Below, in pieces: positions 1 through 64,000 of a DNA stretch of 64,000 bases. The notes beneath the pieces were generated by a model, which saw only the letters and a list, made by a program, of their open reading frames with translations, ran no database searches and was not told the origin of the DNA. Origin of the DNA: Flavobacterium ginsengisoli (GTDB lineage Bacteria; Bacteroidota; Bacteroidia; Flavobacteriales; Flavobacteriaceae); the NCBI RefSeq assembly GCF_029625315.1, contig NZ_CP121110.1, positions 921,501 through 985,500 on the forward strand, in the 5' to 3' direction. Within the stretch, counting starts at the first letter, position 1; each line of letters starts with the position of its first letter. A program made the translations under genes and the position numbers.

Positions 1-454
1 CGGCTAGAAAAACTTTTGTTTTTTGTCCGCCGCTTAAAGTTTCCATTTTCTGATTCAGATCCAAATCATGCAATTGCCAATAAGACAGAGCTTCATTACA
101 GCGTTCTTCAATCGTCCAGTCGTCATCTAACAATTGAAGATTTTCTTCAGTCACAGTACCTTCAAGTATTTCTTTAAGTGAACTTATTTTTTCCTTTATG
201 TGCAAAGCTTCAGCAACCGTAAAATCGTTAAACTGACCAAACAATTGTGGAACAAAATAAGGTTTAGAATTCTGAATTATCTGTCCTGAAAAAGGCTGTA
301 ATTCACCAGCAATAATTTTTAAAAGTGTAGATTTTCCAACACCATTATTTCCAACCAAAGCGGTTTTATCGTGATTGTTTAGCGTAAAGCTAATGTTTTG
401 AAACAGCATGTCTTTATTCTCATGCTGATATGAGATATTTTGAAGAATAAGCAT
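1..454 (-). CDS. ABC-F family ATPase, N-terminal part (gene runs off the window start)
   Basis: The reading frame is open from the ATG at 454 to the window edge, about 151 codons. It begins MLILQNISYQHENKDM, has a Walker A motif GNNGVGKST near residue 40, and reaches the ABC signature LSGGQKTKVFLA at the window edge. There are no membrane segments, so this is a soluble ATPase of the ABC-F type (ribosome-associated translation factor or antibiotic-protection protein) rather than a transporter subunit. The second ATPase domain, expected downstream, is outside the window, so the subfamily cannot be assigned. An 11-bp perfect inverted repeat sits about 30 bp upstream of the start. Confidence 0.85.
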   Translation of the reverse strand, partial: MLILQNISYQHENKDMLFQNISFTLNNHDKTALVGNNGVGKSTLLKIIAGELQPFSGQIIQNSKPYFVPQLFGQFNDFTVAEALHIKEKISSLKEILEGTVTEENLQLLDDDWTIEERCNEALSYWQLHDLDLNQKMETLSGGQKTKVFLA

Positions 455-483
455 AATTCCTTTCTTTTAAAGATAAATAATCT

Positions 484-507
484 AGCGACCACAAAGTTGT
501 GGTCGCT
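484..507. repeat. Perfect inverted repeat upstream of the ABC-F gene
   Basis: The arms AGCGACCACAA and TTGTGGTCGCT are separated by only 2 bp. No T-run follows on either strand, so it does not look like an intrinsic terminator. It lies in the 5' region of the ABC-F gene and could be an operator or an mRNA hairpin. Confidence 0.6.
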
Positions 508-596
508 TACTACATTTTCCTGAAAGAAATTATTTTTCACATATGCCAGTACTTATTTTAAGAAGTGCAAAGATATTTATTTTAACTTTAAAAATC

Positions 597-633
597 AAAA
601 AACCATTCTTTACAATTGTAGCGAATGGTTTTT
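597..633 (-). terminator. Intrinsic terminator of the lipoprotein gene
   Basis: The stem AAAAACCATTC/GAATGGTTTTT (598-608 and 623-633) lies about 27 bp past the stop of the minus-strand lipoprotein gene and ends in a T-run on that strand. Confidence 0.7.
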
Positions 634-659
634 GTACTGAATTACGATGTAATTCTTAT

Positions 660-1031
660 TTAAATTTTATCAAATGTTAGTTTGGCTTCTTTGGTGTCTA
701 AAATTAACTTATCATCTGTTATAGTACTTTCACAAACGTAAGGCGTTCCAACTTCGTCTTTTATAACTAGTTTTTTACCTTTTTCTGTTAGCGCATAAGT
801 TCCGTCTGTGATTTCACGAAGCAAATATCCTGTTACATGCCCATCTTCAGTAAAAGTAAGCATCCCGTTGGTTAAAATTGCGTTTTTTGTAGAATCAGAA
901 ACAGTTTCTTTTGGTTCTACAGCAGTAACTTTCCATGAATTCACAAGCTTGTCTCTTTTACGATGGCATGAAACAATTAATACGACGACAGCAATGGCAA
1001 TTACGAGGGTAAATAATTTAGAGTTTTTCAT
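660..1031 (-). CDS. Small lipoprotein, lipocalin-like
   Basis: A longer ORF starts at 1100, but the start chosen is the ATG at 1031 (MKNSKLFTLVIAI), which gives a typical lipoprotein signal: a lysine, a hydrophobic stretch and the lipobox LIVSC at about residues 18-22. The mature part, about 100 residues, has a lipocalin-like pattern (NSWKV, GMLTFTEDGHVTGY, GTYALTEKGKKLVI, LILDT). This resembles the small lipocalin-like lipoproteins common in Flavobacteriaceae. It probably sits in a membrane facing the periplasm. The gene is monocistronic with its own terminator. Ligand and function are unknown. Confidence 0.7.
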   Translation of the reverse strand: MKNSKLFTLVIAIAVVVLIVSCHRKRDKLVNSWKVTAVEPKETVSDSTKNAILTNGMLTFTEDGHVTGYLLREITDGTYALTEKGKKLVIKDEVGTPYVCESTITDDKLILDTKEAKLTFDKI

Positions 1032-1247
1032 GATTTTGTGATTAAAAGTTAAACAGGAAAAAGTTACAAAAAAAAATAACATTAAAATATTCGGAATCAA
1101 ATATTTATAAAGTTTTTTTTTACTTCTTAAATCGAATAGCTTTTAATTTGAAAAGTCTTTGTTTATGGGACTTTTACTGACAACCAATCACTTAAGTATT
1201 GACTATTACAGTAATTAAAAATTACAAAATAGACACTTTGAGACAGG

Positions 1248-2180
1248 TTAATTAAGAGTCAAAGCTCCCAAAATTTCCTCATACATAAAAGGGCCGCCAG
1301 GATAAGTTGCAGTATAATCTAGATTCATCCAGACTTGTCCACGTTCGTCTATGTGGTAGTGTAATTTTTTGCCGTAGCTTTCTTTTACAAAAAGAACATT
1401 TTTGATCAAATAATTGACTTTTTCTAGATCAATCATCGAACCAATTAAAATTTCGGGATAAATATGTCCTTTGGTATGAATAAGGCGAGGAGTTCCGCCA
1501 ATTGCTCGTACAGCTGCCGCCATCAAAATAGAGTGATCATCGCAATCGCCTGAAAAATATTCAAGAGATTCGCTGGCAGTTGCGATGTAATCACCTTCTT
1601 TTGGATCGTTTACATAATTCCATCTGCTGTTTATTTCTTTAAAAACTGCAAAACACTGAATTATAGTTCGATAATCTGAATAGCCTCTAATCTTTTTAAA
1701 ATGCTTTGTAGTCGCCATAATGGCAAAATTTCGCACTTTAGGATTTTGGTATTCTATAGCATTTATAATCTTTGATTTATTAGGAAACGGAAGCAGTTTT
1801 GCTACAATAATGTCCTGCGGATAAGGATTATCAGACATGGTGTAAATCATAGAATTGTAATCTTCTGAGATTTCGCTAAAACCGTAATTTCCAATAACCG
1901 ATCCGTAAAATAGAATTATCAAGTAAACGGCAACACATAAAATAATTATTGTTCTGAGATACATCAGAAGAAAAAATATGACTGCAAAAACAAAAATAAA
2001 GATGAATACGCGATCGAGATTGAACGCCCATTCTAAATCTATTAAATTTTGATGCAGAATGATGAAAATCGGAATTGTAATTAAAAGACTTAAAATCGAA
2101 ATAATAATCCTGTCCCACGGTGATTTCACCTGTAGCTTGGATTTTAAATACGGTAAGTCAATTTTAGGGAATTTCATCAT
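1248..2180 (-). CDS. Membrane protein with transglutaminase-like (papain-fold) domain
   Basis: About 310 residues. The upstream in-frame TTG at 2189 is less likely than the ATG at 2180. The N-terminus has two or three membrane segments (around residues 25-45, 53-75 and 78-98). The soluble C-terminal domain has a transglutaminase-like core: FSGDCDDHSILMAAAVRAIGG with the candidate nucleophile Cys, followed by KGHIYPEILIG with the candidate His. Members of this fold in bacteria are often cysteine proteases or peptide-modifying enzymes. The substrate is unknown. It starts about 18 bp downstream of the binding-protein gene on the same strand, so the two are probably co-transcribed. Confidence 0.75.
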   Translation of the reverse strand: MMKFPKIDLPYLKSKLQVKSPWDRIIISILSLLITIPIFIILHQNLIDLEWAFNLDRVFIFIFVFAVIFFLLMYLRTIIILCVAVYLIILFYGSVIGNYGFSEISEDYNSMIYTMSDNPYPQDIIVAKLLPFPNKSKIINAIEYQNPKVRNFAIMATTKHFKKIRGYSDYRTIIQCFAVFKEINSRWNYVNDPKEGDYIATASESLEYFSGDCDDHSILMAAAVRAIGGTPRLIHTKGHIYPEILIGSMIDLEKVNYLIKNVLFVKESYGKKLHYHIDERGQVWMNLDYTATYPGGPFMYEEILGALTLN

Positions 2181-2198
2181 ACGAATCAAAAAGCAGTA

Positions 2199-3050
2199 TT
2201 ACAATGCTTTTACTGTTTCTACAAAAATACTTTTTTTATCAATAATTCCCAGATCAAATAATTGATTTTGAATTTTATTAAAAGATTTTTCTGTCAAATT
2301 TTTTTGTGACCACTGAGTCAATTTTAGCCATTCTTTAATATCTTCTGCTTTTTGATTAAAAAGCTTTGATAATTTCTTGTCGATTTCTGGAATCTCTTTA
2401 AAATCAACTGTTGTTTTGTTGATTATTTTGAGAATCATTTCTACTGTTTTGGCGTTTTTTTTTAAAAACTCATCACGGCCTACAATTATAAATGAAGGCC
2501 AAGGAGTAGGGCAGTCGTCAATTCTTCTAAAAACTCCTTTATCTACAAGAGGTTTTGTCATAAAACGTTCCCACATAAAATAATCGGCTTTCTTGCTTGT
2601 TAAAGCATCCACAGCACCATCAATAGTGTTTACAATTTCAAACTCAAGATCATCCATTTCCCAGCCTTGTTCATTTGCATTTACATAAGCCATCAATTGT
2701 GATCCAGAACCAATTCTCGAAATTGCCACTTTTTTATTTTTAAGATCTTTTAAGGTCTGAAAATCAGATTTTGCATCAACGTGAATTCCCCAAATTAAAG
2801 GAGATTGCACATAAATCTGAACAATTTTACTCGGATTTCCAGCCGAAATATCTTTTAAAATTCCTTCGGTCAAAATAACAGCAAGATCTGTTTCTCCATC
2901 ACGAAGCATTTGGCACATTTTACCCGTTCCTTCGGGCACATTTGTCCATTGTAAGTCGATGTTCTCTTCTTCAAATTCACCATTTTCAATGCATAGATGC
3001 CACGGCAAATTGAAGTGTTCTGGAACACCCGCAATTTTGACAGTTTTCAT
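2199..3050 (-). CDS. Periplasmic-binding-fold (NMT1/SsuA-like) protein without signal peptide
   Basis: 283 residues starting MKTVKIAGVPEHFNLPWHL. The sequence follows the type-2 periplasmic binding fold used by SsuA, ThiY and NMT1: an early ligand-pocket strand, LRDGETDLAVILTEG, KKVAISRIGSGSQLMAY, and a later ALTSKKADYFMWE. Unlike transporter binding proteins it has no signal peptide or lipobox, and no ABC permease or ATPase gene is nearby. A cytoplasmic sensor or enzyme role is therefore possible. The gene precedes the transglutaminase-like gene with a short gap. The assignment to the fold is firm; the ligand is unknown. Confidence 0.75.
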   Translation of the reverse strand: MKTVKIAGVPEHFNLPWHLCIENGEFEEENIDLQWTNVPEGTGKMCQMLRDGETDLAVILTEGILKDISAGNPSKIVQIYVQSPLIWGIHVDAKSDFQTLKDLKNKKVAISRIGSGSQLMAYVNANEQGWEMDDLEFEIVNTIDGAVDALTSKKADYFMWERFMTKPLVDKGVFRRIDDCPTPWPSFIIVGRDEFLKKNAKTVEMILKIINKTTVDFKEIPEIDKKLSKLFNQKAEDIKEWLKLTQWSQKNLTEKSFNKIQNQLFDLGIIDKKSIFVETVKAL

Positions 3051-3104
3051 TTATTTTAAGTTTAAGTTAAGTTGATTGGTATGCGTAATCTTATCGTTAT
3101 TAGT

Positions 3105-3582
3105 TTAGTTTTTTAATAAATCTGCCCTATGTTTTTCTGAAAGGCAAGGTTCTGCAAATTCAATAATATCTTGTGATTCGTATTCACTCAATAGATTTCT
3201 TACCAAAGAATAATCTACATCTTTGGCTATTTCTGCTTGCAAAAAAAGTTTCATTTAATCCTTCAGACAAACAATTTATTGCTTTTAATTTTTCGCGAAT
3301 AATTTCTTTATCAAAACCTTTTTCTAAAACAGCAATCTGAACAATCGAATTTCCAGAGTTTTGAATCGTTTTTCTATGCATGAAACGTTCTTCTGTTTCG
3401 TCATATTCTGCATAAAAAATATCATCAGTAGCAATTAAAGGGCCGAAAAAAGGGATATTATCCAACTTAAAAAGTCCTTTTTCTAAATCTATAATTTCTG
3501 CCCACATCGTTTCAGAAACCACTTCGTCTAGATAATCACTGTAGTATTTAAATAATATTTTCTTGTGAGTTTCTTGTTCCAT
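3105..3582 (-). pseudogene. DUF4265-like protein, frame disrupted near the C-terminus
   Basis: The uninterrupted frame gives 132 residues ending abnormally (3184-3582). It begins MEQETHKKILFKYYSDYL and has the DUF4265-like segment ETMWAEIIDLEKGLFKLDN. Removing one base at GCTTGC (3235-3240, plus strand) restores a continuation through DVDYSLVRNLLSEYES and IIEFAEPCLSEKHR to a stop at 3105, about 158 residues, matching the expected tail of the family. The start overlaps the stop of the VOC gene by 1 nt (TAATG), so they are translationally coupled. Cytoplasmic, function unknown. The break looks like a sequence error, not decay. Confidence 0.7.
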
Positions 3583-3974
3583 TATTCAATTTCGCTGATT
3601 ACAGCTTTTAAAGGTGATATTACGATTCTATAGCCATCTGGATCCTGAATCATTTTTCCATTTTCATTCCAAAACGGATTCAGTGCATGTATAACTGCAA
3701 TATTATACTTTGGTAATTTATTTACTAATTTATCGTAATCTGCAATAGTTTTAGGGTATAAAACCATTACATCATCTTCATCAAAAGTATGCTTGGCCGG
3801 TACTTCAGATTGTGTAAACTCAAAATGCCAGTCTAAGCCCGGTTTTCCTATGAAAATACCATCATAATTATTATGATTCTCAAACCCGCCCAATCGTTCA
3901 AAACCGAGTACATCTACATAAAAATTCTCAATTTTCTCTAAATCATTTGTATGTCGCGCAACCCGTAAAAACAT
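3582..3974 (-). CDS. VOC (glyoxalase/bleomycin-resistance) superfamily protein
   Basis: 130 residues starting MFLRVARHTNDLEKIENFY. It has the VOC pattern: N-terminal ARHT, FYVDVLGFERLGGF, GKPGLDWHFEFTQS, and a C-terminal QDPDGYRIVIS that supplies the usual final metal-binding region. Members are metal-dependent isomerases, dioxygenases or resistance proteins; the substrate cannot be read from the sequence. It lies 4 bp after the DinB gene and overlaps the DUF4265 gene by 1 nt, so it is in a tight operon. Confidence 0.8.
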   Translation of the reverse strand: MFLRVARHTNDLEKIENFYVDVLGFERLGGFENHNNYDGIFIGKPGLDWHFEFTQSEVPAKHTFDEDDVMVLYPKTIADYDKLVNKLPKYNIAVIHALNPFWNENGKMIQDPDGYRIVISPLKAVISEIE

Positions 3975-3978
3975 AATT

Positions 3979-4422
3979 TTATGACTTTATTTGATTAATA
4001 TGATGCTCTAAATGTTCTACATAATCGGTCATTATAAACCGTAAATCAGCTAGAGATCCATCGCCAAAATCAATTTCATACTCTAAAGCTTTTGGATCAA
4101 CTGTTTTCATCAGTCTTACAAGCTGTTTATTTATGACAAACCATAATTGCGTAAGCTCCTCAATATCCATTGTCTGATACTTATTTATATCTACTAAAGC
4201 ATCTGGATCGTAAGTTCTTCTTTGATAAGGTTTGTCAACATAATTAATTTCTGTAAAACGGACAAGATTATGGACGGCTGAATCTACCAAATGACCTATA
4301 ATTTCTTTCTTAGACCATTTTTTAGGTTTTCTTTCTTCTAAAATTTTCTGGTCTATTATTGGAAAATAATGTACATTTTCGTTCAATAATTTTTCAAATT
4401 TGAGAATAACACTTTCCATCAA
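3979..4422 (-). CDS. DinB-like four-helix protein
   Basis: 147 residues, starting MMESVILKFEKLL. The helical DinB/YfiT pattern is visible: KKWSKKEIIGHLVDSAVHNL with the first conserved His, and TDYVEHLEHHINQI with the C-terminal His pair. These three histidines usually bind a metal. DinB-like proteins are metal-dependent thiol transferases or hydrolases of unclear substrate. It follows the nucleoside phosphorylase gene by about 12 bp and precedes the VOC gene by 4 bp, which supports one transcript. Confidence 0.8.
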   Translation of the reverse strand: MMESVILKFEKLLNENVHYFPIIDQKILEERKPKKWSKKEIIGHLVDSAVHNLVRFTEINYVDKPYQRRTYDPDALVDINKYQTMDIEELTQLWFVINKQLVRLMKTVDPKALEYEIDFGDGSLADLRFIMTDYVEHLEHHINQIKS

Positions 4423-4434
4423 TTTGCCAATTAA

Positions 4435-5304
4435 TTAGTTTCCTGCCAATTTATTTAATGTGTAAGCAATCAATTCATCTACAGCTTTGTACGGATCCTC
4501 ACTAAAAGTTCCGCTAGCACGATTTGCAATAATAGCGTTAAGCGATAATGCATTGTGTCCTAATAGCGCAGAAAGACCATAGATTGCCGCTGTTTCCATT
4601 TCTAAATTAGTGATTTTAGTTTCATTAAAACTAAAATTATCCATTTTATTATTCAATTCTTCGTCTTGAATATTTAAACGTAAAACCCTTCCTTGCGGAC
4701 CGTAGAATCCACCGGCTGTTGCGGTAATGCCTTTGAAAATTCGATCTGATTCGATTAATTTTTCTAATTTTTCAGAACATTGTGTAACATAAGGTTTCCC
4801 TTTTTTAGGATCCCAATTGGTATGTTTTACAAATGCATCTTCAATTTCTGTAATAGAAACATCATCTATTAAATAGGAGCGAAGCATATTGTCTAATCCT
4901 AACCCGAACTTTGACATCACGAAACTGTCTACAGGAATATCTTCCTGCAAAGAACCTGACGTTCCTATTCTGATAATATTTAAAGAAGTTAATTTTTCTT
5001 TTGGCTGACGCGTTTTTAAATCAATATTTACTAAAGCGTCTAATTCGTTTAATACAATATCAATATTATCAGGTCCAATTCCTGTAGAAACTACAGAGAT
5101 TCTTTTTCCCTTGTAAATACCGGTTTGAGTCTTAAATTCTCTTTTTTGAGCTGAATGTTCGATTGAATCGAAAAATTGAGTGATTTTTTCAACTCTGTTT
5201 TGATCACCAACAAAAATAATGTCGTGTGCTATATGTTCTGGACGAAGGTTTAAGTGGTAAACACTTCCGTCTGGATTTAATATCAATTCTGAAGATTGTA
5301 TCAT
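4435..5304 (-). CDS. Nucleoside phosphorylase (uridine phosphorylase-like)
   Basis: 289 residues starting MIQSSELILNPDGSVYHL. The phosphorylase-superfamily signatures are present: IIFVGDQNRVEKI near residue 30 (phosphate-binding region), STGIGPDNIDIVLNEL, IRIGTSGSLQEDIPVDSFV, and NLEMETAAIYGLSALLGH (the Glu-Met-Glu that binds ribose). It cleaves a nucleoside with phosphate to base and ribose-1-phosphate in the cytoplasm. Which nucleoside cannot be settled from sequence. It is the first gene of a probable minus-strand operon with DinB, VOC and DUF4265. Confidence 0.85.
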   Translation of the reverse strand: MIQSSELILNPDGSVYHLNLRPEHIAHDIIFVGDQNRVEKITQFFDSIEHSAQKREFKTQTGIYKGKRISVVSTGIGPDNIDIVLNELDALVNIDLKTRQPKEKLTSLNIIRIGTSGSLQEDIPVDSFVMSKFGLGLDNMLRSYLIDDVSITEIEDAFVKHTNWDPKKGKPYVTQCSEKLEKLIESDRIFKGITATAGGFYGPQGRVLRLNIQDEELNNKMDNFSFNETKITNLEMETAAIYGLSALLGHNALSLNAIIANRASGTFSEDPYKAVDELIAYTLNKLAGN

Positions 5305-5391
5305 TTTTTTTAAGTTGCTAAGGTTCTGAGATACTGAGGCTCTAAGTTTTTTTCAATGTTTCAGGTTAGTCGAATAACTTGAAACCTAAAA
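5303..5391. repeat. Intergenic inverted repeats
   Basis: This spacer holds TTGCTAAGGTTCTGAGATA (near 5315-5333) and a GTTTCAGGTTA ... TAACTTGAAACC inverted repeat (about 5359-5391). Similar words recur at 8952-9030 and 61640-61680 (first type) and at 16171-16314 (second type). Confidence 0.55.
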
Positions 5392-5395
5392 CTTT

Positions 5396-5728
5396 TTAGC
5401 CTCCAACTCGTTTCGTTTTGAATCCTTTTTCTTTAAGGATTGCCATTATTTTATCTCGGTAATCGCCTTGAATTATAATCGAATCGTCTTTAAAAGTTCC
5501 GCCAACGCTTAATTTGGTTTTGATTTCTTTGGCTAAGATTTTAAAATCTTCATCTGAGCCTTCGTAACCTTCAATTATAGTTGTTGGTTTTCCTTTTCTT
5601 TTTTCAAATTTACAAATCATAGGTTCTTTCTGAACGTACAAAACATGATCTTGTTCTTCAACTTGCTCAGGTTCATTTGTTTCTACGTGATCTGGAAATA
5701 GATTCTTTAATTGATCTTTTAAGTCCAT
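5396..5728 (-). CDS. SUI1/YciH-type translation initiation factor
   Basis: 110 residues. The N-terminal third is acidic and poorly conserved (MDLKDQLKNLFPDHVETNE). The C-terminal SUI1 fold is clear: KRKGKPTTIIEGYEG, LAKEIKTKLSVGGTFKDD, IIIQGDYRDKIMAILKEKGF and the closing KTKRVGG. SUI1/eIF1-like proteins act at start-codon selection on the ribosome; in bacteria (YciH) the role is minor and stress-related. The gene stands alone between the oxygenase and the phosphorylase. Confidence 0.85.
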   Translation of the reverse strand: MDLKDQLKNLFPDHVETNEPEQVEEQDHVLYVQKEPMICKFEKRKGKPTTIIEGYEGSDEDFKILAKEIKTKLSVGGTFKDDSIIIQGDYRDKIMAILKEKGFKTKRVGG

Positions 5729-5838
5729 ATTTTTTTATTCTAAAAATAAATTCCAAGCATAAAGATATTTAAAAATTAAATTCCAAACCCCAAGAAAAGC
5801 TCGGAATTTGGAATTTTAATTTTAAAAATTATGTAAGT

Positions 5839-6789
5839 CTATTTTTTGATTAAACCTAGCTCCACTAAACGTTCGTATAAGAATTCGCCCGCAGTAATAT
5901 CTTCGTATTTCTTTGGGTTTTCAGCATCAATACAATTTTCAAGACAATCTAAGCGCATATCGCTAACAGGATGCATAAAAAATGGAATTGAATAACGTGA
6001 AGTTCCCCACAATTCTCTTGGTGGATTTACCACTTGGTGAATTGTAGATTTTAATTTATTGTTGGTGTGTCTAGACAACATATCACCAACATTGATTACT
6101 AATTCATCATCTTCAGCAATAGCATCAATCCAGTCGCCATTATGATTTTGAACTTGTAAACCTTTACCCTGAGCTCCCATCAACAAAGTAATTAAGTTGA
6201 TATCGCCGTGAGCAGCTGCGCGAATCGCATTTTCTGGTTCAGAAGTAATAGGAGGATAGTGGATTGGTCTTAAAATTGAGTTTCCTTCTTTTGCATAATT
6301 ATCAAAATAAAACTCATCTAGACCTAAATGTAAAGCCAAAGCTCTTAAAACATAAACCCCTGTTTTCTCCAATTTTTGATACGCTTCTTTACCAACTACA
6401 TTAAAACGTGGTAATTCGGTAACTTCAACATTGTCTGGGTATTCTGAAGCCCATCTTGAATCTTTGTCAACGTATTGGCCAAAGTGCCAAAATTCTTTTA
6501 AGTCTCCTTCTTTACGTCCTTTAGCATGCTCTTTTCCAAAAGAAACATAACCTCTCTGTCCGCCGATTCCAGGAATTTCATATTTATGCTTAGTTTCTAT
6601 TGGCAAGGCGAAAAAGTTTCTAATTTCACCATAAAGTTCGTTTACCAATTGATCATCAAGGAAATGACCTTTTAAGGCTACGAAGCCAATGTTTTCAAAT
6701 GCACTGCCGATTTCATTTACAAATTTTTGTTTACGTTTCGGGTCGTCCGAAAGGAAATCACGTAAGTCTACACTAGGAATGTTTTGCAT
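5839..6789 (-). CDS. 2-oxoglutarate/Fe(II) oxygenase, isopenicillin-N-synthase family
   Basis: 316 residues. It has the family's N-terminal DIOX_N region (IPSVDLRDFLSDDPKRKQKF) and the C-terminal double-stranded beta-helix with the iron triad: His and Asp in AAAHGDINLITLL and a distal His in LKSTIHQVVNPP. The RYSIPFF segment supplies the Arg-x-Ser that binds 2-oxoglutarate. It is a soluble oxygenase with unknown substrate; length is normal for the family. It stands between SUI1 (same strand) and the divergent E1 dehydrogenase gene. Confidence 0.85.
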   Translation of the reverse strand: MQNIPSVDLRDFLSDDPKRKQKFVNEIGSAFENIGFVALKGHFLDDQLVNELYGEIRNFFALPIETKHKYEIPGIGGQRGYVSFGKEHAKGRKEGDLKEFWHFGQYVDKDSRWASEYPDNVEVTELPRFNVVGKEAYQKLEKTGVYVLRALALHLGLDEFYFDNYAKEGNSILRPIHYPPITSEPENAIRAAAHGDINLITLLMGAQGKGLQVQNHNGDWIDAIAEDDELVINVGDMLSRHTNNKLKSTIHQVVNPPRELWGTSRYSIPFFMHPVSDMRLDCLENCIDAENPKKYEDITAGEFLYERLVELGLIKK

Positions 6790-6945
6790 ACTTTACATTT
6801 TTTATTTTAAAGAAAAAAGGTGTCATAAGCACCTTTCGCTAACAAAGGTAGATAATATTTTAGAAAATAATCTTAAGCTCAGGCATTAAAAGCTGATTTC
6901 TGATTAAAATTAATTTTAAAAACCAATAAAATTGATGCAATTTGT

Positions 6946-6953
6946 TATATTTG
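6946..6953 (+). promoter_or_regulatory. Putative -7 promoter box for the E1 gene
   Basis: TATATTTG matches the Bacteroidota consensus TAnnTTTG and lies 24 bp before the ATG at 6978. No clear TTTG -33 element at the usual spacing. Confidence 0.5.
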
Positions 6954-6977
6954 AAACACTAAAAAACAAAAAATTAC

Positions 6978-8954
6978 ATGATTTTTTACCGACAAAACCT
7001 TTCTGACACTGAATTATTAGATTTATATAAAAAAATATTAAAGCCTAGATTGATTGAAGAAAAGATGCTAATCTTGATTCGTCAAGGAAAAGTTTCTAAA
7101 TGGTTTTCTGGAATAGGGCAAGAAGCTATCGCTGTTGGTGTAACGGCTGTTTTAGATCAGTCAGAATACATACTTCCAATGCACCGAAATCTTGGTGTTT
7201 TTACAACTAGAGAAGTTCCTCTTCATCGTTTGTTTTCGCAATGGCAAGGAAAGGCAAATGGTTTTACAAAAGGACGAGACAGAAGTTTCCATTTTGGAAC
7301 GCAAGAATACAATATTATAGGAATGATTTCGCATTTGGGTCCACAATTAGGAATTGCTGACGGAATCGCACTTGCAAATAAACTTCAAGACAATAAAAAA
7401 ATTACGGCTGTTTTTACGGGAGAAGGCGGAACAAGCGAAGGTGATTTTCATGAAGCATTGAATATTGTCGCGGTTTGGAAACTTCCGGTAATGTTTATTG
7501 TAGAAAATAACGGTTACGGACTTTCGACACCAACTAACGAACAATATGCTTGCGAAAACCTTGCTGATAAAGGAATTGGCTACGGAATTGAAAGCTGGAT
7601 CGTTGACGGAAATAATATTGTTGAAGTCTACAATAAATTGTCTAAACTTAAAAAAGAAATGCAGGAAGATCCACGCCCAATTTTGTTGGAGTTTAAGACT
7701 TTTAGAATGCGAGGACACGAAGAGGCAAGCGGCACAAAATATGTTCCTCAAGATTTAATGGACCAATGGGAACTTAGAGATCCTGTTACAAATTACAGAA
7801 AATATTTGACTGAAATTGGAATTCTAAATGCTGAACAAGACGAACAATTTCATGCTGAAATAAAACAAGAAATTGATGAAAATTGGGCATTGGCAAATGC
7901 TGAACCTGAAATCGAACCAACTTATAGTGGAGAATTAGATGATGTTTACAAACCATTTCAATATGAAGGATATACCCATAATTCTGATTCTACAAATATT
8001 CGTTTTATTGATGCTATTCGTAATGGTTTAGAGCAATCTATGTGGCGCCATAAAAACTTGGTTATTATGGGACAGGACATTGCTGAATATGGCGGAGCAT
8101 TTAAAATTACAGAAGGTTTTGTTGATGCTTTTGGAAAAGATCGTGTACGGAACACACCAATTTGCGAAAGTGCTGTAATTTCAACAGGAATGGGATTATC
8201 TATAAACGGATACAAAGCAATTATAGAAATGCAATTTGCCGATTTTGTTTCTACTGGATTTAACCCAATTGTGAATCTATTAGCAAAATCTCATTATCGC
8301 TGGGGCGAAAAAGCAGATGTTGTCGTTAGAATGCCTTGCGGAGGCGGAACTCAAGCTGGTCCATTCCATTCGCAAACCAATGAAGCTTGGTTTACTAAAA
8401 CTCCAGGTTTAAAAGTAGTTTATCCAGCATTTCCTTACGATGCAAAAGGTCTTTTAAATACTTCGATTAATGATCCAAATCCTGTTTTATTCTTCGAACA
8501 TAAATTATTGTACAGAAGTATTTATCAAGATGTTCCAACTGACTATTACACTATTCCTTTAGGTAAAGCTGCTTTGGTTAAAGAAGGAAGATCGGTAACG
8601 ATTATTTCATTTGGAGCCGCAGTTCATTGGGCTTTAGACACATTGGCGAAACATCCAGAAATTGATGCCGATTTAATAGATTTAAGAACTTTACAGCCTT
8701 TAGACACAGAAACAATTTTCGCTTCAGTTAAAAAAACAGGAAAAGCTATAATTTTTCAAGAAGACACACTGTTTGGTGGAATCGCAAGTGATATTTCGGC
8801 TTTAATTATGGAAAACTGCTTTGAGTATCTAGACGCTCCTGTAAAACGTGTAGCGAGTTTAGATTCACCTATTCCTTTTACTAAAGCACTAGAAGATCAG
8901 TTTTTACCAAAAAACAGATTTGAACAAGTTTTGTTAGAATTGATAAAATACTAA
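6978..8954 (+). CDS. Branched-chain 2-oxoacid dehydrogenase E1, fused alpha and beta subunits
   Basis: 658 residues. The first half is the E1 alpha domain with the thiamine diphosphate motif GEGGTSEGDFHEAL ... IVENNGYGLST near residues 145-180. The second half, from about residue 335, is the E1 beta domain (GQDIAEYGGAFKITEGF, RMPCGGGTQAGPFHSQ and a transketolase C-terminal part ending FEQVLLELIKY). It decarboxylates branched-chain 2-oxoacids and passes the acyl group to an E2 lipoyl protein, which is not in the window. Alpha-beta fusion is familiar in Bacteroidota. The gene is monocistronic, followed by an oppositely oriented oxidoreductase. Confidence 0.9.
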   Translation: MIFYRQNLSDTELLDLYKKILKPRLIEEKMLILIRQGKVSKWFSGIGQEAIAVGVTAVLDQSEYILPMHRNLGVFTTREVPLHRLFSQWQGKANGFTKGRDRSFHFGTQEYNIIGMISHLGPQLGIADGIALANKLQDNKKITAVFTGEGGTSEGDFHEALNIVAVWKLPVMFIVENNGYGLSTPTNEQYACENLADKGIGYGIESWIVDGNNIVEVYNKLSKLKKEMQEDPRPILLEFKTFRMRGHEEASGTKYVPQDLMDQWELRDPVTNYRKYLTEIGILNAEQDEQFHAEIKQEIDENWALANAEPEIEPTYSGELDDVYKPFQYEGYTHNSDSTNIRFIDAIRNGLEQSMWRHKNLVIMGQDIAEYGGAFKITEGFVDAFGKDRVRNTPICESAVISTGMGLSINGYKAIIEMQFADFVSTGFNPIVNLLAKSHYRWGEKADVVVRMPCGGGTQAGPFHSQTNEAWFTKTPGLKVVYPAFPYDAKGLLNTSINDPNPVLFFEHKLLYRSIYQDVPTDYYTIPLGKAALVKEGRSVTIISFGAAVHWALDTLAKHPEIDADLIDLRTLQPLDTETIFASVKKTGKAIIFQEDTLFGGIASDISALIMENCFEYLDAPVKRVASLDSPIPFTKALEDQFLPKNRFEQVLLELIKY

Positions 8955-9030
8955 GTTTTTGAGAGGCTGAGTTGCCAAGATACTAAGGGAAAAACTTAGA
9001 ATCATGGCAACTTAGAACCTTAGAACCTCT
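8952..9030. repeat. Imperfect inverted repeat between convergent genes
   Basis: The words GAGGCTGAGTTGCCAAGATA and TCATGGCAACTTAGAACCTT form an imperfect hairpin between the E1 stop and the oxidoreductase stop. It may act as a bidirectional terminator and resembles words at 5315-5333 and 61640-61680. Confidence 0.5.
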
Positions 9031-10001
9031 AAACAAGAACCACTAAACGTTTTCCGTCAGGAACTTCTGCATTCCACATTTTCTCAATATCTGCTAAACG
9101 AACGGTTTCAATATTTACTTTTAGTATATTTTTTGAAGCCAAGAGAAACATTTCGGGAAGTATTTCAGAAAACAACAATTTGACTTCTTCTTTTGTCCAA
9201 CTTCCTAATCCAGAACCAGATAATTGAAGATCAACACTTCGTAAAATCTGTGCAGACAATTGAATGGTATCTCCAGCCATAGAACCTACAGAAACATACC
9301 TAGTTCTATGCGTAAAATTTCCGTTTCCTTTTAAAATTGAAAGAATAAGCTCTGCTGAATGTCCCCATAAATAGTCAATTACAATATCAATTGGAGTGTT
9401 TTTATGGATTTCTCTTAGCTGAGAAATAAAAGATTCATCATTCTGTTTTAAGGATATAATTTGATCTGCACCTAATTCTAAAAGGCTTTCAAGCGCTTTT
9501 TCATTTCTTCCTGTAACAATTATCCTTTTAGCTCCGTAATGTTTTGCAATTTGAACAGCCATTTGTCCCGTAAAACCAGTGGCTCCATTTATTAAAACTG
9601 TTTCTCCAGGTTTTATTGTCGCTCTAAAACGAAGTGCCATTGCCGAACCTGCAACTGCATTTGGCATTGCCGCGGCTGTTGCATCATCAATTCCGTTTGG
9701 TAAAACTACCATTCGGTTTTTCTCTACTAAAGCTTTTTCGGCGATTGTTCCTGAGATTCCGCGAGCATAAACTCTTGTTCCATTTTCGAGAACTCCAATT
9801 GCGTCACTTCCAACAATAAATCCATTTTGATTTTCTTTTTCCGAAGAATAATGCTCTCCGCTTGCAATTCCTTTATCCAGATTTGTGATGGCTACGGCTT
9901 TTACCGAAACTAAAACTTCATTTTCATTTGATGCAATTGGTTCTTCAAATTCTGCATATTTTGGCAATTCGCCTTTTTTATAAACTACTGTCTGCTTTCA
10001 T
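9029..10001 (-). pseudogene. Zinc-type/quinone oxidoreductase (MDR superfamily), frame disrupted at the N-terminus
   Basis: The intact frame from a TTG at 9967 gives 312 residues (MPKYAEFEEPIASNENEVLV). A better start is the ATG at 10001 (MKA...), joined by removing one base at GTCTGC (9990-9995), which restores MKAAVVYKKGELPKYAEF and about 323 residues. NAD(P)-binding Rossmann motif: VLINGATGFTGQMAVQIAKHYG; GTISEKALVEKNRM-like GroES segment precedes it (GTIAEKALVEKNRM). It is a medium-chain dehydrogenase/reductase without the usual zinc ligands, probably a quinone reductase. The Crp-type regulator gene lies just upstream on the same strand. Confidence 0.75.
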
Positions 10002-10128
10002 AATTATTAAATTTTATGAAGCAAAATTACAGAGCCGTTTATGGGCAGACGATAACATTTGTTATCAAATTTCTCCTTAAACCATATAAGTTATATAAGC
10101 TAGTTTAAGTTTGACTTATATTAAAATG

Positions 10129-10707
10129 TCAATTATTTTTATTTACTAATTTACTTTTTAATCTGCTTAAATGTACAGTAGTTATTCCTAAATAAGAAGC
10201 GATATAGTGTTGCGGAACACGCAATATAATTTGAGGTCTTTGCTGAATTAAATTAACATAACGCTCTGCAGGGGAATCTTTTATAAATGAAACAAAATAT
10301 TTCATATAATCAAAAGTACGCTCAAAAAGCTTATTAATGAGACTATCTCTCAATTCTGGTATTTCTTTGATTTCTTCAAGAATTTTATCCAGATCATTTT
10401 TATGAATCCACCACAAAACCGAAGGCTCAATCGTTTCTATATTTGTCGGACTTGGAAGTTTCTTCATAAAACTTTCGATAGAAGCAACGCTCTCATTTTC
10501 AAAAAAGAATTGCGTAGTAAGATCTTTTCCGTTATTGTTAAACCAAACCCGAATACAGCCTTTTTCGATGATATAAAGTTTTTTTGAAACTTCACCTTCT
10601 TCTAAAAGAGTAGTTTTTGCAGGAACTTCAATTCGATTGAAATAACCGATGTATTCGTTCCATTTTTCATCAGTTAAAGGGAATTTGTTTCGGAATTGGT
10701 CGAACAT
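10129..10707 (-). CDS. Crp/Fnr-type transcription regulator
   Basis: 192 residues. The N-terminal half is a cyclic-nucleotide-binding-like beta barrel (VPAKTTLLEEGEVSKKLYII, FFFENESVASIESF). The C-terminus has a short helix-turn-helix (QHYIASYLGITTVHLSRLKS). This architecture is typical of the many flavobacterial Crp/Fnr-family regulators, most of which have no known ligand. It sits about 130 bp upstream of the oxidoreductase gene on the same strand and may regulate it; this is inference from position only. Confidence 0.85.
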   Translation of the reverse strand: MFDQFRNKFPLTDEKWNEYIGYFNRIEVPAKTTLLEEGEVSKKLYIIEKGCIRVWFNNNGKDLTTQFFFENESVASIESFMKKLPSPTNIETIEPSVLWWIHKNDLDKILEEIKEIPELRDSLINKLFERTFDYMKYFVSFIKDSPAERYVNLIQQRPQIILRVPQHYIASYLGITTVHLSRLKSKLVNKNN

Positions 10708-10732
10708 TTATCTTAAATATAAATTTATTGCA

Positions 10733-11203
10733 TTAGAATTTATTTTCAAATCTCTTTAAAACATGTCTATCTGAAAAAACATCTTTCCACATTTCAATTC
10801 TATAACAATCCTTAGGATCTTCAGAATATGCAGATTCTAAATTACTATAATAGACACGAACTCTATAATTCCCAGTTTCAATTTTTTCTTCTAAAATAAG
10901 GGTCGTTAACGGACAATCATTTATTTGTACGAAACCAGTTTTTATTTCTAAACTAGCTTCTACAACATGATCAAAATCACTGAAATCAGAAATTAAACTT
11001 TTAGAATCTAAAAATTCAAGTTCACATTTTACAATTCCGTCACTATTTTCAATAGAAATCCCTAAAATCCCTTTCTCTACAGCAAGTTTATCATTAAAAG
11101 CTTCATTAGACCAAAAACCTTCGCTTTCAGTATCTCCTTCATCATCTTTTTCATTTAAATAAAATTGACCATAATCTGTTGTAAAATCTAAACTAAATTT
11201 CAT
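10733..11203 (-). CDS. Acidic hypothetical protein
   Basis: 156 residues, starting MKFSLDFTTDYGQFYLNEKD. Acidic, soluble, no signal peptide or membrane segment, and no catalytic motif I can recognise. Conserved-looking segments are KCELEFLDSKSLISDF and YRIEMWKDVFSD. It lies just upstream of the Crp-type gene, with a 25-bp gap, and 29 bp after the next hypothetical gene, so the three may be co-transcribed. No function can be assigned. Confidence 0.6.
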   Translation of the reverse strand: MKFSLDFTTDYGQFYLNEKDDEGDTESEGFWSNEAFNDKLAVEKGILGISIENSDGIVKCELEFLDSKSLISDFSDFDHVVEASLEIKTGFVQINDCPLTTLILEEKIETGNYRVRVYYSNLESAYSEDPKDCYRIEMWKDVFSDRHVLKRFENKF

Positions 11204-11232
11204 CTAAACTAAAATTGCATACTTTTTTATTA

Positions 11233-11634
11233 TTAATTTGATTCCACTTCAAACAACTGCACCTGATTTTTCAATCGGTCAATCAGTAAATTCATCATAC
11301 GTTTATTTAAATCAGAAGAATTTTGGATATAAGTATTGTATTCATCAACTGTAAAAAGCGCCATTACAATTCCTTTTAAAGAATTTCTGAATTTAATGTC
11401 TTTTTGAATGGAGTTTTCGATTGTCTGGAGTTTCTTTTCAACCGAGTAAGAATAAAAATCAGGTTTATTCTTGTTTACGTAATTCAAAAAAACGGCTATA
11501 AATAAATCGTTTTGAAGCTTTAAAATCGGTCTGATCGTTTGGTTTTGAAAGATCTCATCTGGTGAAGATTGAGCACTTACGGTTCCTAAAGTTTCGCCTC
11601 TGAATTCTTTTAAAAAAGTGTCTCTATCTTCCAT
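11233..11634 (-). CDS. Conserved hypothetical protein, helical
   Basis: 133 residues starting MEDRDTFLKEFRGETLGTV. It is predicted mostly helical and soluble, with KPDFYSYSVEKKLQTIENSI and LNKRMMNLLIDRLKNQVQLF. I recall similar flavobacterial proteins labelled loosely as glyoxalases, but the VOC pattern is not visible here, so no enzyme function is claimed. It is transcribed away from the divergent lipoprotein gene at 11715. Confidence 0.6.
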   Translation of the reverse strand: MEDRDTFLKEFRGETLGTVSAQSSPDEIFQNQTIRPILKLQNDLFIAVFLNYVNKNKPDFYSYSVEKKLQTIENSIQKDIKFRNSLKGIVMALFTVDEYNTYIQNSSDLNKRMMNLLIDRLKNQVQLFEVESN

Positions 11635-11687
11635 GGTATTTCTTTTAAGTTTTTTTAAAGTTAAAGAAATAATCTCACAGTAAAACC

Positions 11688-11695
11688 TATTTTTG
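11688..11695 (+). promoter_or_regulatory. Putative -7 promoter box for the lipoprotein gene
   Basis: TATTTTTG fits TAnnTTTG and ends 19 bp before the ATG at 11715. Confidence 0.45.
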
Positions 11696-11714
11696 TTTTT
11701 ATAAAAAATAAATT

Positions 11715-12134
11715 ATGCGATTATTTCTGTTTCTCTGCTTATTATTAGCTTCTTGCAATTCTAAAGAAGATAAAGAAAAATATAACCGTTCTTTTTATAG
11801 AGCTGTAAATAATAAAGACACTGCAATTCTAGATATTCACATGAATGACAAGCGTTTTTATGGCCGTTACGAAATTTCGCATTATGGAACCGGAAAAGAT
11901 TCTGGCGATGTACGAGGAGATTTAAGAGGTGATACGCTTAGAGGCGATTATCATTATATTTCTTTTGGCGGAGCTTGGAAAAGAGTTCCTTTGGCTCTTC
12001 TAAAGAAAGACAATAAACTCTATTTAGGAAAAGGAGTAATCGGGACCTATTTTAATCTTCCATGTTATGTTCCAGAAGTTCCAATTGAATATAATAATCC
12101 TGAGTTTCTTTTTGAGAAGATAGAGGAGAAGTAA
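11715..12134 (+). CDS. Small lipoprotein of unknown function
   Basis: 139 residues. The N-terminus MRLFLFLCLLLASCNSKED is a lipoprotein signal with lipobox LLASC, so Cys14 is the likely lipidation site. The mature part has repeated short strand words: GRYEISHYGTGKDSGDVRG, LRGDTLRGDYHYISFGG. It is probably a small beta-rich periplasmic or surface lipoprotein. The gene is flanked by a divergent minus-strand gene and followed by a repeat-rich spacer. No function assigned. Confidence 0.7.
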   Translation: MRLFLFLCLLLASCNSKEDKEKYNRSFYRAVNNKDTAILDIHMNDKRFYGRYEISHYGTGKDSGDVRGDLRGDTLRGDYHYISFGGAWKRVPLALLKKDNKLYLGKGVIGTYFNLPCYVPEVPIEYNNPEFLFEKIEEK

Positions 12135-12326
12135 ATATTATAAAATTCCAAATTTTAAATTTTAAATTCCAAATTCCAAACTTGAATTACTTTGTGTATT
12201 TTACAGCAAAGCACGCAAAGTTTTTTTATAAGTTAGACTTACTAAAAATGCAAAGTCCGCAAAGCTTTGTGTAAAAACTTTGCGAACCTTGCGTAATTCT
12301 TAGCGCTCTTTGCGGTTAAAAAAACT
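12135..12326. repeat. Repeat-rich spacer between convergent genes
   Basis: Repeated words TTTTAAATT/TTCCAAA near 12140-12180, then GCAAAG words in both orientations (GCACGCAAAGTTTTT at about 12213, AAAAACTTTGCG near 12274, CTTTGCGG near 12310). No ORF seen. Confidence 0.5.
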
Positions 12327-13583
12327 CTATTCTAATTTTCCAATTTTCGAAGGAAGTTCAAAAATTTCAAGATCAAAATATTGCACAGAAGCCATTACAT
12401 GATCAAAAATGTCGGCCATGATATATTCATAATTTGCCCAGCGTTTGTCGCTTGAAAACACATAAATTTCTAACGGAACTCCATGAGCTGTCGATTGCAA
12501 CTGTCGGCACATAATATGCATATTTTTGTTCAATCCTGGATGATCGTGTAAATATTGCATAATGTATTTTCTAAACAACCCTAAATTGGTCATATTTCGA
12601 CCATTTAGAGAAAGCGTTTTATCAATTCCTCTAAGATCATTGTACTTGTCAATTTCGGCTTGACGGCTATCAATGTAAGAAGTAATTAGCTGTACTTTTC
12701 GCAATTGATGCAAATCTTCATCGTTTAAAAAACGAATTGTACTGCTCTTTATTAAAATATGTCTTTTGATACGTCTTCCATCAGATTTCTGCATTCCGCG
12801 CCAATTCTGAAATGAATCTGAACTTAAAGCATAAGTCGGAATTGTGGTAATGGTATTATCGAAATTTCGAACTTTTACCGTTGTCAAATTGATTTCGATA
12901 ACATCTCCATCGGCACCAAATTTATCCATCGTAATCCAGTCTCCAATGCGAACCATATCGTTTATAGCAACCTGAACACTCGAAACAAAACCAAGGATTG
13001 TGTCTCTGAAAATTAAGATGATAATGGCCGAAAGTGTTCCTAAGATCGTTAGCAATTCGCCTTTTTTGATTCCGAATAAAGTCGAAATAATCATGGCAAC
13101 TCCAAAAATCCAAAGCACAATCATAATAACCTGAACGAAGCTGTCAATTGGTTTGTCGCTGTATTCTGGTTTTTGTTTTAAATAATCTCGTAACGAATTA
13201 AAAACAGTTCTAACGATCCATAATCCTAATAATACAATATAAATTCCAACAATTTTTCCGAACATGGATTCCCAATATTCGTATTTATCTAAAATAACAG
13301 GAACTGCTTTGTAGATAAAGAAAAACGGAATTAAATAAGCTGTATATCTAGTGGTTTTATTTTGAATTAAATAATCGTCAAATTTCGTCTTAGTTCGTTG
13401 AGCGAAAACGGCAGTCAAAGTGACTAAAATAAATTTGGCAACATAATATATAACGTATGCCAATGCTATTAAAATAGCGATATTAAAGAATAGGCTTGTA
13501 TAAGACGCAACATTGCGGCTCATTCCCCAATCTCTGAAAACAGGATATAAAAAATTAAATATTTTCTCCAAAAGCTTATGCAT
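12327..13583 (-). CDS. Mechanosensitive ion channel (MscS/YbdG family)
   Basis: 418 residues. About four or five N-terminal membrane segments lead into the MscS core: a pore-lining helix around LLTILGTLSAIIILIFRDTILGFVSS-type sequence (residues 180-205) and the beta domain GDWITMDKFGADGDVIEINLTTVKVR. The long C-terminal part (RIKRHILIKSS ... HVMASVQYFDLEIFELP) matches YbdG-like miniature conductance channels rather than short MscS. It opens under hypo-osmotic tension in the inner membrane. It overlaps the DUF3817 gene by about 8 nt. Confidence 0.85.
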   Translation of the reverse strand: MHKLLEKIFNFLYPVFRDWGMSRNVASYTSLFFNIAILIALAYVIYYVAKFILVTLTAVFAQRTKTKFDDYLIQNKTTRYTAYLIPFFFIYKAVPVILDKYEYWESMFGKIVGIYIVLLGLWIVRTVFNSLRDYLKQKPEYSDKPIDSFVQVIMIVLWIFGVAMIISTLFGIKKGELLTILGTLSAIIILIFRDTILGFVSSVQVAINDMVRIGDWITMDKFGADGDVIEINLTTVKVRNFDNTITTIPTYALSSDSFQNWRGMQKSDGRRIKRHILIKSSTIRFLNDEDLHQLRKVQLITSYIDSRQAEIDKYNDLRGIDKTLSLNGRNMTNLGLFRKYIMQYLHDHPGLNKNMHIMCRQLQSTAHGVPLEIYVFSSDKRWANYEYIMADIFDHVMASVQYFDLEIFELPSKIGKLE

Positions 13584-13869
13584 TTGCTTTAGTTTCTAAA
13601 TATTTTTTCTCAATATAAAAAGTTCCAAACGGAATAAGAGAAGCGATTAGAATGATTGCAAATGTTTTGAAATCCCAATTCATTGATTTTTTTAATAAAA
13701 ATGCTAAAACAATGTATCCGATAAATAAAACACCATGTGTCATTCCTAACGGACGTAATAAGGTATGATAAAGTTCAGGATTATTATTTTTGATAATCAA
13801 CATATTAGCAAATAACACTAAATAAGAAATTCCCTCTAAAATGGCAGTAACTTTGAAAATCTTGAGCAT
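13576..13869 (-). CDS. DUF3817 small membrane protein
   Basis: 97 residues from MLKIFKVTAILEGISYLVLF; an upstream ORF extension from 13899 is unlikely. Three membrane segments are visible (about residues 7-24, 40-62 and 70-88). The FKVTAILEGISYL start, the HGVLFIGYIVLAF middle and the charged tail match the DUF3817 family. The role is unknown. Its end overlaps the start of the MscS channel gene, so the pair is translationally coupled. Confidence 0.8.
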   Translation of the reverse strand: MLKIFKVTAILEGISYLVLFANMLIIKNNNPELYHTLLRPLGMTHGVLFIGYIVLAFLLKKSMNWDFKTFAIILIASLIPFGTFYIEKKYLETKANA

Positions 13870-13920
13870 GTATATAATTTTTAAGTTTAATAGGCGCAAA
13901 ATTAAGTATTATCGTTGGTT

Positions 13921-13955
13921 TTTGAGGTATTTATAAAGAAAGTAATTTACTTTTG
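13921..13955 (+). promoter_or_regulatory. Putative promoter with -33 and -7 boxes
   Basis: TTTG at 13921-13924 and TACTTTTG at 13948-13955 with 23 bp between; the ATG is 18 bp further on. Fits the Bacteroidota sigma consensus. Confidence 0.55.
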
Positions 13956-13973
13956 TAATCTTAAGTTTTGAGA

Positions 13974-14507
13974 ATGAGCAAAAGAGATTTAAAAAAATAT
14001 TTAGGCGAATTAACCAAAGAGCAATTAGAAGAACAATTGATAGAATTGTATGAGAAATTTGCTCCTGTAAAAGTGTACTATGATTTTGTTTTTAATCCAA
14101 AAGAAGACAAATTACTTCAGGATGCAAAGATCAAAATCTCACACGAATATTTTCCAGTTAAGAAGCCTGGAGCAAAATGGCGTCCGAAAGCCAAGATGCG
14201 AAGATCGGTTGCGCAAAAATTGATTAAGCATTTTATGATGCTAGGTGTAGATTCATATGTTGTTGCCGATATTATGCTTTATAATATTGAAATCGCGCAA
14301 ACGTTTTCTTCTCAAAATTTCATCAAGCAGGAATTGTTTTACAAAAGCATCTTAAATTCTTTTGAGCAAGCAACAAATTTTATTGTTTCAAACGGAATTT
14401 TTAACGATTTTAAATTGCGAATTAACGCTATTCATAAAGAAACTGTAGAGCAAAAATGGAAAAATAAGTACGATTTTGAGGCAATTTTGGAAAAAATCGA
14501 CTACTAA
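13974..14507 (+). CDS. DUF6155 family protein
   Basis: 177 residues from ATG at 13974 (MSKRDLKKYLGELTKEQLEE); an in-frame TTG lies 6 bp earlier. Helical and basic, with FAPVKVYYDFVFNPKEDKLL, FPVKKPGAKWRPKAKMRRSV and LGVDSYVVADIMLYNIEIAQ. The N-terminal KKYLGEL and YYDF segments match DUF6155-type proteins of flavobacteria. No catalytic motif. A promoter-like TTTG/TACTTTTG pair lies just upstream. Confidence 0.6.
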   Translation: MSKRDLKKYLGELTKEQLEEQLIELYEKFAPVKVYYDFVFNPKEDKLLQDAKIKISHEYFPVKKPGAKWRPKAKMRRSVAQKLIKHFMMLGVDSYVVADIMLYNIEIAQTFSSQNFIKQELFYKSILNSFEQATNFIVSNGIFNDFKLRINAIHKETVEQKWKNKYDFEAILEKIDY

Positions 14508-14588
14508 AACCGTTTCTCATAAAAAATCTTTATTTAAAAAAAACATTTATTTTAAGTTAAAAGAAGATGAATAACTGTTTTTTCGGTG

Positions 14589-14596
14589 TATTTTTG
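14589..14596 (+). promoter_or_regulatory. Putative -7 box for the DEAH helicase gene
   Basis: TATTTTTG fits TAnnTTTG and ends 20 bp before the ATG at 14617. Confidence 0.5.
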
Positions 14597-14616
14597 CAAA
14601 AATCCAAAAATAAACA

Positions 14617-16155
14617 ATGTCTCAAAACACTTTAGAAATACAAAGAGAAGAGAAAAAAGAACTGTATGCATACCAAAAAGGCGATATTGACGCCATTTTT
14701 GACCGTTTAGACAATGCTCCTCCAAAACACCACTTACTGTATCAGCTTCCAACAGGAGGAGGAAAAACAGTAATATTTTCTGAAATCGTTCGCCGCTATT
14801 TATCTCATAACGATAAAAAAGTGGTTGTTTTAACGCACCGTATCGAACTTTGTAAACAAACTTCAAAAATGTTAACTGGTTTTGGTGTTACAAACAAAAT
14901 AATTAACAGTAAAGTAAAAGAATTGCCTGATCAGAATGATTTTTCTTGTTTCGTGGCGATGGTTGAAACTTTGAAAAACCGTATTAATGATGAAAAACTT
15001 CATTTAGACAATATCGGTTTAGTTATTATTGATGAGGCACATTACAACTCATTTAGAAAGTTATTAAACTCATTTAAAAATGCTTTTATTCTTGGAGTAA
15101 CTGCAACACCTTTGAGTTCTAATATAAAATTACCAATGCACCAAAGCTACAACGAACTTATCGTTGGTGATACTATTGGTTCATTGATTGAAAAAGGTTT
15201 CTTGGCAAAAGCTACAACTTATAGCTACGATGTTGGTTTGACTTCGTTAAAAGTTGGTATCAATGGAGATTATACAGTAAAATCTTCAGACGATTTATAT
15301 ACCAATACTTTAATGCAGGAAAAACTGCTTCATGCATATACAGAACGTTCTTTAGGAAAGAAAACGTTGATTTTCAATAATGGTATTCATACTTCTTTAT
15401 ATGTATATGAGACGTTTAGAGAAGCAGGTTACGACATCAGACACTTAGATAATACTAGTAGTTCTGAAGAACGTAAAGACATTTTACAATGGTTTAAAAA
15501 GACTCCTGACGCAATTTTAACTTCTGTCGGAATCTTGACAACTGGTTTTGATGAGCCAACCGTAGAAACAATTATTTTGAACAGAGCAACAAAATCGTTG
15601 ACATTATATTTCCAAATGATTGGTCGTGGTTCTCGTAAATTACCTGGAAAAGATGAATTTACAGTTATCGATTTAGGAAACAATGCCGCACGTTTTGGTT
15701 TATGGAGCGATCCTGTTAATTGGCAACATATTTTTAAATCACCAGAATTTTATCTTGAAAACTTGCGTGATGATCACGAAATTGAATTGTTCTTTAAATA
15801 TAGCATGCCACCAGAATTACGAGCAAAATTTAGTAAAACTGCCGAAGTTAATTTTGATGTAGATGAAGAGCATAAATTAATCATTAAACAAAATCTTCGT
15901 TCTAAAGTTGTTTTAGACAAATCTCTAGATCAGCATGCTGCAATGTGTGTAGACAATACTGAAACACTTCAAGAAGCAAAAATGTTAGCTAAAGAATTAG
16001 AAGATGATATTGAAGATCGTATCAAACGTTATTCAAAATGCTTAAGCCAATGTAGTAAAAACTACCGAGAATGGCTAGTTGACGATTATAAGCAGAGATT
16101 AACTTTATTAATTGGTAAAAAGTATCGTGAGAAAATCATGAACGAACCAGATTGA
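14617..16155 (+). CDS. DEAH-box superfamily 2 helicase
   Basis: 512 residues. SF2 motifs in order: LPTGGGKTVIFSEI (motif I, about residue 45), VVVLTHRIEL (Ia), VIIDEAHYN (II), GVTATPLS (III), and in the second RecA domain LTSVGILTTGFDEP with FQMIGRGSRK (V and VI). The remaining C-terminus contains a Cys pair region (KCLSQCSKNYREWL). It resembles RadD/YejH-like and type III-res helicases that work on DNA or RNA; which nucleic acid is unclear. A TATTTTTG box precedes it, and the DEAD-box gene follows on the same strand. Confidence 0.8.
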   Translation: MSQNTLEIQREEKKELYAYQKGDIDAIFDRLDNAPPKHHLLYQLPTGGGKTVIFSEIVRRYLSHNDKKVVVLTHRIELCKQTSKMLTGFGVTNKIINSKVKELPDQNDFSCFVAMVETLKNRINDEKLHLDNIGLVIIDEAHYNSFRKLLNSFKNAFILGVTATPLSSNIKLPMHQSYNELIVGDTIGSLIEKGFLAKATTYSYDVGLTSLKVGINGDYTVKSSDDLYTNTLMQEKLLHAYTERSLGKKTLIFNNGIHTSLYVYETFREAGYDIRHLDNTSSSEERKDILQWFKKTPDAILTSVGILTTGFDEPTVETIILNRATKSLTLYFQMIGRGSRKLPGKDEFTVIDLGNNAARFGLWSDPVNWQHIFKSPEFYLENLRDDHEIELFFKYSMPPELRAKFSKTAEVNFDVDEEHKLIIKQNLRSKVVLDKSLDQHAAMCVDNTETLQEAKMLAKELEDDIEDRIKRYSKCLSQCSKNYREWLVDDYKQRLTLLIGKKYREKIMNEPD

Positions 16156-16170
16156 TAATTTAAAAGTTAA

Positions 16171-16314
16171 ATTGTTTCAGGTTTCATGTTTCAAGTTATT
16201 GGAATCTAAAATAGTATCATAATTTATAAAAGGAGAAATAGCATTTCAAAGTAAATGTGATTTCTCCTTTCAACTTATTAAGTTTTTGGTGTAACTTGAA
16301 ACCTGAAACTTTAA
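16171..16314. repeat. Nested inverted repeat between two helicase genes
   Basis: Outer arms GTTTCAGGTTTCATGTTTCA (from 16171) and TAACTTGAAACCTGAAAC. Inside lies a second hairpin, AAAGGAGAAAT at 16229 with ATTTCTCCTTT at 16260. No ORF. The outer arms recur in shorter form at 5359-5391. Confidence 0.65.
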
Positions 16315-16328
16315 ACAAATTAAAGAAC

Positions 16329-17666
16329 ATGTCTAAACCATTCTCAACATTAGGAATCTCGACTCCAATTTTAAAAGCTTTAAGCGAATTAAACATTGTT
16401 GAACCAACAGAAATTCAACAAAAAACAATTCCGTTATTTTTGAGTGAAACTCACGATATAGTTGGTTTAGCTAAAACAGGAACAGGAAAAACTGCTGCTT
16501 TTGGATTGCCTTTATTACAATTAGTAAATTCAGAATCTACTGAAGTCCAAGCTGTAATCTTAGTTCCAACAAGAGAATTAGGACAGCAGATTTTTAGAAA
16601 TTTAGAAAGTTTTTCAAAATATATTCCTAATATATCTATTGCCTCAATTTGTGGAGGAACTCCAATAAAACCTCAAATAGAGAGATTAAAAGAAGGCGCT
16701 CAGATTGTTGTCGCAACTCCAGGACGTTTAATAGATTTGATTCAGAGAAAAGCAATCGACATTAAAAAAGCTGAATATTTAGTTTTAGATGAAGCTGATG
16801 AAATGGTTACGATTCTAAAAGAAAGTTTAGATGAAATTATTGCTGAATTACCTAAAAAACATCGTACTTTATTGTTTTCAGCAACACTTCCTGGAACAAT
16901 TAAACAATTGATTCAGAATTATTTGAACAAAAATGTCGTTCAGATAAGTGCCAATATGGAAACTGTTGGAAATGAAGGAATAGACCATGAGTATATTGTG
17001 GTCGATCCAATTGAAAAGTTAGAAGTTTTAATGCATTTCTTGAATTCTAGAGATGGCGAAAGAGGAATTATTTTCTGTAAAACTAAAGCTGCTGTAAACA
17101 AATTAGCCAAAAACTTAGCTATCAATAAGTTTTCTTCTGGAGCACTTCATGGAAGCTTGTCGCAAGGAATTCGCGATAGAATTATGGAACAGTTTCGTGA
17201 AGGCCATATCAACATTTTAGTTGCAACCGATTTGGCAGCGAGAGGAATCGATGTAAAAGAAATCTCGTATGTGATTAATTATCACTTGCCTGACACTTAC
17301 GAGAACTATGTTCACAGAAGCGGAAGAACTGCAAGGGCAGGAGCAAAAGGACTTTCTTTGACTGTTTTACAGCAAGAAGAAGTTTTTGAAATTGCTGATT
17401 TCGAAAGAGAATTAGGAATTAAATTTTCTGAGTTTAAAAAACCTTCTGCAGCAAGTCTGGAAGAAAATAATATGCTTTTATGGGCAAAACAAATCTTCAA
17501 AACAAAACCAAATCATGAGCTTTCTCAGGATCTAAAAACACGAGTAAAAACCGTTTTTCATCATCTTACAAAAGATGAATTAATCGAGAAATTAATGGCA
17601 AGTTATGTCTTACAGAACAAAATCGATATAGTTGAAAAACCTGTTAAAAAATTCAAAAACAAATAA
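16329..17666 (+). CDS. DEAD-box RNA helicase
   Basis: 445 residues from ATG at 16329 (MSKPFSTLGISTPILKAL); an upstream GTG-initiated extension would add repeat sequence. All DEAD-box motifs are present: Q-motif PTEIQQKTIP, LAKTGTGKTAAFGLP (I), LVPTRELGQQI (Ia), VATPGRLIDL (Ib), VLDEADEM (II, DEAD), FSATLP (III), ATDLAARGIDV (V) and HRSGRTARAG (VI). It unwinds RNA duplexes in ribosome assembly or mRNA decay in the cytoplasm. Length is normal for an RhlE/DbpA-like member. Confidence 0.92.
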   Translation: MSKPFSTLGISTPILKALSELNIVEPTEIQQKTIPLFLSETHDIVGLAKTGTGKTAAFGLPLLQLVNSESTEVQAVILVPTRELGQQIFRNLESFSKYIPNISIASICGGTPIKPQIERLKEGAQIVVATPGRLIDLIQRKAIDIKKAEYLVLDEADEMVTILKESLDEIIAELPKKHRTLLFSATLPGTIKQLIQNYLNKNVVQISANMETVGNEGIDHEYIVVDPIEKLEVLMHFLNSRDGERGIIFCKTKAAVNKLAKNLAINKFSSGALHGSLSQGIRDRIMEQFREGHINILVATDLAARGIDVKEISYVINYHLPDTYENYVHRSGRTARAGAKGLSLTVLQQEEVFEIADFERELGIKFSEFKKPSAASLEENNMLLWAKQIFKTKPNHELSQDLKTRVKTVFHHLTKDELIEKLMASYVLQNKIDIVEKPVKKFKNK

Positions 17667-17743
17667 GCATGACAATTGTCATTGCATATTAAAGTTGTAT
17701 ATTTATAAGGAATTATTTTATAATCCTACTTAATACAACATAT

Positions 17744-19009
17744 ATGAAAATAGTCATTATTGGAGGTGGGTTTGCAGGACTTAATCTAGCAAAAGAGCTT
17801 GTAAATCAGCCTCAAATACAAGTAACACTTGTAGACAAGAATAATTATAACTTTTTCCCTCCACTTATATATCAAGTTGCAACAGCATTTTTAGAGCCAT
17901 CGAGCATTAGTTATCCGTTTAGAAAATTCTTTGCTGGCAAAAAAAATCTGCAATTTCGCTTAGGCGAATTATTATCTGTTTCTCCAGCCGAAAAGAAAAT
18001 CACTTTGAGCAACGGAGATTTAGATTACGATTATCTAGTTTTTGCAACTGGAGCAGAAACCAGCTATTTTGGCATGGAAAACGTTATGAAAAACGCCATT
18101 CCGATGAAAACTTTAAATGATGCCATCGAAATGCGTAACGCGCTTCTTAAAAATCTAGAAAAAGTCGCAATTTGTAAAGATATGCGTAAACGACGTAAAT
18201 TATTGACAATTGTGGTGGCCGGAGGCGGACCAACTGGAGTGGAAGTTTCTGGAATGTTTGCAGAAATGCGAAAAAACATTCTCTTAAAAGAATATCCAGA
18301 ATTAGACACTTCTGTAAGCAACGTTTATTTAGTTGATGGAGGAGACGCTCTTTTAGCTCCAATGAGTAAAGATTCACAAAAAGATACTTTAGAAGCTTTA
18401 ACCAAATTAGGCGTTGTCGTAAAATTAAACAGTCGTGTAACCGATTATGTTGATGATACTGTTCATTTTGAAAATGGAGAAACCATTAAAACTAAAAACC
18501 TTATCTGGGCTGCCGGTGTAACTGCAAAGATTTTTGAAGGAATGCCAAAGGAAAGCTACGGACGTGGACGCAGAATGGCAACTGACGTTTATAACAAAGT
18601 AAATGCTGTAGATAATATTTATGCAATTGGTGATACTGCAATTTTAGCTGGTGACACAAATTTCCCTGACGGGCATCCGCAAGTTGCACAAGTTGCAATT
18701 CAGCAAGGATTAAATTTAGCTAAAAACTTTAAAGCAATGGTGGCCAATAAACCGTTAAAACCATTTGCTTACAAAGACAAAGGTTCTATGGCAATTATCG
18801 GAAAAAACAAGGCTGTCGTAGATTTACCAAGTCCGAAATGGCATTTTAAAGGATTTTTTGCTTGGTTTATCTGGCTATTTGTTCACTTAATTTCATTGAT
18901 AACCTATCGCAATAGGTTAAATACCTTCTGGAATTGGATGGTAGCTTATTTTGCAAAAGATCAATCACTTAGAATGATCATAAGACCTGAAAAAAGACAG
19001 CAAAGCTAA
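17744..19009 (+). CDS. ndh: Type II NADH dehydrogenase-like FAD oxidoreductase
   Basis: 421 residues. The N-terminal FAD-binding dinucleotide motif is KIVIIGGGFAGLNLAKEL. A second Rossmann motif for NAD(P)H is VVAGGGPTGVEVSGMFAEM near residue 165, and DNIYAIGDTAI marks the FAD site near residue 285. The C-terminal hydrophobic region (WHFKGFFAWFIWLFVHLISLI) anchors the protein to the membrane. This is the architecture of NDH-2, which passes electrons from NADH to menaquinone without pumping protons. The C-terminal membrane anchor supports this over a soluble reductase. A bidirectional terminator follows. Confidence 0.88.
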   Translation: MKIVIIGGGFAGLNLAKELVNQPQIQVTLVDKNNYNFFPPLIYQVATAFLEPSSISYPFRKFFAGKKNLQFRLGELLSVSPAEKKITLSNGDLDYDYLVFATGAETSYFGMENVMKNAIPMKTLNDAIEMRNALLKNLEKVAICKDMRKRRKLLTIVVAGGGPTGVEVSGMFAEMRKNILLKEYPELDTSVSNVYLVDGGDALLAPMSKDSQKDTLEALTKLGVVVKLNSRVTDYVDDTVHFENGETIKTKNLIWAAGVTAKIFEGMPKESYGRGRRMATDVYNKVNAVDNIYAIGDTAILAGDTNFPDGHPQVAQVAIQQGLNLAKNFKAMVANKPLKPFAYKDKGSMAIIGKNKAVVDLPSPKWHFKGFFAWFIWLFVHLISLITYRNRLNTFWNWMVAYFAKDQSLRMIIRPEKRQQS

Positions 19010-19050
19010 AACTTTCTGAAAATTCTAAAATTGGAAAATTTTTAAATACT

Positions 19051-19082
19051 AAAAAGCCTAAATCAATGATTTAGGCTTTTTT
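19051..19082. terminator. Bidirectional intrinsic terminator
   Basis: Nearly perfect hairpin AAAAAGCCTAAATCA / TGATTTAGGCTTTTT between convergent ndh and MFS genes, with T-runs on both strands. Confidence 0.85.
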
Positions 19083-19119
19083 ATTAGAATTTGGAATTTC
19101 TTCTTTGGCATTTAAAAAA

Positions 19120-20349
19120 TTAATGCCCAATCATAACATCATCACTATCTGATAATTCCACTTTTTCTTTAATAAAACGCTTTCCGATATTTAAAATAAT
19201 AAAGGCTGTAATCGTAGTTGTTGTCATAATGGCAACCATAGGCGCTACAGAATCTTTTACAAAGACACCAATTGCAAATGATGCCAATGCACCAATTCCT
19301 AATTGAATAGCTCCCATTAAAGCAGAAGCACTACCTGTATTTTTAGCGAAAGGAGCAAGCGTTAATCCTGCCGTATTTGGGTTTGAAATTCCTAAACAAG
19401 CAAGAAATAAAAACAACATTCCGATCGTTTGATACAATCCTAAAAGATCATTTAAGGCTAGAATTAAAAATATAATACTTATAATAGACTGCGAAATTAA
19501 AGCGCCATAGATCATTTGTTCGCTCGAAAATCGTTTTAACAGCATAGAATTCAACTGGCTAGAACCAATAAAACTAACTGACATAAGAGCAAAAATCCAT
19601 CCATAAGTTTTAGCGTTAACATTATAAATATCCATAAAAACTAGAGGAGAAGCCGCTACATAAGAAAACAAGCCAGAAAATGCGACTGCTCCAGTAAATG
19701 CATAGGTATAAAATTGAGGTTCTTTTAAAACCATTACAAAATTTGATATGATTGGTTTTGGTTTTAGCGAAATTGAATTATCTGGTTTATAAGTATCCGG
19801 AAGTCCGAATTGTGAAGTCGCTAAAATTACGATTCCCATACACATAAGAATAAAAAACACAGCGTGCCAACCTAAATCTTCTGTAACATAACCACCAATA
19901 GTTGGCGCCAACATAGGAGAAAGTCCAACAACAAGCATTAAAAGCGAAAACACTTTTGGAATATCTTTTACAGGAAATAAATCACGAACCATTGCTACAG
20001 AGGCAACAGTTGCGACACAACTTCCGATGGCTTGAATAAAACGAAGCAATATGAAAGCATCAATATCAGCAACATAAATACATCCTAAAGAGGCAAGAAT
20101 ATATACTAGAAGCCCAATAAATAAAGGTTTTTTACGCCCAAAACGGTCTAATAAAGGCCCATAAAGCAATTGTCCAGCAGAAATTCCGATGAAATAACTG
20201 GATAAACTCATCGAAACTTTTGCTACAGAAGTATTTAAATCTTTTGCAATTCCTGAGAAACCAGGCAGATACATATCAATAGAAAAAGGACCAAGTGCAG
20301 TTAACGAACCTAAAATAAGGATTAGCTGGATATATTTTTTTGTTGTCAT
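19120..20349 (-). CDS. Bcr/CflA-type MFS multidrug efflux transporter
   Basis: 409 residues with 12 predicted membrane segments. The Bcr/CflA hallmark is in the N-terminus: FSIDMYLPGFSGIAKDL, then GQLLYGPLLDRFGRKKPLFI with the MFS loop motif (GPLLDRFGRKKP), and VGLSPMLAPTIGGYV. It uses the proton gradient to export drugs or metabolites. Start MTTKKYIQLIL. The gene stands alone, read away from the small secreted protein at 20499. Confidence 0.9.
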   Translation of the reverse strand: MTTKKYIQLILILGSLTALGPFSIDMYLPGFSGIAKDLNTSVAKVSMSLSSYFIGISAGQLLYGPLLDRFGRKKPLFIGLLVYILASLGCIYVADIDAFILLRFIQAIGSCVATVASVAMVRDLFPVKDIPKVFSLLMLVVGLSPMLAPTIGGYVTEDLGWHAVFFILMCMGIVILATSQFGLPDTYKPDNSISLKPKPIISNFVMVLKEPQFYTYAFTGAVAFSGLFSYVAASPLVFMDIYNVNAKTYGWIFALMSVSFIGSSQLNSMLLKRFSSEQMIYGALISQSIISIIFLILALNDLLGLYQTIGMLFLFLACLGISNPNTAGLTLAPFAKNTGSASALMGAIQLGIGALASFAIGVFVKDSVAPMVAIMTTTTITAFIILNIGKRFIKEKVELSDSDDVMIGH

Positions 20350-20498
20350 TATCTTAAAAAACGGCTTATAATTTTCTGCAAAGGTAAAGATTTCATATCT
20401 TGTTATATAACTTGAAGAAGTTTATAACAATAAATTAAAGTAATTGCCAACATTATTTAGTGTAACTATTTATTAATCTTTAAATTAGAAAAAAAATT

Positions 20499-20915
20499 AT
20501 GAAAAAGTACCTTTTGTTATTAGCAGTTTTATGCACATCAATTACGTTTGCGCAAACCATTACATCTAAACAAGAAGAAGCCAGTGTTGCGCAGTACGAA
20601 CTTCTTAAAAAGGTTAACGAGTATTATCCGGATATTACATTAAGTAAATCGGTCACCAATTTTTATGCAGACGGAAACATTATCGATTCACAACAAGATT
20701 TCGATTTAAGAGGAACAAAATTTTCAAGTTACAAGCTAGGAATTGAACCAGGAAACAAAAAAGTAAAGTTTGATTATGTTTCTACTGAAACTGGACACGT
20801 ATACGGCGACGTTACGATTTTTAACGGAAACGCTTTGAGAACAACTTTTAACGAAAAAACGAATCAAATTGACGTGTCGTTAAACGGAAAATCAGTTTAT
20901 TTGAAAAAATTATAG
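20499..20915 (+). CDS. Small secreted protein
   Basis: 138 residues. A Sec signal peptide MKKYLLLLAVLCTSITFAQ ends at a probable cleavage site after about residue 18 (TFA-Q). The mature part is predicted beta-rich (GNIIDSQQDFDLRGTKFSS, GHVYGDVTIFNGNALR) and carries no catalytic motif. It is followed within 20 bp by a terminator and then by another secreted protein gene. Function unknown. Confidence 0.75.
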   Translation: MKKYLLLLAVLCTSITFAQTITSKQEEASVAQYELLKKVNEYYPDITLSKSVTNFYADGNIIDSQQDFDLRGTKFSSYKLGIEPGNKKVKFDYVSTETGHVYGDVTIFNGNALRTTFNEKTNQIDVSLNGKSVYLKKL

Positions 20916-20930
20916 ATTTAAGAAAACTTA

Positions 20931-20962
20931 AAAAAAGCATCGCAAATATGTGATGCTTTTTT
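20931..20962 (+). terminator. Intrinsic terminator after the secreted protein gene
   Basis: Hairpin AAAAAAGCATC / GATGCTTTTTT with a 10-base loop and a T-run on the plus strand. Confidence 0.85.
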
Positions 20963-21001
20963 GATTTATATTTGATTCAGATTTTAATACAACAAACTAC
21001 A

Positions 21002-21385
21002 ATGAAAAAATTTCTTTTACTGGCATTTTTAATTTCGTTACAATCATTTGCGCGACAAAATAAATTCTCAGGAACTTGGGGAAACAAAAAATGCAAAGAC
21101 TGCAAAAAAGAATACATTTTTACAATTACGATTGCTCAGTCAAATTATAAAATTTTTGGAACCGCTGAAGTTACTAGCGATCATAAAGAATTAAATTCTG
21201 GAGTTTTAGAAGTTACGGGGCATGTGTATCCGCATGGCGATAAAGCTCAAATAAAATTTAAAGATCAAAACGGAAATACATCCAGCGCAGTTTTATTTGT
21301 AGAAGATTCAGTAATACAGTTTACTAAAAATGGTGGAAGCGATATTGTACCAAAAGAGATGATTTTGAATAAATTATATGAATAA
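21002..21385 (+). CDS. Small secreted protein
   Basis: 127 residues from ATG at 21002 (MKKFLLLAFLISLQSFARQ), with a signal peptide; the in-frame start at 20972 is less likely. The mature region contains the CKDCKKEYIFTITIA segment (paired cysteines, perhaps a disulfide) and GVLEVTGHVYPHGDKAQIKF. No recognisable enzymatic motif. Possibly paired with the preceding gene by location, but separated from it by a terminator. Confidence 0.7.
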   Translation: MKKFLLLAFLISLQSFARQNKFSGTWGNKKCKDCKKEYIFTITIAQSNYKIFGTAEVTSDHKELNSGVLEVTGHVYPHGDKAQIKFKDQNGNTSSAVLFVEDSVIQFTKNGGSDIVPKEMILNKLYE

Positions 21386-22073
21386 ACTCCTCTTCGGAGT
21401 TATTTCAATTTGAACTATAATTTATATTATGTAAAATAGAATGTTTTGGAAACTGCCCTGTAAATCTGTTATACAGTTTTGTGTGTAAAATATTTTCATC
21501 CAAGATAAATTTACCATCCTTGCTTCTAATTTTTTTGTTTGAGAATTTTAGTTTTATAAAACTACATCTCTCATAAATCTACTGTATGATTTTTATTTTC
21601 GAAAAAACTCAAATATTCAAAATTTAGCTTGCCAAATTATTACAGTTTATTTTCAAAAGCATTTTACTTAAATTCAAATCGCTTAAAATGCGCTGTATCA
21701 TTTTTATTTTTGAAAATTTCCAAATATTCAAAATTTAGCTCGCTAGATTTACATACAGTTTGTTTTCTAATCAAAACATTTTCCTTAAATTCAAATATTC
21801 ATAAATACGCTGTATGATTTTAGATTTAAAATATTTTCAAATATCGCAGTATTTATTAATCTAGTTTTTGCCAATGTTTTTTTGTAAACATAAATCGTCT
21901 CTGTGCCAATCGTAAATATTCAATTTTTTAAAACAGAAAAGTTTTTGCAAGTCTTATTGTCATTATCTTTTAACATTTCTTTAAAATAGTTAGATTCTAC
22001 TAAAGAACTTTCATTGTAAGAGTTTATTTTACTATTTTTACATTCGATACTTTAAAAATAAATTATCACATAT
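21386..22073. other. 690-bp non-coding region with degenerate tandem repeats
   Basis: No convincing gene. The AT-rich sequence holds a tandem array (21582-21850, listed separately) and an earlier partial match (ATACAGTTTTGTG, near 21470). No RNA gene or coding pattern was recognised; a 62-codon ORF within the array is best explained by the repeats. Confidence 0.6.
21582..21850. repeat. Degenerate tandem repeats, period about 111-117 bp
   Basis: The word CTGTAT(G/C)AT starts three units at 21582, 21693 and 21810. Units share CAAATATTCAAAATTTAGCT and TTAAATTCAAAT. The third unit is partial. Repeats differ by many substitutions. Confidence 0.7.
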
Positions 22074-23990
22074 ATGAATACAGTTGCTGAACATATTGCA
22101 GATTTTTTAAAAGAATACAAACCGTTTGATAATTTAACTTTCCAGGAATTATCAGATATTGCTACGAATATTCGTGTCATTAATCTAGAAAAACATGCGG
22201 TATTATTTCAAAATAACGATCCGCTTCATGAAAACTTTTATGTTGTAGCTTCTGGTGTCATTAATCTTACAACTATTGCCGATGCTGAGGAAACGATTAT
22301 AAATAAGTGTCACGAAGGCGATATTTTTGGTTTACGTCCGTTTTTTGCCAAAAACAACTACATGATGACGGCAAAAGCACGTGAGGAAAGTATTGTATAT
22401 GCTATTCCGATTGCTGTTTTCAGACCTTTTGTGGCAAATAATTCAGATGTATTAAACTTTTTATTAGAAAGTTTTGCTGTAAATTCTCGTCATACTAAAG
22501 ACAGTATGAACTCTAACGGCAAATTAGTTTCAGATTCTGATTATATAGATCAGCAGACAGAAATGCAATACATTCAGTCTCTTAACTATAACAATTCTCC
22601 TTTAACAACACAGGCAAGTTCTATAATTAAAGACGTTGCAATTTTAATGACAGATTCTATGGTAGACAATATCATAATCTGTGGCGAAAAAAATCATCCA
22701 ATTGGTATCGTTACCAATGCAGATTTATCATCAAAAATTGCAACAGGACGCTTTCCTATTAGTGAAACTATTGATAAAATTATGTCGTCTCCAGTTGTTA
22801 CAGTTTTAGAAAATGTATCTTTAGCTGAAGCTCAATTATTGATGCTAAAACACAACGTAACTCACTTATGTGTTACAAAAGACGGTACAAGCAAATCTGT
22901 AGTAAAAGGAATTATTTCTGAACACGATCTTATTGTAGCACAAGCTAGTAACCCAGGTGTATTAATCAAAGAAATTAAGCGTTCTCAGCTTCCTAAAGAC
23001 TTAAAACAAATACGCGATCGTCTATCAGATTTGATTCAGAATTCGATTCAAAAAAATATTCCAATTTCACATGTTAGCAATATTGCAAGTGAGATCAACT
23101 TAGCTATTATTAAAAGAGCAGTCGAATTATCGATTTTAGACTTAGGCTCCCCTCCTGCACGTTTTGCATGGTTAAGCATTGGTAGTCAAGGACGTAAAGA
23201 ACAATTATTACTTACAGATCAAGATAGTATTTTAATTTTTGAAGATGTTACGCCTGAGAAATATAGAGAAGTAAAAGATTATTTCTTGAGATTGGCAAAA
23301 CGTACAACTTCTATATTAGAAAAAGTGGGCTACGATTATTGCCCAAATGGACATATGGGAAGCAATATGCTTTGGTGTAAATCATTGAGTGATTGGACTA
23401 AACAATACAACAGTTGGATGAATACTCCAGGTGAAAACAGTAATGATTTGAGTAGTATTTTCTTTGATTATGAAATTGTTTTTGGAGAACCAAAAATTGA
23501 AGAAGCAATTGAAAATGTGATTTTCAAAAATGCCGTTAACAATACCTTATTCTTTGACTTTTTAGGAAACGATGCTTTAAAGAGAAACTCACCTTTAAGT
23601 TTCTTTAAAAAATTCATTGTTGAAGAAGATGGTCCGAATAAGGATAAATTTGATATTAAAACAAGAGCTTTAATGCCATTAATTGATGGAGCGCGTTTAT
23701 TAATTTTAAATGCAAACATTAAAGGAATTCAAAATACCTATTTAAGATTCAAACAATTAGCAATCACAGATTCTAAAAATGCTGAAATTTATTTAAGTTG
23801 TGCGGAAGCTTTTTTAACGCTTTCAAAATTTAGAACTGTTGAAGGATTAAAAAACGACGACTCTGGCCAATATATTAACCTAAGAGAAATGTCAAAAACT
23901 GACAAAGAGAAATTAAAAAATGCATTGTCCCCAATGAAAGACCTGGAGGAACTGATAAAGAGTAAATTTCAATTGACACAATTCTCATAA
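22074..23990 (+). CDS. cNMP-binding/CBS/DUF294 nucleotidyltransferase-like protein
   Basis: 638 residues in four parts. A cyclic-nucleotide-binding-like barrel fills residues 10-130 (LEKHAVLFQNNDPLHENFYV). Two CBS domains follow at about 190-310 (MVDNIIICGEKNHPIGIVT; GIISEHDLIV). Then comes the DUF294 nucleotidyltransferase segment with GSQGRKEQ ... LTDQDSILIFED (residues 365-390, like the GlnD NTase motif), and a C-terminal DUF294 helical domain. Together it reads as an energy or nucleotide sensor coupled to nucleotidyl transfer. The exonuclease gene starts 3 bp after it; acetyl-CoA synthetase lies nearby. Confidence 0.85.
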   Translation: MNTVAEHIADFLKEYKPFDNLTFQELSDIATNIRVINLEKHAVLFQNNDPLHENFYVVASGVINLTTIADAEETIINKCHEGDIFGLRPFFAKNNYMMTAKAREESIVYAIPIAVFRPFVANNSDVLNFLLESFAVNSRHTKDSMNSNGKLVSDSDYIDQQTEMQYIQSLNYNNSPLTTQASSIIKDVAILMTDSMVDNIIICGEKNHPIGIVTNADLSSKIATGRFPISETIDKIMSSPVVTVLENVSLAEAQLLMLKHNVTHLCVTKDGTSKSVVKGIISEHDLIVAQASNPGVLIKEIKRSQLPKDLKQIRDRLSDLIQNSIQKNIPISHVSNIASEINLAIIKRAVELSILDLGSPPARFAWLSIGSQGRKEQLLLTDQDSILIFEDVTPEKYREVKDYFLRLAKRTTSILEKVGYDYCPNGHMGSNMLWCKSLSDWTKQYNSWMNTPGENSNDLSSIFFDYEIVFGEPKIEEAIENVIFKNAVNNTLFFDFLGNDALKRNSPLSFFKKFIVEEDGPNKDKFDIKTRALMPLIDGARLLILNANIKGIQNTYLRFKQLAITDSKNAEIYLSCAEAFLTLSKFRTVEGLKNDDSGQYINLREMSKTDKEKLKNALSPMKDLEELIKSKFQLTQFS

Positions 23991-23993
23991 AAC

Positions 23994-24590
23994 ATGCTAG
24001 ACTGGTTAAAAAACATTAATAAAGACTATCCAGATTTCTGGAAAGACTATTTAACAAAATTCGAAACCAAACCTAATAAGTTTGTTGTTTTATCGACCGA
24101 AACTTCTGGTTTAAATCCGGACAAAGATGTTATTTTGTCTCTTGGAGCTTTTTCGGTTATTGATGACAGCATTGTTATTAAGGAAAGTTTCGAAACAGTT
24201 TTATTACAATACAAATATCTTCAAGATAACGGGCTTTCAAATGAATTTATCATTGAAAGTAAAATGATGAAAATGCCTGAACCAGATGCGCTTGAAGCTT
24301 TTGTAAATTTTATAGGAAACTCAATTCTAGTTGGGCATCATATTAATTTTGATATCGAAATGCTGAATGCTGCTCTAGAACGTTTAGATTGCGGCCGATT
24401 GAAAAATGAGGCTTTAGATGTAGATGTCATGTACAGAAAGCTTACAGATATAAATGACAAGCAATTTTCGCTTGACGATTTATGCGGGATTTATAAAATT
24501 CCAAAAAGCGATAGAAATTCTTCTTCTGAAGATGCGTATAGAATTGGACTTTTATTCTTAAAATTAAAATCTAGATTAGGAATCAAATAA
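23994..24590 (+). CDS. DnaQ-like 3'-5' exonuclease
   Basis: 198 residues. Exo I is VVLSTETSGLNPDKDVILSL, with Thr-Glu where DnaQ-type enzymes usually have Asp-x-Glu (a point to check). Exo II is ILVGHHINFDIEMLNAAL (Asp present). Exo III carries SSEDAYRIGLLFLKL with the Asp of the DEDDh set. The missing first Asp means catalytic activity cannot be assumed. It starts 3 bp after the DUF294 gene, so the two are co-translated. Conserved pairing near acs is recalled from other bacteria. Confidence 0.8.
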   Translation: MLDWLKNINKDYPDFWKDYLTKFETKPNKFVVLSTETSGLNPDKDVILSLGAFSVIDDSIVIKESFETVLLQYKYLQDNGLSNEFIIESKMMKMPEPDALEAFVNFIGNSILVGHHINFDIEMLNAALERLDCGRLKNEALDVDVMYRKLTDINDKQFSLDDLCGIYKIPKSDRNSSSEDAYRIGLLFLKLKSRLGIK

Positions 24591-24644
24591 ATTTTAAAAA
24601 AAAACAATTTTTAAAGTACCAAGTTCTAATCAGTATCATATTTA

Positions 24645-24679
24645 AAAGGTCTCTTAACTTTAAGAGGCTTTTTTTTTGT
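24645..24679 (+). terminator. Intrinsic terminator after the exonuclease gene
   Basis: Hairpin AGGTCTCTTAA/TTAAGAGGCTT with one mismatch, followed by T8 on the plus strand. Confidence 0.7.
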
Positions 24680-24799
24680 CATTCTATTTATGAATTAACA
24701 GAAAATTACTAATTCAATGGTTTTTCAAATTAAGTAAAATTGTAATTTTATATTGATTAAATAAAATTAGAGACAAACCTTTTCTAAAACTAAAATTCT

Positions 24800-25192
24800 A
24801 TGAAAAAGCTACTATTTGTTCTGTCCTTTCTGTTTTTTGTTTCAGTGATTTTTGCACAAAATCAAGATCCTTCATCTAAACGTATTTTAGGAAATTGGTA
24901 TTCTAAAACAAATACAAGTACAAAATGGGTCTTTACTCAGGATGGAAAAGCTTACAATTACAACAATAACCAAATGAAGGTAATGTACAAATATACTATT
25001 TCAAATAGTTGTCAGAACTTTTCAGATGATACGGCTGAGTTTGTAACTTTTCGAGATAAAGACGGAAATGAGTTTTGTTTTAGAATAAATGGAATTAATG
25101 AAAATAAAAATGGAATTCTGTCACTTACCAACTTAAGTAATATGCAACAGCTTATTTTTGTAAATGATGCAGGTTTAAAAAACAACCAATAA
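24800..25192 (+). CDS. Small secreted protein, lipocalin-like
   Basis: 130 residues with a signal peptide MKKLLFVLSFLFFVSVIFAQ. The mature part begins NQDPSSKRILGNWYSK and continues with a lipocalin-like pattern (TKWVFTQDGKAYNYNN, NMQQLIFVNDAG). The GNWYSK plus later strands resemble the small lipocalin-like proteins of flavobacteria. Monocistronic, with a bidirectional terminator shared with acs. Confidence 0.65.
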   Translation: MKKLLFVLSFLFFVSVIFAQNQDPSSKRILGNWYSKTNTSTKWVFTQDGKAYNYNNNQMKVMYKYTISNSCQNFSDDTAEFVTFRDKDGNEFCFRINGINENKNGILSLTNLSNMQQLIFVNDAGLKNNQ

Positions 25193-25200
25193 ATACCATA

Positions 25201-25229
25201 AAAAAAGCCTCGTGTTAAGAGGCTTTTTT
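25201..25229. terminator. Bidirectional intrinsic terminator
   Basis: Hairpin AAAAAAGCCTC / GAGGCTTTTTT, loop of 7, T-runs on both strands, between convergent genes. Confidence 0.9.
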
Positions 25230-25245
25230 AGAATTATATTTTTAA

Positions 25246-27156
25246 TTAAGAAATTCTTTCTTTCATAATTTCTTCAACAACTTCTGGATTTAATAAAGTT
25301 GAAGTGTCTCCAAAATTAGAGAAATCACCTTCAGCTATTTTACGTAAAATTCTACGCATAATTTTTCCAGAACGAGTTTTTGGCAAACCAGAAACAAATT
25401 GAATTTTATCTAACTTAGCGATTGGTCCAATGTGATCTGCAATATATTGGTTTATCTCTTTAGTTAGATTCTCTTTATTTCTAACTTCTCCTGTTTCTTT
25501 AAGAATAACAAAACCATATAACGCATTTCCTTTAATATCGTGAGGGAATCCAACAATTGCAGATTCTGCTACAGCTGGATGTTCGTTGATCGCATCTTCA
25601 ATAGGAGCTGTTCCTAAGTTGTGTCCAGAAACAATAACAACATCATCTACTCGACCGGTAATTCTGTAGTATCCAACTTCGTCTCTTAAAGCACCGTCTC
25701 CTGTAAAGTATTTTCCAGGGAAAGCAGAGAAATAAGTTTCTTTGTAACGTTCGTGATTATTCCAGATAGTTCTAGCGATTCCCGGCCATGGAAATTTAAT
25801 ACATAAACTTCCAACTACTTGGTTTCCTTCAATTTCATTACGTTTTTCATCCATCAAAACAGGTTGGATTCCAGGTAATGGCAATGTTGCATAAGTAGGT
25901 TTTGTTGGGGTTACAAAAGCAATTGGCGAAATCATGATTCCTCCTGTTTCTGTCTGCCACCAAGTATCTACAACTGGACATCTCTTATCTCCTACGTGGT
26001 CATTAAACCAGTGCCAAGCCTCTTCGTTAATTGGCTCTCCAACAGATCCGATAACTTTAAGTGATTTAAGAGGATATTTTTGAATATAATCTAAACTTTC
26101 TTTTGCCAATGAACGGATTGCCGTTGGTGCAGTATAGAATTGTGTAATTTTATGTTTTTCGATAATATCCCAAAAACGGCTAAAATCTGGATAAGAAGGA
26201 ACTCCTTCAAAAATTACAGTTGTAGCTCCGTTTAATAATGGACCATACAATATATAAGAGTGACCAGTGATCCATCCAATATCTGCTGTACACCAGAAAA
26301 TATCATTGTCTTCGTAGTTGAATACATTTTTGAAAGTATACGCAGTGTATACCATATAACCAGCAGTAGTATGAACCATTCCTTTTGGTTTTCCTGTTGA
26401 TCCTGAAGTATATAAGATAAACAAAGGATCTTCGGCATCCATAATTTCAGCAACACTATTATCTAAAGCCGCATCTAATAATGGTTGTAACCAAACATCA
26501 CGACCATCTTTCATTTTTACATTAGTATTAGTTCTTTTTGCAACTAAAACTTTTGTAACAGAAGGGCAAGTTTCTAGAGCTTCGTCTACAATTCCTTTAA
26601 GATCAATTGTTTTGTTCCCTCTATATCCTCCATCAGATGTAATTACCATTTTGCATTCGCAATCGTTGATTCTTGCAGAAACTGCAGAAGCAGAAAATCC
26701 AGCGAAAATAACAGAGTGAATTGCTCCAATTCTAGCACAAGCTAAAACAGAAACAGCCAATTCTGGAATCATTGGTAAATAAATACAAACTCTATCTCCT
26801 TTACGAACACCTTGCTCGCGAAGAACGTTTGCCATTTTTGAAACTCTCTCGTATAATTCATTATACGATATATGTAAAGCCTCTTCAGAAGGATCATTTG
26901 GCTCAAAAATAATTGCCGTCTTCTCTCCTCTTTTGCTTAAATGTCTATCGATACAGTTTTTTGTAATGTTAACTTTAGCGTCTGTAAACCATTTTACTTC
27001 TGCCTCAGCCATATTAAAATCAACAACTTTCTCCCATTGCTGGTACCATGTGAAATTCTCCTCAGCTATTTTTCCCCAAAATTTTCTTGGCTCCCTTATT
27101 GACTTATTGTAATGTTTAAAGTATTGTTCTAAATTTTCAATTTTGTAATAGCTCAT
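25246..27156 (-). CDS. acs: Acetyl-CoA synthetase
   Basis: 636 residues, normal length. Activates acetate with ATP to acetyl-AMP, then acetyl-CoA, feeding the TCA and glyoxylate cycles. AMP-forming signatures are clear: FILYTSGSTGKPKGMVHT (P-loop-like, residues 255-275), WWQTETGGIMI (residue 410) and YFTGDGALRDEVGYYRITGR (500-520). The conserved C-terminal lysine that is acetylated lies in PKTRSGKIMRRILRKIA. It converges with the secreted-protein gene downstream; its upstream region (27157-27649) carries two hairpins. Confidence 0.95.
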   Translation of the reverse strand: MSYYKIENLEQYFKHYNKSIREPRKFWGKIAEENFTWYQQWEKVVDFNMAEAEVKWFTDAKVNITKNCIDRHLSKRGEKTAIIFEPNDPSEEALHISYNELYERVSKMANVLREQGVRKGDRVCIYLPMIPELAVSVLACARIGAIHSVIFAGFSASAVSARINDCECKMVITSDGGYRGNKTIDLKGIVDEALETCPSVTKVLVAKRTNTNVKMKDGRDVWLQPLLDAALDNSVAEIMDAEDPLFILYTSGSTGKPKGMVHTTAGYMVYTAYTFKNVFNYEDNDIFWCTADIGWITGHSYILYGPLLNGATTVIFEGVPSYPDFSRFWDIIEKHKITQFYTAPTAIRSLAKESLDYIQKYPLKSLKVIGSVGEPINEEAWHWFNDHVGDKRCPVVDTWWQTETGGIMISPIAFVTPTKPTYATLPLPGIQPVLMDEKRNEIEGNQVVGSLCIKFPWPGIARTIWNNHERYKETYFSAFPGKYFTGDGALRDEVGYYRITGRVDDVVIVSGHNLGTAPIEDAINEHPAVAESAIVGFPHDIKGNALYGFVILKETGEVRNKENLTKEINQYIADHIGPIAKLDKIQFVSGLPKTRSGKIMRRILRKIAEGDFSNFGDTSTLLNPEVVEEIMKERIS

Positions 27157-27314
27157 CGTTTGTTGAATTTTTTTATAAATGTATTAAATCTGAACGTATT
27201 CTTGAAATAATTTAATTCATAAATTTTATCAAAAAAAAACTTTTATTTAATAAAATATGATAATTATTTGCAGTTGTCTTAAAATTTTATTTTTTAATGC
27301 AATTTAGAAAGGGC

Positions 27315-27350
27315 AAAAAAGGCATAATAAATAGATATTATGCCTTTTTT
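27315..27350. terminator. Terminator-like hairpin
   Basis: Arms AAAAAAGGCATAAT / ATTATGCCTTTTTT with an 8-base loop and T-runs on both strands. Confidence 0.8.
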
Positions 27351-27498
27351 AATTTAACAAATTTCAATAACAATTAATTTTGTAAATCGCACTGCGAGAC
27401 TTTTCTCTATTTTGAAAATAGCAAGCATCTTTATTAATTAAAACAGAAATTTCAACAAGCATATTTTTTTCAAAATACACCCCATTTTAGGGATCCGC

Positions 27499-27530
27499 TT
27501 CACTTAACTCTCTCACTGAAGTTAAGTGAA
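27499..27530. repeat. Inverted repeat upstream of acs
   Basis: Arms TTCACTTAACT and AGTTAAGTGAA, 10-bp loop. No T-run on either strand. Possibly an operator or an RNA hairpin. Confidence 0.55.
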
Positions 27531-27608
27531 TGCAATATGCATCTATATCTATTATCTTAATAAGTGCTTACTAATTCAAAATATTACAAATCATTGATAC
27601 AGTGCAAA

Positions 27609-27633
27609 TCCCGCAAAATCGAATTCTGCGGGA
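27609..27633 (-). terminator. Weak hairpin after ilvC
   Basis: Arms TCCCGCA and TGCGGGA 17 bp past the ilvC stop, only a short T-run on the minus strand. Confidence 0.45.
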
Positions 27634-27649
27634 ATTCCCAATTTTTTAA

Positions 27650-29118
27650 TTATCCAATTTTTTTCATTGCCGTCATAGACTCTCTCAACCAAGCTCCTAC
27701 TTCTTCGATAGGGTGTTGACGAATTTCTTTATTAACAGCGATTAGTACCGCATTGTCTACTCCGTTTGAAGTTGAAAATGGTTTACCAATAATGTTAGTT
27801 TCCACTTTTTTCATGAATTCAGTCAATAATGGCTTACATGCATGATCAAATAAGTAGCATCCGTACTCAGCAGTATCAGAAATTACACGGTTCATTTCGA
27901 ATAATTTCTTTCTTGCAATTGTGTTTGCAATTAATGGCAATTCGTGTAATGACTCATAATAAGCAGACTCTTCAATGATTCCAGCCTCAGTCATTGTTTC
28001 AAAAGCTAATTCAACACCAGCTTTTACCATTGCAATCATTAATACTCCATTATCAAAATATTCTTGTTCTGAGATTGGAGCTTCTTGTGGAGCTGTTTTT
28101 TCGAAGTTAGTTTCTCCTGTTGCAGCTCTCCATTTCAATAAGTTAACATCGTCATTAGCCCAGTCGATCATCATAGTTCTAGAGAATTCTCCAGAAATGA
28201 TATCGTCTTGATGTTTTTGGAATAAAGGACGCATAATGTCTTTTAATTCTTCAGCTAATTCGTAAGCTTCAATTTTTGAAGGATTGTTTAAACGATCCAT
28301 CATATTTGTAATACCACCGTGTTTTAAAGCCTCAGTGATAGTTTCCCATCCGTATTGGATTAATTTAGAAGCGTAAGCTGCATCGATTCCTTTTTCAACC
28401 ATTTTATCGAAACATAAAATAGATCCAGTTTGCAATAAACCACAAAGAATAGTTTGCTCACCCATTAAATCTGATTTTACTTCAGCTACGAAAGATGATC
28501 TTAAAACTCCTGCTCTGTGTCCTCCAGTTGCAACAGCGTAAGCTTTTGCTTGATCTAAACCAAATCCGTTTGGATCGTTTTCTGGGTGAACTGCGATAAG
28601 AGTTGGAACTCCAAATCCTCTTTTGTACTCTTCACGTACCTCAGAACCTGGACATTTAGGAGCACACATAATAACAGTAATGTCTTTACGAATCTGCATT
28701 CCTTCTTCTACGATGTTGAATCCGTGAGAGTAAGATAAAGTAGAACCTTGTTTCATTAATGGCATAATAGCAGTTACCACAGCTGTATGTTGTTTGTCTG
28801 GTGTAAGGTTACAAACTAAATCTGCAGTTGGAATCAATTCTTCATAAGTTCCTACTTTGAAACCATTTTCAGTTGCATTTTTATAAGAAGCTCTTTTTTC
28901 TGCAATTGCATCTGCACGCAATGCATAAGAAATGTCTAAACCAGAATCTCTCATGTTTAAACCTTGATTCAAACCTTGTGCTCCACAACCAACAATTACA
29001 ACTTTTTTCCAGCCAATGCTGCAATTCCGTCTGCAAATTCTGATTGCTCCATAAATTCGCAAACTCCTAATTGTTCTAATTGTAATCTAAGTGGTAATGT
29101 ATTGAAATAATTTGCCAT
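27650..29118 (-). pseudogene. ilvC: Ketol-acid reductoisomerase (ilvC), frame disrupted near the N-terminus
   Basis: Full frame-corrected length about 489 residues, the long type II form. The true start is ATG at 29118 ([16 protein letters not shown]). The frame breaks at a run of six A on the minus strand (T6 at 29003-29008); seven would give [13 protein letters not shown], the NADPH-binding motif. Beyond that the ORF is intact, with [17 protein letters not shown] and [11 protein letters not shown]. It catalyses step two of isoleucine/valine synthesis. Last gene of the ilv operon. Confidence 0.9.
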
Positions 29119-29178
29119 TTTTGTTTTAATATTTAATGAAATGAAATTTTAATATTGATATATATAACTAAGATTTTA

Positions 29179-29700
29179 TTATTTAAAGGATTCTAATAAT
29201 GTAGAAATCTCCATTTTTTGTTTAGAAACTGATATTCTTCCCGAACGTACAAACTGCATAATTCCGTATGGTTTGAACTTTTGGTACAATTCCTCAATTT
29301 CAGAACGTCTTCCTGATTTTGAAATCACAAAGAAATCGCGAGAAACTGTCACAATTGTAGACTGGCTCTCTTTAATAATATTCTGAATTTGTTTCTCGTC
29401 AAACAACAAACTTGAAGCGATTTTAAATAAAGCATTTTCTAAGAAAATAGTCTCTTCATCTGTGTGATAAAATGCTTTTATAACTTCAATTTGTTTTTCA
29501 ATTTGTCCAACAATATTCTGAACCCATTTTTCTGTCGTATTTACAACGATGATAAATCTTGAAACATTCTCAATTTCTGATTCTGAAACATTTAGACTTA
29601 ATATATTAATGTGACGCTTTAAGAATATTCCTGATATCCTATTTAATAAACCCACATTATTTTCTGAATATACCGATATGGTAAATGTTTTATCTTCCAT
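29179..29700 (-). CDS. ilvN: Acetolactate synthase small (regulatory) subunit
   Basis: 173 residues. An ACT domain lies at the N-terminus: FTISVYSENNVGLLNRISGI, then KRHINILSLNVSESEIE and a following strand RFIIVVNTTE. The ACT domain binds valine and controls the catalytic subunit. The C-terminal half is the typical ilvN/ilvH domain (SFK end). It lies between ilvB and ilvC, separated from ilvB by about 50 bp that holds a perfect palindrome (29721-29738). Confidence 0.88.
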   Translation of the reverse strand: MEDKTFTISVYSENNVGLLNRISGIFLKRHINILSLNVSESEIENVSRFIIVVNTTEKWVQNIVGQIEKQIEVIKAFYHTDEETIFLENALFKIASSLLFDEKQIQNIIKESQSTIVTVSRDFFVISKSGRRSEIEELYQKFKPYGIMQFVRSGRISVSKQKMEISTLLESFK

Positions 29701-29720
29701 TTGTTTTTTTAGTTTTATTT

Positions 29721-29738
29721 TCCCGATAGCTATCGGGA
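29721..29738. repeat. 18-bp perfect palindrome
   Basis: TCCCGATAGCTATCGGGA lies in the ilvB-ilvN spacer. I recall this sequence as frequent in Bacteroidota genomes; it may form a hairpin in the operon transcript. Confidence 0.75.
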
Positions 29739-29750
29739 TTGAAACTTTTC

Positions 29751-31441
29751 TTAACTTAATCTAATTTCTGATACACAAGCTCCTGTTGGAATCATTGGGA
29801 AAACGTTGTTTTCTTTTTCGACTACAACTTCTAAGAAATATGAATCTTTTGAAGCCAGCATCTCAGCGACCGCTGCATCAAGATCTTCACGCTGTGTAAC
29901 TTTTTTAGATTTGATATGATATCCTTCAGCAATTGCAATGAAATTTGGATTAATCATTTTTGTAGAAGCATATCTATTATCAAAGAATAATTCCTGCCAT
30001 TGGCGAACCATTCCTAAGAATTCATTATTTAAAATAACAATCTTCACTGGAACCTGAGTTTGGAAAATAGTTCCAAGTTCCTGAATTGTCATTTGGAAAC
30101 CTCCATCACCAATAATCGCCACTACTTCACGCTCTGGTTTTCCCATTTTTGCTCCAATCGCAGCAGGCAATGCAAATCCCATAGTTCCTAAACCTCCAGA
30201 AGTAATGTTACTTTTAGTTGAATTGAATTTAGCATAACGACAAGCAAACATTTGGTGCTGACCAACATCTGAAACAATAATTGCGTCTCCTTTTGAGTGT
30301 TTGTTGATCATTTCAATAGTTTCTCCCATCGAAATTCCTTTACCGTTTGTTGGATTTAATTCTTCTTTTATTACTGAATCGTATTCAACTTTACTTAATT
30401 CTTTAAATTCATTATGCCAAGCATCGTGAGATTTTGCATCTAATAATGGTAATAAAGCAGTTAAAGATTCTTTCACATCTCCTAAAACAGCTACTTCTGT
30501 TTTCACGTTTTTATCAACCTCTGCAGGATCAATTTCGAAGTGAACTACTTTTGCCTGTTTTGCATAAGTACTTAATTTACCTGTTACACGGTCATCAAAA
30601 CGCATTCCGAAAGCAATTAAAACATCGCATTCGTTTGTTAGTAAATTTGGCGCATAATTTCCGTGCATTCCAAGCATACCAACATTTAAAGGATGATCTG
30701 TTGGTAAAGCTGATAATCCTAAAATTGTCCATGCTTGCTGGAATTCCAGATTTTTCAACCACTGCTTTAAATTCTGCTTCTGCCTGACCCAAAATAACTC
30801 CTTGTCCAAAAACAATAAACGGTTTTTTTGCACTATTGATTAAAGCTGCAGACTTCGGCAACTTTATCTAAATTTAATTTTGGAACTGGAACATAACTTC
30901 TAATTCCTGTGCATTTTTCGTAGCTAAATTCGAACTCATCAAACTGAGCATTTTTAGTAATATCAACCAATACAGGCCCTGGACGTCCAGAACGAGCAAT
31001 GTAAAATGCTTTGGCAATAATTTCAGGAATTTGAGAAGCTTCAGTTACTTGAAAATTCCATTTTGTTACCGGAGTTGAAATTCCGATAATATCTGTTTCC
31101 TGAAATGCATCAGATCCTAATAAGTGTCTTCCAACTTGACCTGTAATACAAACCAATGGAGTTGAATCAATTTGAGCATCTGCGATACCAGTTACTAAGT
31201 TTGTAGCTCCTGGCCCAGAAGTAGCAATGGCTACTCCTACTTTTCCTGTAGCTCTTGCATAACCTTGAGCTGCATGCGTTGCACCTTGTTCGTGACGAAC
31301 TAAAACGTGGTGTAACTGATCTTGAAATTTATATAATTCGTCGTAAACTGGCATTATAGCTCCACCTGGGTAACCATAAATTAAATCTACTCCTTCTGCT
31401 AATAAACATCTTATAACGGCTTCTGCCCCTGATATTTTCAT
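29751..31441 (-). pseudogene. ilvB: Acetolactate synthase large subunit (ilvB), two frame breaks
   Basis: Corrected length about 562 residues. N-terminal thiamine-diphosphate motifs [14 protein letters not shown] and [18 protein letters not shown] are in the upstream fragment (30833-31441); the downstream fragment (29751-30833) has GDGGFQMTIQELGT and NNEFLGMVRQWQELFF. Extra bases at 30848-30853 (GCAGAC for GCAGC) and 30733-30738 (GCTTGC for GCTGC) separate them, with a short third frame between. It catalyses the first common step of valine and isoleucine synthesis. Second gene of the operon after ilvD. Confidence 0.9.
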
Positions 31442-31498
31442 AGTATATTTTTTTTATCAATTTCAATTTTGCTGAAATTGATTTTTGATTTTTTATAA

Positions 31499-33173
31499 TT
31501 AATTATCGGTTACACATCCTGTTGATGCACTAGAAACCGACTTAGCGTATTTAAGTAAAACCCCTCTGTCAACTTTTAATTTCGGCTGAACCCAAGCCGC
31601 TTTTCTTGCTCGCAAATTCTTCGTCAGATATCTTCAGGTCGATTGTATTTTTCACAGCATCGATAGCAATTAAATCTCCATCTTTTACTAGTGCAATACC
31701 ACCACCGTCATATGCTTCTGGTGTAACGTGACCTACCACGAAACCGTGCGAACCGCCCGAGAATCTACCGTCTGTGATTAGTGCACAACTGCTTCCTAAT
31801 CCAGCTCCAATAATCGCAGATGTAGGCTTCAGCATTTCAGGCATTCCCGGACCACCTTTTGGCCCACAACCCCTGATGACGACTACATTACCTGGTTTAA
31901 TTTTTCCGGCTTGAAGACCTGGAATTACTTCAAATTCACCTTCAAATACAACAGCTGGTCCTTCGAAATATTCTCCTTCTTTACCGCTAATTTTTGCTAC
32001 AGCACCTTCAGAAGCTAGATTTCCGTATAATACCTGAATATTTCCTGTTGGTTTTAATGCTTTTTGAATTTCATGAATTACTTCTTGTCCGTCTTGTAAA
32101 TCTGGAGTTGAAGCTAAGTTTTCAGCCACCGTTTTTCCTGTTACAGTTAAACAGTCTCCGTGAATAAGTCCAACTTTCAATAAGTATTTCATAACTGCTG
32201 GAATACCTCCAACTTCGTGAATGTCTTCCATCATGTACTTACCACTTGGTTTCATGTCTGCCAATACTGGTGTTCTATCATTAATTGCTTGAAAATCATC
32301 TAAAGTAATAGTTATTCCAACCGAGTGAGCCATTGCGATTAAGTGCATAACAGCATTTGTAGAACCTCCTAAAACAGCCACAATTGTAATAGCATTTTCG
32401 AAAGCCTTACGAGTCATAATGTCTCTTGGCTTGATATCTTTTTCTAATAATATTTTGATTGCTTTTCCAGCTTCCAGACATTCATCTCTTTTTTCTTGGC
32501 TTAAAGCAGGGTTTGAAGAACTATAAGGCAAGCTCATTCCTAATGCTTCAATTGCAGAAGACATTGTGTTTGCAGTATACATTCCACCGCAAGCACCAGC
32601 TCCTGGACAAGCATTCTGAATAACACCTTTGAAATCTTCTGGAGTAATTTCGCCTTTTACTTTTTTTCCTAATGCTTCAAAAGCAGAAACGATGTTTAAA
32701 GATTCTCCTTTCCATTTTCCAGAATGAATAGAACCGCCATAAATCATCATAGAAGGACGATTTAATCTTCCCATTGCGATTAATGCTCCAGGCATATTTT
32801 TATCGCACCCAGGAATTGCAATAATACTATCATACCATTGTGCTCCGGCAACAGTTTCAATAGAATCTGCAATTACATCACGAGAAACTAGTGAGTAACG
32901 CATACCTTCAGTTCCGTTAGAAATACCGTCACTGACACCAATAGTATTAAAAATAAGTCCGACAAGATCTGCATCCCAAACACCTTTTTTAACATCTTTT
33001 GCTAAATCGTTCAAGTGCATGTTACAAGTGTTACCATCGTAACCCATGCTCACAATACCAACCTGTGCTTTCTTTAAATCTTCTTCAGTTAAACCAATTC
33101 CGTACAACATCGCTTGCGCCGCAGGCTGTGTTTGATCTTGTGTGATGGTCTTGCTGTACTTATTTAATTCCAT
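31499..33173 (-). pseudogene. ilvD: Dihydroxy-acid dehydratase (ilvD), frame disrupted at the C-terminus
   Basis: The intact frame gives 534 residues from [16 protein letters not shown] to a false end at 31569. Removing one base at GCTCGC (31608-31613) extends it through [20 protein letters not shown] to [12 protein letters not shown] and a stop at 31499, 557 residues, normal for the family. Fe-S ligand cysteines are in [24 protein letters not shown] and [12 protein letters not shown]. It dehydrates 2,3-dihydroxy acids in the cytoplasm. First gene of the ilv operon, directly downstream of the leader attenuator. Confidence 0.9.
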
Positions 33174-33205
33174 TATTGCTTTTTATTTATTTTAATTTTT
33201 TATTC

Positions 33206-33236
33206 AAAAAAAAACCTTCCAGTATTTGGAAGGTTT
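33206..33236 (-). terminator. Attenuator terminator of the ilv leader
   Basis: On the minus strand AAACCTTCC (arm), AAATACT (loop), GGAAGGTTT (arm), then a T-run (nine T). It lies about 25 bp past the leader stop and before ilvD at 33173, the position of an attenuator. Confidence 0.85.
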
Positions 33237-33259
33237 GTAATATAGTCTTTCAATTATAT

Positions 33260-33337
33260 TTATAACATTCCCGATGCAGATGTGTGAATCACATTGACAA
33301 CAACGACAGAAGTAATAATAATTGAGATTTGCATCAT
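33260..33337 (-). CDS. ilv leader peptide (attenuation), 25 residues
   Basis: Short ORF on the minus strand with ATG at 33337 and TAA at 33260-33262. The peptide includes ISIIITSVVVVNVI: five Ile and five Val in 25 residues, exactly the end products of the operon that follows. A -7 box TACTTTTG lies 18 bp upstream, so the leader RNA starts near the ORF. The terminator follows, then ilvD. This is the layout of an ilv leader whose translation stalls at Ile or Val codons when charged tRNA is short. I do not see a clear antiterminator pairing. Confidence 0.75.
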   Translation of the reverse strand: MMQISIIITSVVVVNVIHTSASGML

Positions 33338-33354
33338 TTATTTTTTTAGTGTCA

Positions 33355-33362
33355 CAAAAGTA
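33355..33362 (-). promoter_or_regulatory. Putative -7 box of the ilv operon
   Basis: TACTTTTG on the minus strand, 18 bp before the leader ATG; fits TAnnTTTG. Confidence 0.55.
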
Positions 33363-33444
33363 AGTAAACTTCTGGAAGTAAAAAAATAAAATCTCAACAT
33401 TTCAAAGACTTCTTGTTATTATATTCACATTTTAACAAAAAATA

Positions 33445-34563
33445 TTAAACAATTGTTGATTGCCCAATACTTACATTATCATTATTAAAATACAGCAAAT
33501 CATCTTTGCTGAAAATAAAATTAGAAACGAACTCTCCTACTTCGTTTGTTCCAAATTTTGAATCTGGTTTCAAATCAACTGTAACTACCTTGTATTCAAT
33601 TGCTTTTTCTACCGCTTTATAAATTACATGAGCTTCTTTAGTTAATCCAAAATGTTCTAACAAAAGTCTGTCGCTAAAATCGAAGCAATCGGATTAGCAA
33701 TGTTTTTTCCTTTTGCCTGCGGATATGATCCGTGAATTGGCTCAAACAAAGCGTTTTTTTCTCCTAAAGACACAGATGGCAATAAACCTATTGAACCTGT
33801 AATTACACTAGCTTCATCAGATAAAATATCTCCAAACAAGTTTTCAGTCAAAATCACATCAAACTGCTTTGGATTTAAAATCAACTGCATTCTTTGCGTT
33901 ATCCACAAATAAGAAATCAAGCTTAACATCTGAATACTCTTCGCTCACTTTCTGAACTACTTTTCTCCATAATCTCGAAGTCTCCAAAACATTTGCTTTA
34001 TCAACCATTGTAAGTTTTTTACGTCGTTTTTGTGCCGACTGAAAAGCTAAATGCGCAATTCTGGTAATTTCTTCTTCTGAATATTCACATAAATCTGAAG
34101 CATGTGTCCCTTCTTCATTAAGTGTTTTTGTACCAAAGTACGCTCCACCAGTTAATTCTCTAAAAATGGTAAAATCAGCTCCTTCAATAATTTCTCTTTT
34201 TAAAGGAGAAGATTCAATTAAGGCTTTATAAGGTTTTATAGGACGAATATTAGCAAACAATCCTAATTCTTTTCGCAGTTTTAATAATCCTTGTTCTGGA
34301 CGAACCTTTGCATTTGGGTTGTTATCGTATTTAGGATCTCCAATTGCACCAAGTAAAACTGCATCAGTGTTTAAACACAGATTTAAAGTTTGCTCCGGTA
34401 ACGGATTTCCAGTTTTATCAATAGCAACCGCTCCCATCAGCGCTTCTTCAAAAACAAATTCATGATTATACACTTCGCCAATGGCGTACAAAGCTTTCTT
34501 AGCTTGTAAAATTACTTCAGGTCCAATTCCATCTCCTGGTAAAACTGCTATTTTTAAATTCAT
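33445..34563 (-). pseudogene. leuB: 3-isopropylmalate dehydrogenase (leuB), two frame breaks
   Basis: Corrected length about 370 residues. Fragments: MNLKIAVLPGDGIGPEVI ... FLFVDNA (33859-34563), then [20 protein letters not shown] ... ANPIASIL (33657-33929), then [20 protein letters not shown] (33445-33663). Breaks lie near 33889-33897 and 33666-33674, both where GCWGC-like words are expected. It oxidises and decarboxylates 3-isopropylmalate with NAD+ in leucine synthesis. It follows leuA on the minus strand and lies just upstream of the ilv promoter. Confidence 0.88.
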
Positions 34564-34623
34564 AATCTCTCGCTATTTATGTCTTTAAATCCTTATTGTT
34601 CCTTAAATTTTTATATTGAAATA

Positions 34624-35805
34624 TTAGTTTCTGATTAACTCTCCTTCTATTTTAGAAGCTTCTATAATTTGGTGGATATCTGCGTCTACAACTTCTTTTT
34701 TAATATCAGCGAATTTCAAGAATTCGATGTAAACGATATCTAATTGTGTTTTTGTCAATTCGTAGCCTACTTTTTTAGCACGGTAAGCCAAAGCAGCTCT
34801 TCCGCTTCTTGCTGTCAAAATGATTGAAGATTCATTTACTCCGACATCTAACGGATCCATGATTTCGTAAGTTGCTCTGTTTTTGATCACACCATCTTGG
34901 TGAATTCCAGAACTGTGTGCAAAAGCATTTGCTCCAACAATCGCTTTATTAGGCTGTACAATCATTCCCATACTCTCAGAAACCAAACGACTCATTTCGT
35001 TCAATTCTCTTGTATTGATGTTTGTATCTAAGTTTAGGTAAGGATGTTGTTTGAAAATCATAACCACTTCTTCAAGTGCAGTATTTCCAGCTCTCTCTCC
35101 AATACCATTAATAGTACATTCTATTTGTCTTGCTCCATTTATAGCTCCTGCGATTGAGTTTGCAGTTGCCATTCCTAAATCATTATGACAGTGACATGAA
35201 AGGATTACGTTTTCGATTCCTTTTACGTTTTCTTTTAAGTATTTAATTTTTGCTCCGTATTCTTCTGGAAGACAATATCCAGTAGTATCAGGAATATTCA
35301 ATACAGTTGCTCCAGATTTAATAACTTCTTCACAAACTTTAGCTAAGAACGCATTGTCTGTTCTACCAGCGTCTTCTGCGTAGAATTCTACATCTTCTAC
35401 ATAAGATTTAGCGTGTGATACAGCAAATTTTGCTCTTGCAATAATATCTTCAGGCGTAGTTTGTAATTTGTGGAGTATATGAGATTCCGAAGTTCCGATT
35501 CCAGTATGGATTCTAGGTTTCTTAGCGTGCTTTAAAGCTGCTGCTGCAACATCAATATCGTTTTTTACGGCTCTTGTAAGTCCGCAGACGGTTGCATTTT
35601 CTACAATTTTACAAATCTCAGAGACCGATAAAAAATCGCCCGGACTTGACACAGGAAAGCCTGCTTCGATAATGTCAACTCCCATTTTGTCTAGTCGTTC
35701 TGCAATAACTAATTTTTGCTTAGTATCTAACTTACATCCTGGAACTTGTTCACCATCTCGCAATGTGGTGTCAAAAATTTGAACTTTCTCTCTATTCATA
35801 TTCAT
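34624..35805 (-). CDS. leuA: 2-isopropylmalate synthase, short form
   Basis: 393 residues, the short form lacking the C-terminal allosteric domain, common in Bacteroidota. Motifs: [18 protein letters not shown] near the N-terminus (the HMGL-like TIM-barrel start with DTTLRDGEQ), [27 protein letters not shown], and [16 protein letters not shown] with the metal-binding HCHND. It condenses acetyl-CoA with 2-oxoisovalerate, the first leucine-specific step. Upstream is a -7 box (35835-35842) and an imperfect palindrome (35855-35889). Confidence 0.92.
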
Positions 35806-35834
35806 TTATTTAATGTAATTTCACATCTTGATAA

Positions 35835-35842
35835 CAAATATA
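35835..35842 (-). promoter_or_regulatory. Putative -7 box of leuA
   Basis: TATATTTG on the minus strand, 30 bp before the leuA ATG; fits TAnnTTTG. Confidence 0.5.
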
Positions 35843-35854
35843 TATTGTACTATT

Positions 35855-35889
35855 ACAGTATGAAATTCATTTTAATGAAATTATACTGT
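35855..35889. promoter_or_regulatory. Imperfect palindrome at the expected -33 region of leuA
   Basis: Arms ACAGTATGAAATTCATT and AATGAAATTATACTGT, one insertion and one mismatch, overlap the region 20-50 bp upstream of the leuA -7 box. It could be an operator; it also lies upstream of the divergent gene at 35955. Confidence 0.45.
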
Positions 35890-35954
35890 TTATAAAACGA
35901 TTTATCACACACTAACTAACTTACAATCAATAAGTTATATTATTATTTTTTACA

Positions 35955-37499
35955 ATGGCTAACCATCAAAAAGATTTCTTATTTGTTCTAATCAAATCAC
36001 TTTCGAAATCAGAAAAAAGGCAGTTTAAAATTTTTGCAAGCCGATTAGAAACGAGTTCAAATACAAAATTTATCGAATTATTCAACATTTTAGATAAATC
36101 TGAAGTTTATGATGAAAAACTCATTCTTAAAAGTGGTGTTATCCAAAAAGTACAGTTATCTAACTTAAAATCATACTTATACAAACAAATTCTAGTAAGT
36201 ATAAGGCTAAATATTCCGAGCCAAAACATCCGTTATCAGCTTAGAGAGCAAATGGATTTTGCTGTTATTCTTTATAATAAAGGATTATACAAGCAAAGTT
36301 TGAAAATTTTAGATAAAACAAAACAGCAAGCTCTTGAAAATGACGAAAAATATATGGCGTATGAAATTGTTGAGTTCGAAAAATTAATCGAATCACAATA
36401 TATCACACGAAGTATTCAAGGTCGCGCCGACGAATTGGTTGTTCAAGCCAAAGAATTAAATTATAGAAACACAATTTCAAGTAAACTTTCGAACTTATCG
36501 CTTCAGCTTTACGGAATCATGCTAAAAACAGGATATGTAAAAAGTGATGCCGAATACAAATACATAGACGACTATTTTAATAGACATATTTCTAAACTTG
36601 ATGAAAGTAAATTTGGCTTTCGCGAAAAATATTGGTTTTACAATGCTAATTTATGGCGAAGCTTCTTGGTTCAGGATTTCTTAGCGAGTTATAAATTTGC
36701 TTATAAATGGGTGCGACTTTTTTATGATAATCCAAATATGATTTATCTGAATCCTGTATTTTTCTTAAAAGGAAATCATTACTTCTTAGAATCGCTTTAT
36801 ATGCTTAAGTATAAGTCGAATTTCAAAAAGTACTTGAATCTTCTAGAAGAAACTATTGCAGATCCAAAATTTCCTTCAAATGATAATCTTGCTTCATTGT
36901 CTTTCTTATATGTATATAACAATAAATTGAATCTACACATACTAGAAGGTACTTTCGCAGAAAGCGAATATTTGATTCCTGAAATTTTAAATAAACTGAA
37001 ATTACACAGCGAGCATCTTGATGAACATCACGAAATGTTGTTTTTCTATAAAATTGCTTCTATTTATTTTGGTAACGAAAAATACAATGAATGCATTAAT
37101 TACTTAGATAAAATCATCAACAACAAGAACTTGACCATGCGCGAAGATTTAATGTGCTTCGCGAGATTATTATCGCTGATTGCACATTACGAACTTGGAA
37201 AAGATTATTATTTAGAAAATCATCTAAAGAGCACCTATAAGTTCTTATTGAAGATGAACGATTTGCATGAGGTTCAAAAGGAGATTATCAAGTTTTTAAG
37301 AAACCTAAACAACTTCTACCCTGCTGATATTAAAAAGGAATTCAAGAAAATGCACGCTCGTTTCGTAGAACTTGAAAAGAACACTTACGAGAAAAGAGCT
37401 TTCTTGTATCTTGATATTATTTCGTGGCTGGAAAGTAAAATTGAGAATCGAAAAATTGCGGATATAATTAAGGAAAAGGCGAAATTGAACAATCGTTAA
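35955..37499 (+). CDS. Conserved hypothetical, mostly helical protein
   Basis: 514 residues starting MANHQKDFLFVLIKSLSKSE. The chain is rich in Leu/Lys/Tyr with regular helices (SLKILDKTKQQALENDEKYM, KYNECINYLDKIINNKN) that suggest TPR-like alpha-solenoid repeats, but no canonical consensus is clear. No signal peptide or membrane segment. Similar proteins occur in flavobacteria next to leu genes. Divergent from leuA, with the palindrome between them. Function unknown. Confidence 0.6.
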   Translation: MANHQKDFLFVLIKSLSKSEKRQFKIFASRLETSSNTKFIELFNILDKSEVYDEKLILKSGVIQKVQLSNLKSYLYKQILVSIRLNIPSQNIRYQLREQMDFAVILYNKGLYKQSLKILDKTKQQALENDEKYMAYEIVEFEKLIESQYITRSIQGRADELVVQAKELNYRNTISSKLSNLSLQLYGIMLKTGYVKSDAEYKYIDDYFNRHISKLDESKFGFREKYWFYNANLWRSFLVQDFLASYKFAYKWVRLFYDNPNMIYLNPVFFLKGNHYFLESLYMLKYKSNFKKYLNLLEETIADPKFPSNDNLASLSFLYVYNNKLNLHILEGTFAESEYLIPEILNKLKLHSEHLDEHHEMLFFYKIASIYFGNEKYNECINYLDKIINNKNLTMREDLMCFARLLSLIAHYELGKDYYLENHLKSTYKFLLKMNDLHEVQKEIIKFLRNLNNFYPADIKKEFKKMHARFVELEKNTYEKRAFLYLDIISWLESKIENRKIADIIKEKAKLNNR

Positions 37500-37534
37500 G
37501 ATTTAAATTCTAATAAAAAAATCCAAATTCCAAT

Positions 37535-37561
37535 AAAAAGCCTTTAAATTCAAGGCTTTTT
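37535..37561 (+). terminator. Intrinsic terminator after the helical protein
   Basis: Hairpin AAAAAGCCTT / AAGGCTTTTT, 7-base loop, T-run on the plus strand. Confidence 0.8.
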
Positions 37562-37662
37562 GTCATTTCGACGAAGGAGAAATCTTCGCAAGTAGCTCCG
37601 TAATGAGAATCCAATCTTTGTGGAGTTTCTTGTGGAGATTTCTCCCTTCGGTCAAAATGACA
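37561..37662. repeat. TGTCATTTCGAC-type palindromic repeat, copy 1
   Basis: Ends TGTCATTTCGAC(G)AAGG and CCTTCGGTCAAAATGACA are inverted, with GGAGAAATC/GATTTCTCC inside. Copy 2 at 42115-42218 is a perfect version. Confidence 0.8.
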
Positions 37663-37686
37663 TACTAAACACTAAAAACAACAAAC

Positions 37687-37711
37687 CCGACAGGTTTTTA
37701 AAACCTGTCGG
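37687..37711. repeat. CCGACAGGTTT palindrome, copy 1
   Basis: CCGACAGGTTT / AAACCTGTCGG with a 3-base loop. A second, longer copy lies at 54767-54801. Confidence 0.75.
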
Positions 37712-37723
37712 ATTAACAACCAT

Positions 37724-37762
37724 AAAAAAATCCCAAACTCCGATAATTGGAATTTGGGATTT
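37724..37762 (-). terminator. Intrinsic terminator of the downstream M1 peptidase
   Basis: AAATCCCAAA / TTTGGGATTT hairpin with T7 on the minus strand, 25 bp past the stop at 37787. Confidence 0.8.
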
Positions 37763-37786
37763 AAAAAATTGAAAATTATCGAATTT

Positions 37787-39442
37787 TTATTCGACTATAT
37801 TAGAAGTCGTAACATAGAAATCTTTATCAACTTCTAGTTTTCTATCTTCGTTTGTTGTTTTAACCGATTGCCATTCTGTAGTTGGCTTCAACCATGTTTC
37901 AACGCCGTTTAATTTCACTCTTACCGGCATATCAAATTTCGCTACACAATTTGTCCAATGATATCCGAACGTTCCATTTTTAAACATATATTCAAAAACC
38001 GGAATTTGAGTTGTAGTTAAATATTGAGCAAAAACTCTATTGAAGTTAATTCCAGATTGCTCATTAATATAATCCTGAATTTGTTTTCCAGTAACCGTTT
38101 GGTGATAGAACGTTTTGTTCATGCCTCGTAAAATCGATTTCCATTTTGCATCATCATTGATAACTTGACGAATCATATGAAGCATTGAAGCTCCTTTTGG
38201 ATACATATCTCCAGATCCTTCATTGTTTACATCATAATGTCCAATAATTGGTGTGTCATTTTTAATGTTTTTTCTGCATCCAATTACATACTCAGCACCG
38301 GCTTCTTTACCATAGTAGTATTCCACAAAAAGACTTTCTGAATAATTGGTAAAACTCTCGTGAACCCACATATCTGCGATATCTTTATAAGTAATATTGT
38401 TAGCATACCATTCATGACCTGATTCGTGAATAATGATAAAATCAAACTTTAATCCCCAACCTGTTCCACTTAAATCACGTCCTAAATAACCATTTTTGTA
38501 TTGATTTCCGTAAGTTACAGAACTTTGGTGCTCCATTCCTAAATACGGAACTTCAACCAATTTATAACTGTCTTCGTAGAAAGGATAAGGCCCGAACCAG
38601 TTTTCAAAAGCTTTAAGCATTCTTGGAGCATCTTTAAACTGCTCTTTTGCTAAAGCTAAATTATCTTTTAACACATAATAGTTGCAATCTAAATTTCCCT
38701 TTTCACCTTTAAAAACTTCAGAGAAATTAACGTAATCTCCAATGTTGATGTTTACACCATAATTATTGATCGGATTGGCAACATACCAATTGAAAGTTTT
38801 AGTTCCGTCTTTTTCTTTCTTTACGCTTTGTAATCTTCCGTTAGAAACCTCAGTTAAATCTCCAGGAACATTAACGCTTATTAGCATATTCTCTACTTCA
38901 TCGTACATATGATCCTTACAAGGCCACCAAACGCTAGCGCCTAAACCTTGACAAGAAGTAGCAATAAAATCTTTTCCGTTTTTATCTTTTTTCCAAGAGA
39001 AACCACCATCCCAAGGAGCTCTAACAGCTTCTTTCGGTTTTCCTTCAAAAAAAACCACGATTTCTTTTACTGCACCAACTTTTTGTTTTTCGTTTAAAGT
39101 GATGAAAAACGCGTTTCCATCTCTTTCAAATTTTAATTCTTTACCATTTTGCGTTACTTTGGTAATATTCATTGGTTCTTGCAAATCAATCTGCATGCGG
39201 TTGTTTTCTGTTAAAACAGTATAACGAACGGTGTTTGAACCTGAAATAAATTTTTCAGCAGGTTTAACCTTTACATCAAGGTGATAATATTTTAAATCCC
39301 ACCAGGCTCTCTCTTTTGTGATGCTTCCGCGTAAAGTGTCTTGATGTGTAAAAACGGTTTCTGACTTGTTTAAAAGTCCCTGAGCATTGGCAGTAAAACC
39401 AATTAGAAAAGCACCTAAAATGCTTCCAAAGTAATTTTTCAT
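37787..39442 (-). CDS. M1-family metallopeptidase, secreted (copy 1)
   Basis: 551 residues with a signal peptide (MKNYFGSILGAFLIGFTANAQ). M1 signatures: LVEVPYLGMEHQSSVTYG (variant of the GAMEN exopeptidase motif) and the zinc motif HESGHEWYANN (HExxH), with the third ligand Glu about 18 residues on in HESFTNYSE. Periplasmic or surface aminopeptidase. About 80 percent similar to the tandem copy upstream. The transcription direction suggests both copies have separate terminators. Confidence 0.9.
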   Translation of the reverse strand: MKNYFGSILGAFLIGFTANAQGLLNKSETVFTHQDTLRGSITKERAWWDLKYYHLDVKVKPAEKFISGSNTVRYTVLTENNRMQIDLQEPMNITKVTQNGKELKFERDGNAFFITLNEKQKVGAVKEIVVFFEGKPKEAVRAPWDGGFSWKKDKNGKDFIATSCQGLGASVWWPCKDHMYDEVENMLISVNVPGDLTEVSNGRLQSVKKEKDGTKTFNWYVANPINNYGVNINIGDYVNFSEVFKGEKGNLDCNYYVLKDNLALAKEQFKDAPRMLKAFENWFGPYPFYEDSYKLVEVPYLGMEHQSSVTYGNQYKNGYLGRDLSGTGWGLKFDFIIIHESGHEWYANNITYKDIADMWVHESFTNYSESLFVEYYYGKEAGAEYVIGCRKNIKNDTPIIGHYDVNNEGSGDMYPKGASMLHMIRQVINDDAKWKSILRGMNKTFYHQTVTGKQIQDYINEQSGINFNRVFAQYLTTTQIPVFEYMFKNGTFGYHWTNCVAKFDMPVRVKLNGVETWLKPTTEWQSVKTTNEDRKLEVDKDFYVTTSNIVE

Positions 39443-39540
39443 TAGTTAGAATTATAAAATAAATAAAGTATTCGAACTTAATCTGTCACAAATGTAAACA
39501 TTCGAATTAAGAATTCTAAAATTTTATGATTTCTTCATAA

Positions 39541-39576
39541 AAAACAAACCCAATAAATAAGAAATTTATTGGGTTT
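39541..39576 (-). terminator. Intrinsic terminator of the upstream M1 peptidase
   Basis: 13-bp arms AAACCCAATAAAT / ATTTATTGGGTTT, 5-base loop, T-run on the minus strand. Confidence 0.85.
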
Positions 39577-39600
39577 CAGTTTTTAAACTAATTACAAAGA

Positions 39601-41256
39601 TTAATTTGTGATATTAGATTCAATAACATAAAAGTTTTTATCTACAGTTAAAGCTGTTTTTTCGCTATTTAAATCTTTGGCTTGCCAGTCTGTTGTTGGT
39701 TTTAGCCAAGTTTCTTCGCCGTTTAAAGTTACCTTTAAAGGAAGATTAAAGTTCTCCTGACAATTAATCCAATGATAAGCTAATTTTTTATTTTTAAAAT
39801 AATATTCAAAAACAGGCACCTGAGGCGTTCTCAAATACTGATTAAAAATGGGGCTAAAATCAATTCCAAATTCTTTACTAATATAGTCTTCAATTTGTTT
39901 TGTGGTAACGGTTTGATGATAAAACGTTTTGTTCAATCCACGAAGAATCGATTTAAACTTCGCATCATCATTAATCACCTGACGAATCGTATGAATCATG
40001 TTGGCGCCTTTTGGATACATATCTCCAGAACCTTCTCTGTTTACATCATAATACCCAATAATAGGCTCTTTATTAGCAATCATTTTTCTAATTCCTCTCG
40101 CGTATTCATTTGCGGCATCTTTTCCGTAATAATATTCTATAAAAAGAACTTCAGAATAAGTGGTGAAGCTTTCATGAATCCACATATCGGCAATGTCCTT
40201 ATAAGTAATATTATTGGCAAACCACTCGTGACCCGATTCGTGAATAATGATATAATCAAACTTTAATCCCCAACCGGTTCCGCTTATATCATGTCCGTTA
40301 TGCCCATTCTGATAGTTGTTCCCATAAGTTACAGAACTCTGGTGCTCCATTCCCAAATACGGAACTTCGACCAATTTATAACTGTCTTCGTAAAACGGAT
40401 AAGGTCCAAACCAGCTTTCAAAAGCCTTCAGCATTTTTGGCGCATCTTTAAATTGCTCTTTTGCTTTAGTTAAATTGTCTCTCAAAACATAGTAATTACA
40501 GTCTAAATCACCTTTTTCTCCTTTAAATTTTTCTGAGAAATTAACGTAATCTCCAATATTGATATTTACGCCGTAATTATTAATCGGATTGGCAACATAC
40601 CAGTTAAAAGTTTTTGTTCCATCCTTTTGTTTTTTAATACTTTGAAGCCTTCCATTTGAAACATCAGTTAAATCTCCAGGAACATTTACACTAATTAGCA
40701 TATTCTCTACTTCGTCGTACATATGATCTTTGCAAGGCCACCAAACACTAGCTCCTAATCCCTGACAAGATGAAGCTATAAAATCTTTTCCGTTTTTATC
40801 TTTCTGCCAAGTTATTCCTCCATCCCAAGGCGGACGAACAGCTTCTTTTGGAACACCGCCAAACGATACAATAATTTCTTTTGTATCGCCCACTTTTTGA
40901 TTTTCATTCAAAGTAATAAAGAAAGCATTTCCATCTCTTTCAAACTTTAATTCCTTTCCATTCTGTGTAACTTTTGTGATATTCATTGGTTGCTGAAGAT
41001 CAATCTGCATACGATTGTAATCCGTTAAAACCGTATAACGAACAGTATTGGTTCCCGAAATGGTTCTGTCTGCCGGATTCACCTTAATATCAAGGTGATA
41101 ATATTTCAAATCCCACCAAGCTCTTTCTTTAGTAATGCTTCCGCGTAAAGTATCCTGATGCGTAAAACCTGTTTCTGATTTACTTAAAAGGCCTTGAGCA
41201 TTGGCAGTAAAACCAATTAGAAAAGCAACTACAACACTTTTAAAGTATCTTTTCAT
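39601..41256 (-). CDS. M1-family metallopeptidase, secreted (copy 2)
   Basis: 551 residues with a signal peptide (MKRYFKSVVVAFLIGFTANAQ). Same architecture as copy 1: GMEHQSSVTYG, HESGHEWFANN, third ligand Glu in HESFTTYSE. Identical length with collinear sequence shows a tandem duplication; differences are scattered through the whole protein, strongest at the C-terminus (FEYYFKNKKLAYHWINC). Expected to cleave N-terminal residues from peptides outside the cytoplasm. Confidence 0.9.
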   Translation of the reverse strand: MKRYFKSVVVAFLIGFTANAQGLLSKSETGFTHQDTLRGSITKERAWWDLKYYHLDIKVNPADRTISGTNTVRYTVLTDYNRMQIDLQQPMNITKVTQNGKELKFERDGNAFFITLNENQKVGDTKEIIVSFGGVPKEAVRPPWDGGITWQKDKNGKDFIASSCQGLGASVWWPCKDHMYDEVENMLISVNVPGDLTDVSNGRLQSIKKQKDGTKTFNWYVANPINNYGVNINIGDYVNFSEKFKGEKGDLDCNYYVLRDNLTKAKEQFKDAPKMLKAFESWFGPYPFYEDSYKLVEVPYLGMEHQSSVTYGNNYQNGHNGHDISGTGWGLKFDYIIIHESGHEWFANNITYKDIADMWIHESFTTYSEVLFIEYYYGKDAANEYARGIRKMIANKEPIIGYYDVNREGSGDMYPKGANMIHTIRQVINDDAKFKSILRGLNKTFYHQTVTTKQIEDYISKEFGIDFSPIFNQYLRTPQVPVFEYYFKNKKLAYHWINCQENFNLPLKVTLNGEETWLKPTTDWQAKDLNSEKTALTVDKNFYVIESNITN

Positions 41257-41373
41257 ATCTATAAATTAAGTTTTGAATTAGTTACAACATTAGTATATAT
41301 TTTCAATTTATGTTACAAAATTTATAATCATATATCATATTGTTTTTTATTTTAGCTAAAATTTTCCTGTTTT

Positions 41374-42072
41374 ATGAAATTTAGCTCATTTGTATACCTT
41401 TTGATATTTTTATATTCAATAAATAACTATTCGCAGACATTTCCTGTTTATAAAACATCTGAGAAAATAACAATTGATGGAGATTTAAAAGAGTGGAAAA
41501 CGCCTTTTATTGGCCCTTTCGTAATTCATAATTCTGGAGAAAAAGCTTTGCAAAATACTTTTGTTTCACTTTCGTGGAATAATAAAAACTTATACTTAGC
41601 CTACAAATGCACTGATTCACAAATCATTGGATCACCGCAAAAAAAAGATTCTCAGATATTTAATACTGATGATTTAGTCGAAATATTTCTTGATCCAGAT
41701 GGAGACGGTCAGAATTATATTGAAATTGGAGTAAATGCATTTTCTACAAATTATGATTTGCTTTTAAAATGCATTTCGCCAGAATGTGGCGGATGGAATA
41801 CTGCAATGGATTTTGATATAAAAGGTTTAGAATCTGTAAGCAAAGTGACTCCAGAAGGCTATACAGTTGAAATTAAAATTCCGTTTTCTAGTCTAGAAAA
41901 TATTGAAAACGGTGGTTTTTCGAAACCTAAAGTTGGAACAAAATGGAAAGGAAATGCTTTTAGAATTGATTACGGTAATACAACTGAATATCTTGCTTTA
42001 CAACCTTATAAGAGTTTAATTTTTGGTTTTCATCAGCCACAAGAGTTTGCAGTTTTTGAGTTTGTGGAATGA
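41374..42072 (+). CDS. Secreted CBM9-like/DOMON-type protein
   Basis: 232 residues. A signal peptide (MKFSSFVYLLIFLYSINNYSQ) is followed by a carbohydrate-binding family 9-like fold: KITIDGDLKEWKTPFIG at the N-terminus, then FVSLSWNNKNLYLAYKCTD, DDLVEIFLDPDGDGQNYIEI (a typical calcium-binding-like strand of this fold), and VEIKIPFSSLENIENGG. Such domains in Bacteroidota are found alone or attached to outer-membrane proteins. Whether it binds a sugar or a haem-type ligand is open. Converges with the his operon. Confidence 0.8.
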   Translation: MKFSSFVYLLIFLYSINNYSQTFPVYKTSEKITIDGDLKEWKTPFIGPFVIHNSGEKALQNTFVSLSWNNKNLYLAYKCTDSQIIGSPQKKDSQIFNTDDLVEIFLDPDGDGQNYIEIGVNAFSTNYDLLLKCISPECGGWNTAMDFDIKGLESVSKVTPEGYTVEIKIPFSSLENIENGGFSKPKVGTKWKGNAFRIDYGNTTEYLALQPYKSLIFGFHQPQEFAVFEFVE

Positions 42073-42114
42073 TTTGTTTTTGCTTAACTGTTTATTTGTA
42101 TAATTGCTTAATTG

Positions 42115-42218
42115 TGTCATTTCGACCGAAGGGAGAAATCACACTCATAAATCGACAAAGATTGAAGATATTCTTTGCGGAATTTCTGGTGTGATTTCTC
42201 CCTTCGGTCGAAATGACA
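42115..42218. repeat. TGTCATTTCGAC-type palindromic repeat, copy 2 (perfect)
   Basis: Two perfect 29-bp inverted arms at 42115-42143 and 42190-42218, 46 bp apart. Arms begin TGTCATTTCGACCGAAGG. Lies between convergent genes, so it may also act as a bidirectional transcript end. Confidence 0.9.
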
Positions 42219-42222
42219 AGCT

Positions 42223-42819
42223 TTACTTCTGACGTTTCTTCAAAATTTCGACAACATCATTTAACTGATATCCTTTCGCTTGAAGCAGAATCAAATAATG
42301 AAACAATAAATCGGCGCTTTCGCTAAGAAACAAATCATCGTTATCATCTTTTGCTTCAATCACCACTTCTACTGCCTCTTCTCCAACTTTTTGAGCAATT
42401 TTATTGATTCCTTTTGCAAATAAAGAAGCTACATAACTCTGTTCAGAATCAGCATTTTCTCTGCGGGTTTTGATTGTATTTTCTAATTGCGAAATAAAAC
42501 CGTAATTGGCATCATTTGGTTCCTGCCAGCAAGTATCTGCGCCTGTGTGGCACGTTGGCCCAACAGGTTTTGCTTGAATCAGAAGCGTATCACCATCACA
42601 ATCGTTTTTAATACTTACCAATTCTAAAAAGTTACCGCTCTCCTCGCCTTTCGTCCAAAGTCTTTGTTTTGAACGGCTGAAAAAAGTTACTTTTTGTGTT
42701 TCTATTGTTTTTTGAAGCGATTCTTCGTTCATATAACCCAACATCAAAACATTTTTTGTTTCTGAATCTTGGATTATAGCAGGAATTAATCCGTGTGCGC
42801 TTTTGATATCGATTTCCAT
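42223..42819 (-). CDS. hisIE: Bifunctional phosphoribosyl-AMP cyclohydrolase / ATP pyrophosphatase
   Basis: 198 residues. N-terminal HisI domain: LGYMNEESLQKTIETQKVTFFSRSK, with SVKNDCDGDTLLIQ-type metal site (VSIKNDCDGDTLL) and CHTGADTCW (Zn cysteines). C-terminal HisE domain: ANYGFISQLENTIKTRR, GEEAVEVVIEAKDDNDDLF. It performs steps two and three of histidine synthesis. Last gene of the his operon. Confidence 0.92.
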   Translation of the reverse strand: MEIDIKSAHGLIPAIIQDSETKNVLMLGYMNEESLQKTIETQKVTFFSRSKQRLWTKGEESGNFLELVSIKNDCDGDTLLIQAKPVGPTCHTGADTCWQEPNDANYGFISQLENTIKTRRENADSEQSYVASLFAKGINKIAQKVGEEAVEVVIEAKDDNDDLFLSESADLLFHYLILLQAKGYQLNDVVEILKKRQK

Positions 42820-42863
42820 AATTTTAGTCTAAAGTTATAAAGTCCAAAGTCTTAAAGTCAAAA

Positions 42864-43619
42864 CTATAATCGAACTTCTATATTATTATTTCTTAATTCT
42901 TGTTTCAACGCCTTGATTTCGATTTCTTTAAAATGAAAAACACTTGTCGCCAAAGCGGCGTCTGCTTTTCCTTCTTTAAACGAATCTACGAAATGCTGTA
43001 TGTTTCCAGCGCCTCCCGAAGCAATAATTGGAATATTTACTAATTCGGATAGTTTCGCCAAAGCCTCATTTGCAAAGCCATTTTTAGTTCCGTCATTATC
43101 CATTGAAGTAAAAAGGATTTCTCCTGCACCTCGTTCTGCAACTTCAACGGCCCAATCGAATAAATTCAACTCAGTTGGCACTTTTCCTCCAACTAAATGT
43201 ACAATCCATTGTCCGTCAATTTGTTTAGCATCAATTGCTACGACAACACATTGACTTCCAAATTTCTGAGCCAAATCATTAATTAACTGCGGATTTTTAA
43301 ATGCCGATGAATTAATTGAAACTTTATCAGCTCCATTATTTAATAGAATATCAACATCTTCAACAGATGAAATTCCGCCACCAACCGTAAACGGAATATT
43401 GATTTTTTCTGCCACACTTCGTACCATATTTACAAGAGTTTTGCGTCTTTCTTCTGTTGCCGAAATATCTAGAAAAACCAATTCGTCTGCGCCTTCTCTC
43501 GAATAAATTTCAGCCAATTCTACAGGATCTCCTGCATCACGCAAATCAACGAAATTAACGCCTTTTACAGTTCTTCCGTTTTTTATATCCAAGCAAGGTA
43601 TTATTCTTTTTGCTAACAT
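42864..43619 (-). CDS. hisF: Imidazole glycerol phosphate synthase cyclase subunit
   Basis: 251 residues, TIM barrel. Catalytic Asp in [18 protein letters not shown] (Asp11) and the second catalytic Asp in [14 protein letters not shown]. Phosphate-binding GGISSVEDV and IASGGAGN. Pairs with HisH to make imidazole glycerol phosphate and AICAR. Follows hisA in the operon. Confidence 0.93.
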
Positions 43620-43629
43620 TTTTAATTTG

Positions 43630-43693
43630 GTTGCTGGTTGTTGGTTGATTGTTGTTGGCTAATACGATAAACTATCAACCAACAACTAACAAC
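43630..43693. repeat. Inverted repeat in the hisA-hisF spacer
   Basis: GTTGCTGGTTGTTGGTTGAT (43630-43649) and ATCAACCAACAACTAACAAC (43674-43693) are imperfect inverted arms. Confidence 0.65.
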
Positions 43694-44418
43694 TATAAAC
43701 CAATTATATAATTCTCTAGTTGTTTCAAAGTGATTCTTCCCTCGTAAATTGCTTTTCCGATAATAGTTCCTTCACAGCCTAATTCTGCAAGTTTTGGTAA
43801 TTCGTCGAAAGTTGAAATTCCGCCAGAAGCAATTAATTTTATGCCTTTTGCTTCTGCTAAAATTTTGCTATACAAATCAAAACTTGGACCTTGAAGCATT
43901 CCATCTTTGGCAATATCTGTACAAATAACATACTGAATTCCTTTTGATTGATAATCTTGAATAAATGGAACTAAATCTTCGTTTGATTCTTCCAACCAGC
44001 CAGAAACCGCTATTTTTTCATCTTTTGCGTCAGCTCCCAAAATAATTTTTTCTGAACCATATTCTGAAATCCATTTTTCAAAAATTGCTCTGTTTTTTAC
44101 AGCAATACTTCCGCCGGTAATTTGGTTTGCACCACTTTCAAAAGCAATTCTTAAATCATCATCGGATTTTAATCCGCCTCCAAAATCAATTTTTAAGCTC
44201 GTTTGCGTTGCAATTTGTTCTAATATCTTATAGTTGACAATTTTACTCGATTTTGCACCGTCAAGATCTACTAAATGCAGGTATTCAATTCCGTGTGCTT
44301 CAAATGATTTTGCCACTTCAAGCGGATTTTCATTGTAAATTATCTTAGTATCATAATCACCTTTGGACAAACGAACGCATTTTCCTTCAATGATATCTAT
44401 GGCTGGTATTATTCTCAT
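43693..44418 (-). CDS. hisA: ProFAR isomerase
   Basis: 241 residues, TIM barrel. [20 protein letters not shown] carries the catalytic Asp8; the second catalytic Asp is in [14 protein letters not shown] (near residue 168). [14 protein letters not shown] and [13 protein letters not shown] bind the phosphate groups. It isomerises ProFAR to PRFAR in histidine synthesis. Lies between hisH and hisF. Confidence 0.93.
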
Positions 44419-44504
44419 TTTAATTTAGTCTTAAAGTTTGAAAGTCTAAAGTCATAAAGCCTTTTTGATTTTCAAAATTGATAATTTGATTGATATTTGA
44501 TTTT
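44419..44504. repeat. Heptad-type repeat spacer hisH-hisA
   Basis: Words AGTCTTAAAGT, GAAAGTCTAAAGTCATAAAG repeat in the spacer. Similar words are at 42826-42862 and 45087-45180. Confidence 0.55.
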
Positions 44505-45086
44505 TTACATTTTTAAAAAATTACCTAGAATCTTTTCTCCGACATCACCGCTCTTTTCTGGGTGAAATTGTGTACCGTAAAAATTATCTTTTTGTAATGC
44601 AGATGCGTATTCTACGTCATAATTTGTTTTAGCAACAGCATATTCGCAATTTGGTGCGTAAAAACTGTGAACCAAATACATGAATTCATTTTCAGAAATT
44701 CCTTTGAATAAATCGGTTTTTAAATCATAAATCTGATTCCAACCCATTTGTGGTACTTTTACGTTGTTTGAAAATTTTACAACATCAACATCAAAAATGC
44801 CTAAACCTTTGGTATTTCCTTCTTCTGTTTTGTTGCACATTAACTGCATACCCAAGCAAATTCCTAAAACTGGCTGTTTTAATTCTGAAATCAAACTGTC
44901 TAAACCACTTTCACGAAGTTTTGCCATAGCCGAACTCGCTTCGCCCACACCAGGAAAAATCACTTTATCTGCCGATTTGATTTCATCTGGATTATTACTC
45001 AGAACAGCTTTAAAACCTAATCTTTCAATAGCAAACATTATGCTTTGTATATTTCCTGCTCCGTAATTTATAATTACTATTTTCAT
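44505..45086 (-). CDS. hisH: Imidazole glycerol phosphate synthase amidotransferase subunit
   Basis: 193 residues, class I glutamine amidotransferase. Nucleophile Cys in VLGICLGMQLMCNKTEE; His and Glu of the triad in YGTQFHPEKSGD. N-terminal MKIVIINYGAGNIQSI is typical. Gives ammonia from glutamine to HisF. Between hisB and hisA. Confidence 0.93.
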   Translation of the reverse strand: MKIVIINYGAGNIQSIMFAIERLGFKAVLSNNPDEIKSADKVIFPGVGEASSAMAKLRESGLDSLISELKQPVLGICLGMQLMCNKTEEGNTKGLGIFDVDVVKFSNNVKVPQMGWNQIYDLKTDLFKGISENEFMYLVHSFYAPNCEYAVAKTNYDVEYASALQKDNFYGTQFHPEKSGDVGEKILGNFLKM

Positions 45087-45188
45087 TTAATTTTAGTCTT
45101 AAAGTCAAAAGTCCAAAGTCTTAAAGTCGTTTTAAATATCCGTTATTTAGGAAACTTTCGACTTTATGACTTTCCACTTTTGACTCAA
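45087..45188. repeat. Inverted repeat in the hisB-hisH spacer
   Basis: AGTCAAAAGTCCAAAGTC pairs with GACTTTCCACTTTTGACT, two mismatches. Confidence 0.6.
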
Positions 45189-46324
45189 TTAAAGCATTCC
45201 TTTCGTTGAAGGCAAAATCATTTTTTCGGTATCTCTTTTTACGGCTACTTTTATTGCTTTCGCGAAAGCTTTGAAGATTGCTTCGATTTTATGATGTTCG
45301 TTGATTCCTTCTGCTTTGATATTTAAGTTGGCTTTTGCACCGTCTGTGAATGATTTGAAGAAGTGATAGAACATTTCAGTTGGCATTTTTCCAACCATTT
45401 CACGTTTAAATTCGGTTTCCCAAATCAGCCAATTTCTTCCTCCAAAATCAATTGTCGCTTGCGCTAAACAATCATCCATTGGAAGACAGAAACCATAACG
45501 TTCAATTCCTAATTTATTTCCTAAAGCTTTTGCGAAAACTTCTCCTAAAGCAATTGCTGTATCTTCGATTGTATGATGTTCATCAACTTCTAAATCCCCT
45601 TTTACAAGAATCTCCAAGTCCATTTGACCGTGACGCGAGATTTGATCTAACATGTGATCAAAAAATGCAATTCGATGTCGATTTTGCTTTTTCCTGTTCC
45701 GTCAAGATTTAAATTAATATAAATATCCGTTTCGTTCGTTTTTCTTGTAATAGAAGCCGAACGCGCCTCTAATTTCAAAAACTCATAAATTTTCTTCCAA
45801 TCCATTGACTGCAAAACGATTGTTTCATCCAATTCTTCACGTTTTGAAGAAATTTCATTGCTTCCTGCGCCATCTGTATCGTTCATGAAAATCGCTTTTG
45901 CACCAAGGTTTTTCGCCAATTCAACATCCGTTAAACGATCTCCTAAAACAAAAGAATTAGTTAAATCATATTCAGGATTGTTCAAATATTTAGTAAGCAT
46001 TCCAGTTCTTGGTTTGCGTGTAGGCGCGTTTTCTTCAGGAAAAGTTCTGTCAACAAAAATTTCATCAAAAACAACTCCTTCGTTTTCAAAAGCTTTTAGA
46101 ATGAAATTTTGCGTTGGCCAAAACGTATCTTCAGGAAAACTGTCCGTTCCTAATCCGTCCTGATTGGTTACCATTGCTAATTCGTAATCTAATTCATTAG
46201 CAATTTTAGCCAAATACTGAAATGCTTTTGGATAAAATTCTAGTTTATCTAAACTGTCTAATTGGTAGTTTTCAGGTTCTAAAACAATCGTTCCGTCACG
46301 ATCGATAAAAAGTACTTTTTTCAT
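45189..46324 (-). pseudogene. hisB: Bifunctional HisB (histidinol-phosphatase/IGP dehydratase), one frame break
   Basis: Start ATG at 46324 ([19 protein letters not shown]). Corrected length about 378 residues. N-terminal HAD phosphatase with DRDGT; C-terminal imidazoleglycerol-phosphate dehydratase with [16 protein letters not shown] and [16 protein letters not shown] (metal His residues). The break is near 45672-45679 between DGTGKSKID and the dehydratase HML region: ATCG is seen where ACCGG would restore the frame. Neither a GCWGC site nor a homopolymer. Fourth gene of the operon. Confidence 0.9.
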
Positions 46325-46484
46325 GTTTTTTTGTTTTGCCACAGATTTCACAGATTAATATGATTTTTTTGCCACGAATTCACGAATTTCTCCAATTTAA
46401 TTCGTGCTAATTTGTGTAATTCGTGGCTAAAAATCACACACAGAAAGAAATCATTTTAATCCTTCTAATCTGTGGCTATATTTT
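46325..46484. repeat. Nested inverted repeats in the hisC-hisB spacer
   Basis: Outer arms GCCACAGATTT / AATCTGTGGC; inner arms GCCACGAATTCACGAATT / AATTCGTGGC. No ORF. Confidence 0.7.
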
Positions 46485-47534
46485 TTAATTCAACAACTTC
46501 AATTCTCTAATTACAACAGCGTTTTCTTCTTTTGTTCCAATTGTAAAGCGAAGACAATTTTCGCATAAAGGTTGTGTCGTTCGGTTTCTAATTACAATTC
46601 CTTTTTCGATCAATTGATCGTATCTTTTGTTCGCATCATCCACTTTTGCTAAAATAAAATTAGCTTCCGTTGGATATACTTTTTCAACAAAACTCACTTC
46701 AAGTAAAACTTTAAGCAATTCTTCTCTTTGCTCAACAATAGAAGCTATTTCTTGTTTAATTTTATCAAAATCCTTCAAACGTTCGATTGCTCTTTGTTGC
46801 GTTAATTCGTTTACATTATAAGGCGGTTTGATCTTATTTAAAATTGAAATTACAGCTTCAGAAGCATAGCAAACCCCTAAACGAATTCCTGCTAAACCAT
46901 AAGCTTTAGAAAGTGTTTGCGTAATCACTAAATTTGGATAAGCATCTATTTCTGCCAACCAGCTTTCCTTCTCCGAAAAATCAATATATGCTTCATCAAT
47001 TACTACTAAACCTTTAAAGTTTTGCAATAATTTCACCACACTTTCATCTGAAAAAGAATTTCCTGTTGGGTTATTTGGTGAGCATAAAAAAATAATTTTC
47101 GTATTCTTATCAACTGCTTCTAGAATCTTTTCTACTTGTGGCTGAAAGTCTGTTGATAACAGAATTTCTCTATTTTCAACCGCATTAATATTAGCCAAAA
47201 CACCATACATCCCGTATGTTGGCGGTAACGAAATGATATTGTCTTTATTTGGTTCGCAGAAAGCTCTAAAAAGCAGATCTAAAACTTCATCGCTTCCGTT
47301 TCCTAACAAAATCTGGCTTTGTTTTATTAAATTGTTTTTAGCCAAAATTGCTTTAACCGAATTCTGTTGTGGATCTGGATAACGATTTACACCATTTTGA
47401 AACGGATTTTCATTAGCATCTAGAAAAATCATTTCGGCTGTGTCAAAATCTTCAAACTCATCTCTTGCAGAAGAATATGGTTTTAAGGATTTTACGTTTT
47501 CACGTGTTATTGTATTTATATCGAAAGTATTCAT
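46485..47534 (-). CDS. hisC: Histidinol-phosphate aminotransferase
   Basis: 349 residues, PLP class I aminotransferase. QNSVKAILAKNN, LLGNGSDEVLDLLFRAF, LCSPNNPTGNSF, VVIDEAYIDFSE, and the PLP lysine in TQTLSKAYGLAGIRLG near residue 210. Transfers an amino group to imidazole acetol phosphate. Between hisD and hisB. Confidence 0.93.
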   Translation of the reverse strand: MNTFDINTITRENVKSLKPYSSARDEFEDFDTAEMIFLDANENPFQNGVNRYPDPQQNSVKAILAKNNLIKQSQILLGNGSDEVLDLLFRAFCEPNKDNIISLPPTYGMYGVLANINAVENREILLSTDFQPQVEKILEAVDKNTKIIFLCSPNNPTGNSFSDESVVKLLQNFKGLVVIDEAYIDFSEKESWLAEIDAYPNLVITQTLSKAYGLAGIRLGVCYASEAVISILNKIKPPYNVNELTQQRAIERLKDFDKIKQEIASIVEQREELLKVLLEVSFVEKVYPTEANFILAKVDDANKRYDQLIEKGIVIRNRTTQPLCENCLRFTIGTKEENAVVIRELKLLN

Positions 47535-47618
47535 TGTTTTATTTTTTAAGAAGCAAGAACCAAGATGAAAGACTTTAAAAAAAACTTGTTTCTTTGCTCT
47601 TTCTTCTTCCTTTGTCTT

Positions 47619-48904
47619 TTATTCTAAACTCTTTAATCTTAAGGTCACGGCGTTTTTATGCGCTTGCAATCCTTCAGCTTCAGCCATTCTTTCGATAGCG
47701 TTTCCAATATTCTGAATCCCTTTTTCTGATATTTTTTGGAATGTCATCGATTTCATAAAGCTGTCCAAATTTACACCGCTGTAATTCTTAGCGTAACCGT
47801 TCGTCGGCAAAGTATGATTGGTTCCAGATGCATAATCTCCAGCACTTTCTGGCGTATAATTCCCAATAAAAACAGAACCTGCATTTACGATTCCATTACA
47901 ATAGAAATCATCATATTCAGAACAAATAATAAAGTGTTCTGGTCCATATTCATTGATTAAATCTAAAGCGATTTGATCGTTTTCAACAAAAATTAGCTTT
48001 GAATTCTCAATGGCTTTTTCTGCAATTGCTTTTCGCGGAAGCACTTGTAATTGAGTCTGAACTTCTTTTTCTACTTCGTCAATTAATTTTTTTGAAGTCG
48101 AAACCAAAATTACCTGACTATCTGTTCCGTGCTCTGCTTGAGATAGTAAATCTGAAGCTACAAAAGCAGGGACTGCGCTATCATCTGCGACAATTAACAA
48201 TTCTGAAGGGCCAGCAGGCATATCGATTGCTACTCCAAACTGAGTTGCCAACTGTTTTGCTACGGTTACAAACTGATTTCCTGGTCCGAAAATTTTATAT
48301 ACTTTCGGAATAGATTGTGTGCCGAAAGTCATTCCTGCAATGGCTTGAATTCCGCCAACTTTCAAAATTTTAGTTACTCCACATAAATTCGCAGACGTAC
48401 AAAATTGCTGGATTTATTTTTCCTTTTTTATCTGGTGGCGAACACAAAACAATCTCTTTACAACCCGCAATTTCAGCCGGAACAGCAAGCATTAAAACAG
48501 TTGAAAACAATGGTGCTGTTCCTCCTGGAATATATAAACCAATTTTCTGAATTGGTCTTTTTTTCTTGCCAGCAGTTTACCCCTTCAATCGTTTCAACAG
48601 AAACACGATCTGTTTTTTGAGCGTTATGAAAATTATAAATATTGTTTTTTGCTAATTCGATCGCTTCCTTCAATTCAATCGGAATCAGACTAATTGCTTC
48701 TTCAATTTCTGCTTGAGAAACTTCATAATTGTCTAACGAAATTCCGTCAAAAATCGAAGTGTATTTCGCAACCGCTTCATCTCCTTTTCTCTGAACCTCT
48801 TTAAAAATCTCTTTTACTGTAACTTCAATATCATCAACAGTTTGTGTTGGTCTCTTTAATATTTCTAACCAGATTTCTGGTTTTGGACTGATTATTTTAT
48901 TCAT
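47619..48904 (-). pseudogene. hisD: Histidinol dehydrogenase (hisD), two frame breaks
   Basis: Corrected length about 427 residues. The N-terminal fragment (48473-48904) begins MNKIISPKPEIWLEILKRP; the downstream fragment (47619-48365) has MKVGGIQAIAGMTFGTQ, the GPAGPSELLIVAD region and the metal site in SAGDYASGTNHTLPTNGYA. Breaks are an A-run one base too long (T7 at 48558-48564) and GCAGAC (48391-48396). Oxidises histidinol to histidine, the last two steps. Second gene of the operon. Confidence 0.92.
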
Positions 48905-49032
48905 TTTTTTTAAGCTTTAAGCTTTAAGCTGTAGGCTTTAGGCTTTATTAACGTTGTGTTTATTTTTTGCATTAGGAGCAAGCTTTTCAAAAGCGTAAAG
49001 CTTAAAGCTTACTGCCTAAAGCGGGCGCAGCC
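48905..49032. repeat. Inverted repeat in the hisG-hisD spacer
   Basis: TAAGCTTTAAGCTGTAGGCT repeats in the opposite sense as GTAAAGCTTAAAGCTTACTG (revcomp CAGTAAGCTTTAAGC). Includes GCTTT words in direct repeat. Confidence 0.6.
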
Positions 49033-49889
49033 CTAAAGAACCATTTTCTCAATTGGGCAAACCAGAATTCCTTCTGCTCCAACTTCTTTTAGTTGATCAA
49101 TTACATCCCAGAAAGTATCTTTGTCAATTACCGAGTGAACACTGCTCCAGCCTTCCTGTGCCAATGGCAAAACGGTTAAACTTCTTAAAACTGGAAGAAT
49201 TTTTCCAACTGCATCAATTTTATCATTTGGAACGTTCATTAAGATATATTTTGAATTTCTAGCTCTTAAAACGGCTTGAATCCTGAATTTTAAAGTGTCA
49301 ATGTGTTTTTGAATTTCTGGAGAAACTTTTGGAGAAACAGCTAGAACTGCCTCACTTTTCAAAATAACTTCAACTTCTTTTAAATTGTTTTTGAATAAAG
49401 TGCTTCCGCTTGAAACAATGTCTACAATAGCGTCAGCAAGACCAATATTTGGTGCGATTTCTACAGAACCAGAAATCTGGTGAATATCAACACTTAAACC
49501 AAATTTACTGAAATATTCGTTAACTGTATTTGGATAAGAAGTAGCAATACGAAGTCCAGCTAAATCCTGAACCGAATTGTATTCGAAAGTTTTAGGAACT
49601 GCTACTGAAACTTTACATTTTGAGAAACCAAGTTTTGAACTACTTCTATTCCTTTTCCTTTTTCTACCAAAAGATTGTCGCCAACGATTGCTAAATCTAC
49701 CACTCCATCAATTAAGTATTGAGGAATATCTGAATTTCTTAGATATAAAACTTCAAGAGGAAAATTTGAAGCTTCTGCTTTTAATTGGTCGATTCCGTTA
49801 TTGATTGAAATACCGCAATCTTTAAGAATTTGGATACTGTCTTCGTTTAAACGACCTGATTTTTGAATTGCAATTTTTAAAGTACTCAT
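49033..49889 (-). pseudogene. hisG: ATP phosphoribosyltransferase (hisG), long form, one frame break
   Basis: Corrected length about 285 residues, the long HisG with a C-terminal ACT-like regulatory domain, which binds histidine. N-terminus MSTLKIAIQKSGRLNEDS, then VLYLRNSDIPQYLIDGVVDL and GDNLLVEKGKGIEVVQNL. The frame breaks at 49627-49629: two G where three are needed to continue GFSKCKVSVAVPKTF. First and committed step of histidine synthesis; first structural gene, preceded by the his attenuator. Confidence 0.92.
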
Positions 49890-49937
49890 TTTTTTAGTTG
49901 TTGTTTGATTAATAGTTTGAGTACAAAGAATTGGTAT

Positions 49938-49971
49938 AAAAAAACCCGTTTGATGTACTCAAACGGGTTTT
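49938..49971 (-). terminator. Attenuator terminator of the his leader
   Basis: 12-bp stem AAACCCGTTTGA / TCAAACGGGTTT with a 5-base loop, then T7 on the minus strand, 28 bp past the leader stop and about 49 bp before hisG. Confidence 0.9.
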
Positions 49972-49998
49972 AAAATATGATGATTTACACACATACCA

Positions 49999-50058
49999 TT
50001 AACACATCGCTTGAGAGCAATAATGAAAATGATGATGATGTAATTGATTTGAAATCAT
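49999..50058 (-). CDS. hisL: his leader peptide (attenuation), 19 residues
   Basis: Minus-strand ORF with ATG at 50058 and TAA at 49999-50001, translating to MISNQLHHHHFHYCSQAMC: four His in a row and a fifth two residues on. It precedes the terminator at 49938-49971 and hisG. The leader segment CTCAAGCG (minus strand, 50008-50015) can pair with CGTTTGAG of the terminator 5' arm and loop (49958-49965), with one G-U pair, giving a candidate antiterminator. A -7 box TATATTTG lies about 36 bp upstream. I recognise the layout as a his leader. Confidence 0.85.
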   Translation of the reverse strand: MISNQLHHHHFHYCSQAMC

Positions 50059-50093
50059 TGTTTGGTTTGTTTTATAATTCTTTGATTCGGTTG

Positions 50094-50125
50094 CAAATAT
50101 ACTAGATAAAATAATTAAAAAACAA
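50094..50125 (-). promoter_or_regulatory. Putative his operon promoter
   Basis: TATATTTG at 50094-50101 on the minus strand with TTG (50123-50125) 21 bp further upstream, matching the -7/-33 pattern. Just upstream of the leader ORF. Confidence 0.6.
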
Positions 50126-50198
50126 TTTTTAATTTAACTTAACGATAGTTTATTGTTAAAAATCGTTTTAGACCACATTTTTTGCAATGATTTTAAAA

Positions 50199-51599
50199 TT
50201 ACTTTAACGAATTATCATATTCTTCAAAAACCAATAAAACGCTAGTTCCTTTTCCTATTTCACTTTCAATTTTAAACTTAACCTGAAGTAAATCTGTCAT
50301 TCTTTTTACAATAAATAATCCAAGTCCTGTTCCTTTAATTTCTGAGTGATTGAGAGAATCTGATCTAAAAAACGGATTTAAGATAGATTCCAAATCCTTC
50401 TTAGCAATGCCGATTCCTTGATCTACAATAGTACAAATAACTTTATCATTTTGTCTAGACAATGAAATTCGAACTTCGCTATTACGTTTTGAATATTTAA
50501 CAGCATTAGAAATGATATTTCGAAGAATCGTGACGGTTAAATAATTATCAGAATAAATATAAAACTCTTCTGAAGCATCTAGAACCACATTTATTTGTTG
50601 TGATTTAATCTTATCTGCATTCAACGTCAAAACATCTAAAACTACTGCATTTAGATAAATATTTTCTTTGTTAATATTTTGTTTTTGATTCTCAAAACGA
50701 GCCATCAAAAGAAGCTGATCTACAAGAGAATTTAAGTGATCTACTTCATTAATGCAATAGTTTATTTTTTCTTCGTATTCCTTACTATCTCTAGGTTTAC
50801 GTATAAGCACTTCAAGTGTTCCTTTAATTACAGTAAGAGGTGTTCTTAACTCGTGTGAAGCGTCAGATGTGAACTGTTTTTCACGTTCTATGGCGTCTTC
50901 AATTCGATTCAATAAATTATTAATTGTTTTTGAAAGCGTAAACAATTCGTCTCTTGTTTTTGGCAACGGAATCCTTGCTTTTAGGTTGTCTTTCGTAATA
51001 ATTTTAGAAGTCTGAATAATATTATTTATTGGCCTAATACTTCGTCCTGCAAAGAATCTTGCCAGAAAAAACAAAATCAAAAGAATAATTGGAAATGCAA
51101 TCATTAATGTATCTAACAGGTTTTGCAAGACTTTTGACGAATCTGAAAGCGACATTGCAATAATCAAATATCCAATTTTTTTAGTTCCAATATGCAGTGG
51201 AACTTGAATTTGACGAATTTTATTACCTAGCAGTTTAGTATCATAAAGCTCAAAATGATCTTTATTTTTATGAAAAATAAGCTTCTCATTTTTAAGATTG
51301 GGAGACTTTTCAATTATGTTTTTATTCAAATCTAAAAATTGGACAAAAACAGGATTTACATCAACAGAATTGTGTTCTCTTTCTTCCCATTCTTCACTAT
51401 CCATAAAAACAACAACACCATTTTCAATTCTTAATTCTTTTAAATGATCTTGAACTTCTATGTTTAAGTTTTCATCAATATGATTGTAAACCGTCAGTTT
51501 TACAATGAAATAAATTGCAGAAAAAACCACTAAAACAAGAAGCCCTGTTCCTACAATATAGTTTAATGCAATTCTATTTTTAAAGGAGAGTGATGTCAT
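50199..51599 (-). CDS. Sensor histidine kinase
   Basis: 466 residues from ATG at 51599 (MTSLSFKNRIALNYIV), four bases after the response regulator stop; longer ORF starts upstream overlap that gene. Two membrane segments frame a periplasmic part of about 130 residues; a HAMP linker follows (FFAGRSIRPINNIIQTSKII). Phosphoacceptor His in DASHELRTPLTVIKG, N-box LRNIISNAVKYS, G-boxes DQGIGIAKKDL and GTGLGLFIVKRM. Likely partner of the response regulator. Signal unknown. Confidence 0.9.
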   Translation of the reverse strand: MTSLSFKNRIALNYIVGTGLLVLVVFSAIYFIVKLTVYNHIDENLNIEVQDHLKELRIENGVVVFMDSEEWEEREHNSVDVNPVFVQFLDLNKNIIEKSPNLKNEKLIFHKNKDHFELYDTKLLGNKIRQIQVPLHIGTKKIGYLIIAMSLSDSSKVLQNLLDTLMIAFPIILLILFFLARFFAGRSIRPINNIIQTSKIITKDNLKARIPLPKTRDELFTLSKTINNLLNRIEDAIEREKQFTSDASHELRTPLTVIKGTLEVLIRKPRDSKEYEEKINYCINEVDHLNSLVDQLLLMARFENQKQNINKENIYLNAVVLDVLTLNADKIKSQQINVVLDASEEFYIYSDNYLTVTILRNIISNAVKYSKRNSEVRISLSRQNDKVICTIVDQGIGIAKKDLESILNPFFRSDSLNHSEIKGTGLGLFIVKRMTDLLQVKFKIESEIGKGTSVLLVFEEYDNSLK

Positions 51600-51603
51600 T
51601 TTG

Positions 51604-52266
51604 CTAATCATTGGCAATATACCCAATACCACGAATGGTTTTTATATAATCTTCTTCAATTTTAAGATTTAGTTTTTTTCGAATTGCATTCATAAAAACA
51701 TCAATAACACCAGTGTCGTACTCAAAATTAATTTCCCACACATCTCTCAAAATTTGATTTCTAGTGCAGACTTTTCCTTTGTTTTGAATTAAATATGCCA
51801 ACAATTCAAACTCTCGTTGTGTAAGCGAAATTTCTTCTTCTCCTTTCAAAACAATATGTCTGGATAAGTCCATTGTAATATTTCCTAAAGTCAAAGTTTC
51901 AATTTGCTTTTTATTTCTAAAGTGAACTTTAATTCGTTCAACCAATTCCTCAAAACTGAAAGGTTTTTTGATATAATCGTTTGCGCCCGCTTTCAATCCT
52001 TCAATCGTCTCTTGCACAGTATCTTTTGCTGTTAAAAAAATAATTGGCGTAGTTTGATCCTTAATTCTAATGGCTTTACACAGATCAAGTCCGTTGATTT
52101 TTGGCAACATCCAATCCAGAAGAATCAAATCAAATTTTTGTTCTTGAACTAGTTCAAAACCTTTTGAACCATCGGCAGCAGTAGTAATTTGATAACCTTC
52201 CTCGAGCAAGCCTTGTTTTAGAAATTGAACAATTCCTACTTCGTCTTCAACTATTAAAATATGCAT
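51604..52266 (-). CDS. OmpR-type response regulator
   Basis: 220 residues. Receiver domain with MHILIVEDEVGIVQFL, phospho-Asp in DLILLDWMLPKING, and the Lys in KKPFSFEEL. C-terminal winged helix has SLTQREFELLAYLIQNKGKV and YIKTIRGIGYIAND. Paired with the histidine kinase 4 bp downstream. It is divergent from the sulfatase gene, suggesting (position only) that it may control that gene. Confidence 0.92.
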   Translation of the reverse strand: MHILIVEDEVGIVQFLKQGLLEEGYQITTAADGSKGFELVQEQKFDLILLDWMLPKINGLDLCKAIRIKDQTTPIIFLTAKDTVQETIEGLKAGANDYIKKPFSFEELVERIKVHFRNKKQIETLTLGNITMDLSRHIVLKGEEEISLTQREFELLAYLIQNKGKVCTRNQILRDVWEINFEYDTGVIDVFMNAIRKKLNLKIEEDYIKTIRGIGYIAND

Positions 52267-52441
52267 TTATCGTATCTGATTAAAATTTGAATTTCTTTTT
52301 GTAATCCAAAGATAAATAATTTAGCTCTCAGAAATGACCTACACTATCAATTAATAAAGAAAACCAGAATCTTAAGTAAATATTAAGCTAATGTTAAGTA
52401 AGGTAAAAGTCGAACTTAATCTGACGTTAATGATTCGTAAG

Positions 52442-52449
52442 TAATTTTG
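52442..52449 (+). promoter_or_regulatory. Putative -7 box of the sulfatase gene
   Basis: TAATTTTG fits TAnnTTTG, 14 bp before the ATG at 52464. Confidence 0.5.
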
Positions 52450-52463
52450 TAAAAAAATAACTG

Positions 52464-54603
52464 ATGAATTTTTTCAAAAAACTTTCGCCGTTTTACAATC
52501 TGGCACTGCTTTATTTTGTTGTAAGTTTCACACTTAGAATTGTTTTACTTTTTCACCCAATTACTCAAAGCTCTTTTTCATTTATCGAGAGCTTAAAGAT
52601 TTTTTCGCTGGGTTTAGTTTCAGATTTTTTTGTTTTCTCGATAGCATTAGCCTTCTTATGGCTTTATCTTATTTTTATTTCAAATTCAAAATACAATAAA
52701 CCTTACGGATATATTATACTGGCAGGTTTTTTGGCGCTTTTAATTTATATAGCGTCAGGAAAAAGCATTTTTGACGAGTATGGAGGTGCTTTGCCAAAAA
52801 TCGTTTTGATTTTTGTTTCGCTCAAAACACTTTTGTTTGCGCTTTTTCTTTTCTTACCAAAGCACAGAAATAAAATTAGATACTGGCTTTTTGCATTTGT
52901 GATCTTTCTTTATGTTTTACTAATTCTTCAGAATGCAATTAGCGAATTTTTCTTCTGGAATGAATTTGGCGTAAAATACAATTTTATAGCTGTCAATTAT
53001 CTAATTTACACAAATGAAGTTATTGGAAACATCATGCAGTCTTATCCTGTAATTCCAATATTCTCAACTTTGTTTGCCATTACAGGAATTATAACCTATT
53101 TTATTATCAAGAATTCTAGAAATTATATTGATGAAATTCCAAGTTTTAGCGAAAAAATAAAAATCACAGCACTTTATGCAGTGTTATTTATTACTGCTTT
53201 AGTAGCTGTTCCTGGATTAGCCAAAACAGAAAATTCTAAAAATGTTTTTGTAAACGAATTACAATCTAACGGAATCTACAAGTTTTATTTAGCCTTCCAA
53301 AATAACAAATTGGACTATTACAAATTCTACAAAACGATTCCTAATGAGAAAGCATTTGCCATTTTAAAACAAGAATTGCCTGCTATTTCTGGAAAAAATA
53401 CACTTAGAGAAATAAAAGAAGATTCGTTAGAACAACGAAAAAATGTGGTTTTAATTACGGTTGAAAGCTTAAGTGCCGATTTCATGAAAATGTACGGAAA
53501 CGAGCAAAATATTACTCCATTTTTAGATAGTCTTGCTCAAAAAAGTTTACTTTTTACAAATGTTTATGCTTGCAGGAAACAGAACTGTACGTGGTCTTGA
53601 AGCTGTAACCTTGTGCCTTCCTCCTACAGCTGGCGAAAGTGTTGTAAAAGAGAAGACAATAAAAATAAGTTCTCAACTGGATCTATTTTTCTTCAAAAAG
53701 GCTACAATGTAAAGTTTATGTATGGTGGAGATGCTTTTTTTGACAACATGCAGGACTTTTACTCAGGAAACGGATATCAAATTGTTGACAAATCAAGCTT
53801 CGCTAAAAATGAAGTCACTTTTTCTAACGTATGGGGAGTTTGCGATGAAGATATGTACAATAAAGCTATTAAAATCATGAATGCTGAAGCAAAGGAAAAC
53901 AAACCTTTCTTTAACCATATCATGACAGTTAGCAATCACAGGCCGTTTACTTATCCAGACAATAAAATTGATATTCCTGGAAATATTAAATCTCGTGATG
54001 GTGGCGTAAAATATACTGATTATGCACTTCGTCAATTTTTTAAGCAAGCTGAGAAACAACCTTGGTATAAAAATACTGTTTTTGTAATTGTAGCCGACCA
54101 TTGTGCTTCAAGTGCAGGAAAAACAGAACTTCCATTAGACAAATATAGAATTCCAGCATTAATTTACACACCAGGTGCAAAACCTGAAAAGTTCAATAAA
54201 TTAATGTCACAAATCGATGTTATGCCAACATTATTTGGACTTCTAAATTTTGATTATCATAGTAAATTTTTTGGTTGTGATGTTCTTAAAACAGACTATC
54301 AACCTCGAGCTTTTATAGCTACTTATCAGGATTTAGGTTTAATAAAAGATAATGTTTTAACTATACTTTCTCCTAAACAACAGATACAACAGTTTCAGTT
54401 AAAACTTAACGAGAAAACTGGAATTTCTCCTGAATTTCAAATTTATTACGATGAAATTCCATTAAAATCAAAGAATCAAAGTTTAATCGAGCAAACTATT
54501 TCTTATTACCAAGTCTGCTTCCTATGTCTTGAAAGAAAAAGAATATCAGTTTAAAGAAATTGCAAATAAGAATAAAAAATTATACGCAAACGTTCGTGAC
54601 TAA
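52464..54603 (+). pseudogene. LTA-synthase-like membrane sulfatase, three frame breaks
   Basis: Corrected length about 712 residues. Five or so N-terminal membrane segments, then an extracytoplasmic sulfatase domain: VVLITVESLSADFMKMYGNE, GNRTVRGLEAVTL-like segment whose Thr is the expected nucleophile, KFMYGGDAFFDNMQDF, and IVADHCASSAGK (metal Asp-His). Breaks are GCTTGC (53568-53573), A4 for A5 (53646-53649) and GTCTGC (54513-54518). Likely transfers a phosphoglycerol or phosphoethanolamine group to an envelope glycan or lipid. Confidence 0.85.
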
Positions 54604-54612
54604 TACAAAAAG

Positions 54613-54640
54613 AAACCCGGCATCTGCCGGGTTTTCTTTT
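54613..54640 (+). terminator. Intrinsic terminator after the sulfatase gene
   Basis: Hairpin AAACCCGGCA / TGCCGGGTTT with a 2-base loop and a T-rich tail, 9 bp after the stop. Confidence 0.85.
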
Positions 54641-54766
54641 TATAAATCTTTTTATTTGCGACTGTTTTTTAATCGCAGAGAATGCTAAGATTTTTTAGAA
54701 GCTATCTTTTCCTTGTGTGATTAGTGAAACCCAAGCTGTTTTTTTCGATATTTATATTATAAAAAC

Positions 54767-54801
54767 AAACCCGACAGGTTTTTTAAACTTGTCGGGTTTG
54801 T
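54767..54801. repeat. CCGACAGG-type palindrome, copy 2
   Basis: CAAACCCGACA / TGTCGGGTTTG arms. Longer than the copy at 37687-37711. Lies between convergent genes. Confidence 0.8.
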
Positions 54802-54861
54802 TTTATTTTAAGGATTTCATAGAAACTAGAAAACTTAAACTATGAAATTTGAAATCAATAT

Positions 54862-55860
54862 TTAATCATTTTGATTTTTCATTCCAAACAAATCACCTTT
54901 TTGAAACAATTTCAAATCATCTTGTAAAGCTTGATAATTTCTTTGTGTAACCGCTGGAGCATCTAAATCGCTCAAATCTGGTTTTCCAGCATTTATCCAT
55001 GCAGTATACCAAAAACTTGCAGTTGCGACAATAGCTTTTTTCATTTGGCTTTCAACCATTCCGTTTAATTGTTCGTGAAGCTTTTTAGCATAATCCTCAG
55101 AAAAAACAGCAGTATTGTATCTCGTTTTCATTACATTTCCTTCTGCATCTAATTTAAATACTTTGTCTTGAGGAGTTGCAGTTCTCAATTTTTTATCGAT
55201 ATCCAATAAAGGTTGCGCCAAGCTATGAGTATCGTTAATCAAGTCCCAAATTGCTTTGTGAACGTCTGGATAATACTGTGCTTCAGGAACATTTAATTTA
55301 TAATTTTTAACAAACAACTCTGGTAATCTACTTTCCCAAAGTGAGTGAATTCCTTTTTGATCTGTTAATTGTCCGTCGTGATTTGCAGAAGTATGTAATG
55401 GCATGTGCGCATCACCAACATAATGTCCTAAATCTGCGACAAGGAATAAGATTTCAGCTTTATTTTTATCTTTAAAAGCTTTTGTCAATTTTGCCATCAT
55501 ATCTTCCATATACCATGGTAAGATTCCGTTATCCGACAAGAATTTAGCATCGTATTTTTGTTTTGCCTCTTCTAATGTTTTCGGATAAGTGTCTGCAGGA
55601 CCAAAGTTCTCCATGTCAAAATAATGTCTTGGTCCTTCTTCTTTATAGTTTAAAGCATACTTACGGATATCTGGAACCGAAGCTTCTTGGGTAATAAAAT
55701 CAATGTGATTATAGAAAAATATCTGCAATTGTTTTGGTAAAGCCATTACAGCAGCTTTGTTAATACGTTCATGGCCAACAGTTCCCCATGATAACATAAT
55801 AAAGCCAATAACTAATACACCGAAAGCGATTAATTTTGGTCTCATTTGGATTTTTTTCAT
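54862..55860 (-). CDS. S1/P1 nuclease / zinc-dependent phospholipase C fold protein
   Basis: 332 residues from ATG at 55860 (MKKIQMRPKLIAFGVLV), with a signal peptide that ends just before the mature N-terminus SWGTVGHERI. That fold uses an N-terminal Trp and several His/Asp to bind three zincs: here WGTVGHERI, LGHYVGDAHMPLHTSANHD and LWESRLPELF. It is expected to be a secreted or periplasmic nuclease or phospholipase. The C-terminus lacks an extra domain. Confidence 0.85.
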   Translation of the reverse strand: MKKIQMRPKLIAFGVLVIGFIMLSWGTVGHERINKAAVMALPKQLQIFFYNHIDFITQEASVPDIRKYALNYKEEGPRHYFDMENFGPADTYPKTLEEAKQKYDAKFLSDNGILPWYMEDMMAKLTKAFKDKNKAEILFLVADLGHYVGDAHMPLHTSANHDGQLTDQKGIHSLWESRLPELFVKNYKLNVPEAQYYPDVHKAIWDLINDTHSLAQPLLDIDKKLRTATPQDKVFKLDAEGNVMKTRYNTAVFSEDYAKKLHEQLNGMVESQMKKAIVATASFWYTAWINAGKPDLSDLDAPAVTQRNYQALQDDLKLFQKGDLFGMKNQND

Positions 55861-56003
55861 TTGTTTTTTTATTAGAGGGAGCAAATTTAGTTTTAATTAA
55901 AGAATACGCAAAAAATACTATCAATAAGATTCTGTAATTTTAACTTTTTGAGATTTTACCTCGTAAAAACAGCATAATTTCATATTAACAATAATTTTCT
56001 TTA

Positions 56004-56011
56004 TACATTTG
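56004..56011 (+). promoter_or_regulatory. Putative -7 box
   Basis: TACATTTG fits TAnnTTTG, 23 bp before the ATG at 56035. Confidence 0.5.
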
Positions 56012-56034
56012 CTTTACCATCAAAATTCAATTTT

Positions 56035-56985
56035 ATGCGCCAAATTACTTTAAATTTATTTCTATTAATTTCTACCTTTTGCTTTGCACAAGAAACTGAT
56101 TTGAAATTAAAAAACGTCAGTGACACCATATTAAATCAAAAAAGAGTCCTTAAGGTATCTGATCCTTTGAATGGTGAAAAAACAATGCAAAAATTGTTTC
56201 CAGGTAATTTATATCACCTTTCCGATAAAAATACTTTCATAAGCTGGAAATGTAAATCCTGCAAACCTTCGTCTTTTGTTGATGTAAATGGCGTAGAAGG
56301 AGATCAAATGTTTCCTTATAGCGAAGGTGTAGCCACAAGACTTTTGGCTAATATTGATTATAGCGATTCTAAAGGAAATCAGTTTAAAATTTTAGTTTTC
56401 AATCATTCTGTTCATGATGAAGACGGCTTGCAAACAGGACGTTTTTCTGGCGGATTATTAGGCGTGGCTAAATTCGAAAAGAACAGTAATGTTTGGGAAA
56501 TGAAATCTTTTCAACCTGCAGTTGTCGCTTTTGGATCTTTTGCACAATGTCCAACTCCTAAACTAGTTGAAATTGGAGAAGATCAATTTGCTTTATCACT
56601 TGTTCATGCCAATGGTGGCGCAGGTGCTCCATATAACGGTTATTTATACCTAATCGCCGGATTTGATGGAAAATATCAGCCTCTAATGGAAATTGATTAT
56701 TACTCTCTTTTCAATAGCATTAGCTCAGAATGGTCAAGCACTTATACTGTCGTTACAGATAATAATAAAAAATTCTTTAGAGATTTTAAAATCGTAACAA
56801 AAGGTTCATACAAAAAAGCAAAAGGTACAGAAGATGATTTCGAAGTTGATTTACCGGCTGAACTTGCAGAAATGGCAAAAACCAAAAAGCAATTTAATTT
56901 TGTAATTGAAAGGCATTACTCATTCAAAGGAAAATTTTACAAAATGATTGACAAACCAATTGTAAAATTCTCCAATGTAAAATAA
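56035..56985 (+). CDS. Secreted protein of unknown function
   Basis: 316 residues with a signal peptide (MRQITLNLFLLISTFCFAQ). The mature part is likely beta-rich, with FISWKCKSCKPSSFVDVNG (a Cys pair), FVDVNGVEGDQMFPYSEG, LVHANGGAGAPYNGYLYLIA. No catalytic motif recognised. It is secreted or periplasmic and stands alone between two minus-strand genes. Confidence 0.7.
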   Translation: MRQITLNLFLLISTFCFAQETDLKLKNVSDTILNQKRVLKVSDPLNGEKTMQKLFPGNLYHLSDKNTFISWKCKSCKPSSFVDVNGVEGDQMFPYSEGVATRLLANIDYSDSKGNQFKILVFNHSVHDEDGLQTGRFSGGLLGVAKFEKNSNVWEMKSFQPAVVAFGSFAQCPTPKLVEIGEDQFALSLVHANGGAGAPYNGYLYLIAGFDGKYQPLMEIDYYSLFNSISSEWSSTYTVVTDNNKKFFRDFKIVTKGSYKKAKGTEDDFEVDLPAELAEMAKTKKQFNFVIERHYSFKGKFYKMIDKPIVKFSNVK

Positions 56986-56990
56986 TGACA

Positions 56991-57956
56991 TTATCCTAAA
57001 TAAAGTATTGATAATAAAGCTAAAACAGCTATAAAAATCCATAAAAAAACACCTTGAAGCAAAGGCTTTACTCCTACTGCTTTTAAAGTGGCAAAGTTTA
57101 GCGTTGCACCAATTAGAAATAAAGTTATAGTTAAACCAATTTTAGCAATACCAACAAGATGTGCTGTAAAAATGGTTGTTGACGGAATATAGGTATTCAC
57201 TAACATTGCAACAACAAACAAACCGATGAAATAAGGAATTTTAATTTTTGAGTTCTTGCTTTTAAATAAAAAAGCAGTCAAAATTGAAATTGGAATAATC
57301 CATAAAGCTCTGGCTAATTTTACTGTTGTTGCAACCTGAAGAGCTTCTGCACCATATTTATTTGCCGCGCCCACAACAGAACTAGTGTCGTGAATGGCAA
57401 TTGCACACCAAAGCCCAAAGTCTTTTTGAGACAAATCTAATTGATGTCCGATAAAAGGAAAGACAAACAGAGCGATTGAGTTTAGTATAAAAATAACTCC
57501 TAAAGCTATTGAAGTCTGATTTTCGTTCGATTTGATTACAGGGGAAATAGCGGCAATCGCGCTTCCTCCACAAATTGCTGTTCCGCAAGAAATTAAATGA
57601 GAAGTCTTTTTCTCTGTCCTAAGCCATTTCCCTAATAGAAATCCGAAAATCAAAGTGCTGAATATTGAAAAGACAGTTAAAACAAATCCTTCTTTTCCCG
57701 CTGAAACTGCGTTATTTGCGTTCATTCCGAATCCTAAACCTACTACAGAGAATTGCAATAAAAATGTAATTGCTTTGTGATTGAATTCTACAAACGGATT
57801 TCCAAAAAGGTTCACAATTAAAACACCCAATAAAAGTGCTACTGGAGGAGAAATAATCGAAAATAAACATAAAAGAATTACAACAAGAAAAAGTACTTGT
57901 TGAAGTGATTGATTAATTTCAAATAATTGTGCTGATGTTTGTTGTTTTGTTTTCAA
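56991..57956 (-). CDS. YeiH/UPF0324-type membrane protein
   Basis: 321 residues, about 9-10 membrane segments. The family signature is visible: NPFVEFNHKAITFLLQFSVV, GLGFGMNANNAVSAGKEGF, GTAICGGSAIAAISPVI, SVVGAANKYGAEALQVAT. The start is a TTG at 57956; no in-frame ATG is closer than deep inside, which is odd. UPF0324 proteins are putative sulfate or sulfite exporters. The LysR gene upstream fits the YeiH-YeiE pairing. Confidence 0.85.
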   Translation of the reverse strand: MKTKQQTSAQLFEINQSLQQVLFLVVILLCLFSIISPPVALLLGVLIVNLFGNPFVEFNHKAITFLLQFSVVGLGFGMNANNAVSAGKEGFVLTVFSIFSTLIFGFLLGKWLRTEKKTSHLISCGTAICGGSAIAAISPVIKSNENQTSIALGVIFILNSIALFVFPFIGHQLDLSQKDFGLWCAIAIHDTSSVVGAANKYGAEALQVATTVKLARALWIIPISILTAFLFKSKNSKIKIPYFIGLFVVAMLVNTYIPSTTIFTAHLVGIAKIGLTITLFLIGATLNFATLKAVGVKPLLQGVFLWIFIAVLALLSILYLG

Positions 57957-58031
57957 AATAAAAGTAATTGATATTTACTCTGCAAAGTTCTATCGTTTAT
58001 CTTAAAAACGCTAATCGTAAATTGCAATTGG

Positions 58032-58928
58032 CTATAACTTCAAGTTATAATGAGATGCTAAATTCTGAATAAACAATTCTGATAATGAGTCTGACTTTCC
58101 TTGTAAAGTTATGATGTAAAAATATCTTTCAATTGCTAATTGCTCTACATCCAAAACGATTAATTCTTTATTTTTCAACTCTTTACTTACAGCATGAATA
58201 GACATAAAAGCAAAACATTCTGAATTTAACAAATATGATTTTATACTTTCTGTACTTCCTAATTGCATCTCGATTTGCAAATCTGCTAGTTTTAAGTTGG
58301 CTTTTTTTAATGCAAATTCTATAACTTCAAGTGTTCCAGAACCGCGTTCTCGAGTTATAAATTTCATTGATTTTAAATCAGTTATTGAAATTTCATTTTG
58401 TTGCACCAACGGATTTTTACTGCTGCAGACTAAAACCAATTCATCTTTTAAAAACGGAATGTATTTTATGGATTGATTTTTAGATTGTCCTTCAACAATT
58501 CCGATTTCGATTTCTTTATTGATTAAAGCATTTTCGATTTGTTCTGTATTTCCATTCAGTAAATTGACTTTTATGTCTTTTTGCTTTTGATGAAAACTAG
58601 CCAAAACTGGAGAAATAATATATTGCGAAATAGTTGTACTTGCTCCTAGTCTAAGCAAACCTTGACGTTCTGCATTAAACGAACTCATTTCAAAGTCTAT
58701 TTCGCGATAGATATCGAAAATACTTTTAGTATATTTTAGAAGAATTTTTCCAGCTGGAGTTAAAGCGATTTTGGAACCGTTTCGCTCGAAGAGTTTGGTT
58801 TTATATGCTTCCTCTAATTCTTGGATATGTTTAGAAACTGCTGGCTGCGTAATATACAACTCTGTTGCCGCTTTAGTAAAATTAAGGCGGAGCGCAACGG
58901 TGTAGAAAACTTTTAGCCTGAAGTCCAT
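58032..58928 (-). CDS. LysR-type transcription regulator
   Basis: 298 residues. N-terminal helix-turn-helix is classical: MDFRLKVFYTVALRLNFTKA, TELYITQPAVSKHIQELEEA. The C-terminal effector-binding domain is periplasmic-binding-like (RERGSGTLEVIEFALKK). About 75 bp upstream of the YeiH-type gene, same strand, so it may be its regulator; E. coli YeiE/YeiH pairing supports this by analogy. Inducer unknown. Confidence 0.9.
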   Translation of the reverse strand: MDFRLKVFYTVALRLNFTKAATELYITQPAVSKHIQELEEAYKTKLFERNGSKIALTPAGKILLKYTKSIFDIYREIDFEMSSFNAERQGLLRLGASTTISQYIISPVLASFHQKQKDIKVNLLNGNTEQIENALINKEIEIGIVEGQSKNQSIKYIPFLKDELVLVCSSKNPLVQQNEISITDLKSMKFITRERGSGTLEVIEFALKKANLKLADLQIEMQLGSTESIKSYLLNSECFAFMSIHAVSKELKNKELIVLDVEQLAIERYFYIITLQGKSDSLSELFIQNLASHYNLKL

Positions 58929-58949
58929 TTTTTATATCTTAAAAATCAA

Positions 58950-59513
58950 TTAATCTTCTTGTATTCTTCCTCTCAAATACTCCATTATTTTAATGATTCC
59001 ATTTGTCAAACCTTGATAATAATTTCCCATTTTAAATTCTGGAATAAAATCATTTTCAATAATTTTCGAGGTGTCTTCATTTGAAAATATTTTTTCAATT
59101 CCATTTCCATTTTGAATTCTGATATTTTTATATCCTTTAGAAAATGCAATAAGAATTCCGTTATCTTTTCCTTTTTTACCAACTCCCCATGTTTTAGCGA
59201 TATGCAATGATAAAGCTTCAAAATTGTTTTCCGCCACTTTGATTGTATCAATTGTTACAATTGCGATTTCTATTGAAGTTTCCCTTTCGTATTTAGAAAT
59301 TAAACTATCTAATTTTTTTTCTTCATTATCAGATAGAATCTTTTCATAATCATTAACCCAACCTTTTTGTTTAGGCAGAGCACTCCAATAAACCTCACGA
59401 TATATTTTTACAATTTCCTGTTTTAAAGAATCACTTTGTTTTTTACTAATAGTTTGGCTAAAGGAAATATTGATTAGAAAAAATAAAAAAAGTAAAATTA
59501 AATTTCTATTCAT
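58950..59513 (-). CDS. TPM-domain protein, secreted or lipid-anchored
   Basis: 187 residues. N-terminus MNRNLILLFLFFLINISFSQ is a signal peptide. The TPM (TLP18.3, Psb32 and MOLO-1) domain follows: GWVNDYEKILSDNEEKKLD, STEIAIVTIDTI-type strand (TSIEIAIVTIDTI), HIAKTWGVGKKGKDNGILI and IRIQNGNGIEKIFSNEDTSK. In some bacteria such proteins act as phosphatases or membrane-associated assembly factors. Ends about 21 bp before the LysR gene. Confidence 0.85.
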   Translation of the reverse strand: MNRNLILLFLFFLINISFSQTISKKQSDSLKQEIVKIYREVYWSALPKQKGWVNDYEKILSDNEEKKLDSLISKYERETSIEIAIVTIDTIKVAENNFEALSLHIAKTWGVGKKGKDNGILIAFSKGYKNIRIQNGNGIEKIFSNEDTSKIIENDFIPEFKMGNYYQGLTNGIIKIMEYLRGRIQED

Positions 59514-59541
59514 TCAAAAAATATTAATTTTTAAAATTTAC

Positions 59542-61570
59542 TTAAAGCAACCCGTTATACTTTCTAACAAACCATTCTGCTGTCAGCAAAGCAAAGAATC
59601 AAAATCAATAACCAAACCCAGTCAATAATCGGGGTTTTGCTTGAGATATTTTTTTCGATTGATTTATATTCTTTGTTTTCTAAAAGTGTATTAATCAATT
59701 GATCGGCTTGATCTTCGAAGAACGCTTTTCCTCCTGTTTGTTGTGCTAATTGCTGTAATTTAATTACGTCAGGATTTACGAATTGCTTTTCGATATCAAA
59801 ATCTAAGATTTCAAAATGACTTGCGTATGAAGTATTTGAATTTAATTCTTTTACTGTAAAATTATACTTTCCTGCTGGAAGTCCTTCTAAATTAGCAGAA
59901 AAAGAATTACTTCCTTTCAGCAAATCGTAATTTTTAGTTTGTTTGGTCGCAGCATTTACAACAGTAATTGTAAGTCTGGCTTTTTCGTCAAACTCATAAT
60001 TTTTATTGAAATATTGTGCATTGATGATAATTTCTTCTCCAGAGTTATAAAAACTTTCGTGTGTAACTACCAAAGATTTTTTTGAAGCCGATGACGCTAG
60101 ATATTGAACTATTTTATCAATAAAAACATCATACTTTTCAAATGATTGATTATCAACATGACTTTGCAAACGCCACTTCCAGCTGTTTTCTCCAAGAAGA
60201 AAAGCGGTTCTTTTTCCTTGATTTTCGGCAAAAGCCAACAATGGAGCATTTGTAGAAACGTTTCGAATTTTTGACGAAAGTAAAACAGATACATTTCCGT
60301 TTGTACTTATATTTCCGAATGGATTTTGTAAAGGCGGGAAATTTTCAAAACCGATATCATCGATTGCAAACAGATTAAAGTCTGGATGGAATTCGCAAAG
60401 AAAATCTTCTCGCTGATTGCTCATTTTAAAAATCAGATTGTTCTGTTGCTGATTTAAAAAATTGAAATCGGTGTTGTTTCCTGTTATAATAAAACTATTT
60501 GTTCCTTTTAATTTATTGTTATCAAATATTGCCTTGAAAGCTGTTGTTGGCTGGTATAAAACTAAAACAGAAATATCATCTAAATTATTAATTTCGTTTG
60601 GCTTAACTAATACCACTTTACGCTGTGCATTAACTTCAATTGAACGTTTTAATGCAAGCAATATCTGGGTGGTTTATAGCTGAAACAATTGCAATAGTAG
60701 ACTTTTGATCGATAATTTCAACAGCAAAATTTTTGATGTTATTGTAACTGTTTTTCTCTTTTGCTGAGGATTGTATGCTGGCCTTATAAATTTGTAATCC
60801 AATTTTATCTGCTGGCAATAATAGATTTAAAGAAGCTGTTTTTTTTGATGGCGAGAAAGAAAGTTTCTCTTTTGCTACAACAGTATTTCCTTGCGAAATA
60901 GTAAATTCTGCATTGGCAGTTTTGTCCCCAGCATATTGTAAAAAAACTTCGACGGGAAATTTATTTTTATGAAAAGCGTATTTATTTACGTTGAGCTGAT
61001 TGATTTTTAAATCGAAAAAAGTGGTTGTATCTCCCACAACCAAAGGATAAACTTTATTGACAGGATCGAATCTATAAACATAGTCGTTTCCTGTAGTCTG
61101 ATTTCCGTCTGTAATAATTACAGTTGGAAAAATCAGGTTTTTGTTGATGCTTTTTAAATTCTTTGCAACTTCGTCTAAATTGGTTTGATTTCCTTTAAAA
61201 TCAAATTTGTCTGAAGTTTTAAAATCATTGTCAAATTGATAAGTTTGAATATCAAATTTTTCTTTTAAAGCAGGATTTGAAACCAGTTTTTGGTATAATT
61301 CAACTGCTTTTTTATCTGATTTTAGTGCCACAATAGAACTCGAATTATCTACCACAACGGCTAAAGGCGTTTTGGTAATTTCGAGAGAATTTTTAGAAAT
61401 AATCGGATTTATCAATAAGACCAACAACCCGAAGATGGCCAAAAAACGTAAAAAAGCCAAAAGTATTATCACATTGGATTTACTTTTGGCTTTAAAAAAT
61501 ATTGAAAATACGATAAACCACCAGCAATTACTAAAGAAAGCAATAATAAAAGAATCGTGTTTGTCGTCAT
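59542..61570 (-). pseudogene. Large VWA-like membrane protein, three frame breaks
   Basis: Corrected length about 675 residues. Start ATG at 61570 (MTTNTILLLLLSLVIAGG). Two N-terminal membrane segments, then a von-Willebrand-type A-like region with TPLAVVVDNSSSIVALKS (metal-site DxSxS). After that come long beta-rich parts and a C-terminal membrane segment (DWVWLLILILCF). Breaks are A6 (61494-61499), GCAAGC (60654-60659) and GCTGTCAGC (59579-59587). Resembles Bacteroidota VWA-type membrane proteins (Bat-like). Function unknown. Confidence 0.75.
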
Positions 61571-61639
61571 ATTTATTTAGTATTCAGTAATCAGTTTGCT
61601 GTAAGCTGACTAAAATATTGTGTTTTGTTCCTGAGTCAG

Positions 61640-61680
61640 CTTAAAAACTTAGTTGCTCAGAATCTTAGCAACTTAGAATC
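61640..61680. repeat. Repeat words near the fabG 3' end
   Basis: AACTTAGTTGCTCAGAATCT and AGCAACTTAGAATCTTA, inverted and partly direct, resemble 5315-5333 and 8952-9030. Confidence 0.5.
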
Positions 61681-62427
61681 TTATGTAAGCATTCCTCCGC
61701 AAACATTAAGAACTTGTCCTGTAATGTAACCGCTCATGTCTGATGCAAGGAATAAACAAGCATTTGCTACATCTTCTGGAGTTCCTCCACGTTTCAACGG
61801 AATACCTTCTCTCCATCCTTTTACTACATCTTCTGATAATTTTGCAGTCATTTCAGTTTCGATAAAACCTGGAGCGATTGCGTTGCAACGAATGTTACGA
61901 GAACCTAACTCAAGAGCTACAGATTTTGTAAATCCGATTGCACCAGCTTTAGAAGTCGCATAGTTTGTCTGACCTGCGTTTCCAGAAACTCCAACAACAG
62001 AACTAATGTTAATGATAGATCCTGCTCTTTGTTTTAAGAAAGTTTTCTGAATCGCTTTTGTCATATTAAAAACCGATTTCAAATTCACATCAATTACTTG
62101 GTCAAAATCTGCCTCAGACATACGCATTAGCAAATTGTCTTTTGTAATTCCAGCATTATTGATTAAGATGTCAACAGTTCCAAAATCTGCTAAAACAGCA
62201 TCAACAAAAGTCTGAGCTTCGTTAAAATCTGCTGCATTAGATTGGTATCCTTTAGCTTTTACTCCTAAACTATTTAATTCTGCTTCTAAAGCTTCTGCAG
62301 ATGCAGCAGATGAGCTGTATGTAAAAGCAACGTTTGCTCCATGTTTAGCAAAAACTTCAGCAATTCCTTTTCCAATTCCACGGCTTGCACCAGTAATAAT
62401 TGCAACTTTTCCTTCTAGTAATTTCAT
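61681..62427 (-). CDS. fabG: 3-oxoacyl-[acyl-carrier-protein] reductase
   Basis: 248 residues, SDR family. NADPH-binding motif AIITGASRGIGKGIAEVF, NNAGITKDNLLMRMSEADFD, catalytic Ser-Tyr-Lys in INISSVVGVSGNAGQTNYATSKAGAIGF (Ser in NISSVV, Tyr and Lys in NYATSKAG). Reduces 3-oxoacyl-ACP in type II fatty acid synthesis. It stands alone here. Length and motif spacing match FabG well. Confidence 0.94.
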   Translation of the reverse strand: MKLLEGKVAIITGASRGIGKGIAEVFAKHGANVAFTYSSSAASAEALEAELNSLGVKAKGYQSNAADFNEAQTFVDAVLADFGTVDILINNAGITKDNLLMRMSEADFDQVIDVNLKSVFNMTKAIQKTFLKQRAGSIINISSVVGVSGNAGQTNYATSKAGAIGFTKSVALELGSRNIRCNAIAPGFIETEMTAKLSEDVVKGWREGIPLKRGGTPEDVANACLFLASDMSGYITGQVLNVCGGMLT

Positions 62428-62532
62428 ATTAAGGTATTCGTTTTTATTTTTTGAATTACAAATATAGATTATTTGAGCATTTAATAAAATTTGTAATCCA
62501 AAAATTGGCTTAAGAATTTTAGATGTTGCTAA

Positions 62533-62565
62533 AACAAAAAAAACAGCTCATAAAATGAGCTGTTT
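62533..62565 (-). terminator. Intrinsic terminator of the tiny membrane protein gene
   Basis: AAACAGCTCA / TGAGCTGTTT hairpin, 5-base loop, T8 on the minus strand, about 110 bp past that stop. Confidence 0.8.
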
Positions 62566-62673
62566 CCCCCAAAATAAAAAAACAAAACTAAAATCTTAAA
62601 TATGATTTTGTTTCGATTTAAGAAACATACTAAGTTTTAATGGTAATAGCTTAAAAATTGTTTCTTAATATAT

Positions 62674-62847
62674 CTATTCTTCTTTATTCTTTTCAATCTT
62701 ATCATAGACTATACAACCAAGCGCGATTATTATTGACAGATATAGATAAGGTCTTAAATATTCATAGTAGTATTGATTTATAATAAGTAAACCTATACCC
62801 CAAAACAATATCGCAATAGTTGCGGGTGTAAATATTTTTTTAATCAT
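62674..62847 (-). CDS. Tiny two-helix membrane protein, 57 residues
   Basis: An ORF of 57 codons from ATG at 62847 to TAG at 62674. It reads MIKKIFTPATIAILFWGIGL then YYEYLRPYLYLSIIIALGC and ends in KIEKNKEE: two hydrophobic helices with a charged C-tail facing the cytoplasm. Codon use and a terminator downstream support a real gene. Its role is unknown. Confidence 0.6.
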   Translation of the reverse strand: MIKKIFTPATIAILFWGIGLLIINQYYYEYLRPYLYLSIIIALGCIVYDKIEKNKEE

Positions 62848-62898
62848 AATATCTAGAAATAAAAAGTTTATTATTTTGATTCAGAAATTATGTTTGGT

Positions 62899-62930
62899 AA
62901 AAGCAACTCACAAAAGTGAGTTGCTTTTTA
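62899..62930 (-). terminator. Intrinsic terminator of the DUF4302 gene
   Basis: AAAAGCAACTCA / TGAGTTGCTTTT hairpin, T-run on the minus strand, immediately past the DUF4302 stop. Confidence 0.8.
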
Positions 62931-62934
62931 TATC

Positions 62935-64000
62935 TTATTGAAGCTTCCAAGTTGTCATTCTAAACGGACTTGAGGCGCTTGTAAATGTATATACAGGATC
63001 TGAGTAGTATAATCTGAAGCTTTCAGCTTTCACATAAAGTCCTTCAGGATCCATGAAATATTTATCTATACTCGCCAAGAAAGCCGGTGTTGCTACTGTA
63101 GTATTTCCGTTCCATGATTTATGTTTCAGAATTACTTTTTTACCATCTGCATCTTCTTCAGCAGTTACGTGATGCTGTAAAGGATTTCTTCCCACGAAAG
63201 TGTAATAAATAAAAGTTCCGATAGAGTGATTCGCATATATCTGAATAGATGCTATACTTTGTCCAGCTGGTAACATTGCATTAACTTTTTCTAATTCAGC
63301 ATATAACAATGGTGAGTTCGCAGGAGAATCTATTGTGTAATCATCTACAAAGAATCCAAACCATGAAAGTGGCTGTCCAGCAAGTAAATATTTATAATCG
63401 TCTGTAAGGACTAAAGGCTTCGTTGTATATTTTATCACAGCAGATACGCCACCTGTTCCTGTTGCTGTAAAACTTCCGTCAGCGTCATTATATGTGAAAT
63501 TTGATAATTTTTGTCCGCCTACTTCAACCGCAGGACTTACTATTATTCCTGTTGGAGTATATCCAATTCCTAAATCGTAACTTACAGAATAACCGCTTTC
63601 AATAGAATTTGATGTTGCAAAACGAGTTGCAGCCGCAAATGAAAAATCAAATTTATGAGTGGTTGTTCCATCGTTAGTTTCAAGAAGTCTAAAAAGCGGT
63701 CTTTCTTCTCCTCCAATAACATTTTGCTCCATTACAAGGTTTTTAGGCAAATCTGCCCAATCTTCTGCAGTAGCTTTTACAAAACGCAATTCTTGATTGT
63801 TTCTATTGGTTCTAAAGATAATCTCGCCATTTTCTTGTCCGTAGTACAAAAATTGAAAATCTCCTAAATAACCTTTAGCTCTCAAAGCTGGAATAGGATA
63901 ATTGTTTGAATCTGATAAAAGGTGAATTCTATTTTTTGTAGTAAAAGTTAAACTTACTGTACTTCCTACTTGAATAGCATATTCACTTTTATGTGGATCT
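62935..64000 (-). CDS. DUF4302-like surface protein, C-terminal part (gene starts beyond the window)
   Basis: At least 355 codons open to the window edge, beginning inside with DPHKSEYAIQVGSTVSLTF. A TTG that an ORF caller would use as a start (63885) is not the real one. Segments match DUF4302: LRAKGYLGDFQFLYYGQENG, ATRFATSNSIESGYSVSYD, SFGFFVDDYTIDSP-type loop (WFGFFVDDYTIDSP). DUF4302 proteins are Bacteroidota lipoproteins often next to SusC/SusD-like outer membrane genes. The N-terminus is outside the window. Confidence 0.8.
   Translation of the reverse strand, partial: DPHKSEYAIQVGSTVSLTFTTKNRIHLLSDSNNYPIPALRAKGYLGDFQFLYYGQENGEIIFRTNRNNQELRFVKATAEDWADLPKNLVMEQNVIGGEERPLFRLLETNDGTTTHKFDFSFAAATRFATSNSIESGYSVSYDLGIGYTPTGIIVSPAVEVGGQKLSNFTYNDADGSFTATGTGGVSAVIKYTTKPLVLTDDYKYLLAGQPLSWFGFFVDDYTIDSPANSPLLYAELEKVNAMLPAGQSIASIQIYANHSIGTFIYYTFVGRNPLQHHVTAEEDADGKKVILKHKSWNGNTTVATPAFLASIDKYFMDPEGLYVKAESFRLYYSDPVYTFTSASSPFRMTTWKLQ

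Follow-up and report, generated by a model that had tools for sequence, protein, structure and literature searches.

Interrupted genes in the window

The window, by which we mean the whole 64,000-nt stretch of Flavobacterium ginsengisoli DNA that was analyzed, holds a series of genes that are interrupted in the deposited sequence and intact in Flavobacterium sp. IB48, a strain of the same species with SPAdes-style contig names (98.7% alignment identity; Table 1). Alignment to IB48 covers 63,865 of the 64,000 bases and yields 49 indel events: 24 in homopolymers, 13 at GCWGC words, one at CCGG and 11 of other kinds. When IB48 ORFs with a minimum length of 100 aa are considered, 11 are frame-broken in the window by 18 indels, of which 12 fall at GCWGC, five in homopolymers and one at CCGG; the number of IB48 ORFs mapped over their full length there is 52, and two of the 11 broken ones stand outside this set as one of their ends lies beyond an alignment block.

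Table 1. Features of the window affected by indels (window coordinates; lengths are those of the intact IB48 products; the sequence-only reading is an earlier reading of this DNA made without database searches)
Feature	Position	Strand	Break	Length (aa)	Pfam	Remark
DUF4265 gene	3105..3582	-	GCWGC near 3235-3237	158	PF14085	
Zinc-binding-dehydrogenase-domain oxidoreductase	9029..10001	-	GCWGC near 9990	323	PF00107	
GCWGC-site indel	27423		GCWGC			Missing from the list of the sequence-only reading; outside called ORFs
Ketol-acid reductoisomerase gene	27650..29118	-	Homopolymer near 29002, not GCWGC	489	PF07991, PF01450	
Thiamine-pyrophosphate enzyme	29751..31441	-	GCWGC near 30733, 30848	562	PF02775, PF00205, PF02776	ilvB in the sequence-only reading
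ilvD-like dehydratase	31499..33173	-	GCWGC near 31608	557		Name from the sequence-only reading; relatives found
Isopropylmalate/isocitrate dehydrogenase family	33445..34563	-	GCWGC near 33667, 33892	372	PF00180	leuB in the sequence-only reading
Imidazoleglycerol-phosphate dehydratase gene	45189..46351	-	CCGG near 45672	387	PF00475	
Histidinol dehydrogenase (hisD)	47619..48904	-	GCWGC near 48391; homopolymer near 48558	435	PF00815	5' end beyond alignment block; upper coordinate is that of the window ORF
ATP phosphoribosyltransferase (HisG) gene	49632..49889	-	Homopolymer near 49632	285	PF01634, PF08029	Sole mapped end is the upper one, 49889
Putative sulfatase gene	52464..54603	+	GCWGC near 53568, 54513; homopolymer near 53645	712		Name from the sequence-only reading
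Putative VWA gene	59542..61570	-	GCWGC near 59591, 60654; homopolymer near 61493	675		Name from the sequence-only reading; product without a Pfam family at E 0.001

The sequence-only reading had counted eleven broken genes with about 18 indels, about 12 of them at GCWGC, and the alignment recovers these counts. The comparison with a close relative that it proposed, made here with IB48, finds GCWGC in that strain and an indel in the window at all 12 positions it listed, 11 of them within 3 bases of the place given; at the remaining one, put at 59579, the GCWGC indel is borne out, but the word lies 12 bases away, at 59591. That reading had also called the effect partial, which holds insofar as 25 of the 64 IB48 GCWGC words over the window are intact, but understates an extent at which 13 carry an indel and 26 are substituted.

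Alteration of GCWGC across the genome

Across two 400-kb blocks, IB48 has 758 GCWGC words, of which 342 are intact in this genome, 137 carry an indel and 279 are substituted, so that 416 are altered, in both blocks, with substitutions outnumbering indels two to one. These counts come from 575,558 alignment columns out of 800,000 bases fetched per strain, after dropping alignments below 95% identity or 1,000 bases, those inverted or overlapping, and sites no more than 8 bases from where an alignment stops. The effect repeats in the second block, which was fetched once the motif was fixed (indels at 59/302 and 78/456 words in the two blocks). Single-base insertions make up 122 of the 137 indels, and the main substitution swaps the third and fourth bases, turning GCAGC into GCGAC (132 GCGAC/GTCGC, ahead of 54 GCGGC/GCCGC and 26 GCAAC/GTTGC). 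Of 192 small indels in the first block, 56 coincide with GCWGC words where chance would give 1.0; the pattern is larger than the window alone could show.

Among all 512 pentamers, GCAGC is the most altered (54% against a median of 8%, a part of these differences being true variation since IB48 is another strain) and has the highest indel rate (17%), and the control words GGCC, GCGC, CCWGG and GATC show indels at 0.5%, 0.3%, 0.3% and 0.1%, respectively. CCGG is a second, weaker error word, one base short at 15 of 305 sites. Isolated GCSGC words show indels at 7 of 233 sites, six of them +1, which is above the control words; the errors may follow a word a little broader than GCWGC, as for M.BatI (see below), or some of these GCSGC words may be GCWGC in this strain. 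Homopolymer indels are one base short in 51 of 77 cases, which fits nanopore reads. Whole-genome counts display the same swap: GCAGCWW occurs 1,173 times here versus 3,412 in IB48 and GCGACWW 1,805 times versus 981, with reversed control words near equal in the two genomes. The GCGACWW/GCAGCWW ratio of this genome (1.54) is the highest among 28 rows picked by eye from 121 for the genus, in which IB48 has 0.29 and genome G050 comes second at 1.27 with an even higher value for its control word.

The alteration is directional, with only 4 of the 383 GCWGC words of this genome meeting an indel in IB48. Between IB48 and a genome of another species (G006), indels are found at 0 of 225 GCWGC words with IB48 as the reference and at 2 of 251 with G006 as the reference (223,495 columns, after dropping alignments below 80% or 500 bases); at 86.8% identity, G006 proved too diverged to serve as a clean footprint of mutation. 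Coding DNA shows no deficit of GCWGC indels, at 133/729 coding versus 4/29 non-coding sites, the latter side comprising just those 29. Flanking bases predict which words are altered on the held-out block (AUC 0.82 and 0.78) and which take the GCGAC form (0.81 and 0.83), and predict an indel versus anything else weakly (0.67-0.69, with the best shuffles at 0.62-0.63).

DNA methyltransferases and their neighbors

A search of the genome with six DNA-modification families, of the kind that the sequence-only reading had suggested, recovered two dedicated DNA methyltransferases, both of the 5-cytosine type (PF00145). One (G000:C1:4007468-4008451; PF00145 at 285.4 bits against a cut-off of 22 over residues 6-313, TIGR00675 at 303.9) adjoins a Vsr repair nuclease (PF03852 at 101.7 bits against 27, TIGR00632 at 145.8 against 97.85), an arrangement found in 12 of the 12 loci examined and common to this strain and IB48. 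In the one locus read by eye (L135, 3.9 kb), Vsr is its neighbor and no restriction gene is evident. The other PF00145 enzyme is directly followed by an endonuclease of the HpaII family (PF09561), which scores 314.5 bits in this genome (L134) and 347.2 in IB48 (L133) against a cut-off of 25. HpaII recognizes CCGG; a system of its type fits the weaker error at that word, where it is predicted to act, and leaves the apparently solitary Vsr-linked enzyme as the best candidate for GCWGC, a specificity assigned by elimination over the families searched.

Among solved structures, M.HhaI comes closest to the Vsr-linked enzyme (residues 9-311, E 3.1e-56) and reads GCGC; the two align poorly in the stretch ahead of the C-terminal motifs, which houses the recognition domain. 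No specificity is named among the 120 matches listed of 7,991 related proteins, and the 212 phage records related to the enzyme are all below 60% identity, the 12 listed including one hpaIIM and none naming GCWGC. PF01555 and PF02086 have no match in the genome. Weak PF02384 and PF07669 matches are PrmC-like, TrmN-like and AprA-like proteins, none of them a DNA methyltransferase; a 549-aa PF02384 match, considered as a third methyltransferase, is AprA-like by Pfam. For phosphorothioation, DndC gave no match above the cut-off here or in the control genomes, which makes its absence weak. No depletion of GCWGC in enzyme-bearing genomes is evident by eye, G+C being uncontrolled in that comparison.

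Interpretation, consequences and comparison with known systems

The sequence-only reading had proposed a motif-dependent base-calling error arising from modification at GCWGC, and this is the best reading of the data, supported by the second block, the near absence of such indels between IB48 and the other species, the coding comparison, the predictive flanks and the presence of a candidate for the methyltransferase that it had implied. We posit that the strain methylates GCWGC on both strands, most likely at the first cytosine, a position taken from published GCWGC enzymes, through the apparently solitary 5-cytosine methyltransferase beside Vsr. The assembly would rest on native DNA read as single molecules, most plausibly by nanopore, with a caller and polisher blind to the mark, such that the altered signal would lead the consensus to misread about half of the GCWGC sites, either by the swap or by an extra base that breaks the frame. 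The methyltransferase of the HpaII-type system would likewise cause the one-base-short error at CCGG, and homopolymer indels would form much of the remainder. We regard this account as a whole as very likely.

Since coding indels are not rarer and flanks predict the alteration, what we see is a basecalling error, most plausibly nanopore, rather than mutation, and most of the examined breaks probably reflect the misreading of intact genes. A genome truly decaying at a marked word, made a mutational hot spot by deamination of 5-methylcytosine or error-prone Vsr repair, could draw on the presence of the enzyme and Vsr in both strains, on an apparent rise of true C-to-T change at the inner C of CCGG (40/554 and 22/540, first and second of 64 contexts, which fits C5mCGG), and on the dominance of Ala-to-Val (71) and Ala-to-Thr (56) among the protein changes at GCWGC, as deamination would produce. 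Yet the double change outnumbers the single steps, which rules out deamination behind the GCWGC substitutions, and deamination yields no indels; coding sites are hit as well, IB48 barely shows the effect in the reverse direction although it has these enzymes too, and core respiratory genes would be lost, with NuoF, NuoL, SucA and SucB all reading as broken in the deposited sequence. Thus, real mutation is highly improbable as the source. Natural C-to-T change at GCWGC, tried as a guide to the methylated position, is swamped by the errors. Ordinary uncorrected long-read noise or chance deserves practically no credence: homopolymer-type indels are indeed the largest class in the window, but such noise predicts no leading word, and GCAGC is set apart from every other pentamer, with small indels at GCWGC far above expectation.

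An intrinsic weakness of the caller at GCWGC, unrelated to DNA modification, would also produce motif and flank dependence, as any caller defect might, and would sit well with the homopolymer errors of the same assembly; we nevertheless think it very unlikely. No general failure of ordinary nanopore assemblies at GCWGC is known, and the second error word matches the other methyltransferase system of the genome. In Listeria, moreover, whole-genome amplification, which erases such marks, largely removed the errors (PMC10687267). If modification is granted, it could be the work of an enzyme other than the Vsr-linked methyltransferase, or a mark of a different kind, which we deem unlikely: the search was confined to six families and the DndC result is weak, but the remaining families gave no DNA methyltransferase and the second PF00145 enzyme is already taken by the HpaII-type system. 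In an improbable variant of the proposed methylation, the cytosine made by the Vsr-linked enzyme is modified further or made bulkier, the mark then being more than plain 5-methylcytosine; this would account for over half of GCWGC being misread versus so few indels at CCGG, the word of a standard 5-methylcytosine system. Callers are trained on 5-methylcytosine in CpG and are not known to be trained on it in GCWGC, and this is the plainer and more likely reason for the difference.

The public single-contig genome is accordingly unreliable at one common word. Scaled up from the two blocks, the genome would have about 7,100 GCWGC sites, with about 3,900 altered and indels at about 1,300, some true variation included. 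Among 450 ORFs fully within the aligned blocks, 96 are broken by GCWGC indels and 131 by any indel; codons touching GCWGC, 1,493 of 170,701, hold 188 of the 1,284 amino-acid differences from IB48. Anyone counting pseudogenes, testing for selection or typing strains with this sequence would be misled, and the false Ala-to-Val/Thr signature mimics deamination. Conversely, through such errors an assembly and a single relative can reveal a methylation motif, and here the errors point to a methyltransferase-Vsr pair common to related flavobacteria; the specificity of this pair can now be tested directly.

An artifact of this kind is already known, and the present genome is a new and severe case. 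In Listeria monocytogenes ST87, modification-mediated nanopore errors at GCAGC/GCTGC affect the same word as systematic consensus errors, thousands per genome, and are tied to a lineage-specific methyltransferase system (PMC10687267). Mismatches dominated there and indels were not the cause (PMC10687267), whereas both occur here and many genes read as broken; the Listeria system is mza, as opposed to an apparently solitary C5 candidate with Vsr. M.Pin25611FIII of Prevotella intermedia is a solitary G5mCWGC methyltransferase of Bacteroidota without a proven endonuclease of its own, for which bisulfite data place the mark on the first C; it is listed with a controller gene, and Vsr goes unmentioned in that paper (PMC5608340), whereas the candidate here adjoins Vsr. 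M.BatI likewise methylates the first C of GCWGC to 5-methylcytosine, in both strands; it differs in marking GCSGC on one strand and in its small size, prophage origin and unusual motif I (PMC8936443). Among restriction enzymes, Fnu4HI is reported to be inhibited when its site is merely hemimethylated (PMC8936443), and BisI reportedly cleaves Gm5CNGC (PMC4926085). Lastly, the Caulobacter ScmA is a solitary C5 methyltransferase whose genome also encodes a Vsr homolog, the Vsr-like VsrA, proposed to stabilize it; it targets another word (YGCCGGCR), and scmA and vsrA are unlinked (PMC12907096), whereas the enzyme and Vsr are neighbors here.

GCWGC words in the study genome and a same-species relative

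The window lies in a single-contig Flavobacterium genome of 5.41 Mb (the study genome), which we compared with Flavobacterium sp. IB48. A genome that shares IB48's contig number and coordinates is listed in the same species as the study genome and is taken to be IB48; the IB48 contig NZ_JAEFCA010000002.1 matches the window at 98.7% identity across 21.6 kb. We infer that IB48 is a short-read assembly, from its SPAdes-style contig name, and that the study genome was sequenced by nanopore; their completeness estimates are 100% and 95.5%, respectively. Across 63,865 aligned window bases there are 49 indel events: 24 in homopolymers, 13 at GCWGC (GCAGC/GCTGC; 12 of +1, one of -1), one at CCGG and 11 others. 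Frame-breaking indels number 18 across 11 IB48 ORFs (GCWGC 12, homopolymer five, CCGG one), the same numbers as a sequence-only reading had proposed (eleven genes, about 18 indels, about twelve at GCWGC). IB48 has GCWGC at all 12 sites named in that reading, 11 of them at most 3 bases from the place proposed and one 12 bases off, and the effect is larger than its word "partial" suggests: the 64 IB48 GCWGC words in the window comprise 25 intact, 26 substituted and 13 with an indel.

Two short window stretches show clustered indels and mismatches against IB48; these seem to reflect divergence in intergenic DNA or at the ends of genes, not single errors. Separately, two adjacent ORFs of 551 aa each match the other's IB48 counterpart at about 80% DNA identity and are predicted to be a tandem gene duplication.

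On a larger scale, the enrichment of indels at GCWGC is seen in both 400-kb blocks aligned with IB48, the second taken once the motif was fixed, and this close-relative comparison bears out the earlier observation. The study genome has indels at 59, substitutions at 120 and intact words at 123 of the 302 IB48 sites in block 1, and 78, 159 and 219, respectively, of the 456 in block 2, giving 137 indels (122 of +1), 279 substitutions and 342 intact among 758. GCAGC ranks first in alteration among 512 pentamers (412/758, a stricter count than the 416 of the block tally); among the 506 pentamers that have 100 sites or more, the median altered is 7.8% and the runner-up reaches 22%. Indels affect 0 to 0.5% of sites in the twelve one-mismatch neighbours of GCAGC outside GCNGC, 7/233 GCSGC sites, and few control words (GGCC 2/375, GCGC 2/620, CCWGG 1/354, GATC 1/1,359). 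In the reverse direction, 4/383 study-genome GCWGC words meet an indel in IB48, and between IB48 and another species (86.8% identity) the counts are 0/225 and, with the latter as reference, 2/251.

The altered words have a recurrent form. GCAGC appears as GCGAC at 50 of 341 block sites and GCTGC as GTCGC at 82 of 417, which is one swap viewed on two strands, while single changes give GCGGC/GCCGC (54) or GCAAC/GTTGC (26). Genome-wide, GCAGCWW occurs 1,173 times in the study genome vs 3,412 in IB48, and GCGACWW 1,805 vs 981; the reversed control words give 875 vs 930 and 1,779 vs 1,742.

Error or mutation

The GCWGC changes in the study genome are most plausibly error rather than mutation, since coding sites are not spared (indels at 133/729 coding and 4/29 non-coding sites, the second sample being small), unlike homopolymer indels, which coding DNA carries at a much lower rate (54 in 512 kb vs 117 in 63 kb of non-coding DNA, raw counts with no base-composition correction). 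Flanking bases also predict alteration, which again argues for error: logistic regression on 12 flanking bases, fitted in one block and tested on the other, gave AUCs of 0.82 and 0.78, against 0.58 and 0.59 for the best of 500 shuffles. The model predicted the GCGAC outcome at 0.81 and 0.83, and indel against everything else weakly, at 0.67 and 0.69, where shuffles reached 0.62 and 0.63. Such flank dependence would be expected if several bases contribute to the signal at once. Moreover, SucA, SucB, NuoF and NuoL are among the 20 broken ORFs named from 90 listed, and it is implausible that an aerobe would lose all four, which likewise points to error.

Of 450 ORFs wholly within the aligned blocks, 96 appear broken at GCWGC, and 131 when every kind of indel is counted. 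The proteins of the two strains differ at 1,284 amino acids, 188 of them in codons touching GCWGC (1,493 of 170,701 codons); the majority of these 188 are Ala-to-Val (71) or Ala-to-Thr (56) changes. By arithmetic extrapolation, the whole genome would have about 7,100 GCWGC sites, about 3,900 altered and about 1,300 with indels.

Methyltransferases and restriction systems

Profile searches of the study genome found two PF00145 methyltransferases (enzymes A and B), no match to PF01555 or PF02086, none to DndC (with a weak control), and weak PF02384 and PF07669 matches in PrmC-like, TrmN-like and AprA-like proteins. The gene next after that of enzyme A encodes an HpaII endonuclease (PF09561). At CCGG, the word expected for enzyme A, 15/305 sites have indels, all one base short, and C-to-T changes at the inner C (40/554 and 22/540 in the two directions, both blocks) rank first and second of 64 contexts, likely a mutational trace of methylation. 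The enzyme A gene, intact in IB48, is frame-broken in the study-genome assembly at a GCWGC word upstream of the catalytic domain.

As enzyme A goes with the HpaII endonuclease and no other enzyme is left among the families searched (PF00145, PF01555, PF02086, PF02384, PF07669, DndC), enzyme B is the candidate GCWGC methyltransferase. The genome search thus supplies a candidate for the enzyme that the sequence-only reading had predicted, with specificity assigned by elimination. M.HhaI is the closest relative of enzyme B among solved structures, and a Vsr homologue adjoins enzyme B. Of 121 Flavobacterium genomes, 17 encode relatives with 66% identity or more, and Vsr adjoins the methyltransferase in 12/12 loci examined (three partial, at the locus end), both counts including the study genome and IB48; judged from this adjacency, the solitary methyltransferase and Vsr would be a stable pair across related species. 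E. coli Vsr acts at words containing T-W-G, which deaminated GCWGC would contain.

The two strains have near-identical methyltransferase genes at the HpaII-type locus, but the adjoining endonucleases are 31% identical, with divergence beginning close to the methyltransferase gene end; this looks like replacement of one endonuclease allele. Four PF02384 and PF01555 matches of IB48 are absent from the study genome, and the strains therefore differ in restriction systems.

Coordinates of the blocks, window features and methyltransferase or restriction loci
Feature	Location	Strand	Remark
Block 1	Study genome 794001-1194000		
Block 2	Study genome 3180001-3580000		
Clustered differences	Window 8938-8997		
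Clustered differences	Window 43620-43694		
551-aa ORF	Window 37787-39442		
551-aa ORF	Window 39601-41256		
Enzyme A	Study genome 3188603	+	
Frame break in enzyme A gene	L134 (HpaII-type locus, study genome), about 270 bases into slice 1100-2500		Outside window
HpaII-type locus, study genome	L134:2478-3629		Outside window
HpaII-type locus, IB48	L133:2478-3563		
Enzyme B	Study genome 4007468-4008451	-	
PF02384 and PF01555 matches, IB48	C22:490574, C33:181038, C33:223639, C35:24023		

Comparison with known cases

Among literature matching 'Flavobacterium' and 'GCWGC', no title or abstract opening indicated a Flavobacterium methylation study. According to published accounts, G5mCWGC is made by a solitary enzyme in Prevotella (PMC5608340) and by M.BatI (PMC8936443), a strain of Bacillus amyloliquefaciens is also recorded with GCWGC (PMC8565308), and a Vsr-like protein was proposed to stabilise a solitary methyltransferase in Caulobacter (PMC12907096). 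Other reports tie nanopore errors to methylation at other words in Klebsiella (PMC11610573) and describe such errors at GCAGC/GCTGC in four Listeria strains, whose genomes were improved by amplification (PMC10687267); there, mismatches rather than indels were the problem, whereas the study genome has both indels and substitutions. The study genome is very probably a further case of this already described artefact, and enzyme B is the candidate for GCWGC.
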